A DNA stretch of 64,000 nt from Vibrio sp. YMD68 (GTDB lineage Bacteria > Pseudomonadota > Gammaproteobacteria > Enterobacterales > Vibrionaceae): positions 2,170,001 to 2,234,000 of the forward strand of contig NZ_CP124614.1 of assembly GCF_029958905.1 (NCBI RefSeq), in the 5' to 3' direction. The position numbers and the translations under genes are program-made. Below the pieces are notes generated by a model. It did no database searches. It was not told the DNA's origin and worked only from the letters and a program-made list of their open reading frames with translations. Numbering within the stretch: the stretch's first letter is position 1; the number at the start of each line of letters is the position of its first letter. Below are positions 1 to 64,000 of this stretch, one piece after another.

Positions 1-344
<344 letters not shown>

Positions 345-409
345 TAGAACCCGACTGTCGTTTAACACGCTGCTTTATCGGTAGAACATTTATAGACAGC
401 AGATAAATA

Positions 410-445
410 AAACCCTCGATACTCCTAGTGATGTCGAGGGTTTTT
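410..445 (+). terminator. Rho-independent terminator after pta
   Basis: A 10-bp perfect stem (410-419 with 434-443, AAACCCTCGA / TCGAGGGTTT) is followed by a T run at 441-445. It sits 66 bases after the pta stop and in the correct orientation to end that transcript. Confidence 0.85.
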
Positions 446-615
446 ATTATCCTTCATTTCCTCTTCGATTTTGTCGCAATTGTAAGTCAAATCAACATGG
501 TTCTATCAATATCTTTTAAGGTTACTCGCAACCACCATGCACTACAAGGAAGTTCCTAACTCACTGAAATTATTTATTTTATAGTGTCATTTAAGTAAAG
601 TTCACTGAGGTTTTT

Positions 616-3396
616 ATGATGAAATATTGTATACGTCTGGTCGTGATTTCTCTATTTAGCTACATTCTACTCGGCTGCGCTTCTTCCCCTCCTCCGGTTG
701 CACTGAAAAGCAATCCACTCTGGTCTAGTCATACGCTGGAGAATGGTTTTACTTACCATTTAAGGCACTCTGAAAAAGCCCCCGTATCAATGCGATTGAT
801 TGTCCATTCAGGCTCTTTGCAAGAAACAGAACAGCAACTCGGTTATGCCCATTTCCTCGAGCATATGGCGTTCAACGGAACCAAGCATTTTAAGGGCAAC
901 GACATAGTGGCGCTTTTTGAACAGGCAGGTGCGAGCTTTGGGGCCGACCTGAATGCTTACACCAGTTTCCACGAGACGATCTATAAGCTCGATCTTTCTG
1001 ATGATAGCTCGCTTGAAAAAGGGCTGCTCTGGTTTGGTGACATTAGCCAACGCATTCGATTAGAAGGTGACGAAGTAGAAAAAGAAAAAGGGGTTGTACT
1101 GGGTGAAATTCGTCGTAGTCGACCAGAAAACCAACCGCTCGCGTACAAGTATTATGATCACTTACTTGAAGGCACTCAGTATCATAATCGCGACCCGATC
1201 GGCACCAAAGAGAGTATCAATAACCTTTCTCTCGAAGAGCTAAAGGCCTATTATGACCAATGGTATCAGCCCTCTCGAACTGAACTCGTTATTTATGGTA
1301 ACTTTGACCAAAGTAACATTGCATCATTAATCAAACAGCAATTTGAGAACTGGGAAGAGACATCCTTAGAGACTCAATTTGAACCTAATAAAACCGGCCA
1401 AAGATACAACTTCACCGATCTAATCAGCACGATTGAAGAAAATGAAACCCCAAGTTACGGCATGGTTTTCGATCGTGGTGATCGCGCTACCACTACAACT
1501 GGGGCGCAACAAGAAGCGTGGCTTGATGAGATAGCTCACACCGTTATTAGGCATCGATTATCAACTCGCTTTATGGATGCTGCACTCCCTGTTTCGGGGC
1601 TATATTCGATAGATTACTTGCTCCCTTATCAGCGTCTTTTTTTGACTGAAATTACCTTTCCTTCAGACAAAAGAGAGGCTAATCAATTACTGTTTCAAAC
1701 CACCATTGCAGAGCTACGTGATCACGGGATCAGCCAAGAAGAACTCGAACTCGTAAGCAGCGAATGGCAAACACGGTTGAATAACCTAGATACGGATTGG
1801 AACAATACCAACGCAGAGACACACGCTGATGGCAAAGCAACCTCTCTCATTTTGGGTCAGCCTGCACAAGACCGAGAACAACATCGTCAAAACTTAATGG
1901 CGCTGACTGAAAATCTAAGCGTTAGCGGTATTAATCGCCATTTACGCACCTTACTCTCTGCTGATTACCAACTGGTCATTGGCGTCGATCAACAGGAAGA
2001 CATTTCAAAGGTCACTGCTTTAGCAACGAAATGGCGAGAGAATACCGATGCTCGTGCCAAGAAACCACTCATGCTAGCCGCCGCTAATACAGCTTTTAAC
2101 GAACCCAAAATGTCAGGTTCTATCGTCAATCAGCAAGCATTAGATTCAAGGCATAACATTCACACCTGGTCACTTTCCAATGGTGTAGAGGTTTGGTACC
2201 AGAAAGACCAAAGCGTTGGAAACAAAATACATATGGTTTTGGCAAGTCGGGGCGGAAAAACAGCATTAGACCCAGCGTTATTTATGGCGAGCGATATCGC
2301 GATTAATACGGTTTCTCGAAGTGGTATTGGTGATTTTGATGGCTCGTCATTGGATTCTCACCTTAGACGCCACGACTTGTCGCTCATTCCATTTATCCAC
2401 TTTACTCAACATGGCATTGAACTTCAAAGTAACCAGAAGAACCTGACCGACAGTTTTGCTGCATTGCACACCGTCTTTACTGATATCAATATCGATGAAG
2501 CTCAGCTTGAAGCGGTTAAACAAGAATATCACCAATCGGTTGCTTCTTTCCTTTCATCACCAGTCGGACCTTTCACCAAAAAGCTCAACCATATCAGCTA
2601 TTTTTCCTCTAGCCCGCACTATTTTCAAGAGCTCTCTGATATTGATGCTGTTAGCTCACTACAAATAGAGCATGTCCATCGTGACCTTTTCACCAAGAAC
2701 AGAAACTTTAAGCTGGTTATCATCGGCAATCTCGACGTTTCAGAGCTTACACCACTGCTCCGAAAGTACATCGCATCAATTCCACTGACCGGCACCAATG
2801 ATGAACCCATTACTGTGGCTTATCAGGATTATCAAAATGAACGCGTCGATGTTTCGACAAACACAGAGAACACCAGCCACTACCTGCTGCGAATAACCAA
2901 TCCTAAGACTGAACAGCGTGGTGCAAAGGCGATATTTATTGATGACATGCTTCAGCGTATGCTTACCCAACGCTTAACGACACATGTGCGAGAAGAGTTA
3001 AGTTTAGATTACGCCCCGTATGCATTTTCAGTCACTCAAGACAGCGAATTAGCCAGTGATTGGATGTTAACCGCTGACACGGATCCGAAAGATGTAGAAA
3101 AAGTAGAATTGGCCATTGATAACGTTGTTCGAGACTTATTACTCACCATTAGTGAGGAAGAACTCGCCGCAGTAGGAAGCCAGTTAGTCAATGATCTCGT
3201 GCCAATTGACAACGATGCGCCGCAAAGAGCTTGGTTTTACGCCAGATATCTCATTCATGGCTATGGTTTAGACCCTCTTTTTGATCCGCAAGCACAAGTT
3301 GATAAGATCTCGTTAAGCGATGTTCAGCAAAGGGCTGCACTTATCTTTGGTGATGACTCCATGGTCGTTAAAGGCATCCTTAGACCAAAATCGTAA
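616..3396 (+). CDS. M16 family zinc metallopeptidase, lipoprotein
   Basis: This 926-residue protein has the size of full pitrilysin/PqqL-type M16 peptidases, with two tandem M16 halves. It begins with a lipoprotein signal (lipobox LLGC, Cys21), so it is probably anchored in a membrane facing the periplasm. The inverted zinc motif HxxEH is present as H79-F-L-E82-H83. A downstream glutamate in EKEKGVVLGEI (about residue 157) is placed to be the third zinc ligand. The family degrades peptides or small proteins; the substrate here is unknown. The start is the first of two adjacent ATGs, with TGAGG six bases upstream. It is a stand-alone gene between the pta terminator and the convergent opp operon. 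Confidence 0.9.
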   Translation: MMKYCIRLVVISLFSYILLGCASSPPPVALKSNPLWSSHTLENGFTYHLRHSEKAPVSMRLIVHSGSLQETEQQLGYAHFLEHMAFNGTKHFKGNDIVALFEQAGASFGADLNAYTSFHETIYKLDLSDDSSLEKGLLWFGDISQRIRLEGDEVEKEKGVVLGEIRRSRPENQPLAYKYYDHLLEGTQYHNRDPIGTKESINNLSLEELKAYYDQWYQPSRTELVIYGNFDQSNIASLIKQQFENWEETSLETQFEPNKTGQRYNFTDLISTIEENETPSYGMVFDRGDRATTTTGAQQEAWLDEIAHTVIRHRLSTRFMDAALPVSGLYSIDYLLPYQRLFLTEITFPSDKREANQLLFQTTIAELRDHGISQEELELVSSEWQTRLNNLDTDWNNTNAETHADGKATSLILGQPAQDREQHRQNLMALTENLSVSGINRHLRTLLSADYQLVIGVDQQEDISKVTALATKWRENTDARAKKPLMLAAANTAFNEPKMSGSIVNQQALDSRHNIHTWSLSNGVEVWYQKDQSVGNKIHMVLASRGGKTALDPALFMASDIAINTVSRSGIGDFDGSSLDSHLRRHDLSLIPFIHFTQHGIELQSNQKNLTDSFAALHTVFTDINIDEAQLEAVKQEYHQSVASFLSSPVGPFTKKLNHISYFSSSPHYFQELSDIDAVSSLQIEHVHRDLFTKNRNFKLVIIGNLDVSELTPLLRKYIASIPLTGTNDEPITVAYQDYQNERVDVSTNTENTSHYLLRITNPKTEQRGAKAIFIDDMLQRMLTQRLTTHVREELSLDYAPYAFSVTQDSELASDWMLTADTDPKDVEKVELAIDNVVRDLLLTISEEELAAVGSQLVNDLVPIDNDAPQRAWFYARYLIHGYGLDPLFDPQAQVDKISLSDVQQRAALIFGDDSMVVKGILRPKS

Positions 3397-3418
3397 TCTT
3401 CATAAATACTTCACTACA

Positions 3419-3448
3419 AAGCCTTATCCTCTCGATAGGGCTTATATT
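3419..3448 (+). terminator. Possible terminator after the M16 peptidase gene
   Basis: A 10-bp stem with one G-U pair (3419-3428 with 3434-3443) lies 22 bases past the stop. The T run after it is poor and interrupted, so termination may be weak. Confidence 0.5.
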
Positions 3449-3534
3449 TATAGGTTCTTTTCCACTATAGATATCTTTGACTGTAAGATTTTGTAGTAGT
3501 GTTTTAACACCCGCAGTTTTTGGGAAAACCCACA

Positions 3535-3571
3535 AACAAAAAAAGCGCGATTCATTTAAGAAATCGCGCTT
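3535..3571 (-). terminator. Terminator of the opp operon
   Basis: Read on the minus strand, a perfect 10-bp stem (3562-3571 with 3543-3552, AAGCGCGATT arms) is followed by a long T run, seen as A bases from about 3544 down to 3535. It lies about 30 bases beyond the oppF stop. Confidence 0.88.
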
Positions 3572-3600
3572 AAGCCTGTCACAGGCTGAACTAACGAAGT

Positions 3601-4593
3601 TTAGATGCTCACGTGTAAACAGGATACAGCGTGCACATCATTACCTTGGATCGTAGGTTTCGTCTCTGCACATTCCTGTGTTGCTTTCGGGCAACGGGTA
3701 CGGAATACACAACCAGACGGCGGATTAATTGGAGACGGTAAATCCCCTTCCAACATCTCGATTTTCTTTGCTCTTTCAAGACGAGGATCGGGAATCGGTA
3801 CCGCTGACATCAATGCTTTCGTATAAGGATGTTTTGGCTCGGCAAACACAGCATGCGCTTCACCAAGCTCAACAGCGTTCCCCAAGTACATCACCAACAC
3901 TCTGTCGGAGATATGCTTAATCACAGACAAATCATGGGCGATAAACACCAGGCTCAAACCAAGCTCTTTTTGTAGCTCTTTAAGGAGGTTTACAACCTGC
4001 GCCTGAATCGATACATCAAGAGCCGATACCGGTTCATCACAAATGATCATCTTTGGATTCAAGATAAGTGCACGTGCAATACCGATACGCTGACACTGAC
4101 CACCCGAGAACTCGTGAGGATAACGGTTGATGACATTAGGTAATAGACCGACTTTCGTCATCATCTCTTTGACTCTTGATTTCACTTCATCCTTACTCAG
4201 TTCAGGGTAGAAAGTCTCAAGGGGTTCGGCAATGATATCGCCAATCGTCATTCGAGGGTTCAGAGACGCTAATGGGTCCTGGAAGATCATTTGAATATCT
4301 TTACGAGTTTCACGTCGCTGCACAGAATGCATTTTGGTTAGGTCTTGACCCAGCCACACCACTTCACCATCGGTTGCTTCTACTAGCCCGATAATGGCGC
4401 GTGCAAAGGTAGACTTACCGCAACCAGATTCACCAACCACACCTAGGGTTTCCCCTTCGTATAGACGAGCGTCAATGCCATCTACCGCTTTAAGGTTTGA
4501 TGGCTTTGACCATGGCCAAGCAGATTTAGACGCAATGCTAAAGTGTACTTTTAAGTTCTTAACATCTAGCAGTAATGATTTTTGTTCGCTCAT
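3601..4593 (-). CDS. oppF: Oligopeptide ABC transporter ATP-binding protein OppF
   Basis: This is a cytoplasmic ATPase of the oligopeptide importer. It has Walker A GESGCGKST, signature FSGGQCQRIGIARAL and Walker B MIICDEPVSALD. The C-terminal oligo_HPY region (PSPINPPSGCVFRTRCPKA) is typical of Opp/Dpp ATPases, and its cysteines suggest the iron-sulfur site reported for some family members. The open frame extends to a TTG at 4602. I chose ATG 4593, which overlaps the oppD stop as ATGA and has GGGAG upstream, giving 330 residues. It is the last gene of oppABCDF and pairs with OppD as the ATPase heterodimer. Confidence 0.94.
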   Translation of the reverse strand: MSEQKSLLLDVKNLKVHFSIASKSAWPWSKPSNLKAVDGIDARLYEGETLGVVGESGCGKSTFARAIIGLVEATDGEVVWLGQDLTKMHSVQRRETRKDIQMIFQDPLASLNPRMTIGDIIAEPLETFYPELSKDEVKSRVKEMMTKVGLLPNVINRYPHEFSGGQCQRIGIARALILNPKMIICDEPVSALDVSIQAQVVNLLKELQKELGLSLVFIAHDLSVIKHISDRVLVMYLGNAVELGEAHAVFAEPKHPYTKALMSAVPIPDPRLERAKKIEMLEGDLPSPINPPSGCVFRTRCPKATQECAETKPTIQGNDVHAVSCLHVSI

Positions 4594-5561
4594 TTTGTCC
4601 AAGTCTCCCAGTCAGAAAAACACGCACGCTGGCGTCCATCACCAAATGGCTGAAGGATCGGCGCTTCACTCATACATCTGTCCATCACACGGTGACAACG
4701 GTCCTGATAAGGGCAGCCCGGTGGCAGACGAAGTAAGTTAGGTGGATTACCTGGAATCGTTGGTAGAATTTCACCTTCGGTATCGAGGCGAGGAATGGCT
4801 TTTAGTAGCCCCTCTGCGTATGGGTGGCTTGGTTCATAGAAGATTTCATCAACACTACCGTACTCCATGGTACGGCCCGCATACATCACCAGCACTTTGT
4901 CACAAGAGCCAGCTACAACGCCCAAGTCATGAGTAATCATGATGATTGCGGTATTAAACTCATCTTTCAGTTCATTCAGCAAATCCATGATTTGAGCTTG
5001 AACAGTCACATCAAGAGCCGTGGTTGGCTCATCAGCGATCAGTAGTTTCGGGCGACACAATAGTGCCATTGCGATCATCACACGCTGACGCATACCACCA
5101 GAGAACTCATGAGGGTACATAGTAATACGTTTACGCGCTTCAGGTATCTTTACGGCTTCAAGCATGCGTACGGATTCTTCGAACGCCTCTGCTTTTCCCA
5201 TGCCTTTATGAAGCATGAGCACTTCCATCAGCTGATCGCTGACTTTCATGTAAGGGTTAAGCGACGTCATCGGGTCTTGGAAAATCATCGCAATCTGCTC
5301 TGCACGAACTTTGTTCAATGCTTTTTCTGGCAGGTTGAGAATTTCATTGCCTTCGAACTTCGCACTACCAGAGATGATGCCGTTCTTGGCCAATAGGCCC
5401 ATAATTGCGAATACGGTTTGAGATTTACCTGAACCAGATTCCCCTACAATGCCGAGGGTTTCACCTTGTTCTAGTGAGAAATTCAGGTCGTTCACTGCGG
5501 TGACAATACCATCTTGGGTAGTGAATTCTACGCGCAGATCTTTGACATCTAATAAGCTCAT
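4590..5561 (-). CDS. oppD: Oligopeptide ABC transporter ATP-binding protein OppD
   Basis: This is the second ATPase subunit of the oligopeptide importer. Visible motifs are Walker A GESGSGKSQ, signature FSGGMRQRVMIAMAL, Walker B LLIADEPTTALD and the H-loop region MITHDLGVVAG. The C-terminal oligo_HPY segment (PPNLLRLPPGCPYQDRC) is present. Two adjacent ATGs occur at 5564 and 5561; the second has the better spacing (seven bases) from AAGGAAG, and the difference is one residue. It is about 22 bases after oppC and overlaps oppF by ATGA, so translation is probably coupled. Confidence 0.94.
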   Translation of the reverse strand: MSLLDVKDLRVEFTTQDGIVTAVNDLNFSLEQGETLGIVGESGSGKSQTVFAIMGLLAKNGIISGSAKFEGNEILNLPEKALNKVRAEQIAMIFQDPMTSLNPYMKVSDQLMEVLMLHKGMGKAEAFEESVRMLEAVKIPEARKRITMYPHEFSGGMRQRVMIAMALLCRPKLLIADEPTTALDVTVQAQIMDLLNELKDEFNTAIIMITHDLGVVAGSCDKVLVMYAGRTMEYGSVDEIFYEPSHPYAEGLLKAIPRLDTEGEILPTIPGNPPNLLRLPPGCPYQDRCHRVMDRCMSEAPILQPFGDGRQRACFSDWETWTK

Positions 5562-5583
5562 CATTGCTTCCTTAATCTTATTG

Positions 5584-6486
5584 TTATCTGTCTTTTGGAT
5601 CTAACGCATCGCGTAGACCATCACCAACGTAGTTGAAGCAAAATAGCGTCACTACCATGAATACCGCAGGGAATATCAGTTGCCAAATAGCCACTTCCAT
5701 TGTCTGCGAACCTTCTTGTAGAAGCGCACCCCAACTTGTCATCGGCTCTTGCACACCAAGACCAAGGAATGAAAGGAATGATTCTGTCAAAATCATGCTT
5801 GGAATAAGCAGTGTTGAATAGACCGCAACAATACCCAATACGTTGGGAACGATATGACGAGTAATGATCTTCCAGTTACTTACGCCACAAACATGTGCTG
5901 CTTCGATAAACTCTTTACTGCGAAGGCTCAGTGTTTGGCCTCGAACAATACGTGCCATATCGAGCCAGGCGATCGCACCAATGGCAACAAATATCAGTAC
6001 GATATTACGACCAAAAAAGGTGACTAGAACAATCACAAGGAACATGAAAGGAACCGCGTAAAGAATTTCTAAGATACGCATCATAATGCGGTCAGTACGA
6101 CCACCAATGAAGCCCGATGTGGCACCGTAAAGTGTTCCAATGAGGACCGCGACAAACGCACCTAATACACCAACCATGAGGGAGATACGTCCACCAATCA
6201 GAGTACGAACATACAGGTCTCGCCCTAAGCTATCCGTACCAAACCAGTGAGAGGCACTTGGAGCGGCGTGCATGGCATACCAGTCCGTGTCGTCATACGC
6301 ATACTGAGCGATCATCGGCAGAACAATAACAGCCAGCGTCATGATCATCAGCACAAACAAGCTCACCATGGCCGCTTTATTTCGCATAAAACGGATACGG
6401 GCGTCTTGCCATAAACTGCGACCTTCAATTTCAAGGTTTTCCGAGAACTTCTCGATCGCTTCTAGGTTCTTTTTCTTTGTTAACAT
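5584..6486 (-). CDS. oppC: Oligopeptide ABC transporter permease OppC
   Basis: This is an inner-membrane permease of about 300 residues with a cytoplasmic N-terminal extension, typical of OppC, followed by about six transmembrane segments. The BPD_transp_1 EAA loop is visible as FIEAAHVCGVSNWKIITRHIVPNVLG. The frame can be read from a TTG at 6492, but ATG 6486 has AGGAAGG six bases upstream and is preferred. It forms the membrane channel with OppB. Fourteen bases separate it from oppB. Confidence 0.94.
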   Translation of the reverse strand: MLTKKKNLEAIEKFSENLEIEGRSLWQDARIRFMRNKAAMVSLFVLMIMTLAVIVLPMIAQYAYDDTDWYAMHAAPSASHWFGTDSLGRDLYVRTLIGGRISLMVGVLGAFVAVLIGTLYGATSGFIGGRTDRIMMRILEILYAVPFMFLVIVLVTFFGRNIVLIFVAIGAIAWLDMARIVRGQTLSLRSKEFIEAAHVCGVSNWKIITRHIVPNVLGIVAVYSTLLIPSMILTESFLSFLGLGVQEPMTSWGALLQEGSQTMEVAIWQLIFPAVFMVVTLFCFNYVGDGLRDALDPKDR

Positions 6487-6500
6487 AATCAACCTTCCTG

Positions 6501-7421
6501 CTAGTAGCGAATCTTCGGATCAATCATTGCTAATAAAATATCAACAATGGCATTGAATAAGATGAATAGGAAACCAATGAGAATTGTGACTCCCATTACT
6601 AGCGAATAATCACGGTTAAATGCGGCGTTAACAAACAATTTACCGATGCCAGGCAGACCAAAAATGGTTTCGATTACCACGGAACCCGTAATAATGCCGA
6701 CAAAAGCTGGCCCCATGTACGAAACAACCGGCAACATTGCAGGCTTAAGTGCATGTTTAACGATGATGTATGGATAACTCAAACCTTTAGCGCGAGCTGT
6801 ACGAATAAAGTTACTGTTCAATGTTTCGATCATCGAACCACGAGTGATACGAGCAAACGTCGCCACATACAGTAAAGACATGCCTACAACCGGCAATGCC
6901 ATGTATTTAAACGAGCCGTCTAACCAACCACCAGCGGGGAACCAACCTAGGTTGATGGAAAAGATATAAATCAATGTAGGAGCAAGAACAAAAGAAGGCA
7001 ACACCACGCCCAGCATGGCGGTAGACATGACCGTATAGTCAGCCCAGGTATTTTGTTTTAATGCTGCAAATGTCCCAACGGTGACCCCCATGACGAGAGT
7101 AAAAATAAACGCGAATAATCCCACTTTTGCCGAAACGGGTAAGGCAACAGAGATAAGTTCATTTACTGAGTAATCTAGATATTTAAATGATGGCCCAAAA
7201 TCACCTTGAATGACGTTAGTCAAATACGTGGTGTACTGTTCAAAAACAGGTTTGTCGAGGCCATATTTAGCTTCGATATTAGCCATAACTTCTGGCGGAA
7301 GCGGACGCTCACTTGAGAATGGATTTCCCGGTGCGTAACGCATAAGAAAGAAAGATACCGTAATCAACACCAACATAGTTGGTATGGCTTCGAATATCCT
7401 TTTCGCGATGAATTTAAGCAT
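6501..7421 (-). CDS. oppB: Oligopeptide ABC transporter permease OppB
   Basis: This 306-residue inner-membrane permease shows the OppB N-terminus (KFIAKRIFEAIPTMLVLITVSFFLMR) and the family segment PGNPF followed by a periplasmic region. The EAA loop is visible as FIRTARAKGLSYPYIIVKHALKPA. It is the first permease gene, separated from oppA by 127 bases that contain a strong hairpin. It partners OppC and takes peptide from OppA. Confidence 0.95.
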   Translation of the reverse strand: MLKFIAKRIFEAIPTMLVLITVSFFLMRYAPGNPFSSERPLPPEVMANIEAKYGLDKPVFEQYTTYLTNVIQGDFGPSFKYLDYSVNELISVALPVSAKVGLFAFIFTLVMGVTVGTFAALKQNTWADYTVMSTAMLGVVLPSFVLAPTLIYIFSINLGWFPAGGWLDGSFKYMALPVVGMSLLYVATFARITRGSMIETLNSNFIRTARAKGLSYPYIIVKHALKPAMLPVVSYMGPAFVGIITGSVVIETIFGLPGIGKLFVNAAFNRDYSLVMGVTILIGFLFILFNAIVDILLAMIDPKIRY

Positions 7422-7477
7422 AAGCTCACTCTTTCAGTCTGTGACAAAAAATTTCAATGTAAAAAATAGAAAATACG

Positions 7478-7514
7478 CTACACGTACTCATTGCAATAAT
7501 GAGTACGTGTAGCA
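7478..7514 (-). promoter_or_regulatory. Intercistronic hairpin between oppA and oppB
   Basis: A perfect 16-bp inverted repeat (7478-7493 with 7499-7514, arms GCTACACGTACTCATT) has a 5-base loop. On the minus strand it is followed by a T-rich but broken run. Such hairpins after a binding-protein gene commonly stabilise the upstream mRNA or cause partial termination, so OppA is made in excess over OppBCDF. The role here is inferred. Confidence 0.75.
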
Positions 7515-7548
7515 TCGATCGTTATTATTTTTATATCAGCTTTGTTGA

Positions 7549-9219
7549 CTACTTAGCTTTGATGTAAAGATCTTTTGAGTAGATTTTTTCTTCCGGGTTA
7601 TTCACTGGGAAGCCACCGACTTGTGGATTCAGTAAACGTGCTTTCACGTACTGGTAGATCGGTGCGATTGGCATGTCTCGAGTCAGTAACTGCTCAGCTT
7701 CTAGGTACAGTGCCGTGCGCTCTTCTTCAGACGTTGACGTCAGTGCTTTTTCCATAACCGCATCGTATTCTTTACTGTCGTAGTGAATACCGCCAGTCGT
7801 GTTGGTGCTCTTCATCAGCGTTAGGAATGAAGATGCTTCATTGTAGTCGCCACACCAGCCAGCACGTGCAACTTCAAAGTTACCCGCGTCTTTTGTTGAT
7901 AGGTACGTTTTCCACTCTTGGTTTTCTAGCGTAACATCAAGACCCAGTGTCTTCTTCCACATTGAACCAAGCGCAACAGCGATTTTCTTATGGTTTTCAG
8001 ACGTGTTGTAAAGAAGAGAGAATTTCAGTGGATTGTCAGTGCCGAAACCAGCTTCAGAAAGAAGTTTTGCCGCTTCTGCATCACGCTCTTGTTGCGTCAT
8101 TTTACCGTAAGCAGGAACTTCTGGGTTAAATCCAGCTGTGATTTCAGGTGTCAGGAAGTATGCAGGTTTCTGGCCTTGACCAAGAATCGCATCGGTTACG
8201 ATGTTACGGTCGATAGCGTATGAAATCGCTTTACGAACTCGAACATCATCAAACGGTGCTTTCTTTGTGTTAAAGATGTAGTAGTAAGTACACAGGTTAC
8301 CAGTAATAGACAGTGATTCTGCGTGCTCTTTTTCCAGACGACGGAAGTGCTCGTTTGGAATCTCGTAAGTCACATCCACTTCACCAGCTAGGAAACGGTT
8401 CATTTCTGCTACTTGGTTTTCAATCGGTAGGAAAGTCACTTTGTTTAACGTCGTATTCTCGTTATCCCAGTACTTTTCGTTACGTTTTAGAACTAAGCGC
8501 TCATTCACGACCCATTGATCAACAACGTATGCGCCGTTACCAACAAAGTTTTCAGGCTTAGTCCATTGGTCACCAAACTTTTCTACTGTCGCTTGGTGTA
8601 CCGGTTTCGTCGTTGTGTGGCCAACCATCATCACGAAGTATGGGACAGCAGACTCAAGTTCAACCACGAGCGTATGATCATCGACAGCTTTAACACCGAG
8701 TGTGCTCTTGTCTTTTTTGCCTGCAACGATGTCTTTAGCGTTCGCCATCTTGGTGTATTCCATGTACCAAGCGTATGGAGACGCGGTATTTGGATCAACG
8801 GCACGCTGCCAGCTGAATACGAAGTCTTGCGCGGTGACCGGATCGCCATTTGACCATACGGCATCTTTGCGCAGGTTAAATGTGAATGTCTTGTTGTCTG
8901 TCGTTTCCCAAGTTTCAGCAATACCAGGAATGGTATTACCGTCAGCATCTTGGTTTACCAGACCTTCAAGAAGATCACGAATAACGTGAGATTCAGAAAC
9001 ACCCTGTGATTTGTGTGGGTCAATTGTCGCAACTTCTGCACCGTTACCACGAACGATCTCTTGCACATCAGCAAGTGTTGATTCGGTAACTTCAGGAAGT
9101 GTTGCTGGCGTAGCTGGCGTGGCTGCTTGTTTTTCTTCTGGCTTATCGCCACAACCAGTAAGCGCTAGAGAAAGGCCCGCACTGATGAAAAGCGCACGAG
9201 TGATTTTATTCTTGTACAT
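7549..9219 (-). CDS. oppA: Oligopeptide-binding lipoprotein OppA
   Basis: This 556-residue SBP_bac_5 protein binds oligopeptides outside the inner membrane and delivers them to OppBC. The N-terminus is a lipoprotein signal ending LALTGC with Cys23 as the lipidation site, followed by a Glu/Ala/Pro-rich linker. Family features include the segment TFNLRKDAVWSNGDPVTAQDFVFSWQR and the later RKAISYAIDR. ATG 9219 has GGAG at a suitable distance. It is the first gene of the operon. In E. coli oppA is held back by the sRNA GcvB; I could not identify a convincing GcvB target here. Confidence 0.95.
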   Translation of the reverse strand: MYKNKITRALFISAGLSLALTGCGDKPEEKQAATPATPATLPEVTESTLADVQEIVRGNGAEVATIDPHKSQGVSESHVIRDLLEGLVNQDADGNTIPGIAETWETTDNKTFTFNLRKDAVWSNGDPVTAQDFVFSWQRAVDPNTASPYAWYMEYTKMANAKDIVAGKKDKSTLGVKAVDDHTLVVELESAVPYFVMMVGHTTTKPVHQATVEKFGDQWTKPENFVGNGAYVVDQWVVNERLVLKRNEKYWDNENTTLNKVTFLPIENQVAEMNRFLAGEVDVTYEIPNEHFRRLEKEHAESLSITGNLCTYYYIFNTKKAPFDDVRVRKAISYAIDRNIVTDAILGQGQKPAYFLTPEITAGFNPEVPAYGKMTQQERDAEAAKLLSEAGFGTDNPLKFSLLYNTSENHKKIAVALGSMWKKTLGLDVTLENQEWKTYLSTKDAGNFEVARAGWCGDYNEASSFLTLMKSTNTTGGIHYDSKEYDAVMEKALTSTSEEERTALYLEAEQLLTRDMPIAPIYQYVKARLLNPQVGGFPVNNPEEKIYSKDLYIKAK

Positions 9220-9744
9220 GCATTAAACTCCAAGTTTTTATGTTGCATCCATGACTTCCTTGTAAGAACCCCTGTTTAGGTAGTGATTTAGATTTATTTT
9301 GCACAAAAAATGAGCATAAAAATCTAAAACCTTACAAAGATTGTGGCACACAGTAACAATCATCGAAGCGATTTACCATAAATTGACGTCAGAAAAACGT
9401 ATAATTCTTCCAATAGCGATAGATGGTAGTTAAAAAAACTATCATTTTAGAGACTGACAGTGATTTTATATAGAAATGACTTAGCTAATAGACTATGGTA
9501 CCGAAAATTCTAACCTGACACATTTTGACAGCATCTTATGCTAGAAAACTAAAAATAATTTAACATTTGAGCGCCAGTTGATCTAACACTAAGTCACAAT
9601 TCACCAATACCCCGTGTCAATTTGTGAAGACTATCACCCTAAGTCGTCACGCTCGATTTCTACTTGATAAATCAAGCTTTGCACAAAATTGCATAGTGAT
9701 GCAAAGTAAGCGAATTGATATGTTTGGTCGTTGCTTTTCTCTGG
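9220..9744. other. Intergenic region upstream of oppA
   Basis: About 525 AT-rich bases separate the oppA start from the terminator of the 9878-10939 gene. It must hold the oppA promoter and a long leader, but I found no -35/-10 pair I trust. Short frames on both strands (for example 9634-9834 minus) overlap the terminator, lack Shine-Dalgarno sequences and are not called. Confidence 0.5.
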
Positions 9745-9787
9745 TGTCAAAAAACAAAAAAATCCCAAATGAATCAACATTTGGGAT
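9745..9787 (-). terminator. Terminator of the anSME-HEAT/TPR operon
   Basis: Read on the minus strand, a perfect 10-bp stem (9778-9787 with 9762-9771, arms ATCCCAAATG) with a 6-base loop is followed by a long T-rich run ending near 9745. It lies about 90 bases after the stop of the HEAT/TPR gene. Confidence 0.85.
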
Positions 9788-9877
9788 ATTTGAATCATCC
9801 AGCGCTTAGCGGCATTGAAAGCTTTTATAACCACCGCGCTTTTTAGTTATTAAACTCTTCTACTCTTACACTCTTCT

Positions 9878-10939
9878 TTATATCTTCGCTTTTTTGTTAT
9901 TTAGCTGGTCAATGACCGATGGGGGCGCAATTTTTGCGAGTTCAACCATGCACTCATCAGTCTTTTCATTTCCATAGCGGACATAGATATCACACACCGC
10001 ATAAAGATGCTCTGGGGCCCCTGAAATCAAGTAAGCCGTCTCAAACGCTGTTGTCGCTTCATCGATGTTAAATGCTTCTTGTAATACACCGTATACATAC
10101 CAGTAGTAACTATTAGACTTAGCCATCGTTGCTGCAATTTGACTCTCTTTTACCGCTGCCGCTTTATCCTCTAGCCGAACCAAAGTGAGTGACTTGGCGA
10201 AATGAAAATGGGCATTACTTGGTAGTGCTTCTATCGCTTGATCTAGAGTGTCAATCGCTTTTTCATCCATCCCTTGTGCACGATAGTTATCCGCCAGGCT
10301 TAACCGTACTTGTGGGTTGTTCGGTGCAGCTTGTTTTGATTGTAAATACTGCACTTCCGCCAATTCATATTGTTCGGTCCAGCGGTACACATCCGCCAGC
10401 AATAACTGAGACGCGTCATCAGCCTGGTCTTTTAAGTGTCCGATTAACTCGTTAGCCGGCTCAGAGAGTTGTTGTTGACTGGCTGCATCGAGAGTACTCC
10501 TATCTTTGAGTAGGCTGGCCGCAGCGGTTATACGCACTTGCTGAGTGTCATCGGTTAAAAGTGGTGACACTAAACTCCAACGATACTCTAAAGGATAAGG
10601 TTCCGCTCCGACGATCGCTGCTTCCCGGATCGCAGGACTGTCATCTTTTAATCCACGAGCAACGGCGACTAATCCGTTTTGACTTGGCGATGCTCCAAGA
10701 GATCTCAACGCCGCGACTCTAACCTCTTCTGTTTCTGTAATGTCTTGAGCTTGATAAGACCACTGAGACATCGGATCATTCGGTAGGCTTCGCTGTGCTT
10801 GCATCGGCTCAGCTTGAGGACTTAACAAAGCCCCCTGACCATTTGCGCTGCTCGTTGCTAACGTATTCGTTTCCAGGCTGCTTGCGCTGGCTGTATTGAG
10901 CATCAGCATTGACATGGCTAATATCATTGATGTTTTCAT
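9878..10939 (-). CDS. Exported HEAT-repeat/TPR protein next to sulfatase maturase
   Basis: The 353-residue product starts with a signal peptide (MKTSMILAMSMLMLNTASAS). Residues about 70-145 look like HEAT/PBS-lyase helical repeats (EEVRVAALRSLGAS, SPAIREAAIVGAEP, QQVRITAAASLL). Residues about 185-300 look like tetratricopeptide repeats (NPQVRLSLADNYRAQGMDEKAIDTLDQAI). No catalytic motif is visible, so it is probably a periplasmic scaffold or adaptor. It lies 11 bases downstream of the maturase gene in the same operon. A role in handling exported sulfatases is inferred from position only. Confidence 0.8.
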   Translation of the reverse strand: MKTSMILAMSMLMLNTASASSLETNTLATSSANGQGALLSPQAEPMQAQRSLPNDPMSQWSYQAQDITETEEVRVAALRSLGASPSQNGLVAVARGLKDDSPAIREAAIVGAEPYPLEYRWSLVSPLLTDDTQQVRITAAASLLKDRSTLDAASQQQLSEPANELIGHLKDQADDASQLLLADVYRWTEQYELAEVQYLQSKQAAPNNPQVRLSLADNYRAQGMDEKAIDTLDQAIEALPSNAHFHFAKSLTLVRLEDKAAAVKESQIAATMAKSNSYYWYVYGVLQEAFNIDEATTAFETAYLISGAPEHLYAVCDIYVRYGNEKTDECMVELAKIAPPSVIDQLNNKKAKI

Positions 10940-10950
10940 GATGTTGATCC

Positions 10951-12273
10951 TTAAAATTTGGTTTCGAAGCCAACACGTTTTTTCATTTGTTCGCGCAATA
11001 CGGCATCACTGTATTTCCCGTGTTTAACAGGGTGTTTCGTTGCTCGAAGTATGTAGGCTATTGATTTATCAACATGCGAGAAAAATTTATACCAACCCGC
11101 GCATAAATAGTTGAGCCCGGGTTCGCCAGATTTAGTGCGGATAAAACGATTTTTCGGGCACTCTCCGTGACAAGCAAACTGATAATCACACGCCTGACAC
11201 TGCGTCGTTAATGAGCGTGTTTTCGCGAAGCCAAATTTCTGCTGCTCTGGGCCATAAGCCATATCATCCAATTTCTGATGATGTATGTTGCCGATTTTGT
11301 ATTCAGGGTACACGTAGTGATCACAGGTATAGACATCACCATTTGGCTCCATTGCAAGCCCTTTACCGCATAAGTCACTTAACGTACAAAGCGGGTTTCT
11401 GCGCCCCATCCACGTTTCAATACTCGCCTCAAAGTACTGAATAAAAACATTACCTATGTCTTTACGAGCCCACTCATCAAAGATGGTAATTAAGAAATTA
11501 CCCCAAGCCAGATCAGAGACACACCAAGACTCAACAACGGAGTCTTTGCTCCCTGGAATAAGTCTTTTATCCCCTTGCTTAGGTTGATCATTAGGCTGCC
11601 AGGTTTGCGGAGCAGTATCACGGAACGTCTTTTGTTCAACAATGGGGATGAATTGCATCTGAGGGGACTTCACTTCATCTCTCAAGAAGCGATACACCTC
11701 AAGTGCGTTTTGACTGGTTAAGTTATTGACGCATGTTAACGTCGCAAAGCTCACTTTATGCTTGTGCAGCAATTCAACCGCCGCCATCACTTGCTTGAAC
11801 GTTCCCTTACCCGCTTTATTGGTTCTATAGGTATTGTGAAGCATCTCTGGGCCGTCAATACTCAGACCTACAAGAAAATGATGCTTTGCTAAAAATTCAC
11901 ACCATTTATCGTTCAGCAAGATACCGTTAGTCTGTAAGTCGTTCGATATTTTAACGCCATCAGGCTGGTATTTCTTCTGAAACTCGACGATCTTTTCAAA
12001 GTATTCCAGACCAAGCATGGTCGGTTCACCACCCTGCCATGAAAAGATGATCTCCGGTGTATTTTGCGCGTCAATATAATTCTGGATATAGCTCTCAAGC
12101 ATGGCTTCATCCATTTGAGGAGAGCACCCTTTTTTATACTCCAATAGGTCTTGCTTACTTAGGTAATAACAGTATGTGCAGTCAATATTACAGACAGCAC
12201 CGATAGGTTTAGCCATGATATGTAATCGTTTTGACGCTTTACCGTTATATTGAGGACCTTGAGTAATATGCAT
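10951..12273 (-). CDS. Anaerobic-type sulfatase-maturating enzyme (radical SAM/SPASM)
   Basis: The 440-residue protein has the radical SAM cluster motif CX3CX2C (C28, C32, C35) in the context AVCNIDCTYCYYLSK, typical of anSMEs. The C-terminal SPASM region has the expected cysteines (CTLSDLC, GDVYTCDHY, CQACDYQFACHGECPKNRF, LCAGW) for two auxiliary [4Fe-4S] clusters. Such enzymes oxidise an active-site Cys or Ser of sulfatases to formylglycine in the cytoplasm before export, independently of oxygen. A matching Cys-type sulfatase is encoded at 23082-24647. It is the first gene of a two-gene operon and is divergent from the FGE-like gene. Identification is strong; the specific substrate is inferred. 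Confidence 0.93.
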   Translation of the reverse strand: MHITQGPQYNGKASKRLHIMAKPIGAVCNIDCTYCYYLSKQDLLEYKKGCSPQMDEAMLESYIQNYIDAQNTPEIIFSWQGGEPTMLGLEYFEKIVEFQKKYQPDGVKISNDLQTNGILLNDKWCEFLAKHHFLVGLSIDGPEMLHNTYRTNKAGKGTFKQVMAAVELLHKHKVSFATLTCVNNLTSQNALEVYRFLRDEVKSPQMQFIPIVEQKTFRDTAPQTWQPNDQPKQGDKRLIPGSKDSVVESWCVSDLAWGNFLITIFDEWARKDIGNVFIQYFEASIETWMGRRNPLCTLSDLCGKGLAMEPNGDVYTCDHYVYPEYKIGNIHHQKLDDMAYGPEQQKFGFAKTRSLTTQCQACDYQFACHGECPKNRFIRTKSGEPGLNYLCAGWYKFFSHVDKSIAYILRATKHPVKHGKYSDAVLREQMKKRVGFETKF

Positions 12274-12334
12274 TGTTTATTTACCTATCTTAATGTCTTG
12301 CCATAAGCATAACCGTGATCGATAGTTGTCGCTT

Positions 12335-12351
12335 GTTATACCCTTTATAAC
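12335..12351. promoter_or_regulatory. 17-bp inverted repeat GTTATA-N5-TATAAC in divergent promoter
   Basis: GTTATA 12335-12340, five bases, then TATAAC 12346-12351. It lies between the divergent maturase and FGE-like genes. The same half-sites in the opposite order, also with five-base spacing, occur twice upstream of moxR and the sulfatase (22847-22863 and 22968-22984). It is probably a binding site for a dimeric regulator; the regulator is not known. Confidence 0.55.
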
Positions 12352-12374
12352 CATTTGTAATGGCAAAAAAACGC

Positions 12375-12380
12375 TATAAT
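12375..12380 (+). promoter_or_regulatory. Candidate -10 element for FGE-like/AP-superfamily operon
   Basis: A perfect TATAAT lies 31 bases before the chosen ATG at 12412. A TTGTAA at 12355-12360 is only 14 bases upstream, short for a -35, so the promoter may need an activator. The inverted repeat at 12335-12351 would lie just upstream. Confidence 0.5.
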
Positions 12381-12411
12381 AGCGTCTCATACCGAACCTT
12401 TGAGACACCCA

Positions 12412-13200
12412 ATGAAAATCTTTAATTACAGGCACTTATCAGCACTACTTGCGATCACATTCACCCTGTCAATAAGTGGTTGTGCAACTCAACCTCCGCA
12501 CCCTATCGCTTTAGAGATTAATCAGGCGTTGGTTTTGGTCGAAGGCGGAACATTTACAATGGGCTCAAACCTTCCTAAAGCAACAAAAGCAGAACAACCC
12601 GCTCGGGATGTTACCGTGGACAGCTTCTACATAGCAAAGTTCGAAGTCACACAGGCACTGTTTGAATCGGTTATGGGATCATCTCACAGTTTCTTCCAAG
12701 ATCCACAAGTTCCAGTCAATAATTTAAGCTGGCAACAAGCCAATTATTTTATTGACCAACTTAACGAGTTAACAGGTGAAAACTACCGTCTTCCAACCGA
12801 AGCTGAATGGGAATTTGCCGCTCAGGGCGGTATAAAGAGCCAGGGATACATCTACAGTGGCTCGAATAATGTTGACGATGTTGCATGGTATTCAGAAAAC
12901 TCGAACAACCGAGCGCACCCAGTCGGACAAAAAATGCCTAATGAACTTGGCATATATGACATGACAGGCAATGTTGGAGAATTTGTCTCTGATGCCTTCG
13001 ATGATACCTTTTATCGTTTCGGCCCAACTGATAACCCGCACAATGCTGAACATACTTCCCTACACTTAGCGCATAAATCGGTGAGAGGTGGAAGTTTTGC
13101 ATATGATGCTGATCAATCTGAAAACTATCGAAGAGACTTTGCTAGTCAATCCATCATCATGTCTGATATGGGCTTACGCTTAGCTAAAGACGCTAAATAA
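12412..13200 (+). CDS. FGE/SUMF1-fold lipoprotein lacking catalytic cysteines
   Basis: The 262-residue product has a lipoprotein signal (lipobox ISGC, Cys24) and then an FGE-sulfatase (SUMF1) domain. Family landmarks are GGTFTMGS, YRLPTEAEWEFAAQGG, GIYDMTGNVGEFVSD, VRGGSF and MGLRLAKD. In true formylglycine-generating enzymes two cysteines after the RGGS motif do the chemistry. Here that stretch reads SFAYDADQSENYRRDF, and the only cysteine in the whole protein is the lipidation Cys. It therefore cannot act like the known aerobic enzyme and is probably a binding or structural protein. ATG 12412 is chosen over TTG 12400. The next gene follows after nine bases. Confidence 0.88.
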   Translation: MKIFNYRHLSALLAITFTLSISGCATQPPHPIALEINQALVLVEGGTFTMGSNLPKATKAEQPARDVTVDSFYIAKFEVTQALFESVMGSSHSFFQDPQVPVNNLSWQQANYFIDQLNELTGENYRLPTEAEWEFAAQGGIKSQGYIYSGSNNVDDVAWYSENSNNRAHPVGQKMPNELGIYDMTGNVGEFVSDAFDDTFYRFGPTDNPHNAEHTSLHLAHKSVRGGSFAYDADQSENYRRDFASQSIIMSDMGLRLAKDAK

Positions 13201-13209
13201 GGAAATATC

Positions 13210-14937
13210 ATGCCTAATATCCGCTTGTCTGGGTTAACACTCTCACTTCTTTGTGTGTTCTCTACCTTTGCTTTTTCAGAGGCAATCGCTTCTTCAGCGG
13301 AAATAGCTTCTGCTACAAATAGTAAGCCTAACTTGATTGTTCAGATTACCGTAGATGGTTTGCGTGGTGATTTATTGGATCGCTACAAACATAATTTCGG
13401 GGAAGGCGGTTTTCGCTACCTAATGGATGAAGGAGTGCATTACACCAATGCACACTACCAACACGGAAATACAGAAACTATCGTGGGTCATGTCTCTTTA
13501 GCAACAGGCGCTCCACCAAGCGTACATGGTATGGTTGGTAATGTTTGGTTTGACCGTGACGAAGATCGTTTGGTTTACAACGTTGAGGATGCAGACTACA
13601 ACATGCTTACCTCTGGAGCAGGGGTTGATAAGTCTACAGAAATTGACCCAACTCAAAGAACTGCACAAGGTGATGGACGTTCTCCGATACCCATTCTTTC
13701 CACCACTTTTAGTGATGAATTAAGCATTTCGAATAACGGAAAATCCAAAGCATTCAGTGTCTCGATTAAAGACCGTGGTGCGATTTCTTTAGCTGGTCAA
13801 AGCGGTAAAGCTTTCTGGTTTTCAAAAGCGCAATCCGAATTTGCGACCAGTAATTACTATTATGACCAGTACCCTGAGTGGGTGGCTCGCTGGAATGAAA
13901 AGCGATTTACTGATCAATATTCTAAGCAAGCGTGGGATCTTTCATTACCAAAAGAGCAGTACACCTTGGTAGAAAACACGTCAGAACATAAATTTGATTT
14001 AGCTGGGTTTAAACGCACTTTTCCCCACCCTTACGGCCCGTCAAGTTTTCAGTATTATAGTACCATGCTCACGATAAGCCCTGCGGGTGATGAAATTACT
14101 GAAAACTTCGCGAGCACACTGCTCAAGCAAGAAAAGTTGGGCCAAGGTGATGCGACCGACTACCTAGCGGTTAGCTTCTCATCAAACGATTATGTGATTC
14201 ACCTATATGGTCCAGAAAGTCTAGAAACAGAAGATAATCTGATTCGATTAGACCGAACCATTGCAAAAATGCTGAGCACAATAGATAGCCAGGTTGGCTT
14301 GAATAACACGTTGATTGTTTTATCTGCCGATCATGGTGTACCAGAATCGTCACCAGCGGTGAATGCTTTAGGGTTTAATCAAGCACAATACTTCAACAAA
14401 GATACGCTGTTATCGCAAGGCGTTGAACAACGCTTGAAGAGTGAGTTTGGGCTAGATAAAGACGCCATCAGGCTATTCGCTCAACCTTATATCTATTTAA
14501 ATCATGATGTCATCGCGAAGAAAAAAGTTGATTTGGCAAACGTTCAAAATGCGATTGCAGAAGAAATAGCTAAAATCAGTGGCGTAGCTTATGCCGTTTC
14601 AAGCAGCGATATTGCCCGTAATCAAGTTCCAGACACTCGATTGAACCAGTTGATCAAAAACAATTATCATCCGGCTCGTTCAGGTGATATTTATGTTGTG
14701 TTTGCACCACGCAGCTACATTAATGATATGGATGGTTTACAGATCGCTTCAACGCACGGTTCTCCGTGGCGTTATGATACGCACGTACCGGTTATTTTTG
14801 CTGGGTTTGATATTGAACCACAAAGAATCTCTCGTGAAATCACCCCTTATGACATTGCTCCTACCCTGTCGAACAAACTGGGGATCACGCAGCCTAGTGG
14901 TTCAACTGGCGTAGTACTCGCTGAGGTCACTAAATAG
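13210..14937 (+). CDS. Alkaline-phosphatase-superfamily hydrolase (PafA/NPP-like), exported
   Basis: The 575-residue protein has a signal peptide (to about residue 28) and an alkaline phosphatase/phosphodiesterase fold. Metal-site residues are suggested by ITVDGLRGD (D49), SFSSNDYVIHLYG, LSADHGVPES and ASTHGSPW. The nucleophile region reads NTETIVGHVSLATG, placing Thr90 where PafA-type phosphatases carry Thr. There is no C/S-x-P/A-x-R sulfatase motif, so it should not need formylglycine. The natural substrate could be a phosphomonoester or phosphodiester. It is downstream of, and probably cotranscribed with, the FGE-like lipoprotein (AAGGA before ATG). A strong terminator follows. Confidence 0.87.
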   Translation: MPNIRLSGLTLSLLCVFSTFAFSEAIASSAEIASATNSKPNLIVQITVDGLRGDLLDRYKHNFGEGGFRYLMDEGVHYTNAHYQHGNTETIVGHVSLATGAPPSVHGMVGNVWFDRDEDRLVYNVEDADYNMLTSGAGVDKSTEIDPTQRTAQGDGRSPIPILSTTFSDELSISNNGKSKAFSVSIKDRGAISLAGQSGKAFWFSKAQSEFATSNYYYDQYPEWVARWNEKRFTDQYSKQAWDLSLPKEQYTLVENTSEHKFDLAGFKRTFPHPYGPSSFQYYSTMLTISPAGDEITENFASTLLKQEKLGQGDATDYLAVSFSSNDYVIHLYGPESLETEDNLIRLDRTIAKMLSTIDSQVGLNNTLIVLSADHGVPESSPAVNALGFNQAQYFNKDTLLSQGVEQRLKSEFGLDKDAIRLFAQPYIYLNHDVIAKKKVDLANVQNAIAEEIAKISGVAYAVSSSDIARNQVPDTRLNQLIKNNYHPARSGDIYVVFAPRSYINDMDGLQIASTHGSPWRYDTHVPVIFAGFDIEPQRISREITPYDIAPTLSNKLGITQPSGSTGVVLAEVTK

Positions 14938-14995
14938 TACTCAATATCTTTATTCGGATAAAATCAACCCGTAAAGAACACGATAGAAACAAAAT

Positions 14996-15035
14996 AAAGA
15001 GCCGCTTATCAAATAACGATAAGCGGCTCTTTTTA
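14996..15035 (+). terminator. Terminator after AP-superfamily gene
   Basis: A 15-bp perfect stem (14996-15010 with 15018-15032) with a 7-base loop is followed by T bases. A-richness on the other side means it may also work for the convergent LysR gene. Confidence 0.88.
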
Positions 15036-15089
15036 TTATGTGTGACGGTTACTTTAAATCGCCACTGGCGAATAAACATTGACCTAGAA

Positions 15090-15995
15090 TTAACGGGATA
15101 AAACCTTAGCTGCGGCTTTAATTTTTGACCTTAACCATTGATGACTGGATTCATTGGTTCGGCTTGGGTGCCAAATCATACACATGTCGAAGTTATCCAA
15201 CTGAAACGGCAACGGCAACGTTTTTACTTTGTATTTCTTTGAAAAACACTGAACAGAAGAGAGCGGTATCACACCGATATAATCAGAGCCTTCAATGACT
15301 GGAAGCATCTCAACCACCCCTGGCGCTCGGTAGACAATTTTGCGTTTCTCTAAATCACCAAAGTCCTCAGAACTCAAAAGACTTTTACGAGCATGCCAAC
15401 GGGCGACGACGACGTGTTTATTAGACAAGAACTCGTCCATATTAATGCTATCACCAATTGTTGGATGGTCTAAACGACAAACAACAACTAAATCTTCGGT
15501 AGAAATTGCTTCATATTTCAGCGTCGTTCTTCCACGTGGCTTCATATCCAAAATGACATCGTGCCTTTGCAATCTTAAATCCGATTCATAATCTTCTGTA
15601 AACAGTGGATGAACTTCCAAGGCTATATCTGGTGCAACCTGACTAATAAGGTTCATCACCTTAGGCATTAACTCGTAACTTGCCGCTGAAACACACGCGA
15701 TAGAAAATACGCGATTCGATGTTTTTGGATCGAAATCTCTTGAAGCAGATAACGTAGATGTAAAGTTCTTAAGCGCAGCGGCCATCGCAGGGTAAATATC
15801 CGTTGCAAATGTGGTTGGTTCAACCCCAGAGGTTGTTCTATGGAACAAAGGTTCGTTATAGATGTCTCTTAATCGTGCGAGAGCTTTACTGACGGCTGGC
15901 TGACTTATATCCATTCGATTTGCCGCTCTCGATAAGTTCTGCTCTTCGTAAATCGCGACAAATATTGGAATCAAATTGAGCTCGGTACTTTTCAT
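15090..15995 (-). CDS. LysR-family transcriptional regulator
   Basis: This 301-residue protein has an N-terminal winged helix-turn-helix at about residues 6-65 (NLSRAANRMDISQPAVSKALARLRDIYNEPLFHR) and a LysR substrate-binding domain. The first helix region LNLIPIFVAIYEEQNLSRAA resembles the LeuO/NodD-like branch. It sits between the AP-superfamily gene (convergent) and the bat operon (same strand), so it is a candidate regulator of the sulfatase region and of the TATAAC/GTTATA repeats. That link is inferred. ATG 15995 is the only good start. Confidence 0.88.
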   Translation of the reverse strand: MKSTELNLIPIFVAIYEEQNLSRAANRMDISQPAVSKALARLRDIYNEPLFHRTTSGVEPTTFATDIYPAMAAALKNFTSTLSASRDFDPKTSNRVFSIACVSAASYELMPKVMNLISQVAPDIALEVHPLFTEDYESDLRLQRHDVILDMKPRGRTTLKYEAISTEDLVVVCRLDHPTIGDSINMDEFLSNKHVVVARWHARKSLLSSEDFGDLEKRKIVYRAPGVVEMLPVIEGSDYIGVIPLSSVQCFSKKYKVKTLPLPFQLDNFDMCMIWHPSRTNESSHQWLRSKIKAAAKVLSR

Positions 15996-16008
15996 ACAGT
16001 TCCATAGT

Positions 16009-16050
16009 AAAGAAGCAGGATCTCTATCATAGAGAAACTGCTTCTTTAAT
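16009..16050 (-). terminator. Hairpin between bat operon and LysR gene
   Basis: A 10-bp outer stem (16009-16018 with 16038-16047, AAAGAAGCAG arms) encloses a second stem TCTCTA/TAGAGA. It probably ends the bat operon on the minus strand, though the T run is short. Confidence 0.55.
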
Positions 16051-16061
16051 TCGATAGAATT

Positions 16062-16077
16062 TGCACAAAGTTGTGCA
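16062..16077. promoter_or_regulatory. Palindrome upstream of LysR gene
   Basis: TGCACAA-AG-TTGTGCA, 7-bp arms, lies 67 bases upstream of the LysR start and could be its autoregulatory site. No experimental family match is known to me. Confidence 0.4.
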
Positions 16078-16127
16078 TAGCTCCACGCTAAACCAATAGC
16101 TTAGCGGACTCATTGATTGAAACCTGT

Positions 16128-17534
16128 TTACTTCAGCTTATCTTCTAGGTCCGGTAACGCTTTAGGCAGCTTCAAACGTTGCAGGATTAATGAGAATAAT
16201 CGATAACTAGACGGATTAGTCGATACGAAACGCAGCCCCTTCCATAACCTCATTAATACCTGTTTGTTTTCATCGCCTTGTTGAAAACGCTCACTGTCTG
16301 CTTGCCACTGTGCCTGTTGCATTGCTTTGCTCAGCTCAAGTTGAGAGGTCTGTAGTCGCAATTGCTGGTAAATATAAGTTCTAATCTCTGACCATTGTCC
16401 GTCTTTCAGCAAACGATGTAATACCCACCAACTTGGCGCTGGTTTATTTCGGTAATAACGTTTTACCACCATCAACAAAGTCACCAAAACGATGACCACA
16501 CCGATAACAATAGCGAACGATAAAAAATAAGTTTTGATAAAAGATTTCAGAGTATGCTTCGCTTTAAACACCTCACCTTTTACGACTACGGTTTCAAGAC
16601 GTTGATTTTTACTGTCCCACCACTGAAACGAATAATCAGGTAACGTCAGTTCACCACCTTGTTGAATCACGTAAACAGATTCTTCTGTACGACTTGAGCG
16701 ATAACTGCCTCGTTCTTGCGTATCATCAAGCAAATTCGGCTGTGGGTAAGCCTGATATTGCTGAGTCGACTGATTAGTAAAAAGAGCAGGCAGCAATATC
16801 GATAAGCTGTCTTTCGCGTTCACGGTCATGCGCCTTGTAATCGCATCACCAACCTTTAAATCGTCACTTGAGATTTGCCATGCTTGCTCAAAACCAACCT
16901 CTGTTGCAGTAAACCAGGGGGTTTCTTGGCTAAGTTGCCCTGAGGGTAGCGAAGCGTCAAATTTCATCGGCTGCGTATACAAAGTGCCAGCCACATTCGA
17001 ACCATCTGGAGCGGATACCTGCACCCTAACTGGAATCGCTGGGATGACAAACTCACCCGATACTTGTGGATATATCGTCACTTCCCAACGTTGGCGAGAC
17101 CAAGTCACGCCCTTCACTCGCTCAGTATAGTTAGTGGCCAATTGATTGCGCTGCATTGAGAGAGCATGAGGAATATCCACCATGCCAATTCTCGTTCCCC
17201 CAGTAAGCCAGCGAGGTGTCGACACTTCAATGGTCAAGATCACTTGCTCATGGATGCTGAAACCCGGCTTTACTGCTCCTGTGCTCTCATCTGGATCCTT
17301 GCCAACCCATGCACGAATAGCAACATCACCACTTTTTTGCAGGTCATAGATATCGGCTGCAACCGCAGAGGTCGCGAACAAACTCCCCGTAATAGCAATA
17401 AAAGTAAGGACTAACGTCAGTAACAATGGCTGGTAAGTTCGCAAGACTCGCATTCTTAGGGCTTTAGTCAGTTGACACCAGGTAAGAAGCGCCATTCGTC
17501 GCTGTGTATGGTAGGTGAAAGGAATAAACGTCAT
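16128..17534 (-). CDS. batD: BatD-like membrane protein
   Basis: The 468-residue protein has a long N-terminal region and a hydrophobic signal/anchor (about residues 33-58), a large periplasmic beta-rich part (ADIYDLQKSGDVAIRAWVGKDPDESTGAVKPGFSIHEQVILTIEV), and a C-terminal transmembrane segment (LSFAIVIGVVIVLVTLLMVV). This is the BatD/oxygen-tolerance arrangement. ATG 17534 overlaps the previous stop as ATGA and has GAGGAG upstream, so I kept it despite the unusual 30-residue lead before the hydrophobic segment. It is the last gene of the moxR-bat operon. BatD proteins are thought to act with the VWA proteins BatA and BatB at the membrane; the molecular task is not established. Confidence 0.82.
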   Translation of the reverse strand: MTFIPFTYHTQRRMALLTWCQLTKALRMRVLRTYQPLLLTLVLTFIAITGSLFATSAVAADIYDLQKSGDVAIRAWVGKDPDESTGAVKPGFSIHEQVILTIEVSTPRWLTGGTRIGMVDIPHALSMQRNQLATNYTERVKGVTWSRQRWEVTIYPQVSGEFVIPAIPVRVQVSAPDGSNVAGTLYTQPMKFDASLPSGQLSQETPWFTATEVGFEQAWQISSDDLKVGDAITRRMTVNAKDSLSILLPALFTNQSTQQYQAYPQPNLLDDTQERGSYRSSRTEESVYVIQQGGELTLPDYSFQWWDSKNQRLETVVVKGEVFKAKHTLKSFIKTYFLSFAIVIGVVIVLVTLLMVVKRYYRNKPAPSWWVLHRLLKDGQWSEIRTYIYQQLRLQTSQLELSKAMQQAQWQADSERFQQGDENKQVLMRLWKGLRFVSTNPSSYRLFSLILQRLKLPKALPDLEDKLK

Positions 17535-19237
17535 GGCTTGTTCTCCTCATTTGGCAAAGAAACAGGCGTTTTGAGCTGGATATAAAACTTAGCCCTTAAA
17601 AAAAGCTTAGGATCGGCTTCGACGCGTCGTAGCCATTTATCGGCCAGCTCTTCGCTTCCCAAAATTTCATTTGAATTGAGCGTTTCCTTTATCATCAATT
17701 CAGCCACCGTTTTTTCATCTGCGCCATCGCCTGTTCGTGGCTCATCAGCATCGAGTTCAAAAGACTCCTCGGCTCCATCAGTCGTTCCCATTTGGCTTTC
17801 GCTGGTGCGGTTGATGTCTTCAATAATACTACTGACCACCGCCAAGTTATTTTCCACAGCAGGCCTAAGTTGAGCAGAAAGTTCCGGATTATCAGCCAAA
17901 CTTTTCAACACATCACGAGCGGCCAGGTACTCACGCTGACGAGCTAATGCACTCCCAACATAATACGTACCCAGATCGGTTTTTACCTGTAGGAATGCAC
18001 TGTGTGCCAATTTAAATTCGCGCGCATAATAGTACGCGACCCCTTTGCGTAACGGATCATTAAAGTGCTTTGCCGCTTCAAGATACTTTTTCTGATTCAG
18101 CAAACGCTGCCCCTGTTGATCGGGGGTGAGCCATAAATCCCACCACCATTGGGCACTCTTGTCCCACGTAGAAACTGACTCCATAACGCTCTCGTTAGCG
18201 GCGGTTTGTTCCGTCTTTGATTGAACCATTTGAGCGAAGGTATCAGAGGAATAAAATGAGCCCGTGACGACCAAACCAAGCAAACACCATTGCACCAACC
18301 AACCTTTTCTAAACCAAAACAGCATGATAAGGGCAAGGGGGAACAACAAGCTATAGCCCATGTCTTTCCAAGGCATTGAAGACTCACCGTTAAGCTGCAG
18401 GTTTCTTTCCACTGCTCTATTTAGCTGCTTTATATCACCATCATCAATCGTGACTTCAACCAAGCGACCACCCGTTTTACGAGCCAGGAGATTCAATGAG
18501 TCTAGATCCACCGGATTTTTACTGACGATGTTACTGTTTCCTGCCGCCAGTATTAATAACTGATAAGGCCTTTCACTGAAAAAATCCTCAAAAGCTCGAA
18601 TGGTGGTAGGATTGACACCGTCGGTAACAAGCAGCACTGTCGCCCCGAGTTCCCCAGACAGTTGTTGTTGAATCAATGGCAATGATTTTTCTGCCATTTT
18701 TCCTGATACAGGCATGATTTCTGGTGTTATTGCCGCTAAAAACGGTTCAAATACTTTGCTGTCTTGCGTAACGGGCATCGCAACATGGGCGCTTCCCGCA
18801 TAAACAACTAACCCAGTGCTTCCGCCCTGCCGAGCAGCCAATAGATCTCTAATCTTTTGTTTCGAACGCTCTAATCGGCTAGGAGGTAAATCTTTTTGCA
18901 GCATAGATTCACTGTTATCCAACACGACCAGCATAGAAGCTTTATCTTCACCGAATGGCGATGCTTCGCGCTGCCAAGTTGGGCCAGCACAAATCGTAAT
19001 AGCAAGAGTCACGATAACAATAAGTAGCTTAAGTGGCAGTTTCTTTCGCCATCCTATTTCGCCTATCACCAACGCATTGCGTAAATGGGTAGGTAGAAAC
19101 TCTTTCCAGCCTGCTTTGGTTTCTTCTTGCCAACGCATCCAAAGCAAAAAGAACATCGGAACGAAGGCCAATAACCACAAAGGGCGTATAAAATGAAACT
19201 GCGTGAATAGCTGTTGTATTGTGAGAGAATCAAACAT
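17531..19237 (-). CDS. BatB/BatC fusion: VWA domain plus TPR region
   Basis: The 568-residue product has two N-terminal membrane segments, then a von Willebrand A domain with a complete MIDAS start D-x-S-x-S (D107-N-S-E-S111) and a third transmembrane segment (about 296-312). A C-terminal part contains tetratricopeptide-like repeats (YLEAAKHFNDPLRKGVAYYYAREFKLAHSAFLQVK) and an acidic tail. In Bacteroides, BatB and BatC are separate proteins; here they are fused, as in many gammaproteobacteria. The longer frame to 19303 is rejected because ATG 19237 has AGGAG and overlaps the batA stop by eight bases (ATGTTTGA). It overlaps batD by ATGA. Confidence 0.87.
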   Translation of the reverse strand: MFDSLTIQQLFTQFHFIRPLWLLAFVPMFFLLWMRWQEETKAGWKEFLPTHLRNALVIGEIGWRKKLPLKLLIVIVTLAITICAGPTWQREASPFGEDKASMLVVLDNSESMLQKDLPPSRLERSKQKIRDLLAARQGGSTGLVVYAGSAHVAMPVTQDSKVFEPFLAAITPEIMPVSGKMAEKSLPLIQQQLSGELGATVLLVTDGVNPTTIRAFEDFFSERPYQLLILAAGNSNIVSKNPVDLDSLNLLARKTGGRLVEVTIDDGDIKQLNRAVERNLQLNGESSMPWKDMGYSLLFPLALIMLFWFRKGWLVQWCLLGLVVTGSFYSSDTFAQMVQSKTEQTAANESVMESVSTWDKSAQWWWDLWLTPDQQGQRLLNQKKYLEAAKHFNDPLRKGVAYYYAREFKLAHSAFLQVKTDLGTYYVGSALARQREYLAARDVLKSLADNPELSAQLRPAVENNLAVVSSIIEDINRTSESQMGTTDGAEESFELDADEPRTGDGADEKTVAELMIKETLNSNEILGSEELADKWLRRVEADPKLFLRAKFYIQLKTPVSLPNEENKP

Positions 19238-20315
19238 CGCTCGCTCCTTCCACACTATGATTTGATGATTGCGCACGTGCTCGACGGCGCAATGTCGCCA
19301 CACTGAAGGCCGTTAGATACATCACCACGACAATGCCCATCAGATAATGATGCAGCCCCTGCTTCGGTCGGTAAGTGCTACTTTCATACAGCTGAGGCTC
19401 TAATTCCCCAATGTCGATATAGGCTTGACTCAACTCTTCACGATTCAGTGCTTCAAACGCTTTGCCTCCCGACTCTTGGGCAATTCGATTGATCGTATCG
19501 AGATCAAGCGCTGCTTCACCAACGGTTTGTGGATCACCCATTGCAATCACATGAATGCGAACCCCCTTCGCTTTCGCGACTTTAGCCGCATCAACAGGCC
19601 CAACAAAACTTCCCGTGTCATTCCCATCCGTGAGCACAATGACCACTTTCTCACGCTCATCCGCACTTGCATCATCAAACGAGCCCTGAGGGCTCTGATT
19701 TGGCTGAGTGCTTTGCTCAAAAACCTTAATCGCCAGACCGATCGCATCACCTAAATGTGTACTTGGACCCGCCATGGCCACATCAGTTTGGTTTAATAAC
19801 GCCAGCCAGACCTCTTGATCCGCTGTAAACGGTGTTTGCACAAAAGCTGCGTCGCCAAACAAAATCAACCCAAGGCGGTCACCTTTTCTCGTCGTGACAA
19901 ACTCAGCAAGAACGTCTTTTGCTGCTTCTAAGCGAGTGATTCTTTCGCCTTTTATCGAACTGAAATCTCGTTCAGCCATCGATCCGGACAAATCGACTAC
20001 AACCATCACGTCACGCCCGAACTGCTCTCTGATTTGAGGCTCACCCAACATCGTCGGTTTCGCTAATGCAGACACCACCAGCACCCAACTCATGACTAAT
20101 GTCATGCGTTGCCACCAGCTCGCGGTTAACTGACTCGCACCTTCTGAAGGCGCTTCGCCAATGGCATCAACTAACTCTTTGAAGAAAGGGACTTTGATCG
20201 CCATCTGCTTGGTGCGATAGGCCGGCACGCCAAAATAGACCAACAAAGGTAAAGGCAAAACGATAAACCACAAGGGATAGGTAAATTCAAAACTGGCCGA
20301 AACAATATCAAGCAT
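19230..20315 (-). CDS. batA: BatA-like VWA-domain membrane protein
   Basis: The 361-residue protein has N-terminal membrane segments, a VWA domain with MIDAS D108-L-S-G-S112 and the further motif VIVLTDGNDTG, and a C-terminal transmembrane segment (YLMGIVVVMYLTAFSVATL). This is the BatA layout. VWA proteins encoded with MoxR AAA+ ATPases are thought to act together in protein-complex assembly or metal insertion. Start ATG 20315 overlaps the upstream stop by eight bases (ATGCTTGA), indicating translational coupling. Confidence 0.87.
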   Translation of the reverse strand: MLDIVSASFEFTYPLWFIVLPLPLLVYFGVPAYRTKQMAIKVPFFKELVDAIGEAPSEGASQLTASWWQRMTLVMSWVLVVSALAKPTMLGEPQIREQFGRDVMVVVDLSGSMAERDFSSIKGERITRLEAAKDVLAEFVTTRKGDRLGLILFGDAAFVQTPFTADQEVWLALLNQTDVAMAGPSTHLGDAIGLAIKVFEQSTQPNQSPQGSFDDASADEREKVVIVLTDGNDTGSFVGPVDAAKVAKAKGVRIHVIAMGDPQTVGEAALDLDTINRIAQESGGKAFEALNREELSQAYIDIGELEPQLYESSTYRPKQGLHHYLMGIVVVMYLTAFSVATLRRRARAQSSNHSVEGASDV

Positions 20316-20838
20316 TGCCTTTCTCCATTGAGCTTGGCACCACAGAGGCTCTATGCAATTTTATCCACTCAAGCGATTTCTGAATCACCTCAACACGTTG
20401 ATCTTGAGTGAGGTGCACCTTGGGATCAATAAGACTCTGCATCCACCGCAGAGAAAGTTCATCAGTAAACAGTGGTGGTGCCTTTTTATTGCTTGGTTGG
20501 TAGGCGTTTAACTGGTTCAAACACGACGGCCCGAATAAGCTAGCATTGCGACTGTCTAAATGGCGAAGTACCACTTTGAGCACCTTAAACGCACGCTCTG
20601 CTGCATTTTTTTCTTGTGGATCAATCGACTTCAAGGCGAATACAGCTTCTTGGCGGTACCGGTTCGTCCACCAATGCCTTACCATGCCATAAGCAAAATA
20701 CAGAGCGACCAGCAATAAAGCGAAAACCACGATTTTCCAACCTATGGTTTGAGGAAACCAACGTACGCTTTCTGGTATCGTGATATCTTGAAGATTTCGC
20801 AAGATATAGGTACTCGGCGGAGTGTGTTCGATAGACAT
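20308..20838 (-). CDS. DUF4381 membrane protein
   Basis: The 176-residue protein has one central transmembrane helix (TIGWKIVVFALLLVALYFAYGMV) and a cytoplasmic C-terminal part. This small protein is a standard member of MoxR-DUF58-VWA operons in gammaproteobacteria (DUF4381). The start directly follows the DUF58 stop (TAGATG) with a strong GGAGGGAGA upstream. No enzymatic motif is present; it is probably an accessory subunit of the VWA complex. Confidence 0.82.
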   Translation of the reverse strand: MSIEHTPPSTYILRNLQDITIPESVRWFPQTIGWKIVVFALLLVALYFAYGMVRHWWTNRYRQEAVFALKSIDPQEKNAAERAFKVLKVVLRHLDSRNASLFGPSCLNQLNAYQPSNKKAPPLFTDELSLRWMQSLIDPKVHLTQDQRVEVIQKSLEWIKLHRASVVPSSMEKGNA

Positions 20839-21801
20839 CTATCTCCCTCCTATCCGTTTTTGTAACTGCGATATGTGATCACCCGATGTGTCCAATTCGA
20901 TATAAGGTAGCTGCTTCATTGCCATTAACTGGGCAAGAGATTGCTTTTTACGTTCAGACAGTTGAGACAAACTCTCACTTGCTATGCTGACTTTCGAGGC
21001 GCTGTCTAAGTTCATTTGAAAACTGCCATCACCCACAATCCAATTGGCCTTAGCAATATGTTGAGGTAATGACTGCTCCAATGGATCGCTGATCATGATG
21101 GCGAGAATGTCATTATGTTGCTGAAGCTGTTTTAATCTATCGAGGTGCTGCTCTTGGCAATCACGCCAGTCACTAATAAAAATGAGTGTCGACTGTTTGA
21201 GTCTCATGCGTGTAATCTGTTCGACCCAACGCTCAAAACTGGCCTCTTTATTGTCGTAGGTACTGACATTCAAACTCTGATTTATCTTAACTAAACGTTT
21301 CAATTGAAAGAGAAAATCTGATTGAGAGCGCTGTGCCTGGGAATGAAAAATTCGTTGGTGGGACGCGGTTATAAGCCCGACACGATCACCATCTTTAAGC
21401 ACTCGCCACCCGCATATAGCAGCCACTTCAGCCGCTACAACAGATTTCATTGAATGTTGAGAAGCAAAAAACATAGCGCTGCGTTGATCAACACATATGA
21501 TGACATTGCGGTCCTTTTCTTCCGTGTAACTCCGAACATGCGGCTTGCCTGTTCGCATCGTGACTTTCCAATCAAGGTTTCGGATGTCGTCACCAAGTTG
21601 ATAATGTCGCAACTCCTCGAAGTTTAAACCACGCCCTCGAAATAACGAGTTATGCCGCCCAGAAAGCGCACTGCCCGCTTTTAAATGAGGAAGCAGAGAA
21701 AACGACTCTGCTTGAGCTTGAAGTCGAACCAGTCTTGCATAATCGCAATATATTCGAGGATCAACCCCTTGTGAAGCAGGAGCGTGTGTCGGCTTCGCCA
21801 T
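20839..21801 (-). CDS. DUF58 domain protein
   Basis: The 320-residue soluble protein carries the DUF58 core, including the conserved segment GRGLNFEELRHYQLGDDIRNLDWKVTMRTGKPHVRSYTEEKDRNV. The part after it resembles a VWA fold with an altered metal site (IICVDQRSAMFF in place of DxSxS). DUF58 proteins are encoded with MoxR ATPases and are thought to be their partners. It starts 12 bases after the moxR stop and directly abuts DUF4381. Confidence 0.86.
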   Translation of the reverse strand: MAKPTHAPASQGVDPRIYCDYARLVRLQAQAESFSLLPHLKAGSALSGRHNSLFRGRGLNFEELRHYQLGDDIRNLDWKVTMRTGKPHVRSYTEEKDRNVIICVDQRSAMFFASQHSMKSVVAAEVAAICGWRVLKDGDRVGLITASHQRIFHSQAQRSQSDFLFQLKRLVKINQSLNVSTYDNKEASFERWVEQITRMRLKQSTLIFISDWRDCQEQHLDRLKQLQQHNDILAIMISDPLEQSLPQHIAKANWIVGDGSFQMNLDSASKVSIASESLSQLSERKKQSLAQLMAMKQLPYIELDTSGDHISQLQKRIGGR

Positions 21802-21813
21802 AACGCCCCCTAA

Positions 21814-22797
21814 TTATCCGATTTCAACGCGGTCAAGCAGCTCTTCAACAACTCTTTGCTGGTTGACTCCATCAGCCAGTGCATCGTAAGAGAGTGAGAA
21901 TCGATGGCCTAATACCGATGGAAGCATGGCTCTGACATCATCTAAAGTAACGTGATCTCGCCCTTGTAACCAAGCATACGCTCTCGCACACTTATCGAGC
22001 GCAATCGATGCGCGAGGGCTGGCACCAACGTCAATCCATTGGGAAAGATTCGAATCAGGGTAACGTTCTGGCTTTCTCGTCGCCATCACCAACGCAACAA
22101 TATAGCGCTCAACTAATTCTGAGACGGCAATGTCAGGAAGTTGACGACGTGCCTCTAATACGAGTTCAGGCTCGATGTGAAGAGGAACAGCATCATTAGT
22201 TTGCTTGGTGATCCCAAGCTCCTCACTGCGTACAAGTCGAATAATGTCACGCTCGGCTTCATCTTCGGGGTAGTCTACCGTTACTTTCATGATAAAGCGG
22301 TCCATTTGAGCTTCAGGTAACGGGTAGGTTCCTTCTTGTTCGACCGGGTTTTGCGTCGCTAACACCATAAATAAATCTGGGAGAATATGAGTCTGTCCAC
22401 CCACAGTGATCGTCCCTTCCGCCATCGCTTCTAGCAGTGCCGCTTGTACTTTCGCTGGCGCTCGGTTGACTTCATCGGCCAGGACAATACTGTTGAAAAT
22501 AGGACCAGCCTGAAAATGCAATTGAGGCTTACCATCTAAATCTTGATAGACTTCGGTGCCAGTGACATCTGACGGCAATAAATCCGGAGTAAATTGAATT
22601 CGACCAAAGCTGGCATTCAGTAAGTTGGCTAACGACTTCACTGAACGTGTTTTTGCCGTTCCAGGAAGCCCTTCGAGTAACACATGACCATTGGTCAGAA
22701 GCCCAATAACCAAAGCTCGAACGACATGGCTCTGGCCGATCACACTTTTCTCTGCGTGTTCGATAAGTTGATTTATTGCTTGTTGTGCATGGTTCAT
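21814..22797 (-). CDS. MoxR-family AAA+ ATPase
   Basis: The 327-residue protein has Walker A GLPGTAKT, Walker B VLADEVNRAPAKVQAALLEAM, sensor-1 region MVLATQNPVEQEGTYPLPEAQMDRF and a C-terminal lid. This is the MoxR subfamily, thought to act as a chaperone-like ATPase with VWA proteins. An ATG at 22812 is possible, but ATG 22797 has a better Shine-Dalgarno (GAAGGGAAG). It is the first gene of a six-gene operon with overlapping or abutting cistrons. The promoter lies in the shared region with the divergent sulfatase, which carries two 17-bp inverted repeats. Confidence 0.92.
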   Translation of the reverse strand: MNHAQQAINQLIEHAEKSVIGQSHVVRALVIGLLTNGHVLLEGLPGTAKTRSVKSLANLLNASFGRIQFTPDLLPSDVTGTEVYQDLDGKPQLHFQAGPIFNSIVLADEVNRAPAKVQAALLEAMAEGTITVGGQTHILPDLFMVLATQNPVEQEGTYPLPEAQMDRFIMKVTVDYPEDEAERDIIRLVRSEELGITKQTNDAVPLHIEPELVLEARRQLPDIAVSELVERYIVALVMATRKPERYPDSNLSQWIDVGASPRASIALDKCARAYAWLQGRDHVTLDDVRAMLPSVLGHRFSLSYDALADGVNQQRVVEELLDRVEIG

Positions 22798-22846
22798 AGG
22801 TCTTCCCTTCATTCAATCTCGCTACCCACATTCTACTGACAAGTTC

Positions 22847-22863
22847 TATAACTATTGGTTATA
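22847..22863. promoter_or_regulatory. 17-bp inverted repeat TATAAC-N5-GTTATA, copy 1
   Basis: TATAAC 22847-22852, spacer TATTG, GTTATA 22858-22863. It lies 50 bases upstream of the moxR start. The site at 22968 shares 16 of its 17 bases. The length and symmetry fit a dimeric regulator such as a LysR protein. Confidence 0.6.
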
Positions 22864-22967
22864 CAATCTATATCCCACTCAAAGGGAACGTTCTATTTCC
22901 TAGCGTTGTTTGAACGAAGAGTGTTTCCATCATCAGTCGTTAAAATCATTCAATACGTCACAGTAAG

Positions 22968-22984
22968 TATAACTTTTGGTTATA
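22968..22984. promoter_or_regulatory. 17-bp inverted repeat TATAAC-N5-GTTATA, copy 2
   Basis: TATAAC 22968-22973, spacer TTTTG, GTTATA 22979-22984, about 98 bases upstream of the sulfatase start. It is 121 bases from copy 1 and differs from it at one position. With the site at 12335 it links both divergent promoters of the region. Confidence 0.6.
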
Positions 22985-23081
22985 ACCACTATAAAAGGAC
23001 AGCCACGCTTTTTGAGATTAATGTTTTGCCATCGATGCGTTAACTTAACGCATTAATCTCAATGTAAAAAACGGAGTCCTT

Positions 23082-24647
23082 ATGGGTACTAATTTTAAGC
23101 AACTTGCTATGGGTGCTAGCTTACTAGCCGCATCTACCGCAGTTGTAGCAGCAGAGAAGCCAAACATTCTTGCCATTTGGGGTGATGATGTTGGTATTTT
23201 CAACATTGGCGCATACAACCACGGTATGATGGGCTACGAGACCCCAAATATCGACCGAATTGCTAACGAAGGTGCACTATTTACTGACCACTATGGCCAG
23301 CAATCTTGTACTGCCGGCCGTGCTGCATTCTTAACGGGTCAAGAACCTTTCCGTACTGGTCTTTTGACTATCGGCATGCCTGGTTCTGATCATGGTATTC
23401 CTGATTGGGCTCCTACTATTGCTGACTTACTAAAAGAGCAAGGTTACATGACGGCTCAGTTTGGTAAAAACCACATGGGTGACCAAGATAAGCACCTTCC
23501 AACAGCGCACGGTTTTGACGAATTCTTTGGTAACCTTTACCACCTAAATGCTGAAGAAGAGCCAGAAACATACTACTACCCTAAAGACCCTGAGTTCCGC
23601 GCTAAATACGCACCTCGCGGTGTTATCAAGTCAACGGCTGATGGCAAGATTGAAGATACAGGCCCAATGACGCGTAAGCGTATGGAAAATGCAGATGAAG
23701 AATTCCTAGAAGCTTCCCTAGACTTCATGGAACGCGCAGTGAAAGCTGACAAGCCTTTCTTCATCTGGCACAACACCACTCGCATGCACGTTTGGACTCG
23801 TCTACAAGAGAAATACCAAGGCATTTCTGGAGTGAGTATCTATGCAGACGGTATGATGGAACACGATGATCACGTGGGTGTTCTTCTAGATAAACTTGAC
23901 GAACTAAAAATCGCTGACAACACAATCGTAATCTACTCTACCGATAATGGTGCAGAAACGGGGACTTGGCCTGATGGCGGTGCAACCTTCTTCCACGGCG
24001 AAAAAGGCACAACTTGGGAAGGCGGTTTCCGTGTACCACAACTTGTACGTTGGCCTGGTACTATCGACCCAGGTACTAAAATCAACGACATGATGAGCCA
24101 CAAAGACTGGATCCCAACACTTCTTGCTGCCGCTGGTGATGACAAAGTTGTTGAGAAATTAAAGTCAGACAAAGGCGCACGTTACAACGGTAAAGATTGG
24201 CGTGTTCACTTAGATGGCCACAACTTCCTACCTTTCTTCCAAGGTAAAGAAGAGCAAGGTCCTCGTGATTCTCTGATGTACTTCTCTGCAAATGCTGAGC
24301 TAGATGCGGTTCGTACTGGCGACTTTAAAGTTCAGTTCGCACACATGGAAGGTAACATTGCTGATGGTATTCGTTTCCAAACGAACTGGCCGTCAATCGT
24401 TCACCTGCGTGCAGACCCATTTGAAAAAGCGCCGCACGAGTCTGGTCTATACATGCGTTGGATGGCTGACAACATGTGGTTATTCGTACCAGTAGGTAAT
24501 GAAGTACAATCTTTCTTGTCAACGATTCCTGGCTACCCAATGCAGCAAAGCCAAGTACTGAACCCTGGTAACTTTAACCAGAACGTACTCATGCTGCAAA
24601 GTAAGCTTCAGCAACTTGACGCTGTACACAAGAAAGTGATGCAATAA
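23082..24647 (+). CDS. Exported Cys-type sulfatase
   Basis: The 521-residue arylsulfatase-family protein has a Sec signal peptide (MGTNFKQLAMGASLLAASTAVVAA). Its N-terminal metal-site aspartates are in AIWGDDVG (D35, D36). The formylglycine motif is C76-T-A-G-R in the context QQSCTAGRAAFLTGQ, so Cys76 should be converted to formylglycine. Other active-site segments are KNHMGDQD, IYSTDNGAE and GGFRVPQLVRWPG. A maturase is encoded 11 kb away. It hydrolyses a sulfate ester in the periplasm or outside; the substrate is not predictable. Start ATG has CGGAG upstream. It is a single gene with its own terminator. Confidence 0.93.
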   Translation: MGTNFKQLAMGASLLAASTAVVAAEKPNILAIWGDDVGIFNIGAYNHGMMGYETPNIDRIANEGALFTDHYGQQSCTAGRAAFLTGQEPFRTGLLTIGMPGSDHGIPDWAPTIADLLKEQGYMTAQFGKNHMGDQDKHLPTAHGFDEFFGNLYHLNAEEEPETYYYPKDPEFRAKYAPRGVIKSTADGKIEDTGPMTRKRMENADEEFLEASLDFMERAVKADKPFFIWHNTTRMHVWTRLQEKYQGISGVSIYADGMMEHDDHVGVLLDKLDELKIADNTIVIYSTDNGAETGTWPDGGATFFHGEKGTTWEGGFRVPQLVRWPGTIDPGTKINDMMSHKDWIPTLLAAAGDDKVVEKLKSDKGARYNGKDWRVHLDGHNFLPFFQGKEEQGPRDSLMYFSANAELDAVRTGDFKVQFAHMEGNIADGIRFQTNWPSIVHLRADPFEKAPHESGLYMRWMADNMWLFVPVGNEVQSFLSTIPGYPMQQSQVLNPGNFNQNVLMLQSKLQQLDAVHKKVMQ

Positions 24648-24684
24648 ATCACTGAGTTAATTGAATTTACATTTGATTAATTTG

Positions 24685-24722
24685 AAAAGCCCGAGAGTAA
24701 ATATGCTCTCGGGCTTTTTCTT
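24685..24722 (+). terminator. Terminator after sulfatase gene
   Basis: A 13-bp stem (AAAAGCCCGAGAG 24685-24697 with CTCTCGGGCTTTT 24706-24718), 8-base loop and T run. It lies 38 bases past the stop. Confidence 0.92.
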
Positions 24723-24834
24723 TACCGCCTTTGCTGCCAATCGAAAGACATCTAACCTAATACACTTTAAAAGTGATCGATCTTTACCCGTTTTTAGTAC
24801 ATATCAACACTGAATATAAAAAAGAATCGATGCG

Positions 24835-25374
24835 ATGAAATGTCTCTTAATCACGTTTTTGCTGCTTGGAGCCGCTAGCCCTTTTTCTCATGCTGAATCC
24901 TGCCCTGACATCCTCATCGGCAAACAGCGTCTGCTGAACTCTAACGAAGAAGTTGACTTGTGCGAGGCTTTCAAAGGTAAGGCACTGTTGGTTGTCAACA
25001 CCGCTAGCCAGTGTGGATTTACACCGCAATATAAAGAATTAGAACAGCTTCATTTAACCTACAAAGACAGAGGATTCTCGGTAATCGGCTTCCCAAGTAA
25101 TGACTTTTTCCAAGACAGAGGAAGCGAAGAGCAAACGGCCAATATCTGTTATCTCGATTATGGTGTGACATTTCCGATGATGGCGAGAGGCTCTTTGAAA
25201 GGGGCAGAGGCAAATCCCGTGTTTACTGAGATCCGTAAGCAAGCAGGGGTGACACCTAAATGGAATTTTTATAAGTTTTTAATCAATAAGGAAGGAAAAG
25301 TCATCGCAACATTTCCGAGCACGACTTCACCGCTAAACATCACTCTCACCAAAGCCATTGAACAACAACTTTAG
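24835..25374 (+). CDS. Glutathione peroxidase family protein, exported
   Basis: The 179-residue protein has a signal peptide (to about residue 20, SHA-ES) and the GPx fold. The active-site motif NTASQCGFTPQY contains the peroxidatic Cys60. The conserved FPSNDF and WNFYKF segments supply the other tetrad residues. It reduces peroxides or lipid peroxides, probably in the periplasm with a thiol donor such as thioredoxin-like proteins rather than glutathione. Bacterial Cys-GPx proteins usually work that way. A DUF3429 gene starts 10 bases downstream, so the two are probably one operon. Confidence 0.9.
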   Translation: MKCLLITFLLLGAASPFSHAESCPDILIGKQRLLNSNEEVDLCEAFKGKALLVVNTASQCGFTPQYKELEQLHLTYKDRGFSVIGFPSNDFFQDRGSEEQTANICYLDYGVTFPMMARGSLKGAEANPVFTEIRKQAGVTPKWNFYKFLINKEGKVIATFPSTTSPLNITLTKAIEQQL

Positions 25375-25384
25375 GATCAAGGTT

Positions 25385-25855
25385 ATGCTAACAATGAACA
25401 GAGTCATCACGGTGCTTGGGTATTTAGGGCTTGCTCCCTTTTGTCTTGGGTTAGGACTCGTCATTATTGACAAAGAGTTAGTCAACATAGAAGATCATGT
25501 TCTGTTTATAACGTACAGCGCTATTATTCTCAGTTTTTTATCTGGTGCGCTGTGGGGAAGAAGTATAGAGAAACCTAACCGTTCATTGACCCTGATTTTG
25601 AGTAATGTCTTTGCTATTTTAGCTTGGGTTAGCCTACTTCAAGTTGAAAATTCGATCGGTGCCGCTCTTTTGCTTCTTATGGTCGGCTACTTTTGTGTGT
25701 TAGCCACTGAATACCCTGCGATCTTAAGCGATTTTAGACGTGCCTCATCACCAAATAAGGGGGCGTCATTACCCCATTTAGCCCCGTATTCTCAGATGAG
25801 GGTTATACTAACAAGTGTCGTCTTGACGATGCACCTGATACTTTTTCTAATATAA
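25385..25855 (+). CDS. DUF3429 membrane protein
   Basis: The product of about 157 residues has four to five hydrophobic segments (VITVLGYLGLAPFCLGLGLVII, VLFITYSAIILSFLSGALWG, LTLILSNVFAILAWVSLL, AALLLLMVGYFCVLATEYP, VILTSVVLTMHLILFLI). The GALWG turn between the second segment and the next loop is typical of DUF3429. Function is unknown. The frame extends to TTG 25358, inside the GPx gene. ATG 25385 (AAGG just upstream) is preferred, and ATG 25394 is also possible. Confidence 0.78.
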   Translation: MLTMNRVITVLGYLGLAPFCLGLGLVIIDKELVNIEDHVLFITYSAIILSFLSGALWGRSIEKPNRSLTLILSNVFAILAWVSLLQVENSIGAALLLLMVGYFCVLATEYPAILSDFRRASSPNKGASLPHLAPYSQMRVILTSVVLTMHLILFLI

Positions 25856-26042
25856 AACGTTATCCCTTGATATTTACATGGCCCAACGCAGTACGCAGCC
25901 CTTGCAGTGAAAGTGGCGTCATCTAGCTCGATAAATAATTAAACACGCTTCCAATGTATCGGTTCATTAATGCCTATTAAGCCAATCTATTGGAACCAAA
26001 ACAGATGAAAAAAGCATCGCACTCTTCGCGGAATCCTGTATA

Positions 26043-26060
26043 TTAGAGTTATTACTCTAA
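26043..26060. promoter_or_regulatory. Palindrome TTAGAGT-N4-ACTCTAA upstream of exporter operon
   Basis: Perfect 7-bp arms around TATT, 15 bases before the start of the TolC-like gene. A possible -10 TATATT (26039-26044) overlaps its left edge. This is the position expected of a repressor operator. The regulator is not encoded next to it. Confidence 0.5.
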
Positions 26061-26074
26061 ATTTGGCATTGTAG

Positions 26075-27493
26075 ATGAAAACGACCTTTTTACATTCAAT
26101 CATTCTGTTGTCTGCCGGCGTGTTTTCTGCCACAGCTAACAGTGCGGCCATTACGTTCGATCAAGCGTGGCAACTGCTACAAGACAATAATCATTCGCTT
26201 GCTGCACAACGCTCGAATGTAGAAAGTCATCAGCATTTGCAAGATGCGAAAGGCAACCTCAATCTACCTTCTGTCACCCTGGGGGCAAATTATACGCGTC
26301 TCGACAGTGACGTTACCGTTACTGGGTCACAACTGGCCGAAGCGACAACATTTCCATCCATTGGCGGCAGCTCTGGTGCCATGCTATCCAGTTTGCTTCC
26401 TATTCTCGGTGGGGTTGAAACCACGATCACTGAGCAAGATATTTTCACCTCGTCAATTCGCGCCGTGTGGCCCGTCTTTACTGGCGGCCGTATTACTGCT
26501 GCACAACAAGCCGCAAGAGGCCAAACAGAGGAAGCAAAAAGCCAATACAAAATGGAAACGCAAGCTCGCTATGAAGATCTGAGTAAGTATTACTTTTCCG
26601 TTGTTCTGGCGAAAGAAGTGCTTAAAACACGATCCGATGTTGAACGCGGACTTTCACAACACCTTGATTTTGCCATTAAGCTTGAAGAGCAAGGTCAGGT
26701 CGCTCGGGTAGAACGGTTGCAAGCTGAAGCCTCTTTTGACAAAGCAAAAGTCGACACACGCAAAGCACAAAGTAATTTAGACATTGCGCAATCCGCATTG
26801 AGTAAGATTTTGGCTCAAAGTAGTATCGTCACGCCTTCGGAAGCACTGTTCATCAATCAACAACTGCCTCCCATGCAAATATTCATCGATCAAACGCTCG
26901 CTACCTACCCTGGCCTTGAACTTCTTGATGCAAAAGAGCTGCAAGCGAGTAGCCTAATTAAAGCGGAAAAAGGAAAGTACTACCCAGAGGTGTATCTGTA
27001 TGGCGACTATAGCCTGCATGAAGATGACACCTTAGCCAGCCAAATGAAACCCGACTGGATGGTGGGGGTTGGTGTGAGTATTCCTTTGATTGAATCGTCA
27101 GGCCGAAGCCACACAGTCAAAGCCGCCAATAGCATGGTTCAGCAAGTCCGCTCACTCAAAGCGCAAGCGAGAGAAGATCTGTCTGTACTGGTGCAAAAGA
27201 CCTACCTTGAAGCGCAACAATCCATCGATGAAGTTCTGGGGCTAGAATCGAGTATTGCGTTAGCCACTGAAAATTTGAAGCTTCGCGAACGGGCCTTTGT
27301 GCAAGGATTATCCACCTCGCTTGAAGTCGTCGATGCGCAATTGTACTTAGCCAGCATTCAAACTCAGCAATCGGCGGCACGTTTCCATTACCTTGTTTCA
27401 CTCAATAAGTTACTCGCACTGACCAGCGAAATGAACACTTACCACCAATATCAATCTAACGCTTATGTTATGACCAGCAAGGAATCATTATGA
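26075..27493 (+). CDS. TolC-family outer-membrane efflux protein
   Basis: The 472-residue protein has a signal peptide (MKTTFLHSIILLSAGVFSATANSAA) and two OEP repeats with long coiled-coil regions (QSNLDIAQSALSKILAQSS; SLKAQAREDLSVLVQKTYLEAQQSIDEV). It should form a trimeric outer-membrane exit duct for the exporter encoded downstream. It overlaps the HlyD gene by ATGA. The Shine-Dalgarno is poor, so initiation may be weak or regulated. Confidence 0.9.
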   Translation: MKTTFLHSIILLSAGVFSATANSAAITFDQAWQLLQDNNHSLAAQRSNVESHQHLQDAKGNLNLPSVTLGANYTRLDSDVTVTGSQLAEATTFPSIGGSSGAMLSSLLPILGGVETTITEQDIFTSSIRAVWPVFTGGRITAAQQAARGQTEEAKSQYKMETQARYEDLSKYYFSVVLAKEVLKTRSDVERGLSQHLDFAIKLEEQGQVARVERLQAEASFDKAKVDTRKAQSNLDIAQSALSKILAQSSIVTPSEALFINQQLPPMQIFIDQTLATYPGLELLDAKELQASSLIKAEKGKYYPEVYLYGDYSLHEDDTLASQMKPDWMVGVGVSIPLIESSGRSHTVKAANSMVQQVRSLKAQAREDLSVLVQKTYLEAQQSIDEVLGLESSIALATENLKLRERAFVQGLSTSLEVVDAQLYLASIQTQQSAARFHYLVSLNKLLALTSEMNTYHQYQSNAYVMTSKESL

Positions 27494-28464
27494 AATCTCT
27501 CAAACCTCTTTTAGCGTCTTCTTTGGTCGTTGGTGTTGTTGCCTGGGTTGGGTTCAGCTTTTATCAAGCTTATCAGCCAAAACCTATTCGCTTGCAAGGC
27601 ATGATAGAAGCCCAGCAGTACAGCATTTCGTCAAAGGTTCCGGGAAGAATTAATCAAGTCTTGGTCCGTAAAGGTGACAAGGTGAAACAAGGTGATTTAA
27701 TTTTCACTCTTCACAGCCCTGAAATTGAAGCCAAACTTGCCCAGGCAAAAGCTGGGGAAAAAGCCGCTGGCGCACTCGCATCTGAGGCTGAAAATGGCGC
27801 TCGGACACAACAAATACAAGCGTCCAAAGACCAATGGTTAAAAGCAAAGTCGGCGGCAGATTTACTTGAGAAGACGTACCAAAGAATCAACAACTTATTT
27901 AACGACGGCGTGGTTGCCGAGCAGAAACGCGATGAAGTAAAAACCCAATGGCAAGCAGCCAAGTACACAGAAAGTGCCGCATTTCAAATGTATCAACTGA
28001 CCAAAGAAGGCGCTCGAGATGAAACCAAGATTGCGGCCGCAGAGAAAGTCTTAATGGCGGCTGGGGCGGTTGCTGAAGTCGAAGCCTTTGCCGAAGACAC
28101 CCAGATAGAAAGTTGGTTTGATGGCGAAGTCTCTCAGGTCTTATTGCAAAGTGGTGAACTCGCACCACAAGGCTTTCCTGTCGTCACCGTTATTGATACT
28201 CAGGATGCTTGGGCGGTATTGAATGTGCGTGAAGATTACCTCAAGCATTTCACCAAAGGCACGCAGTTTGATGCCTTTCTACCGGCGCTGGATAAAACCA
28301 TCTCTTTCACCGTCATGCATGTAGCTGTGATGGGCGATTTTGCTACTTGGCGATCAACGGATGCATCACAAGGGTTTGATTTGCGAACCTTTGAAGTTGA
28401 AGCGCGTCCTACCGATTCCACTGAATCACTTCGTATGGGCATGAGCCTTGTTGTTGAACTTTAA
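27490..28464 (+). CDS. HlyD-family membrane fusion protein
   Basis: The 324-residue periplasmic adaptor has an N-terminal membrane anchor (LLASSLVVGVVAWVGFSFYQAY). It is followed by a lipoyl half-motif (ARTIQYSISSKVPGRINQVLVRKGDKVKQGDLIF-like), a helical hairpin of about residues 75-190 and the second lipoyl half (DGEVSQVLLQSGELAPQGFPVVTVID). It should bridge the inner-membrane permeases and the TolC-like duct. It is translationally coupled to the upstream gene by ATGA and followed after 22 bases by the first permease. Confidence 0.9.
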   Translation: MKSLKPLLASSLVVGVVAWVGFSFYQAYQPKPIRLQGMIEAQQYSISSKVPGRINQVLVRKGDKVKQGDLIFTLHSPEIEAKLAQAKAGEKAAGALASEAENGARTQQIQASKDQWLKAKSAADLLEKTYQRINNLFNDGVVAEQKRDEVKTQWQAAKYTESAAFQMYQLTKEGARDETKIAAAEKVLMAAGAVAEVEAFAEDTQIESWFDGEVSQVLLQSGELAPQGFPVVTVIDTQDAWAVLNVREDYLKHFTKGTQFDAFLPALDKTISFTVMHVAVMGDFATWRSTDASQGFDLRTFEVEARPTDSTESLRMGMSLVVEL

Positions 28465-28486
28465 GCAATATTGACAGGGATTTAGC

Positions 28487-29644
28487 ATGGCTCTAATTCG
28501 CCAAAAGTATCTTCGCCAACAGTATCAGATATTAAAACAGGACAAGTGGCTGTTTGCCTGCGTATCTTGGATTCCGATTGCTTTAGCGCTGTGCATCTGG
28601 GGAATCTTTTCTGCCGGCATCGCTCGTGATTTACCTATTGGTGTTGTGGATCTGGCTCATAGCCCCATGTCTAAACGCTTGAGTCACCAGCTTGATGCGT
28701 CTTCGACTCTGAAGATTGAAACGCAATTTTCAGATGTCGGTCAGGCAAAAGACGCGCTGATAGAAAGCCGAATTTATGCCTATGTGGTCATCCCAGACGG
28801 TTTTGATAAAGGCATCTACCTTCAGTCTTTGCCTCAAGTCTCCGTATTTTACAACAGCCAATACATACTCGTAGGTCGCCTGATAAATTCCGCCGTTATG
28901 CAGTCGATCGGATACTTCAATGCATCCATTGAAACGGTTCAGAACCTGTCATTTGGTGATACCCCCCCCCTTTCGGCACTCGGCAAAGCGGTTCCAGTAT
29001 CCACACAAATTACCGCTTTGTTTAATCAAAACACCAACTATGCGCAGTTTTTGGTTTCGGCTATCGTGCCTGCTTTATGGCAAGTGGTGATCGTCGTGAG
29101 TACGATCATGGTTCTCGCCGCTAATTATCGTCGATTTGACGGCTTACATCCATGGTTGGGCTCATCACCAATACACACTCTTTACCATACGCTCAAAGGG
29201 TATGTAGGGGTGTTTGCTTTGCAAGGTGTTCTGTTTTTAGCATGGTTTTATCAAGGGCTTGGATGGCCGATGCAGGGCGTATTTCTACCCATTATTGTGG
29301 CGCAATTCATGATGATTTTAGCGTGCATGATCATGGGCTGTTTATTCTTTTTCCTCACTCTAGATGCGACCAGAGCCATGAGTTTCGCCGGGGCATTTAC
29401 AGCACCAAGCTTTGCTTTCATGGGGATTACATTTCCCGTTACTGACATGAATATGCTGGCTCAGTGGTGGCGTGCACTTCTTCCTGTCAGTCACTATATT
29501 GAGGTTCAGGTATCCCAAGCCAGTTACGGTGTCTCAGCATTAGACTCAATGGCACACCTCACTCCAATGCTTGGTTATTTCTTTGCCGCATTACTGTGCT
29601 TGTGGCTCATCAAACAGCATTACCGAAAGGAACAAGCGCAATGA
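28487..29644 (+). CDS. ABC-2 type permease, first subunit (contains C9 tract)
   Basis: The 385-residue inner-membrane protein has the ABC-2 half-exporter layout. One N-terminal helix (WIPIALALCIWGIFSAGIA) is followed by a periplasmic domain, then five C-terminal helices beginning at YAQFLVSAIVPALWQVVIVVS and including FAGAFTAPSFAFMGITFPV. It resembles YbhR/YhhJ-type permeases. No nucleotide-binding domain is present in it or in the operon. A run of nine C bases at 28962-28970 (about codon 159) encodes part of TPPL; the frame is intact here. It overlaps the next permease by ATGA. Confidence 0.87.
   Translation: MALIRQKYLRQQYQILKQDKWLFACVSWIPIALALCIWGIFSAGIARDLPIGVVDLAHSPMSKRLSHQLDASSTLKIETQFSDVGQAKDALIESRIYAYVVIPDGFDKGIYLQSLPQVSVFYNSQYILVGRLINSAVMQSIGYFNASIETVQNLSFGDTPPLSALGKAVPVSTQITALFNQNTNYAQFLVSAIVPALWQVVIVVSTIMVLAANYRRFDGLHPWLGSSPIHTLYHTLKGYVGVFALQGVLFLAWFYQGLGWPMQGVFLPIIVAQFMMILACMIMGCLFFFLTLDATRAMSFAGAFTAPSFAFMGITFPVTDMNMLAQWWRALLPVSHYIEVQVSQASYGVSALDSMAHLTPMLGYFFAALLCLWLIKQHYRKEQAQ
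28962..28970. repeat. C9 homopolymer inside permease gene
   Basis: Nine consecutive C bases within coding sequence. Slippage by one base would truncate the protein shortly after residue 160. Confidence 0.9.
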
Positions 29645-30777
29645 GTTTTGTCACGCTGCTAAAAAGCGAAATCCGCGACTTCTTTAATAACAAAGCCGTC
29701 ATTCTGACTGTTTTTGGTGGCGTGATATTCTACTCATTCCTATACCCATTGCCTTACTCACAACAATCGCCGTTAGAGCAAAAGATCGCCATTGTAAACT
29801 TAGATAACAGTGCAGTGAGCTTTAAGCTAGAGCGCATGGTCAACGCGACCCCTCAAGTTCAAGTCGTACAACGAAGCTACAGCATAGAAGCGGCTAAAAG
29901 TGATTTCATCGATGGTAAAATAAGTGGGATTCTGGTTATCCCTGAACACTTTTATAAAGACTTGATGATAGGGGCAAGCCCAACATTGGCCTATGCCGGG
30001 GACGCTTCGTATTTTCTCGTTTACGGCACGGTCGTTGAAGGGCTCGCACAAACGGGGGCAACACTGGGCGCAGAGGTAAAAGTCGCGCAGCTTATCGCAG
30101 GTGGGGAACCTATCGGCTCTGCCACCAACCAGTATTCAAGTATTAAGGCAAACCTAAAGCCCACCTTTAACTCACGCATGGGCTATGTCGATTATGTGGT
30201 TCCAGCTGTCTTTGTGCTGATTCTTCAACAGACATTGGTCATGGCCGCTGGCTTACTGGTCGCCACTCAAAAAGCCGCCACTCATTCATGGACTGGCCGT
30301 GAGCATATCATGGCACTTCTTGTCCGAACGGTTTTGCTCGTAGGTATCTATCTTGTGCTCAGCGGGTACTATTTTGGTGCCAGCTTTAGCTATTATGGTA
30401 TCAATACCTTAGCGAAACCGCATGACATTGTGGCACTGTTGATCCCATTTTTAGTGGCTTGCTGTTTGGTTGGTTATGTTATTGGTTATTGGGTGCCCAG
30501 ACGAGAGTTAGTGACAGTGATTGTTCTTATTAGCTCCATGCCATTGATATTTTTAGCAGGATTCATTTGGCCGGTTGAGATGATCCCAGCGCCACTACTT
30601 GGGTTAGCACAATTCATCCCAAGCACGTCTGCGATACCAGGATTTCTATCACTCAACCAAATGGGCGCAAGCTGGCAACAGGTCGCCAGCCAATTCACTC
30701 ACCTTTGGCTGTTGGTTCTATTTTGGCTGTGTTCGCTTGGCGGGATCATCTATAAACAAATAAAAACATGCCAATAG
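29641..30777 (+). CDS. ABC-2 type permease, second subunit
   Basis: The 378-residue inner-membrane protein is a paralogue of the gene before it. It has an N-terminal helix (VILTVFGGVIFYSFLYPLPY), a periplasmic domain, then about five helices (YVDYVVPAVFVLILQQTLVMAAGLL, TVLLVGIYLVLSGYYFG, IVALLIPFLVACCLVGYVIGYW, VTVIVLISSMPLIFLAGFIWPV, LWLLVLFWLCSLGGIIY). The frame opens at 29596, but ATG 29641 has AAAGGAA upstream and forms an ATGA overlap. The two permeases would form a heterodimer linked to the HlyD and TolC partners. The ATPase must come from elsewhere, or transport is powered otherwise. Confidence 0.87.
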   Translation: MSFVTLLKSEIRDFFNNKAVILTVFGGVIFYSFLYPLPYSQQSPLEQKIAIVNLDNSAVSFKLERMVNATPQVQVVQRSYSIEAAKSDFIDGKISGILVIPEHFYKDLMIGASPTLAYAGDASYFLVYGTVVEGLAQTGATLGAEVKVAQLIAGGEPIGSATNQYSSIKANLKPTFNSRMGYVDYVVPAVFVLILQQTLVMAAGLLVATQKAATHSWTGREHIMALLVRTVLLVGIYLVLSGYYFGASFSYYGINTLAKPHDIVALLIPFLVACCLVGYVIGYWVPRRELVTVIVLISSMPLIFLAGFIWPVEMIPAPLLGLAQFIPSTSAIPGFLSLNQMGASWQQVASQFTHLWLLVLFWLCSLGGIIYKQIKTCQ

Positions 30778-30836
30778 TAAGGCGCTAAATCAGAACGTGG
30801 CGTATCAGTACGGGGGATGTCAGCATGTGATGTATC

Positions 30837-30881
30837 ACGTGCGAACAATCAACGTGCGAGCAATCAACGTGCGAGCAATCA
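30837..30881. repeat. Three 15-bp tandem repeats
   Basis: Unit ACGTGCGAGCAATCA at 30837-30851 (one mismatch), 30852-30866 and 30867-30881. The last unit supplies the stop codon (minus strand TGA, 30879-30881) of the DUF3087 gene. Confidence 0.9.
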
Positions 30882-31385
30882 AAAAGCCTGCAGTAGCCCT
30901 TTGTGATAGTTCGCAATATCGGGTTGAAAATCAAACTCTTGCAGCCAAAGTTCGAGCTGACTTTCCGACTTTGTTAGAGACTCTAAGGTGATTGTATTAT
31001 CATCTAATTCCCACAACTGACGAGACGCTGAATAGTTAAACTTGAGAGCCAATAACGCATCTTCATTTCCTTGTTTAGCGGCTGCGAGTAACTTTCTATT
31101 TTTACGGTAGATTAAATTTAGCGACTGTTTTAAATCCCACACATACGCAACTTCAAACATAAACGGGTGCACTTTCAGTTTAACGAGAGAGAACCCTAAA
31201 ATGATGGCGCTAACAACCACACCTAACAAGTTCCAGTGAAAATGTGAGCCAGTATCTGAAGGGAAGATCAAGATAAGGGTTTGTGAAATAGCTAAACTGG
31301 CCATAGCCAAACTGACGATACACCCTACAATGACCACATTAAGGCGCGATCGATATGTTTTCTTATCTATATTGACTAATTGCAT
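30879..31385 (-). CDS. DUF3087-like membrane protein
   Basis: The 168-residue protein has two transmembrane segments near the N-terminus (LNVVIVGCIVSLAMASLAISQTLILIF and LLGVVVSAIILGFSLV) and a cytoplasmic helical C-terminal part (FMFEVAYVWDLKQSLNLIYRKNRKLLAAAKQGNEDALLALKFNYSASRQLWELDD). This matches my memory of DUF3087, a family of unknown function in gammaproteobacteria. The frame runs to 31454, but ATG 31385 has GGAG five bases upstream and removes a poorly fitting lead of 23 residues. It appears to be a single gene. Confidence 0.8.
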   Translation of the reverse strand: MQLVNIDKKTYRSRLNVVIVGCIVSLAMASLAISQTLILIFPSDTGSHFHWNLLGVVVSAIILGFSLVKLKVHPFMFEVAYVWDLKQSLNLIYRKNRKLLAAAKQGNEDALLALKFNYSASRQLWELDDNTITLESLTKSESQLELWLQEFDFQPDIANYHKGLLQAF

Positions 31386-31616
31386 CCGTACTCCAAATTC
31401 ACCGTTAATCCCACAGCCGTTAACCTCAATAGCAGTCAGCCCCAAAGCCGCCAACCAGCATCAACAACTCACTCGCCGACTTGGGCTGAGAATTATACCG
31501 TGCGTTAAAGATAATACGAGATAATTTATAAGGGTAGGCATAAAGCAACTCAAACAACCACCGGTGACTAAAGATAGGGGGAGCAGCTGCTTGAGTTAAT
31601 TCTTTATTCCATTCAA

Positions 31617-32507
31617 TTACCGGCGGTTGGCCATGCGTTTGAACTGATGTCGACGACCTCGGAGGGTGATGCCCATTCTTATGATGTTTTCCGGTACCGC
31701 TAATCCACCATAACCTCCATCACCAATATGAACAATGTCTGCTCCCGATGCCTTTGAGGCCATGGTTACTTGCTCAATAAACTGTTCACTCGCCCCTTCT
31801 TGAGAAGTGCCAATGGCTAACAAACCGAGCATATTGCTTTCATGAACGGCGGTCATCATTTTGTACGCCATTTCAGGTGTGGCACCGGGTGTTGTATAAG
31901 GCGCAGGGAACATCATTACATCTGCCCCTGCCTCGGAAAACTGGTTTACAATGTCTAAGTTGTAATCATTACCGATGCCGCCACCATGCATTTTTCCGGC
32001 AATGATCAGAATGTCATCTGACACTTGGCGAACCAGTTTTATTGCTTCTAAAATCGTCTCTTGGGAAACGAGCATGCCAGGGTTTCCCGTTAACATGATG
32101 TAATTGAGCCCAAGACGAACCGCTTCTTCCACGGTTTCTTTTGTCACTGAACGGCCGATTTGGATGTCGGTAAAACCTGCAGGAACGGGCTCCAAATTGC
32201 ACCCAATCAAGCGTCCACTTAGTTCTTTTAGCTCTGTAATCGTAAAGTGATCGTTCACTTGATGATTGGCCGCGCCATTTACATTTGCTTTAGGGTCAAA
32301 AAGGTCAAGACAATTCAAAGTAATAAAATCAGCCCCCAAGCTGGCCGCTATCTCCGCGCCCGATACCAGGTCAAAAGGTGGATCTGCGGAGACAACGTTT
32401 TCCACCATCATCGCTCGCCCCTCAGAAATACGAATACACTCAACCAGTTCTTTTCGAGTCAACTGATTGATGTCGGCTTTCGTTAAGTCAAAAATTCGTT
32501 TCTTCAT
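31617..32507 (-). CDS. TIM-barrel-like protein encoded with PTS (DUF7916-like)
   Basis: The 296-residue soluble protein has alternating strand/helix segments ending in glycine turns: GADFITLNCLDLFDP, GLNYIMLTGNPGM, DDILIIAGKMHGGGIGNDY, GADVMMFPAPYTTPGATPE, MLGLLAIGTSQEGASEQF and GADIVHIGDGGYGGLAVPENI. That fits a (beta/alpha)8 barrel with a phosphate-binding C-terminal face. I recall such proteins beside PTS genes under DUF7916 or PEP-phosphonomutase-like labels, but the reaction is not known to me. ATG overlaps the IIA stop by ATGA, so it is cotranslated with the PTS and probably acts on the imported phosphorylated compound. Confidence 0.8.
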   Translation of the reverse strand: MKKRIFDLTKADINQLTRKELVECIRISEGRAMMVENVVSADPPFDLVSGAEIAASLGADFITLNCLDLFDPKANVNGAANHQVNDHFTITELKELSGRLIGCNLEPVPAGFTDIQIGRSVTKETVEEAVRLGLNYIMLTGNPGMLVSQETILEAIKLVRQVSDDILIIAGKMHGGGIGNDYNLDIVNQFSEAGADVMMFPAPYTTPGATPEMAYKMMTAVHESNMLGLLAIGTSQEGASEQFIEQVTMASKASGADIVHIGDGGYGGLAVPENIIRMGITLRGRRHQFKRMANRR

Positions 32508-32848
32508 GATGTCACTCCTTTCATTTCTTTTCGCAGTTCAATAATTTCTACAGCGAGATCACGGCACAACATTGTGGTCATGATGTGGTCTTGTATATGA
32601 GTTAAAATGAGCGTCATCCGAACCTTTCCTTCACCTTCATCAAATCCTATAAGAGAGGTTTGGCTTTTATGAACGTTCGCGAGCGCTTCATCTCCATGAT
32701 CTAATAACGTCATTGACTCAGAGAAATTGCTCTGTCTAGCCTCAAACATCGCTTGCATGAAAGAAGACTTTGCCTGACCTACTTCGCAAAGTAATGTCAT
32801 AAGAAACTCTTCACTAATATCACTTTCTTGACTAATTAATTGATTCAT
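32504..32848 (-). CDS. PTS lactose/cellobiose-family IIA component
   Basis: The 114-residue all-helical IIA protein carries the family motif THIQDHIMT. By alignment with lactose IIA, His84 is the phosphorylation site and Asp87 the trimer metal ligand. It passes phosphate from HPr to the IIB protein. It lies eight bases after the IIC gene and overlaps the TIM-barrel gene by ATGA. The family includes lactose, cellobiose and chitobiose systems; the sugar here is not clear. Confidence 0.92.
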   Translation of the reverse strand: MNQLISQESDISEEFLMTLLCEVGQAKSSFMQAMFEARQSNFSESMTLLDHGDEALANVHKSQTSLIGFDEGEGKVRMTLILTHIQDHIMTTMLCRDLAVEIIELRKEMKGVTS

Positions 32849-32856
32849 CGTTTATC

Positions 32857-34191
32857 CTAAACACTGGGTTGTGGTGTTGGCTGAGATTGCGTTTCTTCCT
32901 GAGCGTTTTTGTTTTCTTCTTCTAGAAGTTGTTTTTCATGCGCTTTGAAGAATGGATAGAAAATAGCCATACTGACAACAACACAAACCGCGACGACAAC
33001 TGCTGCGAGGGATGAATTGGTCGCCATCACTGCACCAATTGGGGCGGGCATAGTCCAAGGTGGCAGAGCCACCACTTTTGAAATCAATTCCGTTTTGAAC
33101 GCCATCCACACAATGCAGGTGTTCACGATTGGCGATAACATCCAAGGAATAAAATAGTTCACATTCATAACGATCGGAGTACCAAAGATAACCGGTTCGT
33201 TAATGTTAAATGTCCCTGGAATAATAGACATACGACCTATGGTTTTAAGGTGGGTCGCTTTAGAACGCATCATGAGCACAACAAGCCCCCATGTACCACC
33301 TGCGCCTCCAACAAAAATGAAGAAATCCAGTACTGGGTTGACGAAAATCTTAGGCAATTCCTGGCCCGCCGCTAATGCTTCTTGATTCAAGCCAAGGTTG
33401 ACGATCAGTATTGGATAAAGAATTCCGACCACAACGACTTGCGAACCGTGTATCCCAGCAAACCATAAAAGTTGGATTAATATGACCGCAAGCAAACAAG
33501 CAAAGAAAGAATCAGACGCTGCGACAATTGGCTTAAACAACTCCATTACAGCGGTTGGAATGTTCAATTCGTTGTAACCCAGCGTGACATTAAGCGACAC
33601 AACAATCACCGTCAGTAATACGATGGGAATCAGTAGATCAAAGGATGCAGAAATCTTTGGCGGTACCGCTTCTGGCAGTTTCAAACGAATATTGTATTTT
33701 AAAAGAAAGCGTTGAAACTCTGGAACAAAAAGACCACAGATTATGGCGGTAAATGCACCGGCTCCCCCTAAATGGGCAATGGGCATAATACCACCATGGT
33801 CGGCAATGAATTGGACAGGGGCAACAGCCAATAGAAACGTAAACATCGACAGCAAACCCGAGTTCAGCGCTCTTAGTTTGTAATGCTCAGCTAAATTAAA
33901 CCCTATCGAAAACGCCGCATACAGGGCAAAAATACCCATACTGACTTGAAAAGCGGACAGAATATTCCCTTGCCCAATCGCATCAACAACGGATTGCCAA
34001 CCAGCCAAAAACGCGTTGCTGTTTCCCGGAGGGAACGCGAGAACAAGCAATAATGAGCCGACGATTAAAAAAGGCATAGTCGCAACAAAACCATCCTTCA
34101 CGGCATTAACATGAGGCTGAGTTGAAACTTTATAGGCAACAGGGGTGATCACACGTTCTATGGTATGGGTAATCTGGTTCATAACACTCAT
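32857..34191 (-). CDS. PTS lactose/cellobiose-family IIC permease
   Basis: The 444-residue membrane protein shows the EIIC (CelB-like) pattern. Landmarks are VKDGFVATMPFLIVGSLLLVLAFPP, FAGIHGSQVVVVGILYPI, the loop GGAGGTWGLVVLMMRSKATHLKTIGRMSIIPGTFNINEPVIFG with its conserved NEP, and WTMPAPIGAVMATN. It transports the sugar, which is phosphorylated by IIB. The frame extends to TTG 34209, but ATG 34191 has AAGGAAG at proper distance. The C-terminus has a Gln/Glu/Pro-rich tail. Confidence 0.92.
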   Translation of the reverse strand: MSVMNQITHTIERVITPVAYKVSTQPHVNAVKDGFVATMPFLIVGSLLLVLAFPPGNSNAFLAGWQSVVDAIGQGNILSAFQVSMGIFALYAAFSIGFNLAEHYKLRALNSGLLSMFTFLLAVAPVQFIADHGGIMPIAHLGGAGAFTAIICGLFVPEFQRFLLKYNIRLKLPEAVPPKISASFDLLIPIVLLTVIVVSLNVTLGYNELNIPTAVMELFKPIVAASDSFFACLLAVILIQLLWFAGIHGSQVVVVGILYPILIVNLGLNQEALAAGQELPKIFVNPVLDFFIFVGGAGGTWGLVVLMMRSKATHLKTIGRMSIIPGTFNINEPVIFGTPIVMNVNYFIPWMLSPIVNTCIVWMAFKTELISKVVALPPWTMPAPIGAVMATNSSLAAVVVAVCVVVSMAIFYPFFKAHEKQLLEEENKNAQEETQSQPTPQPSV

Positions 34192-34205
34192 AACAACTTC
34201 CTTTA

Positions 34206-34514
34206 TCAAAGTGATTTGTAGAGACCGATGGCCTGATCAAGGATGACATCCCCTTTCATCATTCCGTAATTCAGCATATCTATAAGGTCGCACGCTTTTC
34301 CTTCCTCATTGGCACGTTGCTTAAAGTGCTCAAATCTAAACTTTACTTGGGGCGCAACCAGGCACACATCATTTTCTAGTAGCCGTTCTTCAAACTCTGA
34401 GATTGAATACGCATTGATCTCACAAGAAACCCCCTTTTCATGGGCTGAGTTTTTCATTTTGGTCACAAGCATGCTGGTGGACATTCCTGCGGAGCAACAT
34501 AAAAATATTTTCAT
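34206..34514 (-). CDS. PTS lactose/cellobiose-family IIB component
   Basis: The 102-residue protein has the IIB P-loop MKIFLCCSAGMSTSMLV, with Cys7 the probable phosphocysteine. The fold matches CelA/ChbB. Although the open frame begins at 34589, ATG 34514 places the motif at the true N-terminus and has AGGAA upstream. It is the first gene of the operon IIB-IIC-IIA-TIM barrel. No 6-phospho-glycosidase, deacetylase or operon-specific regulator is nearby. Confidence 0.92.
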   Translation of the reverse strand: MKIFLCCSAGMSTSMLVTKMKNSAHEKGVSCEINAYSISEFEERLLENDVCLVAPQVKFRFEHFKQRANEEGKACDLIDMLNYGMMKGDVILDQAIGLYKSL

Positions 34515-34849
34515 CGTGGCTTTCCTAGTAGAAGAAATTAAGAGCCAAGTATAATCTTCAAAATAATGAATAAATAAATCACAAGTCACAGAGATGGATA
34601 TATGAACAAATACGAGTATTAAAGAAGATCAAAAAAAGTAGCATAAGATTTTGATATATAAGGAATAAAAATCATTGACCGAAAATATATAAATATTCAA
34701 TATTTTGAAGTATTTCTAATAAATTAAAAAACAGGCTTGTATTTGATGATAAAAAAATAAGAAAGGCCCAGCCCTGACAAAGTAACAAGGCAAAGTGGTT
34801 AGAAAGGTATTAGGTATAAAACGGTTAGGCTTGAGTGTCTACTTAACCG
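34515..34849. other. AT-rich intergenic region upstream of PTS operon
   Basis: This region holds the PTS promoter. A candidate minus-strand -10 TATACT (34548-34553) lies 34 bases before the IIB start. Two TGTGA half-sites on the minus strand (34579-34583, 34586-34590) hint at CRP but do not make a full palindrome. The end near 34817-34850 contains a 7-bp stem (ACGGTTA/TAACCGT) that may terminate the dehydrogenase gene. Confidence 0.4.
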
Positions 34850-36064
34850 TCATTTTATATGCGCCATACTGGCTATAAGTTGTTCACACTCTTCTTGCTG
34901 CATGTACCTAGGAACAGGATAGTTCCAGTGAGCTTCACGTAATGATTGCTGTGCAAGCTCTGAAACGTGTTCATCAATAATGACGTCAAAATGGCCGGGT
35001 AGATCCAGCTTTAGACACAATACTTTAATGTAGTCGATGAATGCTTGGGCTTTAACCGTATCACTTGCACGGCGATCAACAATATCAAGAGTATCGGCTA
35101 GGTTTGCCAATCGACCTTTCGCTTCAAACTTTGAGTGCTCTAAAACATAAGGCAGTATGATGGCATTGGCTAACCCATGCGGTGTACCGTATTTAGCACC
35201 AATAGAGTGTGCGATGGCATGGGTATAACCTAAACTGGCTTTGGTAAATGCTAGCCCCCCGTAATAGGATGCCAGCGCCATTCTTTGACGTGCCGTTGAA
35301 TTCTGACCAAACTTCACCGCTTTGACTAAATTCTCATCAATAAGTTTAACCGCAGCAATCGCATATCGGTCGGTTTCAGCGGTTGCATTACCAGAAATAT
35401 AAGCCTCAACAGCGTGTGTCAGCGCATCCATGCCTGTTTGTGCGGTAATGTGCGCGGGCAACGCCAGCATAAGACTGGGATCTAATGCGGCGGCAATAGG
35501 CACCAATTTAGGGTCCATTAAAGGTGTTTTCAAATGCGTTTTTGGATCAGATACGACAGCGGCAACCGTCACCTCCGAACCTGTACCTGCGGTAGTCGGC
35601 AATACAAAGAGTGGCGCTGGCGCTTTCCATACTCGAAGAATCCCGACCAGTTTTTTAATCGGTTTTTTATTGGTAACACAGGCCGCGATAACCTTTGCAC
35701 AATCAATAGAAGACCCACCACCAATCGCGACAACACCATGGCATTTGTGCTTGTGGTATAACGCAAGTCCGGCTTCAACTTGATCATAAGTTGGGTCAGG
35801 GATCACGCCATTAAACACCTCACAATGAACCCCTACTCTTTCAAACTCAAAGACCAGCCTTTTGATAAACCCTAGCTTTTCAATACCTTCATCTGAAACC
35901 ACCAGCACTCGGTTAACGCCCATAATGGAAACACTGTGACAAAGCTGCGACAGTGAATCTTTGCCTAAAAACAAAGTGGGCTTTGAGATAGGAAGAAACT
36001 TAGCGGCAACCTTTAATACCCTCATGTACATTTTGTGCAGTAAGTAATAGAGCTTTTGTTCCAT
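34850..36064 (-). CDS. Iron-containing (group III) alcohol dehydrogenase
   Basis: The 404-residue protein has the Fe-ADH motifs in order: nucleotide-binding GGGSSIDCAKV, PTTAGTGSEVT, GMDALTHAVEAY, and the metal-binding histidine region YTHAIAHSIGAKYGTPHG. It oxidises alcohols or reduces aldehydes with NAD(P) in the cytoplasm. The N-terminus is about 25 residues longer than in many relatives, with a basic helical lead. It is on the same strand as the PTS operon but separated by about 335 bases, so it has its own promoter. The substrate cannot be predicted. Confidence 0.9.
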   Translation of the reverse strand: MEQKLYYLLHKMYMRVLKVAAKFLPISKPTLFLGKDSLSQLCHSVSIMGVNRVLVVSDEGIEKLGFIKRLVFEFERVGVHCEVFNGVIPDPTYDQVEAGLALYHKHKCHGVVAIGGGSSIDCAKVIAACVTNKKPIKKLVGILRVWKAPAPLFVLPTTAGTGSEVTVAAVVSDPKTHLKTPLMDPKLVPIAAALDPSLMLALPAHITAQTGMDALTHAVEAYISGNATAETDRYAIAAVKLIDENLVKAVKFGQNSTARQRMALASYYGGLAFTKASLGYTHAIAHSIGAKYGTPHGLANAIILPYVLEHSKFEAKGRLANLADTLDIVDRRASDTVKAQAFIDYIKVLCLKLDLPGHFDVIIDEHVSELAQQSLREAHWNYPVPRYMQQEECEQLIASMAHIK

Positions 36065-36553
36065 TATAAGTCTCTGTTTTGATGCCCCGATATACCTAGC
36101 CTAGGCAATACAAGGCGTTATCTCTAGTTTAAACGTCACCTTTTTCAAACTAAATGTTATTAATCTTAAACCTTTAGCGCTTAATCGTGAGCTAACGCCA
36201 ATAACGCATCAAGCGACTTTTCACCACAACATGCTAGTGAATCCTCATAATCAGGATATAACCGCTGAATAAAAAACCATCAGAAACCACATAAGTAGTC
36301 ACCCAATGCACTGCGCTTCCCGCCTTTAGCCTAATAAAACCCTCTTACTAATAGAAATGTCAGCACAAATCAATTCATTTTTAGTCTAAGTGCACGAAAC
36401 AAACTCTGGCTCAAATTAACAGACAAAAATGTTGCACCAAAGATTTGTAACGGAATAATAAGGATGTTGCAGATATGTAACACACAACATAAATATCAAT
36501 ACCAAAAATTATAACTATTAATCTTTTATAACTAATTTATTCAGACAGGAAAA
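36065..36553. other. Divergent intergenic region, dehydrogenase / alanine symporter
   Basis: This contains both promoters. Two related direct repeats, ATGTTGCA...TTTGTAAC at 36429-36451 and ATGTTGCA...ATGTAAC at 36464-36481, lie 73-125 bases upstream of the symporter start. I looked for a glycine riboswitch, known ahead of a symporter gene in V. cholerae, and saw none of its conserved segments. Confidence 0.5.
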
Positions 36554-38107
36554 ATGATGTACAAAAAAATAATGCTCGCCACCCTTGGCAGCGCAGCGGC
36601 AGGCAATGTTGCAGCCGCTGGCTTAGATGAAAAAATTAACGAAGTCGTCGCACCTATCGTCAACCCATTTGTAGGAATGATCTTCTCGACCATTCCTTTC
36701 CCTTTTACAGACGTGCAGGTGCCTTGGATTGTTTTATGGTTGGTTGTCGCTGCCACCTTTTTTACTTTTTACCTCGGCTTTATTAACGTTCGTGGATTCA
36801 AACACGCACTAGAGTTGGTTTCTGGTAAATTCAGTAATCCTAAAGCGAAAGAAGATGGCGAAGTCTCTCACTTTCAAGCGCTCACCACTGCCCTTTCAGG
36901 CACAGTTGGCCTAGGTAACATTGCCGGGGTTGCTGTCGCGGTTTCTCTTGGTGGCGCTGGTGCAACGTTCTGGATGATCCTTGCTGGTCTTTTAGGTATG
37001 TCGAGCAAATTTGTAGAGTGTGCTCTCGGTGTGAAATACCGAAATACCAATGCAGACGGAACCGTTTCAGGCGGCCCGATGTATTACCTGAGTAAAGGCC
37101 TAGCGAAACGTGGAAACGCAGCTTTAGGTCGAACACTGGCGGTTCTATTCTCAGTGTTTGCTATTGGTGGAGCACTTGGCGGTGGTAACATGTTCCAAGC
37201 TAACCAAGCTTTTAAACAGGTGGTTGGCGTAACTGGCGGAGACGCGTCATTCCTTGCTGATAAAGGCTGGTTGTTTGGTATCATTCTAGCGGTTATCGTA
37301 GGTATCGTTATTATTGGTGGTATCAAATCTATCGCAAAAGTGACCGAGAAAGTCGTTCCTTTCATGGCGGCTATTTACGTTGGTGCCGCACTTATCATCA
37401 TCGGTATGAACTTTGACCGCATAGACGATGCTTTCGCGGCTATCATCAATGGTGCGTTTACTGGTGAAGGTATTGCAGGTGGTGTGATTGGCGTTCTTAT
37501 CCAAGGTTTCAAACGTGCAGCGTTCTCGAACGAAGCGGGTGTTGGTTCTGCGGCTATTGCTCACGCAGCCGTAAAAACAAAAGAACCTATGTCAGAAGGG
37601 TTTGTGTCTTTACTAGAACCTTTCATCGACACCGTCGTCATTTGTACCATGACCGCACTGGTTATCATTATCACAGGTTACCTTGATAACGATTCTGGTC
37701 TGGCTGGCGTAGAACTCACATCAGCGGCCTTTGGTAGCTCAATCAGTTGGTTCCCATACATCCTTGCTATTGCCGTGGTTCTGTTTGCTTTCTCTACCAT
37801 GATTTCTTGGTCTTACTATGGTCTAAAAGCATGGACATACCTATTTGGCGAGAGCAAAACGGCTGAAATCATCTTCAAAGTGAAGTTCTGTGTCTTCGTG
37901 GTTATCGGTTCAGCGATGAACTTAGGCCCTGTTATCGATTTCTCAGATGCGATGATTTTCTCAATGGCACTGGTCAACATTGTTGGACTTTATATTTTAG
38001 TGCCTGAAATCAAGCGTGATTTAGCTGACTACTTAGAGCGCCACAAGGCAGGAAAGGTGTACAACGTCTCTAATGTAGCTGCCTCAAACGTAACCAAAGA
38101 CGCTTAA
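36554..38107 (+). CDS. Alanine/glycine:cation symporter family protein (AGCS)
   Basis: The 517-residue inner-membrane protein has about 11 transmembrane segments. It contains the AGCS signature region [48 protein letters not shown] and the later [24 protein letters not shown]. Members take up alanine or glycine with sodium. An N-terminal stretch ([17 protein letters not shown]) resembles a cleavable signal, common in marine members. Start ATG has AGGAAAA upstream; a second ATG follows directly. Single gene with a strong terminator. Confidence 0.93.
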
Positions 38108-38215
38108 TTCATCTAGGTACTGTGTATCGCACAATGATGATATGTACCATGCAATGAAGCTATAGCTTTGAGAAAAGTAGCTAAACAGTTCACTTGACGA
38201 GCAACGTTAAAAACC

Positions 38216-38248
38216 AAAAACAGCAGATAATTTATCTGCTGTTTTTTT
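38216..38248 (+). terminator. Terminator after alanine symporter gene
   Basis: Stem AAAAACAGCAGATA / TATCTGCTGTTTTT around a 3-base loop, T run to 38248. It lies about 110 bases past the stop. Confidence 0.9.
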
Positions 38249-38347
38249 ATGGCTGCCATTCCAAGGTAAGTATTCCGTATCAACCAAGAACCTCATCGAG
38301 TATGTAGCGATACTATCAAGTTGACTATCAAAATCGTGGCCAAATCG

Positions 38348-38806
38348 TTAGGCAAAACTATCTCTGTTATCGTCTAACCATCGCATTAGTTTGTGAATAT
38401 GCTCTTTCATTTCCCCTAGTTCATCATCCTCCCAACTTTCAAAAACATGCGAAATATTAGGAAGTAACGCGTTCATTATTTCCTGACACAAGGTTAAGCC
38501 TTTATCCGTAATTTTAAGATGGCGACGGCGTTTATCCTGATCATCAGAAATCGATTCCAGTAGCTCTTTATCGACTAAAACCGTCACAATTTTAGTAATG
38601 CCCGGTTGATTCATTTCCATCACATTCACTAACTCGGTAACCGTCCAACTTCGTTTTGGATTATGAGTAAAATGGTTCAACACACCAAATTGAGAAGGGT
38701 TTAACGGCATATCAGCGAAGAGCTTTGCTTCGCGGGTTGCGATTAACTGACGCACAATACCAAGGTGCACCATTAATTGGGCTTCACTCTGTTTTCTCGC
38801 GTTCAC
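38348..38806 (-). CDS. MarR-family transcriptional regulator
   Basis: The 152-residue protein has a winged helix-turn-helix (residues about 40-100: SWTVTELVNVMEMNQPGITKIVTVLVDKELLESISDDQDKRRRHLKITDKG) flanked by dimerisation helices, as in MarR. The frame runs to TTG 38839, but GTG 38806 has GGAGG seven bases upstream and gives the usual length. It is divergent from the nitroreductase-like gene and probably represses it through palindromes in the shared region. Confidence 0.88.
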   Translation of the reverse strand: MNARKQSEAQLMVHLGIVRQLIATREAKLFADMPLNPSQFGVLNHFTHNPKRSWTVTELVNVMEMNQPGITKIVTVLVDKELLESISDDQDKRRRHLKITDKGLTLCQEIMNALLPNISHVFESWEDDELGEMKEHIHKLMRWLDDNRDSFA

Positions 38807-38840
38807 ATTTGTTCCTCCAGCAATGTTACATGAAGACAAA

Positions 38841-38865
38841 ACATTGTTTAAAACACGAACAATGT
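38841..38865. promoter_or_regulatory. Inverted repeat ACATTGTT-N9-AACAATGT in MarR promoter region
   Basis: Perfect 8-bp arms (38841-38848 and 38858-38865), 35 bases upstream of the MarR start codon. A related CAATGTT/AACATTG pair overlaps it (38821-38827 and 38840-38846). It is a likely autoregulatory site. Confidence 0.5.
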
Positions 38866-38899
38866 GCTCATTTAAAATACTAACTTGCTAATTCATTCT

Positions 38900-38922
38900 T
38901 TGGAATATACTATACATTCCAA
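38900..38922. promoter_or_regulatory. Inverted repeat TTGGAAT-N9-ATTCCAA upstream of nitroreductase-like gene
   Basis: Perfect 7-bp arms enclose a TATACT that could be a -10 element for the plus-strand gene starting at 38959. The position suits a MarR repressor site. Confidence 0.5.
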
Positions 38923-38958
38923 GGAATCAATATTATTTTTTACCAGAGGGATCGAGAT

Positions 38959-40125
38959 ATGAACCGTAGAAACTTTATTAAAGTCGTGGGAGTCGGTATC
39001 GGAGCGGCGACACTGAGTAGCGCAATCATAAGCGTGAACAGCAGTGAAGCGCCTGATGATAACTATGGGTGGAATGGACCTTCGCCTGAGCAGCAAGATA
39101 TTCGTATGCAGGTGCTCTCTTATGCGATTCTGAGTCCAAATCCACACAATATACAACCTTGGATAATTAAGCTGACAGGGCCACTCAGTTTTGACCTTTA
39201 TGTGGATCCTAACCGGCTGCTGCCAGAGACCGACCCGATTTACCGCCAAATCCATATCGGCCAAGGCACATTTTTAGAAACCCTTGCCATTGCAGCGACG
39301 GGGTTAGGCTATGAAGCCAGCTTCGATTATTTTCCTCAAGGTATGTACAGCAATACGGAATTACTCGACAAACCTGTCGCTTCTGTTGTACTCAACAAGC
39401 AGTCAACATTCACCCCCGACCCGCTCTTTGCTCACTTATTAACACGACAGTCCAATAAACGTGGGTACAACAATTATCAGCTGACCCAAGCAGAAGTGGA
39501 TACTCTGAAAGCCTTTACCAACAAACGTGGTCAATATCCGTTAACCATCACCCAGTCAGCGACTGACAAAAACCATCTGGAAAGAATCTTAACTGAGGCC
39601 ATGCAAATTGAGGTCAACGATAAAGATCGCAGCCATGAAACCCTTGCAATGTTTCGGTTCAATGACGATGAAGTGAAGAAGTACCGAGATGGATTTGGCG
39701 TCGCTCAGTCAGGCGTGACCGGAATTAAAAAGATGATTGCTGAAAACTTCTTTCCTTCAAGAAAAGAGGTCGAACTCGACCCTACTGAGTTTGACCGCCA
39801 GGGCGTCGTTATGGTTAAAGACACGGTCACCTCAACAGAAACCTTCGGTTGGATCAGTAGTGCTGGTAATACCCGCCTTGACCAGGTAAAAGTTGGACAA
39901 GACTATGCCCGTCTTAACCTTCAAACGACCGCAATGGGGCTTGTTCAACACCCAATGAGCCAAGTATTGCAAGAGTATTCTGATATGTTGCCACTTCAAG
40001 CATCGTTTAAAGAGACATTTCAAATAAGCAAAGACGACACTGTACAAATGTTGTTTCGATTAGGAAAAGCCAATCGTACACCACCCAGTGCAAGACGCGT
40101 GGTTTCCCAGTTAATGAGAAGTTAA
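38959..40125 (+). CDS. Tat-exported Acg/nitroreductase-family protein
   Basis: The 388-residue protein begins with a twin-arginine signal (MNRRNFIKVVGVGIGAATLS), so it should be exported folded, probably with its FMN. The rest resembles the Acg-like nitroreductase family, in which two imperfect nitroreductase halves form one chain: SYAILSPNPHNIQPWIIKL near residue 52 and ARLNLQTTAMGLVQHPMSQVLQEY near residue 318. Substrates are unknown; flavin storage or reduction of nitro/quinone compounds are possible. It is divergent from the MarR gene and ends at a strong terminator. Confidence 0.85.
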   Translation: MNRRNFIKVVGVGIGAATLSSAIISVNSSEAPDDNYGWNGPSPEQQDIRMQVLSYAILSPNPHNIQPWIIKLTGPLSFDLYVDPNRLLPETDPIYRQIHIGQGTFLETLAIAATGLGYEASFDYFPQGMYSNTELLDKPVASVVLNKQSTFTPDPLFAHLLTRQSNKRGYNNYQLTQAEVDTLKAFTNKRGQYPLTITQSATDKNHLERILTEAMQIEVNDKDRSHETLAMFRFNDDEVKKYRDGFGVAQSGVTGIKKMIAENFFPSRKEVELDPTEFDRQGVVMVKDTVTSTETFGWISSAGNTRLDQVKVGQDYARLNLQTTAMGLVQHPMSQVLQEYSDMLPLQASFKETFQISKDDTVQMLFRLGKANRTPPSARRVVSQLMRS

Positions 40126-40155
40126 GCAGAGTACTGGCTATGTACTAGCGTCACG

Positions 40156-40190
40156 AAAGCGATGTTCACAATGAACATCGCTTTGTTTTG
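40156..40190 (+). terminator. Terminator after nitroreductase-like gene
   Basis: A perfect 13-bp stem (40156-40168 with 40172-40184, arms AAAGCGATGTTCA) with a 3-base loop runs directly into a TTTTG repeat tract. Confidence 0.8.
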
Positions 40191-40210
40191 TTTTGTTTTG
40201 TTTTGTTTTG
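40182..40210. repeat. Pentanucleotide TTTTG tract
   Basis: TTTG followed by five TTTTG units, between convergent genes. It overlaps the terminator's right arm and ends nine bases before the stop codon of the next gene. Confidence 0.95.
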
Positions 40211-40218
40211 TCGAAAAA

Positions 40219-41319
40219 CTAATTTCCCAATGGGGTTGATAGCAAAACAAATTTTCGCTTAAAGCTAAAACTCTCCTCACCCTGAGCTTGCCCTAAGAGG
40301 TAACTCTGCAACGTCACGACAGAGTGATTGGTGTGATTGCCTTTAACCTGCACCGTCGACTGAGTGAGTAATGGGTTGCGCATAATTGCAATCGTCTCTT
40401 CTTCCCCCTGACTCGTCTCTAAACGCAAGCTTGTCGACTGGAAAGTAAACCAAGACAGTAGTTGTAAGGTCTTTTGTTCGCTAATGGCGATGTCTTCAGG
40501 AAATTTAAGCCACAACTCGTGTGTATCTTGTAAAGCATACACGGCTTCCTGAATCTCACGGTTTAACTGCGTTAAGCTTAGAGAACTCAAATCATTAAAC
40601 GTGATGACTCCTATATTATTACTGTTCTCCCATTGAATGACGGGACTTGGAGCTGGCGCTGAATCAGTCTCTTGCTCGGAATAAGTTGAAACACTTTGCG
40701 TCCGATTTATGGTTTGCGCGACTAAGTTTTTGTCTCCCACCTCATCAGCCATTTTCTTGAGCAGGCTTTGCCACTCTTGTTCCAACTGTATATTTTCAGC
40801 CTCAACGAAATACGGTTGATACATCGACTGCCATTTTTGCTCTATATCGACATAATCAACGTAATCTTCTGCAACCGAACGCCACACCGCTTCATAATCA
40901 TCCGCATACCCCGTCGTTGTCCGAGCCATGGACATAACAGATGTATTTTGAAGAATGATCTTCATTTTGTCCGTATTGGTTCTGCCACCACTGTCTTTTA
41001 CGTATAACTCAAAAACATACGTACCCGCCGTTGTCGGGTTCATTAACGTCGCCGTTAGATCCGTATTATTTAGTATGGTGAGTTGTTGTGGCCCGGACAA
41101 TTGAGTCCATTTTGTCTCCTTTATACTGTAAAAATTCTTAGGGTATGACTTCGCTGTGCCTTTCAAAGTAAGGGTTGTTTTCGGCAATGTGTGCACCTGA
41201 TCGACCCCGGCATCAACCGTTGGTTTCGTTAGATCGTTAGTACCGTTAATATCATCACTATCACAGCCGGATACGATAAGCAGTAATACAATCAGGAATG
41301 CACTTTTAGGATTCTTCAT
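40219..41319 (-). CDS. Lipoprotein with PKD/REJ-like domain, linked to RstAB-like system
   Basis: The 366-residue product has a lipoprotein signal (lipobox IVSGC, Cys19). Residues about 30-125 resemble a PKD/REJ-type beta-sandwich (PTVDAGVDQVHTLPKTTLTLKGTA, TKWTQLSGP, TAGTYVFELYVKDSGGRTNTDKMKI). The remainder is not recognised. ATG 41319 has AGAGGAAG upstream; ATG 41337 overlapping the DUF2860 stop (TGATG) has none. It is the last gene of a four-gene operon RR-HK-DUF2860-lipoprotein, so it may be a surface or periplasmic output or sensor partner of that system. Confidence 0.78.
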   Translation of the reverse strand: MKNPKSAFLIVLLLIVSGCDSDDINGTNDLTKPTVDAGVDQVHTLPKTTLTLKGTAKSYPKNFYSIKETKWTQLSGPQQLTILNNTDLTATLMNPTTAGTYVFELYVKDSGGRTNTDKMKIILQNTSVMSMARTTTGYADDYEAVWRSVAEDYVDYVDIEQKWQSMYQPYFVEAENIQLEQEWQSLLKKMADEVGDKNLVAQTINRTQSVSTYSEQETDSAPAPSPVIQWENSNNIGVITFNDLSSLSLTQLNREIQEAVYALQDTHELWLKFPEDIAISEQKTLQLLSWFTFQSTSLRLETSQGEEETIAIMRNPLLTQSTVQVKGNHTNHSVVTLQSYLLGQAQGEESFSFKRKFVLLSTPLGN

Positions 41320-41336
41320 TTTCTGTCTTCCTCTCA

Positions 41337-42338
41337 TCAAAATCGGTAGCTAAAGCCAGTGGATACAAACGTATTGTGACTGTCATAGAAATTGATACTT
41401 GAGTCTTGGCTTTGGTAGCCCGCCATAACAAGCAACTGAGCGTTACGCCAATTTAAAGGCTCGCTGTAGCTGTAAATGGAAAACAAGCCAAATGCGTCAT
41501 AGTCTCGCTTTAGATTAAAGACAGGATTTTCTGAATCATATTCAGCTTTACTGCTTCTTAACGTGGTCACAAGATTGTGCTTAGAGCGGTCAAAGACAAT
41601 AGAGAGCTGAGCGCTTATTTCGTCAAAACTATTGGCATCACCTTTCGCATCTCTCGTGGTGTAATAAAGGGCAGGAGCAAGAACAAAGGAGTGGCTAAGC
41701 GGGATAGCCATTTCAGTACCAAAACGTTGGTAGTTACTTTCCCTATCGAGTAGAGAGATCGCCTCTGAAGATAAGGATTGCGATGCTCCTATGTCCTCTT
41801 TTTCTACCTCACTGGACGCCGCTGCATATTTTAGCGTAATGGGCAACGCTGAGTTTATGTCGAGTGCAAAACGGATTCCAGCTACCGATTGTTCTGTAGT
41901 TTCTCTCTTTTGATTGATCAAGTATGGGTCTCTCCATACCTCGTCCATCCCTGGCAAGTTACCAAATATCGCAGCGGTTAAGGTTAACTGTTTATTCAGT
42001 CTATGAGCGACCCCAACTTCAGCTTGGAACTGCGCTTCTGCAATTTGGTCTTCACTATTACCAAGGAAAATTAGCGTATTCCCAAAACTGTATTGCAATC
42101 GACCGAGAATAAAAGGTGAGACGCTTTCGACTGTTTTACCACTGTTGTTTAAGTCGCCGGTAATGGCATTGTCATCATGAGTGTTACTCTGCGATTGGCT
42201 TTCGCCTACACCGACATTGAGGCTAATACCACCACTGAAACCTGGGGTGAACGGATCCGCTTCTGCAAAACTCGCAGGTGAGATAAAGGTACAGATAGCA
42301 CCGAGTAAAATGCCTTTCATAGGCGGTGAGAAATTCAT
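41337..42338 (-). CDS. DUF2860 outer-membrane beta-barrel protein
   Basis: The 333-residue protein has a signal peptide (MNFSPPMKGILLGAICTFISPASFA). The mature start DPFTPGFSGGISLNVGVGESQSQSNT is characteristic of DUF2860, a family I know mainly from Vibrio and Photobacterium. Many alternating amphipathic strands and a terminal FSYRF (aromatic C-terminus) point to an outer-membrane barrel. ATG 42338 has AAGGA upstream and is preferred over 42386. It lies between the histidine kinase and lipoprotein genes. The role is unknown. Confidence 0.85.
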   Translation of the reverse strand: MNFSPPMKGILLGAICTFISPASFAEADPFTPGFSGGISLNVGVGESQSQSNTHDDNAITGDLNNSGKTVESVSPFILGRLQYSFGNTLIFLGNSEDQIAEAQFQAEVGVAHRLNKQLTLTAAIFGNLPGMDEVWRDPYLINQKRETTEQSVAGIRFALDINSALPITLKYAAASSEVEKEDIGASQSLSSEAISLLDRESNYQRFGTEMAIPLSHSFVLAPALYYTTRDAKGDANSFDEISAQLSIVFDRSKHNLVTTLRSSKAEYDSENPVFNLKRDYDAFGLFSIYSYSEPLNWRNAQLLVMAGYQSQDSSINFYDSHNTFVSTGFSYRF

Positions 42339-42413
42339 GTTAATTCCTTGTGAGTGACCAATCATTGGACACATCAAAATTAACATTCACATCATGAATG
42401 AGTCTTTGTCGTT

Positions 42414-44051
42414 TTATGGACGATTTGTGTCCAAGTTGGTCACATTGTCTAATTTCGTCTCACTGAGTAGAGGATGTATTGGCCATGAGAGTTCAAACAC
42501 CGCGCCTTGAGGAGAAGAGGTTCCGATACTGACGGTACCTTTGTGCCAAATCATGATTTGTTTAACAATAGCCAAGCCCAACCCATGCCCTTTATCGCTT
42601 CTTCTCTCTTGATTCTCGAGTTGAGCAAAAGGTTCAAATATTCGTTCAGCCTGTTCAATAGGTATACCTACCCCATCGTCTTCCACTAAGATTCGATATT
42701 GACCACCCTCTACTTCAAACGAGATAGTAATCGTTTCTTTAGCAAAGCGGCTCGCGTTAGTCAGTAAGTTTTTAACCGCTCTCATTAACCCTTTATTATC
42801 AATAAACAACTGCTGCTCTTTAAGATCGGGGGAGCAATAGAAACGTATATCCAGAACTGGATTCTCTAGCTTGAAATACTCCACTTCGGTGATTAATGAA
42901 TCGGAAAAACAGCAGTTAGAGAACTGGTTCATATCCGCAACTCGGTTGTAACGAGACAGGAGCAGGCTCTGATTAATAAGGTGATCAAGATCGTCGATAC
43001 TCGAATGGATGGTTTGCCTGTACTTCTCTTTTAACTCTTCAGGTGTGTCTGTCTCTTCTGCCATTTCTAAAGCAAAACGAAGGCGATACAGAGGCGTTCT
43101 CAAATCATGGGCAATCGCATTGGTTAGCTCTCTTTGCCCTGCAATGAGTTTCTGAATATTGTCCGCCATTTTATTAAATGAATCACTTAGCTGCGAGATA
43201 ACGGACATTTTCGATGCCGTTGCACGTTTAGAAAGCACACCTTGTCCGAACTCATTCGACGTCCTAACTAGCCGCTTTAAATCTCGCCACAATGGGTAGA
43301 CCCACATCACCATGGCAATTGATATGAACAGAAAGAAGAAGATTACAATTGCAGAAATCAGTTTCATTTCAGTCGCAGTTGAGATGTTGTCTTGTACATG
43401 AAGCCAAACATTAGGGGCGACAGGAGCCAGTAAATTTATCTCTCCTAGGTGATTAGTATACGAGATAGTTTCTTGGGATTTGCCAATGAGCGCTTTTGTT
43501 GCCTCTGGTGACAATTCACTGTCTGTTTTTAAGCTAATTTGAAAAGGAATATTTGAATTTTGAGTGGCTATTATTTGCGCCCACTCACTCTCTGGATAAC
43601 GGCGTAAGTCCTTTACGGCCAAATACAGCACCCCTTTTGCTTGATTGAGTACCGCAAGTTCTGTGGATTCATTCAGTGCCAAATAGATCACTTGATCGCT
43701 ATCGCCTACACGCTGCAATAGGGCCATTGGATCACCATACAAAAATTTGATTTCCCTTCGCTGAAGAGCATCGTAAAGACTAGATTCAGACTTATACTCT
43801 TCGATAGGTTGAAGTTTCAGTGGGTAACCAAAGTGAGCCGAATAATTGGCGATCGTCGATTGCCACTGGTTTTTCGGAAGTGCCAGCAATTCTTCACTCA
43901 ATATTTCAAAATTAGCACTATAGGTCTGTTTATAAAAGTCTTCTGAAAAGGACTCGCTTATACGCTGAATAGGGTTAATAGATGTGGGAATCATAAGAAG
44001 AACAATGGGCACAAAGACAGCAAGCCACAAAATCGAAAACGCTTTAATCAT
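42414..44051 (-). CDS. RstB-like sensor histidine kinase
   Basis: The 545-residue protein has two membrane segments (about 4-23 and 230-252) around a periplasmic sensor of about 200 residues. A HAMP linker, a HisKA domain with H315 in NAIAHDLRTPLYRLRFALEM, and an ATPase domain with N box (LTNASRFA), G1 (VEDDGVGIP) and G2 (GHGLGLAIVKQ) follow. The H box and following RLR pattern resemble RstB. ATG 44051 overlaps the response-regulator stop as ATGA. It should phosphorylate the regulator encoded just upstream. The stimulus is unknown. Confidence 0.9.
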   Translation of the reverse strand: MIKAFSILWLAVFVPIVLLMIPTSINPIQRISESFSEDFYKQTYSANFEILSEELLALPKNQWQSTIANYSAHFGYPLKLQPIEEYKSESSLYDALQRREIKFLYGDPMALLQRVGDSDQVIYLALNESTELAVLNQAKGVLYLAVKDLRRYPESEWAQIIATQNSNIPFQISLKTDSELSPEATKALIGKSQETISYTNHLGEINLLAPVAPNVWLHVQDNISTATEMKLISAIVIFFFLFISIAMVMWVYPLWRDLKRLVRTSNEFGQGVLSKRATASKMSVISQLSDSFNKMADNIQKLIAGQRELTNAIAHDLRTPLYRLRFALEMAEETDTPEELKEKYRQTIHSSIDDLDHLINQSLLLSRYNRVADMNQFSNCCFSDSLITEVEYFKLENPVLDIRFYCSPDLKEQQLFIDNKGLMRAVKNLLTNASRFAKETITISFEVEGGQYRILVEDDGVGIPIEQAERIFEPFAQLENQERRSDKGHGLGLAIVKQIMIWHKGTVSIGTSSPQGAVFELSWPIHPLLSETKLDNVTNLDTNRP

Positions 44052-44767
44052 GCAACTTCTTCCCCCGAAGCCAAACAAAGCTGGTAACCCACGCCTCGCA
44101 CGGTTTTTATCAGTTCGGGTTCATTCGGATCATCATGAAGCGAACGACGTAAACGCGATATTCTTCGGTCGATAGAACGGTCAAGCCCATCGTATTCAAA
44201 CCCTCGGATATGCTGCGCGATATCGTCCCGTGATACGACACTGCCAACATGTCTAGCTAGTAGATAAAGAAGCTCAAACTCAGATGTTGTCAGCTTAATG
44301 GGTTGTTGATTAAGGGTGACAGTTCGATGTTGAAGGTTGATGAAAAGCGATCCTAGTTGGAGAAGATCTTGACTGTTTTCTAGCGCGTTTCGCTCTTGAC
44401 GTCTTAGCAATGCCCTTATCCTTGAAAGCAAAAGACGTGGCTTTACTTTTTTGACAATGTAATCATCCGCACCAAGCTCTAACCCCATCATCTGATCAAT
44501 ATCATCGTCCAACGCGGTTTGCATCAAAATCATGCCAAGGTATTGAGAACGAATTGCTCGGCACACCTCCATACCACTCTGCCCTGGAAGCATCACATCC
44601 AAAATAACAAGATCAGGATGTTTTGTTAAGATCGCATCAACCGCAGTAATCCCATCGGAAACTATCTCGATAGTAAACTCGTAATTCTGAAGGAAATCTC
44701 GTATTAACTCAGCAAGTTCTATGTCGTCTTCAACAAGGATAATGTTAAAAGAGGCAGATAAATTCAT
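44048..44767 (-). CDS. RstA-like OmpR-family response regulator
   Basis: The 239-residue protein has a receiver domain with acidic pocket VEDD and phospho-acceptor Asp57 in LVILDVMLPG. An OmpR-type winged helix follows (RGFEYDGLDRSIDRRISRLRRSLHDDPNEPELIKTVRGVGYQL). The segment YDGLDRS(I/V)D is shared with E. coli RstA. The start could be GTG 44773 or ATG 44767; neither has a good Shine-Dalgarno. First gene of the operon with the kinase, DUF2860 protein and lipoprotein. Confidence 0.9.
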   Translation of the reverse strand: MNLSASFNIILVEDDIELAELIRDFLQNYEFTIEIVSDGITAVDAILTKHPDLVILDVMLPGQSGMEVCRAIRSQYLGMILMQTALDDDIDQMMGLELGADDYIVKKVKPRLLLSRIRALLRRQERNALENSQDLLQLGSLFINLQHRTVTLNQQPIKLTTSEFELLYLLARHVGSVVSRDDIAQHIRGFEYDGLDRSIDRRISRLRRSLHDDPNEPELIKTVRGVGYQLCLASGEEVA

Positions 44768-44867
44768 GGGCACAAACGGAATGATGATTCATGAGGGAAC
44801 TATAACTCAAGCCTATGACTGGCTGTGTGACCATTTGTGACTAAGAAAGAAAAATGTGAGCCTTCTA

Positions 44868-44905
44868 TACAAAAAGAGCGGATGAATTATCTTCATCCGC
44901 TCTTT
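44868..44905 (-). terminator. Terminator of the 44998-46530 gene
   Basis: On the minus strand, a perfect 14-bp stem (44892-44905 with 44873-44886, AAAGAGCGGATGAA arms) is followed by a T run. Confidence 0.87.
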
Positions 44906-44997
44906 CACTTCTAAGCCTTTTGTAACCGTGAGCGTGTATTGCTCAAAACGAACACCCTCGCAGCGACGTTGTATTATTTGTTTACGTTCACTTGAAA

Positions 44998-46530
44998 CTA
45001 AATGGTTAGCGCTGAATATGCCACACCGATGAAGCCCAAACTGGCCAATACTAATACCGCTTTATTCGCCATAACACCGCCGTTTTCAGCGGCTTTACCA
45101 AACATACCGAAGACTAATGGGTGTACTAGGAAGGTCATTGCGAAAGTAAAGGTAATCAAGCTCGCTGCTGTTGCGCCAAACATGCCCTCCTGAACCGCCG
45201 CAAATAAACCGAAGTGAGACAAACCTGACGCTGCTGACATCGATGCGTGTTCAAGTGACATACCCGCAAGACTGAGCACAGTGAAGCTGCCAAATACCGC
45301 TACGATCTGCCAACCCAAAGAGAACTGCATTAAGCCTTTCACTTCGGTAGCTTCACAGCCATTTGAGTTGCGTAAGTTCTTCAGAGAAAGAGCAACAAAT
45401 GCCGCACCCGCAATAATCAGTGGAATCGTCCATTCAACCATCAGCGCATTACGCTCTGCACTTGCCGCCAAAATGGTAAAGACAAAGATGTGACCCGCAA
45501 ATGGAATGTTAATCATGATTGGCGCACGAGATGACGCTGTACGACCAAAATCACCCGCAGTACATGCACCGGTTAGGCCAGAGTGAGATAACCCACCCGC
45601 CATACCCGGCGCTAGGTTACGTAAATGGTTCGCTTTTCCTAAGAAGATAAGCAGAGCAAGGCCACCAAACATCCAGAAAATCTGACCTGAAAAACCATAA
45701 ATAATCACATTGCTTAGGCCTGGAATCGCAAACGCTTCAATCATATGCGAACCACCGACAAGGAAACTCCCCGCAAGCACCAGAGGAATACCCGCAAACA
45801 GCAGAGCATTCATTGTTGGACCCAATTTCCAATTCGGCATCATCATGCCTAAACCAGAAGAAACGATCATCGCAAAGAAAATCTGAGGAAGGCCAATAAA
45901 TTGAGCGGCCATCGTTGAAAGCCACAGTGAAGCATTAAGCACCACAATGAGTGCCACCATTTCAACCAAACCTTTACGAAGATATTGCTGTCTGTTCGCG
46001 GTTTTCGCTCTGTTATCAATAAAGATAAATGCCACAGCCAAACTGATGTACGACAGGATCAAAAACGATTCACCCAGAGGGAAATTCTCTGCACGGCCAG
46101 AAATAAGTACATCGGCCGTTTGAATGCCAATCAGTAATAAAAACGCGCGCACAATAAAGGTTAATTGAGTACTGGTCGTTCCAACAATCACTTCCTTTGT
46201 AGACGCAACAAAGTAGCTATCGTCAACGTTAAAATCTTGCTTTGAAAGCAGACGTTTGATCTCTTGGCCACCGACAAAAAATGAAGCAATCAGTGCGATA
46301 ACTGTGGTTTGGCTCATAAGAACGACAACAGGAAACTCGCCTAGACCAGGGGCAGCCATACCACTTTTAACAAGCAATGCGCCCAGGCCCAAACCAAATA
46401 CAACAATAACCAATAGAGATGAATACTTTGTACCAGCAACAATGGTGCGAGAAACAAGCACCATTATTGTCAATGCAACCAGTGCAAGGAAATAGTGGTT
46501 AACAGCAGATAGAACGGAAATATGTTCCAT
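44998..46530 (-). CDS. Multi-pass inner-membrane protein, transporter-like, family not recognised
   Basis: The 510-residue protein is very hydrophobic with an estimated 12-14 membrane segments, for example YFLALVALTIMVLVSRTIVAG, SLLVIVVFGLGLGALLV, LVEMVALIVVLNASLWL, IFWMFGGLALLIFLG and LIIAGAAFVALSL. A conserved-looking cytoplasmic or re-entrant loop reads GMAGGLSHSGLTGACTAGDFGRTASSRAPIMINIPFAGH. It is transporter-like, but I cannot place it in a family. GGAG precedes ATG 46530. A CBS-pair protein gene lies 140 bases upstream on the same strand, then a divergent LysR gene. Confidence 0.75.
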   Translation of the reverse strand: MEHISVLSAVNHYFLALVALTIMVLVSRTIVAGTKYSSLLVIVVFGLGLGALLVKSGMAAPGLGEFPVVVLMSQTTVIALIASFFVGGQEIKRLLSKQDFNVDDSYFVASTKEVIVGTTSTQLTFIVRAFLLLIGIQTADVLISGRAENFPLGESFLILSYISLAVAFIFIDNRAKTANRQQYLRKGLVEMVALIVVLNASLWLSTMAAQFIGLPQIFFAMIVSSGLGMMMPNWKLGPTMNALLFAGIPLVLAGSFLVGGSHMIEAFAIPGLSNVIIYGFSGQIFWMFGGLALLIFLGKANHLRNLAPGMAGGLSHSGLTGACTAGDFGRTASSRAPIMINIPFAGHIFVFTILAASAERNALMVEWTIPLIIAGAAFVALSLKNLRNSNGCEATEVKGLMQFSLGWQIVAVFGSFTVLSLAGMSLEHASMSAASGLSHFGLFAAVQEGMFGATAASLITFTFAMTFLVHPLVFGMFGKAAENGGVMANKAVLVLASLGFIGVAYSALTI

Positions 46531-46670
46531 TAGAACTCCAATATAGAATAAAAGTAAAACGACTCACTTGTGCCAAATGTGCGAACCCTTGCCACTCATC
46601 CCTTCAATTGTCAGTGGCACAAAGTGAGTAAACTTTGGTTTGTAAACGGTGATCTATAATCGATGACGTA

Positions 46671-47210
46671 TTACGCGACGATGGCAGTAACAACATCATC
46701 AGAAACTGGGCTGACTGCATCGTTGAAAAGAGAACGCAGTGCTTTAAGAACTTCCTGACGAGAAACCACACCAACGTATTTTCCATTTTCAAGCACGGGC
46801 AGAATCTGAGGCTTGTTGACTTTGATCGACTTAGCGCGTTCTTCGACTGACAACGTAGTCAATTGAGTGGCATACCCCATAGCGCTTGATGGATATAGCT
46901 GTTCTTTATCTAGGGCCAAGTACTCCAAAACATGTGTTAGGCGTTCATCAATATCAATCGTGACAAGATCGGTTTTCATTAAATCCGCAACTTTAACGTC
47001 ATTTTCAGGAATGTAATCTTGGCACCACATTTCGACCATGACATCGTGCGCAGACAAGAATCCAAGTAGCCCACCGTTTGGGTCACAGACGGGTGCCCCA
47101 TTAATCCTATTTTTAGACAGTAGATCGATAGCCGAAGATAGTGAGGTGTCTGCACTCAAGCTAGGCGCTTGTGCATTGAAAATGTCTCTTACAGTAAGTA
47201 AAGCATTCAT
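46671..47210 (-). CDS. CBS-domain pair protein
   Basis: The 179-residue soluble protein consists of two CBS motifs. The first is DIFNAQAPSLSADTSLSSAIDLLSKNRINGAPVCDPNGGLLGFLSAHDVMVEM; the second is VADLMKTDLVTIDIDERLTHVLEYLAL...ILPVLENGKYVGVVSRQEVLKALRSLF. CBS pairs bind adenine nucleotides and regulate partner proteins. It precedes the membrane protein gene on the same strand, so it may control that transporter, but this is inferred from position. Shine-Dalgarno TAGGAG is present. Confidence 0.87.
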   Translation of the reverse strand: MNALLTVRDIFNAQAPSLSADTSLSSAIDLLSKNRINGAPVCDPNGGLLGFLSAHDVMVEMWCQDYIPENDVKVADLMKTDLVTIDIDERLTHVLEYLALDKEQLYPSSAMGYATQLTTLSVEERAKSIKVNKPQILPVLENGKYVGVVSRQEVLKALRSLFNDAVSPVSDDVVTAIVA

Positions 47211-47328
47211 AATATTCTCCTAATTAAACCAAGACGTTGTTAGTTAGCCGTTGACATTATTTGCTCAAGTGAGCTGATGAGAAGGATATTACTCAGTGAA
47301 CGATAATAAGTAAAATTCATTTATATTA

Positions 47329-47340
47329 TGATTATAATCA
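47329..47340. promoter_or_regulatory. 12-bp palindrome TGATTATAATCA
   Basis: A perfect palindrome in an AT-rich stretch between the divergent CBS-protein and LysR genes, 119 bases before the CBS start. It is a candidate LysR binding site. Confidence 0.45.
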
Positions 47341-47528
47341 ATTTTATTGATACCAAAGCACTTGTAGCGATTTGAAAGAAGAAAAAGAAAGTCCTTCAAA
47401 TAATTTGATTCGCTCTATTAAGTACTTGAAATATAAGATTACGAAATTCGTAGAATAGGACGATACGGATCTAAGAAAAATTGATACAATAGCTAACTTG
47501 GATTCAAAAATTTGATTAGTTGATTTTT

Positions 47529-47566
47529 ATCACTCCCTGAGTGATGTTTTCCTGCTGTTGGGCAGG
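47529..47566 (+). promoter_or_regulatory. Two hairpins in LysR leader
   Basis: ATCACTC-CCT-GAGTGAT (47529-47545) is followed by T bases, then CCTGC...GCAGG (47551-47566) just before the AAGGAG of the LysR gene. They could affect transcription readthrough or ribosome access. Confidence 0.4.
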
Positions 47567-47580
47567 TTGAAGGAGCGAGA

Positions 47581-48489
47581 GTGCGGTATTCGTTAAAACA
47601 ATTAGCAGTGTTTGATGCAGTGGCAGAGCTAGGCAGTGTAAGCCAAGCAGCAGAAAGGCTTTCTATTACTCAGTCAGCGGCCAGCATGTCTTTAAGCCAA
47701 CTCGAAAAGTTGTTAGGGCGAGATTTGTTTGTGCGTCAAGGTAAAGATATGCGCCTGAGCCATTGGGGAAACTGGCTTCGCCCCAAAGCGAAACGACTCT
47801 TGCAAGATGCCGAGCAAATTGAATTAGGCTTTTTTGACCAGCATCTTTTTAGTGGCAGTATTAACATTGGCGCAAGCCAAACCCCTGCCGAACACCTGGT
47901 ACCAGAGCTTATCAGTAAAATTGATAATGACTTTCCCGAGATTCGTGTTGGATTAGAAGTCAGAAGTACGCACCGCGTGATTCAAGGGGTACTGAACTAC
48001 CAATACGATATTGGTATTATCGAAGGCCGTTGCGATGATAATCGCACCCACCAAGAAGAATGGTGCCGAGATCACTTAGTGGTAGTGAGCTCTGCCCACC
48101 ATCCTTATGCTAAAAACAAACGTGTCAGCCTTTCACAACTTGAACAAGCTAAGTGGGTTCTAAGAGAAGGCGGGGCCGGCACACGTGAAATATTCGAAAG
48201 CGCGATGGTCCCTTTAATACCCGATTTAGATGTGTGGCGTGAACACTCTTATGTTCCCGTTATCCGAACCATGGTTGCCAATGGTCAGTATCTTTCGTGC
48301 TTACCCTACTTAGACGTTGCGCCAAGCATTGAACGCGGTGAATTAGCCGCTCTCAACGTACCCGAGCTCAAAATGGATCGTGCTATTTCATTTATTTGGC
48401 GTGCCGATGTGGGCGACCACCCTCTTCTCGAATGCCTTAAACGAGAAGGGCATAGAATGATCAAAAACAGCAAAACGGTAGAGCGATAA
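47581..48489 (+). CDS. LysR-family transcriptional regulator (YeiE-like)
   Basis: The 302-residue protein has an N-terminal HTH (LGSVSQAAERLSITQSAASMSLSQLEKLLGRDLFVRQGKDMRLSHWG) and a LysR effector domain. The HTH and the spacing after it resemble YeiE. It starts with GTG, with AAGGAG six bases upstream. It is divergent from the CBS-protein gene across 370 bases and is its likely regulator. No adjacent gene follows. Confidence 0.88.
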   Translation: MRYSLKQLAVFDAVAELGSVSQAAERLSITQSAASMSLSQLEKLLGRDLFVRQGKDMRLSHWGNWLRPKAKRLLQDAEQIELGFFDQHLFSGSINIGASQTPAEHLVPELISKIDNDFPEIRVGLEVRSTHRVIQGVLNYQYDIGIIEGRCDDNRTHQEEWCRDHLVVVSSAHHPYAKNKRVSLSQLEQAKWVLREGGAGTREIFESAMVPLIPDLDVWREHSYVPVIRTMVANGQYLSCLPYLDVAPSIERGELAALNVPELKMDRAISFIWRADVGDHPLLECLKREGHRMIKNSKTVER

Positions 48490-48580
48490 CTCGCCTCACC
48501 GTTTAGCCGTTACCTTAATGTGCAAGATACTTAAATCTGAACAAGATACTGAAATGTGGGAAAGATATTTGCACACAGAG

Positions 48581-48622
48581 ATCAAATCCAACGTTAACTA
48601 ATTGGCTAACGTTGGATTTGAT
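48581..48622. repeat. 16-bp perfect inverted repeat
   Basis: Arms 48581-48596 and 48607-48622 (ATCAAATCCAACGTTA) with a 10-base loop, about 90 bases after the LysR stop. It has no T run, so it may stabilise the mRNA end rather than terminate it. Confidence 0.75.
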
Positions 48623-48761
48623 ATCAACTCAGACCTGCGGCTCCCTTGAACACTGCCTCTAATGATAACCATCATGATATTTGATGGGTCCCTCCACTTC
48701 GGCTGCACCAGAGGTATTCATTAGAGTGCATAAATAAAATTGATACGCTCTATCAATCAAC

Positions 48762-48800
48762 CAGTCAGTCAGTCAGTCAGTCAGTCAGTCAGTCAGTCAG
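48762..48800. repeat. Tetranucleotide CAGT microsatellite
   Basis: Nine CAGT units plus CAG without interruption. It lies in the 516-base gap between the convergent LysR and chemoreceptor genes. No credible open frame crosses it. Confidence 0.97.
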
Positions 48801-48915
48801 CCAATTACACACTCATCGCTGTAAAACCCCAGCTCTAATGCCCACAAGATTTCGTCTCATCGATAAATGAATCATCAACCTGATTTAGCCCGGTACTATG
48901 TTCCAACATCAACAC

Positions 48916-48950
48916 AAGAAAAGAGCGATTTACATCGATCTTTTCTTTAT
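48916..48950 (-). terminator. Terminator hairpin after chemoreceptor gene
   Basis: A 14-bp stem with one mismatch (48916-48929 with 48934-48947, AAGAAAAGA-type arms) and 4-base loop, about 60 bases beyond the chemoreceptor stop. T bases exist on both sides, so it may be bidirectional. Confidence 0.6.
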
Positions 48951-49005
48951 TAAAGTCACTCTCAATCTGGCAAGTTTAAGTTGGTAATTTGCAAATTTTG
49001 GTCGT

Positions 49006-51813
49006 TTACACCTTAAATTGCAAAGTTTGTGCATTCAGTTCCTCAGCCGATTGCGCTACTTCATGACTCGCCCCAGCTAACTGCTCAGCACTCGCCGAAG
49101 TCTGAAGAGACATTTCACTAATGGTTGTAATACTGTCACTCACCGTATCTGTGACTTTTGCTTGCTCTTCTGCCGCCGTAGACACCTGTTCCATTTGTTC
49201 ATTGATCTGATTAATCGATGAGAGAATATCGACAAAGTTCTGTTTAGTTTGTTCAGAGAGATCAGCGGTCACCATTACTTGGTTTTCACACCGACTCATA
49301 TTGATACTTGCGGAATCCGCGGCTTCTTGAACCGACGATATCATCGTCTGTATTTCAGAAGCCGATGCTTGGGTTCTTTGCGCCAAGGTTCTTACCTCGT
49401 CAGCAACAACCGCAAAGCCTCTTCCCGCCGCTCCCGCTCGAGCTGCTTCTATAGCGGCATTCAATGCCAGAAGATTCGTTTGACCAGCAATTTCTTGTAT
49501 CACCACCAGCACATGACCGATTTCATTGCATTTAAGTTGCAATGTTTTCATGTCTTCATTAGTGGCAGATACGTCTTTCACTAAGCTGTTTAATGCCATA
49601 TTGCCTTGATCTAACGTTTGTTGACCCGTCGTACTTTTATCGTGTGCGTATTTTGATGTTTCTGCGACATCATGAGTGCTTCGAGCAACTTCCTGAATAG
49701 ACACCGTCATTTGCTCAATAGCCGATGCCACCGATTCGGTTTCACGATGCTGAGTAGTAACCGCATGGGTAGTTTGGGCACTGGCGACCGAGGTTTCTTC
49801 AGCCGTTGACGCCAAACCTTGACTTGCCTCTAGAAGGTGAGCAATCAATTGCTTTAAATTGCCAGACATTTCTCTTAGTGACCCATATAAACTGTCTGCG
49901 GGTGCTGAATGGTCAAATTGGTGGGTTAAATCCCCATTCGCTACTTTTTGAGCAAGTAGCATCATATCTCGCGGTTCCCCGCCGAGCGGTTTCTTGATGA
50001 TTTTAGCAAGATAAACAGCGAGTGCTATGGTGATCAGTAACGTCGCGATCATCAAGTAAATAATACTGCTACGAATTTGATAGACTGACGCAAATGCTTC
50101 GCTTTGATCCAGCTCTGCCACCAACGCCCAGCGAATACCACCAATATCAAGAGGCGCGTAAGAAGATAGGACTTGGTTTCCATTGTAATCGGTGATGAGA
50201 TTGGCACCACTGTTTCCTTTTAACGCCTCGATAGTCGCTTCAGTCTTGACTCCGTTTGTCTCGACATTACCAGAAAAAGAGGCCGTGACTGAACGCTCCG
50301 TTGGGTTCAAATACGAATCGGAACGCATCAAATAATCGGAACCCACTAAGTAAGACTCACCGCTGTTACCCATTCCCTCACGCAGTTGCATCACGGAGTT
50401 AATCGCGTCCAGCGACAATTGTAACGCCACCACCATCACGACTTCTTGGCGTTCATTTAAAATAGGCTTGGCGATAAATGACGCAGGTTCTCCATCTGAT
50501 GGGGCATAAGGGGCAAAATCAACCAGCCCATATTGCTTACTTTCAATCACATCTCGAACCAATTGACCTAAGTTGCTTGACGCGTAGACACCATGAACAA
50601 GGTTGGTTTGATAATCCGCTTCTTTAGTTACGGTATAAAATGCTTCACCATTCGGATCGATCAAAAACAGATCATAGTAACCATAGCTTTCAATGTATTT
50701 GCTGTAGAACTCTACCCCGTTATTGTCTTTTGGCACAAAAGCTTCTGTCACGTCTTGCTCTGAAATAATTCCCCACTGATGTGACTCATCAAGAGTAATG
50801 GATTGCCAAACCGATAAAACCAAATTTCCATTGTAATCAGTGATAATGCGGGAGCCGGCCTCATTATTGAAGACTCCCTGGGCTGCTTCTGTTTTTACTT
50901 TGGTATTGTTCTTAAACGAGGCAGCAACAGAATATCGTTCAGGATCAAGGCGCGAATCTGAGCGCATCAATGCATCGGGGCCAATGAGATACGTTTCACC
51001 CGTTTGTCCCATCCCCTGAATCTGTCCGGTAATCGCATTCACTTTATCAATCGGAAACTGAAGAGCAGCATAGCCAATCACGGTGTGCTGTTGATCAGTA
51101 ATTGGGGTGACAAAAAAACCCGCAGGCGAATTATTGGAATAATGATAGAGAGTAAAATCGCCGAAATGCACTTGATCGTGCTGATTTGATTGCTGCGCGC
51201 GACGGAATGCTTTCTCTAAACCGGAGCCAACGATATTCTCCGACTGTATGTTTTTTCCTAGGTCATTTTCACGCGTGGATGTATAGACAATGTTTCCATC
51301 GGTATTAATTAAAAAGGCGTCATACCAACCAAATTTCTGCTGAAATCGGTCGATTTCTTCACCATAGTTATCTGCGATACCTGACCATTGGCGACCACTC
51401 ACTTTTCCACCTTGCGTTTGAAAAGCTCGGTCAAATTCCGACATCACCATTTTCGTTGTGTACGAATCTGCGAAGAGACGTAACCCTAATTTCAGCTGAG
51501 TAATGTATTCCTCGACTTGTTGGGCTTGACCTTGATTGAGCGCTTCTAGTTTACGAAAGCCTTCGAGCTTGAGCGTTGTGGCAACATCCACAAGTACATC
51601 CATGTCCCCTTCTCTCTCGGCAAAAAATGCACTGATTTGTGCAGACTTGATGCTTCTCACCGTATCGAGTTGGTTGTATGAACGTTCGGATAATGCTGCT
51701 TGGCTCAACAAGACCGCGTTCAATCCTAACAACAACGCAGGTACAACACCGATAAACACTAGGGCCCCTATTATTAAGCGCGAGAGCTTAATACGACCTA
51801 ACCACTGACTCAT
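49006..51813 (-). CDS. Methyl-accepting chemotaxis protein with duplicated periplasmic sensor
   Basis: The 935-residue protein has a transmembrane helix at 12-36, a very long periplasmic region (37-580), a second helix at about 582-604, a HAMP region, and a cytoplasmic signalling domain with the hairpin tip [35 protein letters not shown] (about 773-808). The periplasmic part contains two related modules, about 150-360 and 366-575. Each has YDxFLIxxxG, a GESYLVG/GETYLIG segment, LMRSDS, and (R/L)IITDYNG. No C-terminal CheR-binding pentapeptide is present. It senses an unknown ligand and signals to CheA. Single gene, AAGGA before ATG. Confidence 0.92.
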
Positions 51814-52187
51814 AACTGTCCTTATTCATTTTTTAGTATTAAGGAAAGTGGTACCGACCGCCGCTGACTTATATGCTTGGCATTGCGCTCACCGTTTGGT
51901 ATTGAATCAGCCTGCAAATGAAAATATCAGTTCTAGAAGGGATACCACCTAAAAACAAGTGGTCAGAGGACTATAATACCTACCGCTTATCAAGCACCAG
52001 AAAGCATTTGTAACACATTGAAATGAAAGAGATTGTAAAGATTAATTTACGATGAGACAGTAACAGAACCCATGATGGATAATTATTCACATTCATGGGT
52101 TATAAGCTTACTTGATGCAGCGGAAGAACTTTATGCAGTCGTAGAGCTTCCCCCTCTAATATCCATTAAGCAATGAATGACCTAGTT
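51814..52187. other. Intergenic region upstream of chemoreceptor gene
   Basis: This holds the chemoreceptor promoter, but I see no convincing sigma-28 or sigma-70 element and no repeat. The other end is the downstream side of the glutamine amidotransferase gene, without a clear terminator. Confidence 0.4.
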
Positions 52188-52952
52188 CTAGGTGACAATT
52201 GGGTAGGTTTCTACTGACTGTTTGTCAATGAAGGTAATGGTTTGTGGTGGGATGCTTTTCCACAAACGCTCCTTATCGAGCGGTTCTGACGCTAAAATGA
52301 TGGCGTCTGTTGATTGAGAAATAAACACAGTCGGCGGCTTATTGTCGGAACTGTAACGAATGACCCAAAAGGCGTGACCGTCGGACACGCAAATAGACGC
52401 TTTGAAAGGCTCAGAGATGCGGTGCTCTTTAAGCGTGTTAGAAATCAGTTGCATTGTTTTCTGAAGTGCCGAAATTGGGTCAGTTTCAAGGCCATTGGCC
52501 AATGCAAGAAGAAATATCAACTCACTGTCAGTCGACCCTTTTTTCTTGAGATACCACTCTTTATCTAGCTGGCGCTCTAATTCAAATTTCACACTGTTAA
52601 AGTCTCCGATCTGACCGTTGTGCATAAACATCCAATTATCAATAATGAAGGGATGGCAATTGGCCCGCGAGACTTGTGCTCCCGTCGAAGAACGGATATG
52701 CGCCATAAAACGATGAGAACGAATATGATGAGCAAGTGAACGTAAATTTTCATCACTCCAAGCTGGCAAGACTTCATGAAACTGACCGGGAGAACGCCTT
52801 TCGTTATACCACCCAATACCAAACCCATCGGCATTGACTCGAGTAACGGCTTTTTGAGCGTCCATAGATTGATTGATCAGCGAATGAACAGGTTCATAAA
52901 CCAACTCATCGATATATCTGGGAACGCCTTGATAGGCTAACCATCGGCACAT
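52188..52952 (-). CDS. Class II glutamine amidotransferase (YafJ-like)
   Basis: The 254-residue protein begins MCRWLAYQG, so Cys2 becomes the N-terminal nucleophile after Met removal, as in Ntn-type glutaminase domains. Other family segments are NADGFGIGWYN, FMAHIRSSTGAQVSRANCHPF, WMFMHNGQIGDF and STDSELIFLLAL. YafJ-type proteins are stand-alone amidotransferase domains; the acceptor reaction here is unknown. Single gene, on the same strand as the GGDEF gene upstream but separated by 218 bases. Confidence 0.9.
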   Translation of the reverse strand: MCRWLAYQGVPRYIDELVYEPVHSLINQSMDAQKAVTRVNADGFGIGWYNERRSPGQFHEVLPAWSDENLRSLAHHIRSHRFMAHIRSSTGAQVSRANCHPFIIDNWMFMHNGQIGDFNSVKFELERQLDKEWYLKKKGSTDSELIFLLALANGLETDPISALQKTMQLISNTLKEHRISEPFKASICVSDGHAFWVIRYSSDNKPPTVFISQSTDAIILASEPLDKERLWKSIPPQTITFIDKQSVETYPIVT

Positions 52953-53170
52953 TCTGTGATCCTAATTAAAAGCAGACGTTATAAAACTAATTGAAACGGC
53001 TAAGAACCACAATAAAAACGTGTCGACATGGCGCATCCATCGTCACTTTCTCATCGACTATGGAGTAACGTGATAGTGCATAGGGTAGCGAGTGTGTATA
53101 TAACGAGTGAATACGCTAAGAATGAAACAGGTATTGAGAAGAGAAAATCCAACGCACTTATCTGCTTGCG

Positions 53171-54133
53171 TCATTCACTATCAAGATCGACGGTCATTAC
53201 CGCATTCTTGCCATTTTTCTTTATTTGGTACATGGCTTGATCGGCGGCTTGGTAAACACCATCAAAGCGATGCTTCCCTTTCTGAAAGAAACAAATGCCA
53301 ATACTCATTCCAATGTTTACGTTAGCTAGGGTCTGATTGAGCGTAGGGATAAAAGATGACAACAGTTGGTCACACAGTGCTGTCAACTTGTTGCGGGAGG
53401 CGTAAGAGCACAATATAACGAACTCATCACCCCCTATTCGTCCGACTTGAGCGTCGTTAGGGGCCAGTTCATTTAATTCTTTTGCGATATTAGTGAGTAA
53501 CGTATCACCAGCATGATGGCCGAAAGCATCGTTAACCGCTTTAAAGTTATCAATATCAAAAAATAACATGGCTGATTCTAGAGCAAGATCGGGGGTCTCC
53601 CGACGATAAAAGTGCTCAACGATAGCACTTCGATTCAAAAGCCCCGTCAGCGGATCGGTGGAGGCCAATTTAGCCAACTCCTGTTCATAACGCTTCTCTT
53701 TCGTCAGATCGATGTGTGTCCCCATCATGCGAAGTGGGTCGCCATTAGAGTCATACTCGACAATACGGCCCCTATCGTAGACCCAGCTATCACTTCCGTC
53801 TTTATGAATCATACGGTGAACCACTTCATAAAGGTCAGTTTTTCCCTTTATATGATCATCAAACGCACCAACGGCAAGGTCATAATCATCAGGGTGTAGA
53901 TTACTTTTCCATGTGTCTACCGTTGCGGTCAGTTCGTGAGGTTGATAGCCGAGCATTTTGCCCCATTGCATGTTGAAAATGGTTAAAGTGCCCGAGGGAA
54001 TATGCTGCTCCCACAAACAAAGCCCATTGCTATCGAGAGCAGCATTCAACTTTTCTTGAAGACGAGCATTATCACGCTTGAGCGCTTCGTTCTCCTTTTC
54101 AAGGCGTACCACTTTATTTAAATGCTCTTCCAT
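53171..54133 (-). CDS. PAS-GGDEF diguanylate cyclase
   Basis: The 320-residue protein begins with a short coiled coil (EEHLNKVVRLEKENEALKRDNARLQEKL). A PAS/PAC sensor follows (about 35-150, with LGYQPHELTATVDTWKSNLHPDDY and DPLRMMGTHIDLT), then a GGDEF domain with the intact catalytic motif RIGGDEF and the upstream FFDIDNFKAVNDAFGHHAGD. It should make c-di-GMP from two GTP in the cytoplasm. ATG 54133 is preferred over TTG 54166, whose lead is encoded by a duplicated 16-base segment. The Shine-Dalgarno is weak. Confidence 0.9.
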   Translation of the reverse strand: MEEHLNKVVRLEKENEALKRDNARLQEKLNAALDSNGLCLWEQHIPSGTLTIFNMQWGKMLGYQPHELTATVDTWKSNLHPDDYDLAVGAFDDHIKGKTDLYEVVHRMIHKDGSDSWVYDRGRIVEYDSNGDPLRMMGTHIDLTKEKRYEQELAKLASTDPLTGLLNRSAIVEHFYRRETPDLALESAMLFFDIDNFKAVNDAFGHHAGDTLLTNIAKELNELAPNDAQVGRIGGDEFVILCSYASRNKLTALCDQLLSSFIPTLNQTLANVNIGMSIGICFFQKGKHRFDGVYQAADQAMYQIKKNGKNAVMTVDLDSE

Positions 54134-54136
54134 TTT

Positions 54137-54166
54137 ATCCACAAACCAAATGTATCCACAAACCAA
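54137..54166. repeat. Direct repeat ATCCACAAACCAAA
   Basis: Copies at 54137-54150 and 54153-54166, a 16-base tandem duplication directly upstream of the diguanylate cyclase start. Confidence 0.85.
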
Positions 54167-54312
54167 ACCAGGCTTTAGAGTGAATATACAAAAATGGTGA
54201 CACTATTTCTATGATGAGCCTTAGATAGTGATACTTTAATTGATGGTTTACCTGATTCTCGCCAAATACTGGTTTTAACCGCAGCTCTGATGCCTAAATC
54301 ACCGCTTATCAA

Positions 54313-55746
54313 TTATGCTGCACTCAAAGCCTTACTGGTTCGGTTGATGTTACATAGTGCATCGTGAACTATACTCAACGCTTGTTTATACTGGGCTTCT
54401 TCGACAATATACTGGACACTGACATTACGTATAGGGGCATGCAAGGCTATAGGAGCGATACCTTCGTTGATCAGCGCTTGTGTCCCTATCGCTAATGTCT
54501 CGTGAGTATTTAAACTCGATCCTATCGCGGATACCACAGCGACGGTTTGGCCTTTGATTTGGGCTTCAGGGTACGATAATTTCACTCTTTTTTGTACTTG
54601 ATTAATGCTGTCTGTATTTCCGTTTAAGTAATAAGTTAACGAGTTTGCGTCCATCTCTTTACTGATTAACCCCACCTCTGTGTCCGCGATGATCTTCATC
54701 ACCTCTAGGCTTACCGAATCCAACTGACACGCCTTGTCTTGGTCGAACAAATGCACCGCGTGCACCTTATCTTTGCCTGCGACGATCTCAACGCTATCGT
54801 CTTCTGATTGGAACGCTTCAGAAATCATTGTTCCTTTATGTTCAGGCTCAAACGTGTTCTTAATTTGCAGCCGTATACCACTTTTACGCAACCCCTCGGC
54901 CGCATTAGGGTGAATGGCTTCCATGCCAAGGCTCGATAACTGATCTGCGACATCAAAGTTTGTCTCCCCAATGGGTTGAACCTTATGTGCGCCGACCAAT
55001 CGAGGATCAGCGGTACTCAGGTGATACTCTTTGTGAATGATCGCTAAATCAGCTTTGGTGACACAAGCCAATCGACTGAATGTCATTTCACTGTAACCGC
55101 GATCGTAGTTCGACATAACGCCTTCTTGTGATGCGGCATACCCGGTGACAATCGGAAGTTCATGACTGACATCTATCGATTCAAATGCTGTCTGGATACA
55201 GTCATCGAGCGTTTCGGGCATCTCTTGAGCATCCCACATCGACAAATCAACAAATTTTGCATTAATTCCCATGCCTTTGAGCTTCGTAGCCGTATTGTAC
55301 GCACTGTGAACTTCACCAATCGAAGCTAAGAACTCACGAATTTGAGGTAAGTATTGAGCGAGGTCGAACTGCCCATACTGACAAACGTCGAGAAGATTGC
55401 TAATGCAAGACTTTGCCTCCGCAATTCTTGAGCGAATGAAATTATCAGCAGGGATTCTTTCCATCGGGTCTGCAAACATATGTTCGTTGGTCAGAAGCAT
55501 TCGACGCTCAACCGTCTCCAACTCCTCTCTCCATCGGTCATCCGAGTTGGCGATCAGTTGATACACGCCTGGATGCTGAGTTCTCTTGCATTCCAGTAAT
55601 GCATCGGTAAAACCACCGTATGCAGACACTACAAATGCTCTGTCATACATGTGGCGATTGTAAGTGGGGCGAAGAAGAATGTTGTCCAATACGGTGTCGA
55701 AATCGGACATCGATGTACCGCCTATTTTTTCTACGGTATAAGTCAT
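54313..55746 (-). CDS. ask: Ectoine-associated aspartate kinase
   Basis: The 477-residue protein has the aspartokinase N-terminus (TYTVEKIGGTSMSDFDTVL), a kinase region including EMTFSRLACVTKADLAIIHKEY, and C-terminal ACT-like domains (VSLEVMKIIADTEVGLISKEMDANSLTYYLNGN). This form, encoded after ectC, is the Ask_ect type that supplies aspartyl phosphate for ectoine synthesis with less feedback inhibition. It is the last gene of ectABC-ask. A 102-base gap with a 17-bp tandem repeat separates it from ectC. Confidence 0.92.
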   Translation of the reverse strand: MTYTVEKIGGTSMSDFDTVLDNILLRPTYNRHMYDRAFVVSAYGGFTDALLECKRTQHPGVYQLIANSDDRWREELETVERRMLLTNEHMFADPMERIPADNFIRSRIAEAKSCISNLLDVCQYGQFDLAQYLPQIREFLASIGEVHSAYNTATKLKGMGINAKFVDLSMWDAQEMPETLDDCIQTAFESIDVSHELPIVTGYAASQEGVMSNYDRGYSEMTFSRLACVTKADLAIIHKEYHLSTADPRLVGAHKVQPIGETNFDVADQLSSLGMEAIHPNAAEGLRKSGIRLQIKNTFEPEHKGTMISEAFQSEDDSVEIVAGKDKVHAVHLFDQDKACQLDSVSLEVMKIIADTEVGLISKEMDANSLTYYLNGNTDSINQVQKRVKLSYPEAQIKGQTVAVVSAIGSSLNTHETLAIGTQALINEGIAPIALHAPIRNVSVQYIVEEAQYKQALSIVHDALCNINRTSKALSAA

Positions 55747-55773
55747 AGTAAGCCTATTTTTTTTTGAATTAGA

Positions 55774-55824
55774 TTATGGGTTGAATGAGATAATGGGTTG
55801 AGTGAGATTGTGGGCTGAACCACT
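55774..55824. repeat. 17-bp imperfect tandem repeat between ectC and ask
   Basis: TTATGGGTTGAATGAGA (55774-55790), TAATGGGTTGAGTGAGA (55791-55807), and a third degenerate copy (55808-55824). A run of nine T bases follows at 55757-55765 toward the ask start. Confidence 0.8.
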
Positions 55825-55848
55825 TGAGTTCACGTATCGTGGTAGCGA

Positions 55849-56235
55849 TCAGTCAATCAATGGGTAAACCCCGTCCTTGTCATGTGTTTCCTGCCCTGTA
55901 ATGGGTGGATTAAATACACATGCCATTACCATCTCTTTCTTATCGTAGGCTCTTAAATAATGTTCATCGTGTTGATCTAATATGTACAAGGTTCCTGGTT
56001 TAATGGGGTAGGTTTGCCCACCAACCACCTCGATTTCACCTTCACCGCTTAAGCAATACACCGATTCAAGATGATTTTTGTAGTGGATATGAGTTTCAGT
56101 CCCTTCATAAATGGTCGTAATATGAAAAGAAAAACCCATATTGTCGTCTTTGAGTAACATTCGGACGCTTTCCCAGGTATCACTGCTAACGCGACGCTCG
56201 CTGTCTCGGCATTGGTCGAGTGTTCTAACTATCAT
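55849..56235 (-). CDS. ectC: L-ectoine synthase
   Basis: The 128-residue cupin matches EctC, with the conserved segments [60 protein letters not shown] and [17 protein letters not shown]. It closes the ring of N-gamma-acetyl-diaminobutyrate to ectoine, the main osmolyte of many marine bacteria. It lies 14 bases after ectB in the same operon. Confidence 0.96.
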
Positions 56236-56249
56236 GTCTTTCTCCTTAT

Positions 56250-57518
56250 TTATGATGCGCGTTGGTACTGATCAGAAATCACCGCATCGACAGCGGATTC
56301 AAATAGATTCAAGCCATATTCCAGCTCTTCTTGGGTGATCGTTAGTGGACTAAAGAACTTAATCACTTCATCCCGAGGGCCAGCGGTCTCAATAACCAGT
56401 CCTTTATCAAAACAGGACTGACCGATTTCCGAAGCCAATTCGCCAGATTTGGTTTCGATACCCTGCATCATGCCTTTGCCTTTTTTACGGACAAATTGAT
56501 TCGGGTAACGAGCCAGCACTTTCTCAATCGTGTTTGAAACCAAGATCGCGCATTGTTTAATGTGAGTAGAAAACTGTTCATCTATCCAATATGTTTCTAT
56601 CGCTTTCGTTGCCGTGACAAAAGCATGGTTGTTACCTCTGAAGGTGCCGTTATGTTCGCCTGGCTTCCAGATATCTAACTCCGGCTTGAGCAGTACAATG
56701 GCCATAGGCAATCCATAACCGGAGATTGATTTCGATAAAGTCACGATGTCAGGCTTGATTCCAGCCGATTCAAAGCTAAAAAATGAACCCGTCCGACCAC
56801 ATCCTGCTTGAATATCGTCAACAATGAGCAAGACTTGGTTGTCTTTACATATCTGTGCAAGTTGACGTAGCCACTGATCTGAAGCAGCATTTAATCCTCC
56901 CTCACCTTGAACGGTCTCCACTAAAACCGCCGCAGGTTTATCCAAACCAGAAGAGTTATCTTCTAACATCACTTCAAATAACTTAAGCCCATCAACTCCC
57001 GCATACCCTTCAAATGGAAGTCGTGTTACATCAGACAATGGAGCACCAGATCCATTACGGTGATGCTGATTACCGGTTGCCGCCAATGCACCACTCGTAC
57101 AACCGTGAAAGCCGTTAGTGAATGCCACTACATTGCTTCGCCCTGTTACGTTACGCGCCAACTTTAAGGCCGCTTCAACCGCGTTAGTCCCCGTCGGGCC
57201 CGTAAACTGGACTTTGTACGTGAGATTACGAGGCTCGAGGATGTGAGTTTGCAATGCATCTAAAAAGTCAGCTTTCGCGTTAGAGTGCATATCTAAACCG
57301 TGTGTTATGCCATCCTTTTCAATGTACTCAAGCAGTTCAAGCTTAAACACTGGGTTGTTGTGTCCATAATTTAAAGAACCTGCGCCAGCGAGAAAATCTA
57401 AGTATTTATCGCCAGATTCTGTTTCTAACCAACATCCTTTTGCTTTGTTGAAAACAACAGGAAAATGGTTTGAATATGATCGAACGTTTGATTCTTGTTT
57501 TTTAAAAATATCCATCAT
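56250..57518 (-). CDS. ectB: Diaminobutyrate-2-oxoglutarate transaminase
   Basis: The 422-residue class III aminotransferase forms L-2,4-diaminobutyrate from aspartate semialdehyde and glutamate. PLP-binding features are [53 protein letters not shown] and the Schiff-base lysine in [15 protein letters not shown]. Two adjacent ATGs occur at the start. It lies 23 bases after ectA. Confidence 0.95.
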
Positions 57519-57541
57519 AATTTGTCTTTTTATTTCCTTTT

Positions 57542-58093
57542 TTATTGATTTTTCTTAAGAGAAATTCGGTATAAATACTCGGTATCATGCTGACCATCAA
57601 AGTGCATATCTTGATCAAGAAACACAGACACCACGCTTTTTTCTCCATGCTCTTTTTCTACTCCGTTAAACAATGCCCAAGACGCTTTGTTATTTTTGGT
57701 AATGGTTGTTTCTATCGCCTTTAACCTTCTCAAGTTTTGACGTTCCAGCAGCTTGTTGAGCATTTTTTTTGCTATTCCTTGCCCCCTAAAACCCTTATCG
57801 ACAACGACCTGCCAAATAAACAGAGTGTTTGCATCGTTAGGTTTTAAATAAGCCGATATAAACCCAGCCAATTCGCCACGATAGCAAACGGCCAACGATG
57901 TCTCTCTGAAGTGCGTTGCTTGAAGAAAGTTACAGTAAGCCGAGTTGTCATCGAGGGGTTCTGCAGACTCGATTAACTTATTTACAGCAAGGCCATCCTT
58001 AGCGACAGGGGCTCGAAAAGACCAGTTTCTCGATTGAGCGTCATTTTCATTTTCGATCATAAAAAACGTCTCGAACATGTTCATAGATCTCAT
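57542..58093 (-). CDS. ectA: L-2,4-diaminobutyrate acetyltransferase
   Basis: The 183-residue GNAT-fold protein acetylates diaminobutyrate. The acetyl-CoA loop is visible as VVDKGFRGQGIAKKML, and the N-terminal part has FRAPVAKDGLAVNKLIESAEPLDDNSAYCNFLQATHF, typical of EctA. ATG 58093 has GAGG upstream; internal Met codons at residues 4 and 6 are less likely. First gene of ectABC-ask. Confidence 0.94.
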   Translation of the reverse strand: MRSMNMFETFFMIENENDAQSRNWSFRAPVAKDGLAVNKLIESAEPLDDNSAYCNFLQATHFRETSLAVCYRGELAGFISAYLKPNDANTLFIWQVVVDKGFRGQGIAKKMLNKLLERQNLRRLKAIETTITKNNKASWALFNGVEKEHGEKSVVSVFLDQDMHFDGQHDTEYLYRISLKKNQ

Positions 58094-58184
58094 TTCAACC
58101 TCTAAATTTACTTTGAACTCTAATTAATTTCCTTTTTATTATCTGACACCCCACCCCTTTAAAATCAAAAGAGATCTAGATAAG

Positions 58185-58200
58185 CGTGACACAGATCACA
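58185..58200. promoter_or_regulatory. CRP-like site between ectA and TPR gene
   Basis: CGTGA-CACAGA-TCACA matches TGTGA-N6-TCACA at nine of ten positions. It is 92 bases upstream of ectA and 154 bases upstream of the divergent TPR gene, so it could serve either. Confidence 0.6.
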
Positions 58201-58353
58201 CTTAATTCCCCTGCCATATTAATTAGATGTCTAACCAATTTTGAAATGTTACGATCGAGAAAACTAAAACTCTTCCCGCTTCGCATCTACAGTTAGCTTT
58301 AGATCAAATAGTTTTAGACCCAAAAAATAATAAGAATAATTTGGAGTACAAAT

Positions 58354-59208
58354 ATGAAAATCTTGATCATCGTTTTTATGGTCGCCTGCTTATTCCCCTT
58401 CACCAGCTTCGCTCAACAAAAGGCCTATTCTGATTCCGAGTTACTGGACAGACCCTTGATGGAGCGTTACATCCTCGACGAGCTTAAAACGCTACGCCAA
58501 GACCAACAGAGTTTGGAAAAGAGAATGATCGTCCAAATCACCGATCGTGAACTTGCCGTCGCCGATAAATCACTGAATTACGCAAACATAACGGTAACTT
58601 ATTTTTTCTATATCATTGCGGGTGTCGCGTCTCTTATTGCATTAGTCGGGTGGCAATCACTGCGCGAGTTTAAGAGCAGCACAAAAGAAATGGCTGATCA
58701 GCGACTGGACTCAATAGCCAGTGAATATGAAAAGAAATTCAGCGCTCTTGAACGTGATTTAAAGCGGAAAACACGGATCATCAGTGAAAATAACAAAGAA
58801 ATTGAAAGAATTAGCGAAATACACAACCTGTGGCTAAGAGCGCAAAGTATGCCAACACCAGAACAGCGAATAGACGTTTATGATGAAATTCTTACACTGC
58901 GCCCCGGCGATTTAGAAGCGCTCACCTACAAAGCCGATGCAGCAATGGAGATAAAGGAATACCACTGGGCATTAAGTTTGTGTAACCGAGTTCTGGATTT
59001 AGACATCACCAACGGCCCAGCCTTATACCAAAGAGCGTGCGCTTACTCGAGATTAGGTATTGAAGATCAAGCCATCGAAGACTTAGAACTGGCTATTGAA
59101 GCTAGCCCGTCCATCAGAGATCTCATCAATACCGAACCCGATTTGGAAGGGTTGCACGGGAACCCTAGGTTTGAAGCTCTAATCACCGCTGGAACGCACG
59201 AAGGGTAA
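58354..59208 (+). CDS. TPR-containing membrane protein
   Basis: The 284-residue protein has a signal peptide (MKILIIVFMVACLFPFTSFAQQ), a short periplasmic segment, one transmembrane helix (about residues 77-97, YFFYIIAGVASLIALVGWQSL), a coiled coil (about 103-155) and C-terminal tetratricopeptide repeats (about 160-265, GDLEALTYKADAAMEIKEYHWALSLCNRVLDLD; GPALYQRACAYSRLGIEDQAIEDLELAIEASP). It is probably an inner-membrane scaffold. It is divergent from ectA and precedes the carboxypeptidase gene by 63 bases. Function unknown. Confidence 0.82.
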   Translation: MKILIIVFMVACLFPFTSFAQQKAYSDSELLDRPLMERYILDELKTLRQDQQSLEKRMIVQITDRELAVADKSLNYANITVTYFFYIIAGVASLIALVGWQSLREFKSSTKEMADQRLDSIASEYEKKFSALERDLKRKTRIISENNKEIERISEIHNLWLRAQSMPTPEQRIDVYDEILTLRPGDLEALTYKADAAMEIKEYHWALSLCNRVLDLDITNGPALYQRACAYSRLGIEDQAIEDLELAIEASPSIRDLINTEPDLEGLHGNPRFEALITAGTHEG

Positions 59209-59271
59209 TTCGTATGCTCGAAAAAAAGTGTGATAATCTTACGGCAACTCAACCACGAGATAACAACTACA

Positions 59272-60396
59272 ATGAAAATTTTCAGTAACTTCGAAAGCGG
59301 CAACATTCACGTCGTTTCAGCAGAATCTCCACAAAACATTCAACTCACAATTCCTGCCGATAACCAGACAGATATTTCACAATGGTTTCACTTCCGTTTA
59401 GAAAGTGATGCACAGCAGGCGCACCACTTTACCATCAGCGGGCTGGCAACATCGGCGTACCCAGAGGGTTGGGTTGATTACGATGTGGTCGCTTCTTATG
59501 ATCGCGAAGAATGGTTCCGTATTCCGGCCACCTTTGACGGTAATGCATTGGCGTTCAATATCATTCCTGAACATGAGTCCATGTACTTTGCGTATTTTGC
59601 ACCCTACTCGTACGACCGCCACCAAGACCTGTTACACAGCACCCAAACGCACCCTGCATGTAAGCTAGAAACACTTGGACACACACTAGACAATAATGAC
59701 ATCAGCCTACTAACGATCGGCGACCCCAGCCCTGAAAAGAAAAATATTTGGGTTATTGGTCGTCAACACCCGGGCGAAACCATGGCCGAATGGCTTATCG
59801 AAGGCTTATTGCTTCGTTTACTCGATGAAACAGACACCGTTGGTCGTTCACTGCTCGACAAAGTAGTGATTCGTGTGGTTCCAAACATGAATCCAGACGG
59901 CAGCATTCGCGGACACCTTCGCACCAATGGCATTGGCGTGAATCTCAACCGTGAATGGCAAACACCATCAATGGAGCGCAGCCCTGAAGTGTACCTGGTT
60001 CGAGAACGCATGCTTGAAACAGGGGTGGATATGTTCTTAGATATCCATGGTGATGAGGCCATCCCATACAACTTTGTTGCAGGCAGTGAAGGTATCCCTT
60101 CTTACGATTCACGTATTGCCCATTTAGAGAACCACTTCAAGCAAGCTCTGTTAACCATTACACCTGAGTTCCAAGATGACATTGGGTACGACAAAGATGA
60201 ACCGGGCAAAGCAAACTTAACCGTCGGCTCTAACTGGGTTGGAGAGCAGTTTAACTGCTTGTCTTACACCGTAGAAATGCCGTTCAAAGATCACATCAGT
60301 CATGCTGATGAGCTTTACGGTTGGTCTCCTGAACGTAGTATTAAATTTGGCCAAGACATGCTCGCGGCTGTATCGGCTACCGTTGGCGAGCTGTAA
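59272..60396 (+). CDS. M14-family zinc carboxypeptidase (CCP-like)
   Basis: The 374-residue cytoplasmic protein has an N-terminal beta-sandwich (about 1-125) followed by the M14 catalytic domain. Zinc ligands are H166 and E169 in GRQHPGETMAEW and H259 in DIHGDE. Substrate-binding residues are in NMNPDGSIRGHLRTNGIGVNLNREW, and the catalytic glutamate is E335 in YTVEMPFKD. This layout matches bacterial relatives of cytosolic carboxypeptidases. The frame opens at GTG 59230, but ATG 59272 fits the domain start. The substrate is unknown. Confidence 0.92.
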   Translation: MKIFSNFESGNIHVVSAESPQNIQLTIPADNQTDISQWFHFRLESDAQQAHHFTISGLATSAYPEGWVDYDVVASYDREEWFRIPATFDGNALAFNIIPEHESMYFAYFAPYSYDRHQDLLHSTQTHPACKLETLGHTLDNNDISLLTIGDPSPEKKNIWVIGRQHPGETMAEWLIEGLLLRLLDETDTVGRSLLDKVVIRVVPNMNPDGSIRGHLRTNGIGVNLNREWQTPSMERSPEVYLVRERMLETGVDMFLDIHGDEAIPYNFVAGSEGIPSYDSRIAHLENHFKQALLTITPEFQDDIGYDKDEPGKANLTVGSNWVGEQFNCLSYTVEMPFKDHISHADELYGWSPERSIKFGQDMLAAVSATVGEL

Positions 60397-60469
60397 ACTT
60401 TTTCATTCAGCATTAACTAAAAATTACAGAGTGTTTCCTTCACGTTCATCGAGGTTCACTCTAACCAAG

Positions 60470-60500
60470 ACGCCTAGTGTCCCTGACTCTGGGCGTTTTT
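60470..60500 (+). terminator. Terminator after M14 carboxypeptidase gene
   Basis: Outer stem ACGCC/GGCGT (60470-60474 with 60492-60496) with partial inner pairing, followed by TTTTT. It lies about 75 bases past the stop. Confidence 0.6.
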
Positions 60501-60631
60501 ATTTGCTTACTTTTATGTGGTTCACTGCCTATTTACAGGGCCCGCTAGCCATGTAATATTCCAACGTTAGAATGTTTTTCTCGAACAGATTTATCACTCT
60601 CGGTTTCGTCTTAGTAAAAGGGTTTGTCTCA

Positions 60632-61468
60632 ATGTTTTCTTCATTGCACGTGCGTTTGACCGCCATTAATAACAACAAATACTTCCAAGCCATTACTGTT
60701 CTGGTCATCATCCTTGCTGCGCTCACCATCGGTGCCAATACGTTTGAGCTTCCTGAAAGTTTCAACGTGGCGATTTACTGGCTGGATAAGTTCATCTTGC
60801 TATTTTTTCTCGTTGAGCTTGTCATCAACTTCTTCTCTTACAAAAATAAATGGGATTTTTTTAAAAGTGGGTGGAACTGGTTCGACGCCATTATTGTTAT
60901 TGGTAGCCTGATACCGACCGCTGGGCAAGGTATTCTCATTGCGCGACTATTGCGTGTATTTCGCGTGCTTCGACTGGTGTCAGCGATACCTCAGCTCAAG
61001 ATTCTAATAAATGCCCTATTTAAAGCGATTCCAAAGATGGGCTATATCGCCGTGTTGATGTTCATCATCTTCTACATCTACGCGGTGATTGGCAGCTTAG
61101 TTTTTTCTGACATCAACGAGGTGTTATGGGGAGACGTTTCAATTTCAATGTTGACGTTATTCCGTGTCGCCACGTTTGAAGACTGGACAGACGTCATGTA
61201 TGAAACCATGGCTGTCTACTCGATGAGCTGGTTTTACTATCTCACTTTTATTTTTCTGACTGCCTTTGTCTTTCTCAATATGATGATCGGTGTGGTGATC
61301 GAAACCATGACCGCTGAGCATGCTATAGCCGAGCAAGACAAAGACTCGGATATGCCCTTGCTGACTCCGGACCATGAACCAAGACAAATATTCGCGACAC
61401 ACCAGCAAGTCGAATCATTGCAAAAAGAGCTTTCTGAGATCAAGGCATTGCTAAAACAAAGGCATTGA
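60632..61468 (+). CDS. Bacterial voltage-gated sodium channel (BacNaV-like)
   Basis: The 278-residue protein has six transmembrane segments. S4 carries four arginines at every third position (R105, R108, R111, R114 in ILIARLLRVFRVLRLV). The pore loop reads FRVATFEDWTDVMYE, with the T181-F-E-D-W filter typical of bacterial sodium channels and no potassium-channel TVGYG. After S6 (FIFLTAFVFLNMMIGVVIETM) a C-terminal coiled coil follows (VESLQKELSEIKALLKQ), which should hold the tetramer. The frame opens at ATG 60572, but ATG 60632 (AGGG upstream) matches the family start better. Confidence 0.9.
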   Translation: MFSSLHVRLTAINNNKYFQAITVLVIILAALTIGANTFELPESFNVAIYWLDKFILLFFLVELVINFFSYKNKWDFFKSGWNWFDAIIVIGSLIPTAGQGILIARLLRVFRVLRLVSAIPQLKILINALFKAIPKMGYIAVLMFIIFYIYAVIGSLVFSDINEVLWGDVSISMLTLFRVATFEDWTDVMYETMAVYSMSWFYYLTFIFLTAFVFLNMMIGVVIETMTAEHAIAEQDKDSDMPLLTPDHEPRQIFATHQQVESLQKELSEIKALLKQRH

Positions 61469-61475
61469 CGACACT

Positions 61476-62363
61476 CTACCAGGGGTTATCTCTAAAGTGA
61501 GCCTGAAAATAATCAATAAGCGCTCTAACGGTGGGAGACAGATGTTTTCTCGAAGAGTAGAGCGCATAAATAGTGAGATCGGCTGGTTTCCATTCAGAAA
61601 GAACCGGAAGTAATGTGCCATCTTGAATATATTTGTTCGCGAGATAGGTAGGCTGGACAGCAATCCCACCTCCTATCAAGCAAGCATGAAGTAAAGTATT
61701 CGCTTCATTGGCGGTCAGCTTGCACGCCACATCCACTGACTCTTGCTGCTCACCGTTGCTTAAATGCCATATGTGCCGTTGAAAGTTTCTATGCCCCAGA
61801 CACTGATGCCCCATGAGGTCTTTCGGCTTTAATATTTCCTCTCTACTTGCTAAATAAGTCGGCGACGCAACCAACACCGACTCACAAACGGCAATAGGTT
61901 TCCCAATTAAAGAAGGATCAGGATTAGAAGCCATCCGAATAGCGAGATCGATTTGCCTTTCAGCGAGATCCGCGACCGAGTCTTGTAAATCTATATCGAT
62001 ATGCACTTTAGGGTGCATAGACATAAAATGCTGAAGCGCAGGCACAAGCTGAGAAAACCCAAATGACGTACTTGTGGCGATCCGAACCATGCCAGATAAC
62101 TCTTCAGTAGTATCACTCAATACACTCAAACTCTCCGCCTGCTCCAGCCAGGCCTCAACCTCATTGAGGCAACGCTCTCCGGCACTTGTCAGTGTTACTT
62201 TACGGGTAGTCCGATGCAATAAGCGGCTATTCAACCACTTTTCCATCGCTTCAATATAGCGAGTGACCATTGGACGAGACATATCAAGCCTTTCGGCCGT
62301 CGCGGTAAAACTGCCCGATTGAGCGACATCTACAAACACTTTTGCTGCAGTGAGTCTGTCCAT
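61476..62363 (-). CDS. LysR-family transcriptional regulator (CrgA/DhaR-like branch)
   Basis: The 295-residue protein has an N-terminal HTH (QSGSFTATAERLDMSRPMVTRYIEAMEKWLNSRLLHRTTRKVTLTSAG) and an effector domain with QIDLAIRMASNPDPSLIGKPI, typical of the large CrgA-like LysR branch. It is divergent from the MBL-fold/DsbA-family gene pair and its likely regulator. Its stop is only seven bases from the stop of the convergent sodium channel gene. Confidence 0.9.
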   Translation of the reverse strand: MDRLTAAKVFVDVAQSGSFTATAERLDMSRPMVTRYIEAMEKWLNSRLLHRTTRKVTLTSAGERCLNEVEAWLEQAESLSVLSDTTEELSGMVRIATSTSFGFSQLVPALQHFMSMHPKVHIDIDLQDSVADLAERQIDLAIRMASNPDPSLIGKPIAVCESVLVASPTYLASREEILKPKDLMGHQCLGHRNFQRHIWHLSNGEQQESVDVACKLTANEANTLLHACLIGGGIAVQPTYLANKYIQDGTLLPVLSEWKPADLTIYALYSSRKHLSPTVRALIDYFQAHFRDNPW

Positions 62364-62510
62364 TTATTTGATCGAATTAAGAAACAATACTGTTCAATTT
62401 GGTGTGTTTTTCAGATCAAGTCAATGTTTTATGATGACGTCCGTTGAAACCAATAAACCATTTGTTCCAAAAACGCTTTTATTCCAACACACCAATCAAT
62501 GGAAATCATA

Positions 62511-63374
62511 ATGAAAAAGATCACTTTCTTAGCCGCTTCTATCCTACTTACTGGCGGTGCTTTTGCTACCGAACAAACACCCCTCACATTTGATGTTTAT
62601 AACGCTGATGGAAACAGCTTCCACGTCAATTCAACACTGATTGAAGGAGAAAACGAAGTCATGCTGATCGACACGGGATTTACTAAGGCAGATGCGCTTC
62701 GTATTGCCGCTAAAGTGTTGGACACAGGCAAAGAGCTAAAAACAATTTTTATTAGCCAAGCCGACCCAGATTACTACTTTGGCGCTGAAACTCTTCACTC
62801 GCTATTTCCAGACGCACAAATTATTACGACCCCTGCCGTAAAAACAGTGATTGAGAAAAAATTGCCTACAAAGCTGAAAGTATGGTCACCACGTATGGGG
62901 AGTAATGCACCTGTAGAGCCTTATGTCCCTCATGCTATAACCGAGAATTTCCTTACTTTAGAAGGACACAAAATAGAAATCATGGGGACAAACGGAGTGC
63001 TAGCTCATCGCCCCTATTTGTGGGTACCTTCGAGTAAAGCGCTACTGGGCAACGTAGCGGTATATGGCAATCTGCACCTTTGGACCGCAGATTCGCAAAC
63101 GGAACAAAGCCAGCGAGCATGGAGTGAGCAGCTTAAAGAGATGCAAGAACTTCAGCCTGAGTTAGTTATCCCTGGACATATGAAATCGGGTACAGCTTTA
63201 AACGCAGAAACAATCCGTTATTCTCAGCAGTACCTTAAAGACTTCAGCCAAGCAAAAGCGACCAGTGAAAACAGTGAACAGTTAATAGAAGCGTTATCTC
63301 AACAATATGGTGATGCTGAATCTATGAATTTAATGATTGGCGCTAAAGTTCACATGGGAGAGATGACATGGTAA
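62511..63374 (+). CDS. Exported metallo-beta-lactamase-fold protein with degenerate metal site
   Basis: The 287-residue protein has a signal peptide (MKKITFLAASILLTGGAFA) and the MBL-fold pattern (EGENEVMLIDTGF). The usual zinc motif HxHxDH is replaced: the region reads ISQADPDYYFG, giving Q83, D85, D87 and Y88. The later metal aspartate is Asn181 (LLGN for GD), and only VIPGH (H223) is kept. Hydrolase activity with two zincs is therefore doubtful. ATG 62511 is preferred over 62499 because it gives a clean signal peptide. It overlaps the DsbA-family gene by seven bases (ATGGTAA). Confidence 0.85.
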   Translation: MKKITFLAASILLTGGAFATEQTPLTFDVYNADGNSFHVNSTLIEGENEVMLIDTGFTKADALRIAAKVLDTGKELKTIFISQADPDYYFGAETLHSLFPDAQIITTPAVKTVIEKKLPTKLKVWSPRMGSNAPVEPYVPHAITENFLTLEGHKIEIMGTNGVLAHRPYLWVPSSKALLGNVAVYGNLHLWTADSQTEQSQRAWSEQLKEMQELQPELVIPGHMKSGTALNAETIRYSQQYLKDFSQAKATSENSEQLIEALSQQYGDAESMNLMIGAKVHMGEMTW

Positions 63375-63988
63375 CCATTCATTACTTTTATGACCCAATG
63401 TGCGGTTGGTGTTATGGCGCAACCACTCTCATTGAAACAATCACCAAAAGTCAGAAGTTCATGTTGAAATTACACCCAGGTGGAATGGTGCCCAACCGCG
63501 CAATTGAACCTAATTTCCGTAAGCATATTTTGAAAAGTGACCTATCAATCAGTGAGCAAACAGGCGCAAAATTTGGGCAACCTTATCGGGAACGCGTAAC
63601 CAGCCCTAATGAGTTTGTTTTGGATTCTTACCTTTCCATTCGAGCGATTCTTGTCGCTGAATCTTTGGGAATGGACCCGTTTCTAATGCTAAAAGCGATA
63701 CAAAAAGCGCATTATGTCGATGGAAAACAGGTCAATAAGCGAGCGACATTAGAGGAGATAGCCACCCAATTAGGGCTAGACCGAAAATTATGGTCTGAAA
63801 GAATGCTCGCAGGGGGAAATTGGGAAGTAAACGCAGTCGAAAACACTCACCAGCTGATGGCTCGCTTACAGGTACAAGGTTACCCGACACTGTTTCTCGA
63901 AGAAAATGACCAGTTTACTCGGTTGCCGCATTCAAAATATTACGGTCAAGGTCAGAAATGGCAAGCGTTCTTGGAAGACTTAGCCTAG
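63368..63988 (+). CDS. DsbA-family thioredoxin-fold oxidoreductase, cytoplasmic
   Basis: The 206-residue protein has the active site C12-G-W-C15 in HYFYDPMCGWCYGA, the helical insertion of the DsbA family, and the cis-Pro loop VQGYPTLFLEE. It lacks a signal peptide, so it should be cytoplasmic, like FrnE-type members, although its operon partner is exported. Start and stop overlap (ATGGTAA) couples its translation to the MBL-fold gene. Substrate unknown. It is complete, ending 12 bases before the window edge. Confidence 0.9.
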   Translation: MVTIHYFYDPMCGWCYGATTLIETITKSQKFMLKLHPGGMVPNRAIEPNFRKHILKSDLSISEQTGAKFGQPYRERVTSPNEFVLDSYLSIRAILVAESLGMDPFLMLKAIQKAHYVDGKQVNKRATLEEIATQLGLDRKLWSERMLAGGNWEVNAVENTHQLMARLQVQGYPTLFLEENDQFTRLPHSKYYGQGQKWQAFLEDLA

Positions 63989-64000
63989 GGCGTGTTGATC

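What the first reader, a model, noticed from the sequence alone, without database searches (positions are those of the whole stretch)
9878..24647. Sulfatase region combining anSME, FGE-like lipoprotein, AP-fold hydrolase and MoxR/Bat operon
Seen: a radical-SAM sulfatase maturase with a HEAT/TPR partner, an FGE-like lipoprotein plus AP-superfamily hydrolase, a LysR gene, a six-gene MoxR-DUF58-DUF4381-BatA-BatB/C-BatD operon, and a Cys-type sulfatase lie without unrelated genes between them. Known: anSMEs activate sulfatases before export; MoxR/VWA systems are thought to help mature or assemble other proteins. Inference: the Bat complex and the HEAT/TPR and FGE-like proteins could fold, anchor or quality-control exported sulfatase and AP-superfamily enzymes. 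I do not know of a described system with this composition.
Basis: partly seen in the sequence, partly recalled or inferred. Interest (0 to 1): 0.75.

Follow-up and report, generated by a model that had tools for sequence, protein, structure and literature searches.

The report
Sulfatase cluster with dedicated maturation machinery
Marine Vibrio-like bacteria keep an ATP-driven protein-remodelling machine (MoxR/Bat) next to their exported sulfatases, and related gene clusters pair such sulfatases with an uncharacterised eight-heme cytochrome that could be a missing sulfatase-activating enzyme.

Summary
The genes are real and at the stated coordinates, and the grouping is not chance. The moxR-DUF58-DUF4381-batA-batB/C-batD operon belongs to a Bat clade tied to S1 sulfatases. 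In 150 family genomes, all 75 carrying this clade have a close sulfatase, against 9 of the other 75. 85 of 91 operons have a sulfatase nearby, against 0 of 33 other Bat loci.

The window's HEAT/TPR protein is a heme-less relative of the C-terminal half of an octaheme cytochrome-HEAT-TPR protein (CYT), which lies elsewhere in this genome beside another sulfatase. CYT neighbours sulfatases in 20 of 32 loci outside the family. It adjoins Cys-type sulfatases (37 of 100) but no Ser-type (0 of 21); anSME shows the reverse (3 of 100; 18 of 21). Eight near-complete genomes have a Cys-type sulfatase and CYT, no anSME over cut-off and no recognisable FGE.

Best reading: MoxR/Bat with HEAT/TPR is a periplasmic maturation module for exported sulfatases; linkage is shown, mechanism (perhaps calcium insertion) inferred. 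Boldest reading: CYT makes formylglycine in Cys-type sulfatases. The FGE-like lipoprotein lacks FGE's catalytic cysteines.

The parts
9878..10939 (-). Exported HEAT/TPR repeat protein (353 aa, no CXXCH), 11 bp downstream of anSME; heme-less relative of the C-terminal half of the octaheme cytochrome-HEAT-TPR protein
   Evidence: Pfam TPR/HEAT; 34% identity over 293 alignment columns to L078 CYT residues 456-745, E 2e-48; family survey; N-terminus reads as a signal peptide (my reading)
10951..12273 (-). Anaerobic sulfatase maturase (anSME), radical SAM/SPASM
   Evidence: TIGR03942 491 bits, cut-off 349; CxxxCxxC at residue 28; found at E<=1e-60 in 92 of 150 family genomes
12400..13200 (+). FGE-like (SUMF1-fold) lipoprotein without FGE catalytic cysteines
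   Evidence: PF03781 150 bits; only cysteine is residue 28 in a lipobox-like stretch; 58 of 150 family genomes
13210..14937 (+). PafA-like AP-superfamily hydrolase
   Evidence: PF01663; NF042991 453 bits, under its cut-off of 650; PDB 5tj3 PafA E 1.1e-85; PafA homologues also beside sulfatase, CYT or Bat in L243, L251, L253, L284, L289
14996..15032 (.). Terminator-like inverted repeat between the PafA-like gene and lysR, listed on both strands
   Evidence: Consensus scan; 17 terminator-like sites found against a mean of 14.3 in shuffles, so weak as a class
15090..15995 (-). LysR-family regulator, next to batD in many relatives
   Evidence: PF00126/PF03466; layouts
16128..17534 (-). BatD-like protein
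   Evidence: PF13584
17531..19303 (-).
   Evidence: PF13519; MIDAS DNSES at 129; surveys
19230..20315 (-). BatA-type VWA protein
   Evidence: PF13519/PF00092; MIDAS DLSGS at 108
20308..20838 (-). DUF4381 protein
   Evidence: PF14316
20839..21801 (-). DUF58 protein
   Evidence: PF01882
21814..22812 (-). MoxR AAA+ ATPase, first gene of the bat operon
   Evidence: PF07726 202 bits; Walker A GLPGTAKT, Walker B VLADEV
22813..23081 (.). 269-bp divergent gap between moxR and the sulfatase; in many relatives a second sulfatase and the octaheme cytochrome gene lie here
   Evidence: Coordinates; relatives
23082..24647 (+). Exported S1 sulfatase, Cys-type (C76-T-A-G-R)
   Evidence: PF00884 182 bits; motif; closest solved chain by sequence 7aj0 arylsulfatase, E 5.6e-55

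Best explanation
The locus is a sulfatase unit carrying its own maturation machinery. Shown here: (1) this MoxR/DUF58/DUF4381/BatA/BatBC/BatD operon belongs to a Bat clade that stays near S1 sulfatases, through rearrangements and in paralogous clusters, while sister Bat clades do not; (2) in 16 of 64 Bat loci read, sulfatase, anSME, moxR and the five further bat-operon genes follow one another on one strand; (3) the HEAT/TPR protein following anSME is kin to the C-terminal half of an octaheme cytochrome that neighbours sulfatases more widely. Inferred: anSME converts Cys76 of the nascent sulfatase to formylglycine in the cytoplasm (established chemistry of that family, recalled); the protein is exported by Sec; the periplasmic HEAT/TPR protein holds the immature enzyme; the membrane Bat complex, driven by MoxR, remodels it for final assembly. 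The likeliest final step is loading the active-site calcium that S1 sulfatases need (recalled), as MoxR/VWA pairs load metal into nitric oxide reductase and, from recall, methanol dehydrogenase. My probabilities: functional Bat-sulfatase link about 0.85; role in maturation or assembly about 0.6; calcium insertion in particular about 0.25.
For: 75 of 75 genomes with this Bat clade have a sulfatase at E<=1e-60, against 9 of 75 others. 82 of 91 loci have a listed sulfatase within 15 kb, and three more were found on reading (L131, L132; L082): 85 of 91. Controls: 0 of 24 generic and 0 of 9 second-group Bat loci. Same-strand run sulfatase-anSME-moxR-DUF58-DUF4381-batA-VWATPR-batD in 16 of 64 Bat loci read (L065-L133 and the window; e.g. 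L069, L071, L081, L082 and L098, L099, L103, L106). A divergent Bat group again beside a sulfatase in L158, L159. Bat and sulfatase in one read stretch outside the family in L260, L263, L264, L265, L277 (about 11 kb apart) and L289, four families. HEAT/TPR kinship. MoxR/VWA pair as metal-insertion machine: NorQD (PMC9976466, PMC13036017; passages).
Against: Neighbourhood shows association, not mechanism; genes may share only regulation. Genome counts are not corrected for common descent. Close sulfatase homologues outside the family mostly lack Bat: 0 of 20 sulfatase-centred loci show it, though several contigs are short. G035, G149 and G132 have the operon with no sulfatase in the 17-19 kb read, and three loci (G073, G079, G124) were not read. 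In G126 one anSME/sulfatase cluster has no Bat in the 15 kb read; its Bat is with other sulfatases on another contig. No CAZyme survey was done, so a shared substrate is not excluded. Nothing here tests calcium.
Confidence: 0.6

Rival explanations
1. Catabolic island: the genes sit together because they are induced together for one sulfated (and phosphorylated) substrate, with Bat serving general envelope maintenance under the same regulator.
For: A LysR gene and a PafA-like phosphatase lie in the locus; L064 and similar loci of the splendidus/fortis group have extra genes between PafA and LysR that read like periplasmic binding proteins (my reading of the sequences, no family search).
Against: The recurrent core is enzyme plus Bat or CYT; it recurs in paralogous clusters with different neighbours and in four families outside the own family. 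Generic Bat operons did not show a sulfatase (0 of 24).
Confidence: 0.2
2. The octaheme cytochrome-HEAT-TPR protein, not Bat, is the key sulfatase-specific factor, and Bat serves the cytochrome (for instance its assembly), so Bat meets sulfatases only through it.
For: Bat beside CYT without a sulfatase in the stretch read in G035 and G149 and in L262, L284 (L284's contig ends nearby); CYT-sulfatase linkage is wider than Bat-sulfatase linkage (20 of 32 against 6 of 32 CYT loci).
Against: Ser-type operons have sulfatase, anSME and Bat with no CYT adjacent (0 of 21 Ser-type sulfatases), and G042 and G117 have Bat but are not among the genomes with a HEAT/TPR or CYT match at E<=1e-15.
Confidence: 0.12
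3. Bat and HEAT/TPR proteins are general helpers of exported AP-superfamily metalloenzymes, including the PafA-like phosphatase, rather than of sulfatases.
For: PafA homologues sit with CYT and Bat in L284 and L289 and beside sulfatases in L243, L251, L253.
Against: PafA is found in 49 of 150 family genomes and this Bat clade in 75, all with a sulfatase; outside the family, Bat beside PafA without a sulfatase was seen only in L284, whose contig ends nearby, so this is weak.
Confidence: 0.15

Closest known systems
NorQ/NorD (MoxR + VWA) of nitric oxide reductase
   Same: MoxR AAA+ ATPase with a MIDAS VWA partner and a dedicated client; drives metal insertion (PMC9976466, PMC13036017, passages)
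   Different: A two-protein pair for a membrane enzyme (recalled); here six genes including DUF58, DUF4381, two VWA proteins and BatD, beside exported sulfatases
MxaRSACKL accessory genes of methanol dehydrogenase (recalled)
   Same: From recall: MoxR, DUF58 and VWA genes needed for calcium in a periplasmic enzyme
   Different: Different client; no Mxa sequence was compared here
Generic Bat (aerotolerance-type) operon
   Same: Gene order moxR-DUF58-DUF4381-batA-VWATPR-batD in most of the 24 loci read; 134 of 150 family genomes have some VWA-TPR match, generic or not
   Different: Separate group in the tree; no sulfatase in 24 of 24 loci read
anSME/sulfatase operons
   Same: Radical-SAM maturase next to its sulfatase
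   Different: Here extended by Bat, HEAT/TPR and, in relatives, an octaheme cytochrome
OcwA, outer cell-wall multiheme cytochrome (PDB 6i5b)
   Different: CYT has eight CXXCH and a C-terminal HEAT/TPR domain and neighbours sulfatases

Membership tests
anSME | TIGR03942 above cut-off | tested here: met
   491.3 bits, cut-off 349.45
anSME | CxxxCxxC and SPASM domain | tested here: met
   Residue 28; PF13186
anSME | Formylglycine formed in the sulfatase | not testable with these tools
   Needs mass spectrometry
S1 sulfatase | PF00884 and (C/S)-x-(P/A)-x-R motif | tested here: met
   182 bits; C76TAGR
FGE (formylglycine-generating enzyme) | Catalytic cysteine pair near the C-terminus | tested here: not met
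   Only cysteine is residue 28
PafA alkaline phosphatase | NF042991 cut-off | tested here: not met
   452.8 bits, cut-off 650; PDB PafA is still the best match
MoxR-Bat operon | MoxR with Walker A/B, DUF58, MIDAS VWA proteins, BatD | tested here: met
Generic Bat clade | Groups with Bat loci that have no sulfatase nearby | tested here: not met
   Window falls in the sulfatase-linked group of 29 rows (25 with a sulfatase in the stretch read; SH-aLRT 99), apart from 19 generic rows (100), quick tree
MxaRSACKL | Homology to Mxa accessory proteins and calcium insertion | not tested
   No Mxa sequence was fetched; resemblance is recalled

The most novel reading that the evidence does not exclude
The octaheme cytochrome-HEAT-TPR protein is a third, Cys-specific formylglycine-forming system: a periplasmic multiheme enzyme that takes electrons from the active-site cysteine of the unfolded, exported sulfatase held by its HEAT/TPR arm, needing neither FGE nor radical SAM. 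The window's HEAT/TPR protein would be a heme-less descendant kept as the capture arm where anSME does the chemistry. Evidence: CYT adjoins Cys-type but no Ser-type sulfatases (37 of 100; 0 of 21), anSME the reverse (3 of 100; 18 of 21). CYT occurs in 67 of 84 sulfatase genomes and 1 of 66 others. Eight genomes, 99-100% complete, have a Cys-type sulfatase and CYT, none with an anSME over cut-off or an FGE cysteine pair in the stretches read. Association only; no chemistry was tested.
Probability: 0.2. Interest if true: 0.92.

Novelty: new variant of a known kind. Interest (0 to 1): 0.68.

Why it matters
MoxR/Bat operons are widespread, but for many the client protein is unknown (recalled); a Bat clade with a fixed, easily assayed neighbour makes the function directly testable. 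Separately, a third sulfatase maturation system was proposed for E. coli in 2007 (Benjdia et al., seen only as an entry in the reference list of PMC6189696); PMC6189696 itself (passages) says that E. coli modifies only cysteine and that the machinery has been elusive. The cytochrome found here has a Cys-only association of that sort and gives a concrete gene to test in other bacteria; whether E. coli has a homologue was not tested. Sulfatases matter for breakdown of algal and host glycans, and formylglycine is used for protein conjugation.

Tried and rejected
The FGE-like lipoprotein as the sulfatase maturase: rejected, no catalytic cysteines. The generic Bat operon as the explanation: rejected, the groups differ. 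A known FGE or anSME in the CYT-only genomes: searched; 10 PF03781 matches in the 8 genomes, none with a C-x4-C-x-R-x-R pair in the stretch read; seven look like OvoA (label recalled). The best anSME-type match is 154 bits in G072, under the cut-off; in the other seven it is 47 bits or less, or absent.

Not settled: G069 has a Ser-type sulfatase with no anSME in the 19 kb read or at E<=1e-60, an exception. G083 looked anSME-free at 1e-60 but has a divergent anSME-type gene beside its Ser-type sulfatase, so that threshold misses some. G094's sulfatase match may be a fragment.

Literature: the listings show no paper on a sulfatase-MoxR/Bat or sulfatase-octaheme cytochrome link. Several were capped (10 of 167 listed, 25 of 37, 25 of 41, 12 of 128) and most subscription papers are not held, so this is not proof of absence. 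Passages only were seen of PMC9976466, PMC13036017, PMC12175321, PMC5615132, PMC6189696 and PMC5712619. PMC5615132 notes sulfatase genes near planctomycete-specific cytochrome genes in Verrucomicrobia, a different cytochrome; PMC12175321 and PMC5712619 gave nothing used here. Foldseek on the CYT model showed repeat-protein matches in its 50 listed rows; the heme-domain match appeared in the second look and, weakly, by sequence (6i5b).

A matched control (random regions of the same outside-family genomes) could not be fetched; in its place, only 21 of 369 class genomes hold any sulfatase this close (E<=1e-100).
Full report
WHAT IS THERE. The gene list of the finding is correct. The window is base 2170001-2234000 of contig 2 of a 4.85-Mb, 99.95% complete genome; the nearest named relative met is Vibrio genomosp. 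F10, 93% identical in the VWA-TPR protein (L084). On the minus strand anSME (10951-12273) is followed 11 bp later by a HEAT/TPR protein; on the plus strand an FGE-like lipoprotein is followed by a PafA-like hydrolase; a LysR gene and the six-gene moxR-to-batD operon run on the minus strand; a Cys-type sulfatase faces moxR across a 269-bp gap. MoxR has Walker A and B motifs and both VWA proteins have MIDAS motifs. The FGE-like protein has no catalytic cysteine pair and is not an FGE.

IS IT MORE THAN CHANCE? I searched 150 genomes of the family for six of the proteins. anSME was found in 92, a close sulfatase in 84, the FGE-like protein in 58 and the PafA-like protein in 49. For the VWA-TPR marker I took from the listing every locus at 245 bits or more plus one fragmentary locus at 179 bits (G084), counting each gene once and dropping second pieces of the same gene; the eleven rows at 183-224 bits were set apart as other groups. 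That is a grouping made after seeing the scores. The tree supports it (97 loci thinned to 57 rows; a group of 29 rows, 25 of them with a sulfatase in the stretch read, SH-aLRT 99; a generic group of 19 rows, 100; 4 rows of DUF1254-beside loci, 100; quick method, long branches flagged). The set has 91 loci in 75 genomes; all 75 have a sulfatase, against 9 of the other 75 (Fisher 8e-33, not corrected for descent). 82 of 91 loci have a listed sulfatase within 15 kb on the contig. Of the nine others, three have one on reading (G034 and G049; G117), three have none in the 17-19 kb read (G035, G149, G132) and three (G073, G079, G124) were not read: 85 of 91 in all. Control: 24 generic Bat loci and 9 loci of the 194-224-bit group, 0 of 33 with a sulfatase by my profile at E<=1e-5 (one of the 33 stretches is only 11 kb; Fisher 3e-24). 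Of those 9 loci, 7 hold a DUF1254/DUF1214-type protein by motif (Pfam for one).

ARRANGEMENTS. Of 64 Bat loci read in L065-L133 and the window, 41 hold the approximately 770-residue protein described below and 16 have sulfatase, anSME, moxR, DUF58, DUF4381, batA, VWA-TPR and batD in that order on one strand (examples L069, L071, L081, L082 and L098, L099, L103, L106); the sulfatases of those examples are Ser-type. In many other relatives a second Cys-type sulfatase and the approximately 770-residue protein lie between moxR and the first sulfatase. In this genome a sulfatase and such a protein lie together on contig 1 (L078). L158 and L159 hold a divergent Bat group, again beside a sulfatase, with anSME within about 2 kb.

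CYT AND SULFATASES OUTSIDE THE FAMILY. A phylum survey found CYT at E<=1e-60 in 35 of 398 genomes, 40 loci, 32 of them outside the family. Reading up to about 9 kb on each side where the contig allowed, 20 of 32 have a sulfatase, in 12 of 14 families (L260, 261, 263, 264, 265, 267, 269-274, 277, 281, 282, 287-291). Four were confirmed by Pfam (L267, L270, L277, L287); the others rest on my profile and motif. CTAGR and CSPTR motifs occur, in proteins of different lengths; every motif that could be read is Cys-type. Bat genes lie in the stretch in 8 of 32, with a sulfatase too in 6 of 32 (four families). L289 has CYT, sulfatase, PafA, moxR, DUF58, DUF4381, batA and VWA-TPR on one strand. The reverse survey is weaker: of 20 sulfatase-centred loci outside the family, CYT is near in 2, PafA in 3, a true FGE motif in 1 (L254) and Bat in none; several contigs are short.

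CYS AGAINST SER. I took 121 distinct close sulfatases from the window and loci L065 onward (L169-L219 left out; profile over 380 bits, over 430 residues). Of 21 Ser-type, 18 have anSME within 600 bp and 0 have CYT; of 100 Cys-type, 3 have anSME and 37 have CYT. Two of the three remaining Ser-type ones have anSME within about 2 kb; the third is G069's. Loci were partly chosen for these genes and are related, so the contrast counts, not the rates. By genome, CYT is in 67 of 84 sulfatase-positive and 1 of 66 other family genomes; that one, G105, has a CSPTR sulfatase about 11 kb away. CYT was counted here as a HEAT/TPR match in an open frame of 600 residues or more; not all of these were fetched and checked for the eight heme motifs.

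GENOMES WITHOUT A KNOWN MATURASE. Eight genomes (G007, G030, G052, G064, G072, G099, G111, G144; 99-100% complete) have a Cys-type (CTAGR) sulfatase and CYT, and seven have the Bat clade. None has anSME over the cut-off; none of their 10 PF03781 matches shows the FGE pair in the stretch read. Against this reading: G069 has a Ser-type sulfatase without a maturase found, so my maturase search may miss some; a different unknown maturase could serve all of these; and the other 59 genomes with sulfatase and CYT also have anSME.

HOW IT LIKELY WORKS. anSME acts in the cytoplasm before export (family knowledge, recalled). HEAT/TPR, BatD and the FGE-like lipoprotein face the periplasm (inferred from N-termini and family). 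MoxR/VWA pairs remodel clients for metal insertion: NorQD loads iron (PMC9976466 and PMC13036017, passages). S1 sulfatases hold calcium and the Mxa genes serve calcium loading of methanol dehydrogenase (both recalled). Hence the working model: HEAT/TPR captures the exported sulfatase and Bat completes its active site. The order of steps and the metal are inference.

NOVELTY. MoxR/Bat modules with dedicated clients are a known kind; a sulfatase-dedicated Bat clade was not met in the searched library (several listings capped). The cytochrome as a formylglycine-forming enzyme would be categorically new but rests on association alone.

Noticed in passing
L149-L157: A second Bat group sits near a DUF1254/DUF1214-type protein (motif in 7 of 9 loci, Pfam on L149) instead of a sulfatase, as if Bat groups have different dedicated clients.
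   Followed up: partly
L064:6756-11524: Splendidus/fortis-group loci carry two periplasmic-binding-like proteins and a GGDEF/EAL-like protein between the PafA-like gene and lysR (identities read by eye, no Pfam call).
   Followed up: no
L129 and L130 (G035, G149): Window-type Bat operon beside the octaheme cytochrome with no sulfatase in the stretch read; sulfatases lie elsewhere in both genomes.
   Followed up: partly
L066:6961-7512 and L083:7970-8521: A 183-residue exported-looking protein lies between anSME and the HEAT/TPR gene in two clusters; the L066 copy has no Pfam match.
   Followed up: no
L222 (G069): Ser-type sulfatase with no anSME found in the stretch read; genes that read like DUF1254-type proteins lie nearby (by eye).
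   Followed up: no
window:24835-25855: A glutathione-peroxidase-like gene and a DUF3429 gene follow the sulfatase on the same strand; the glutathione peroxidase gene is also beside the sulfatase in L084.
   Followed up: no
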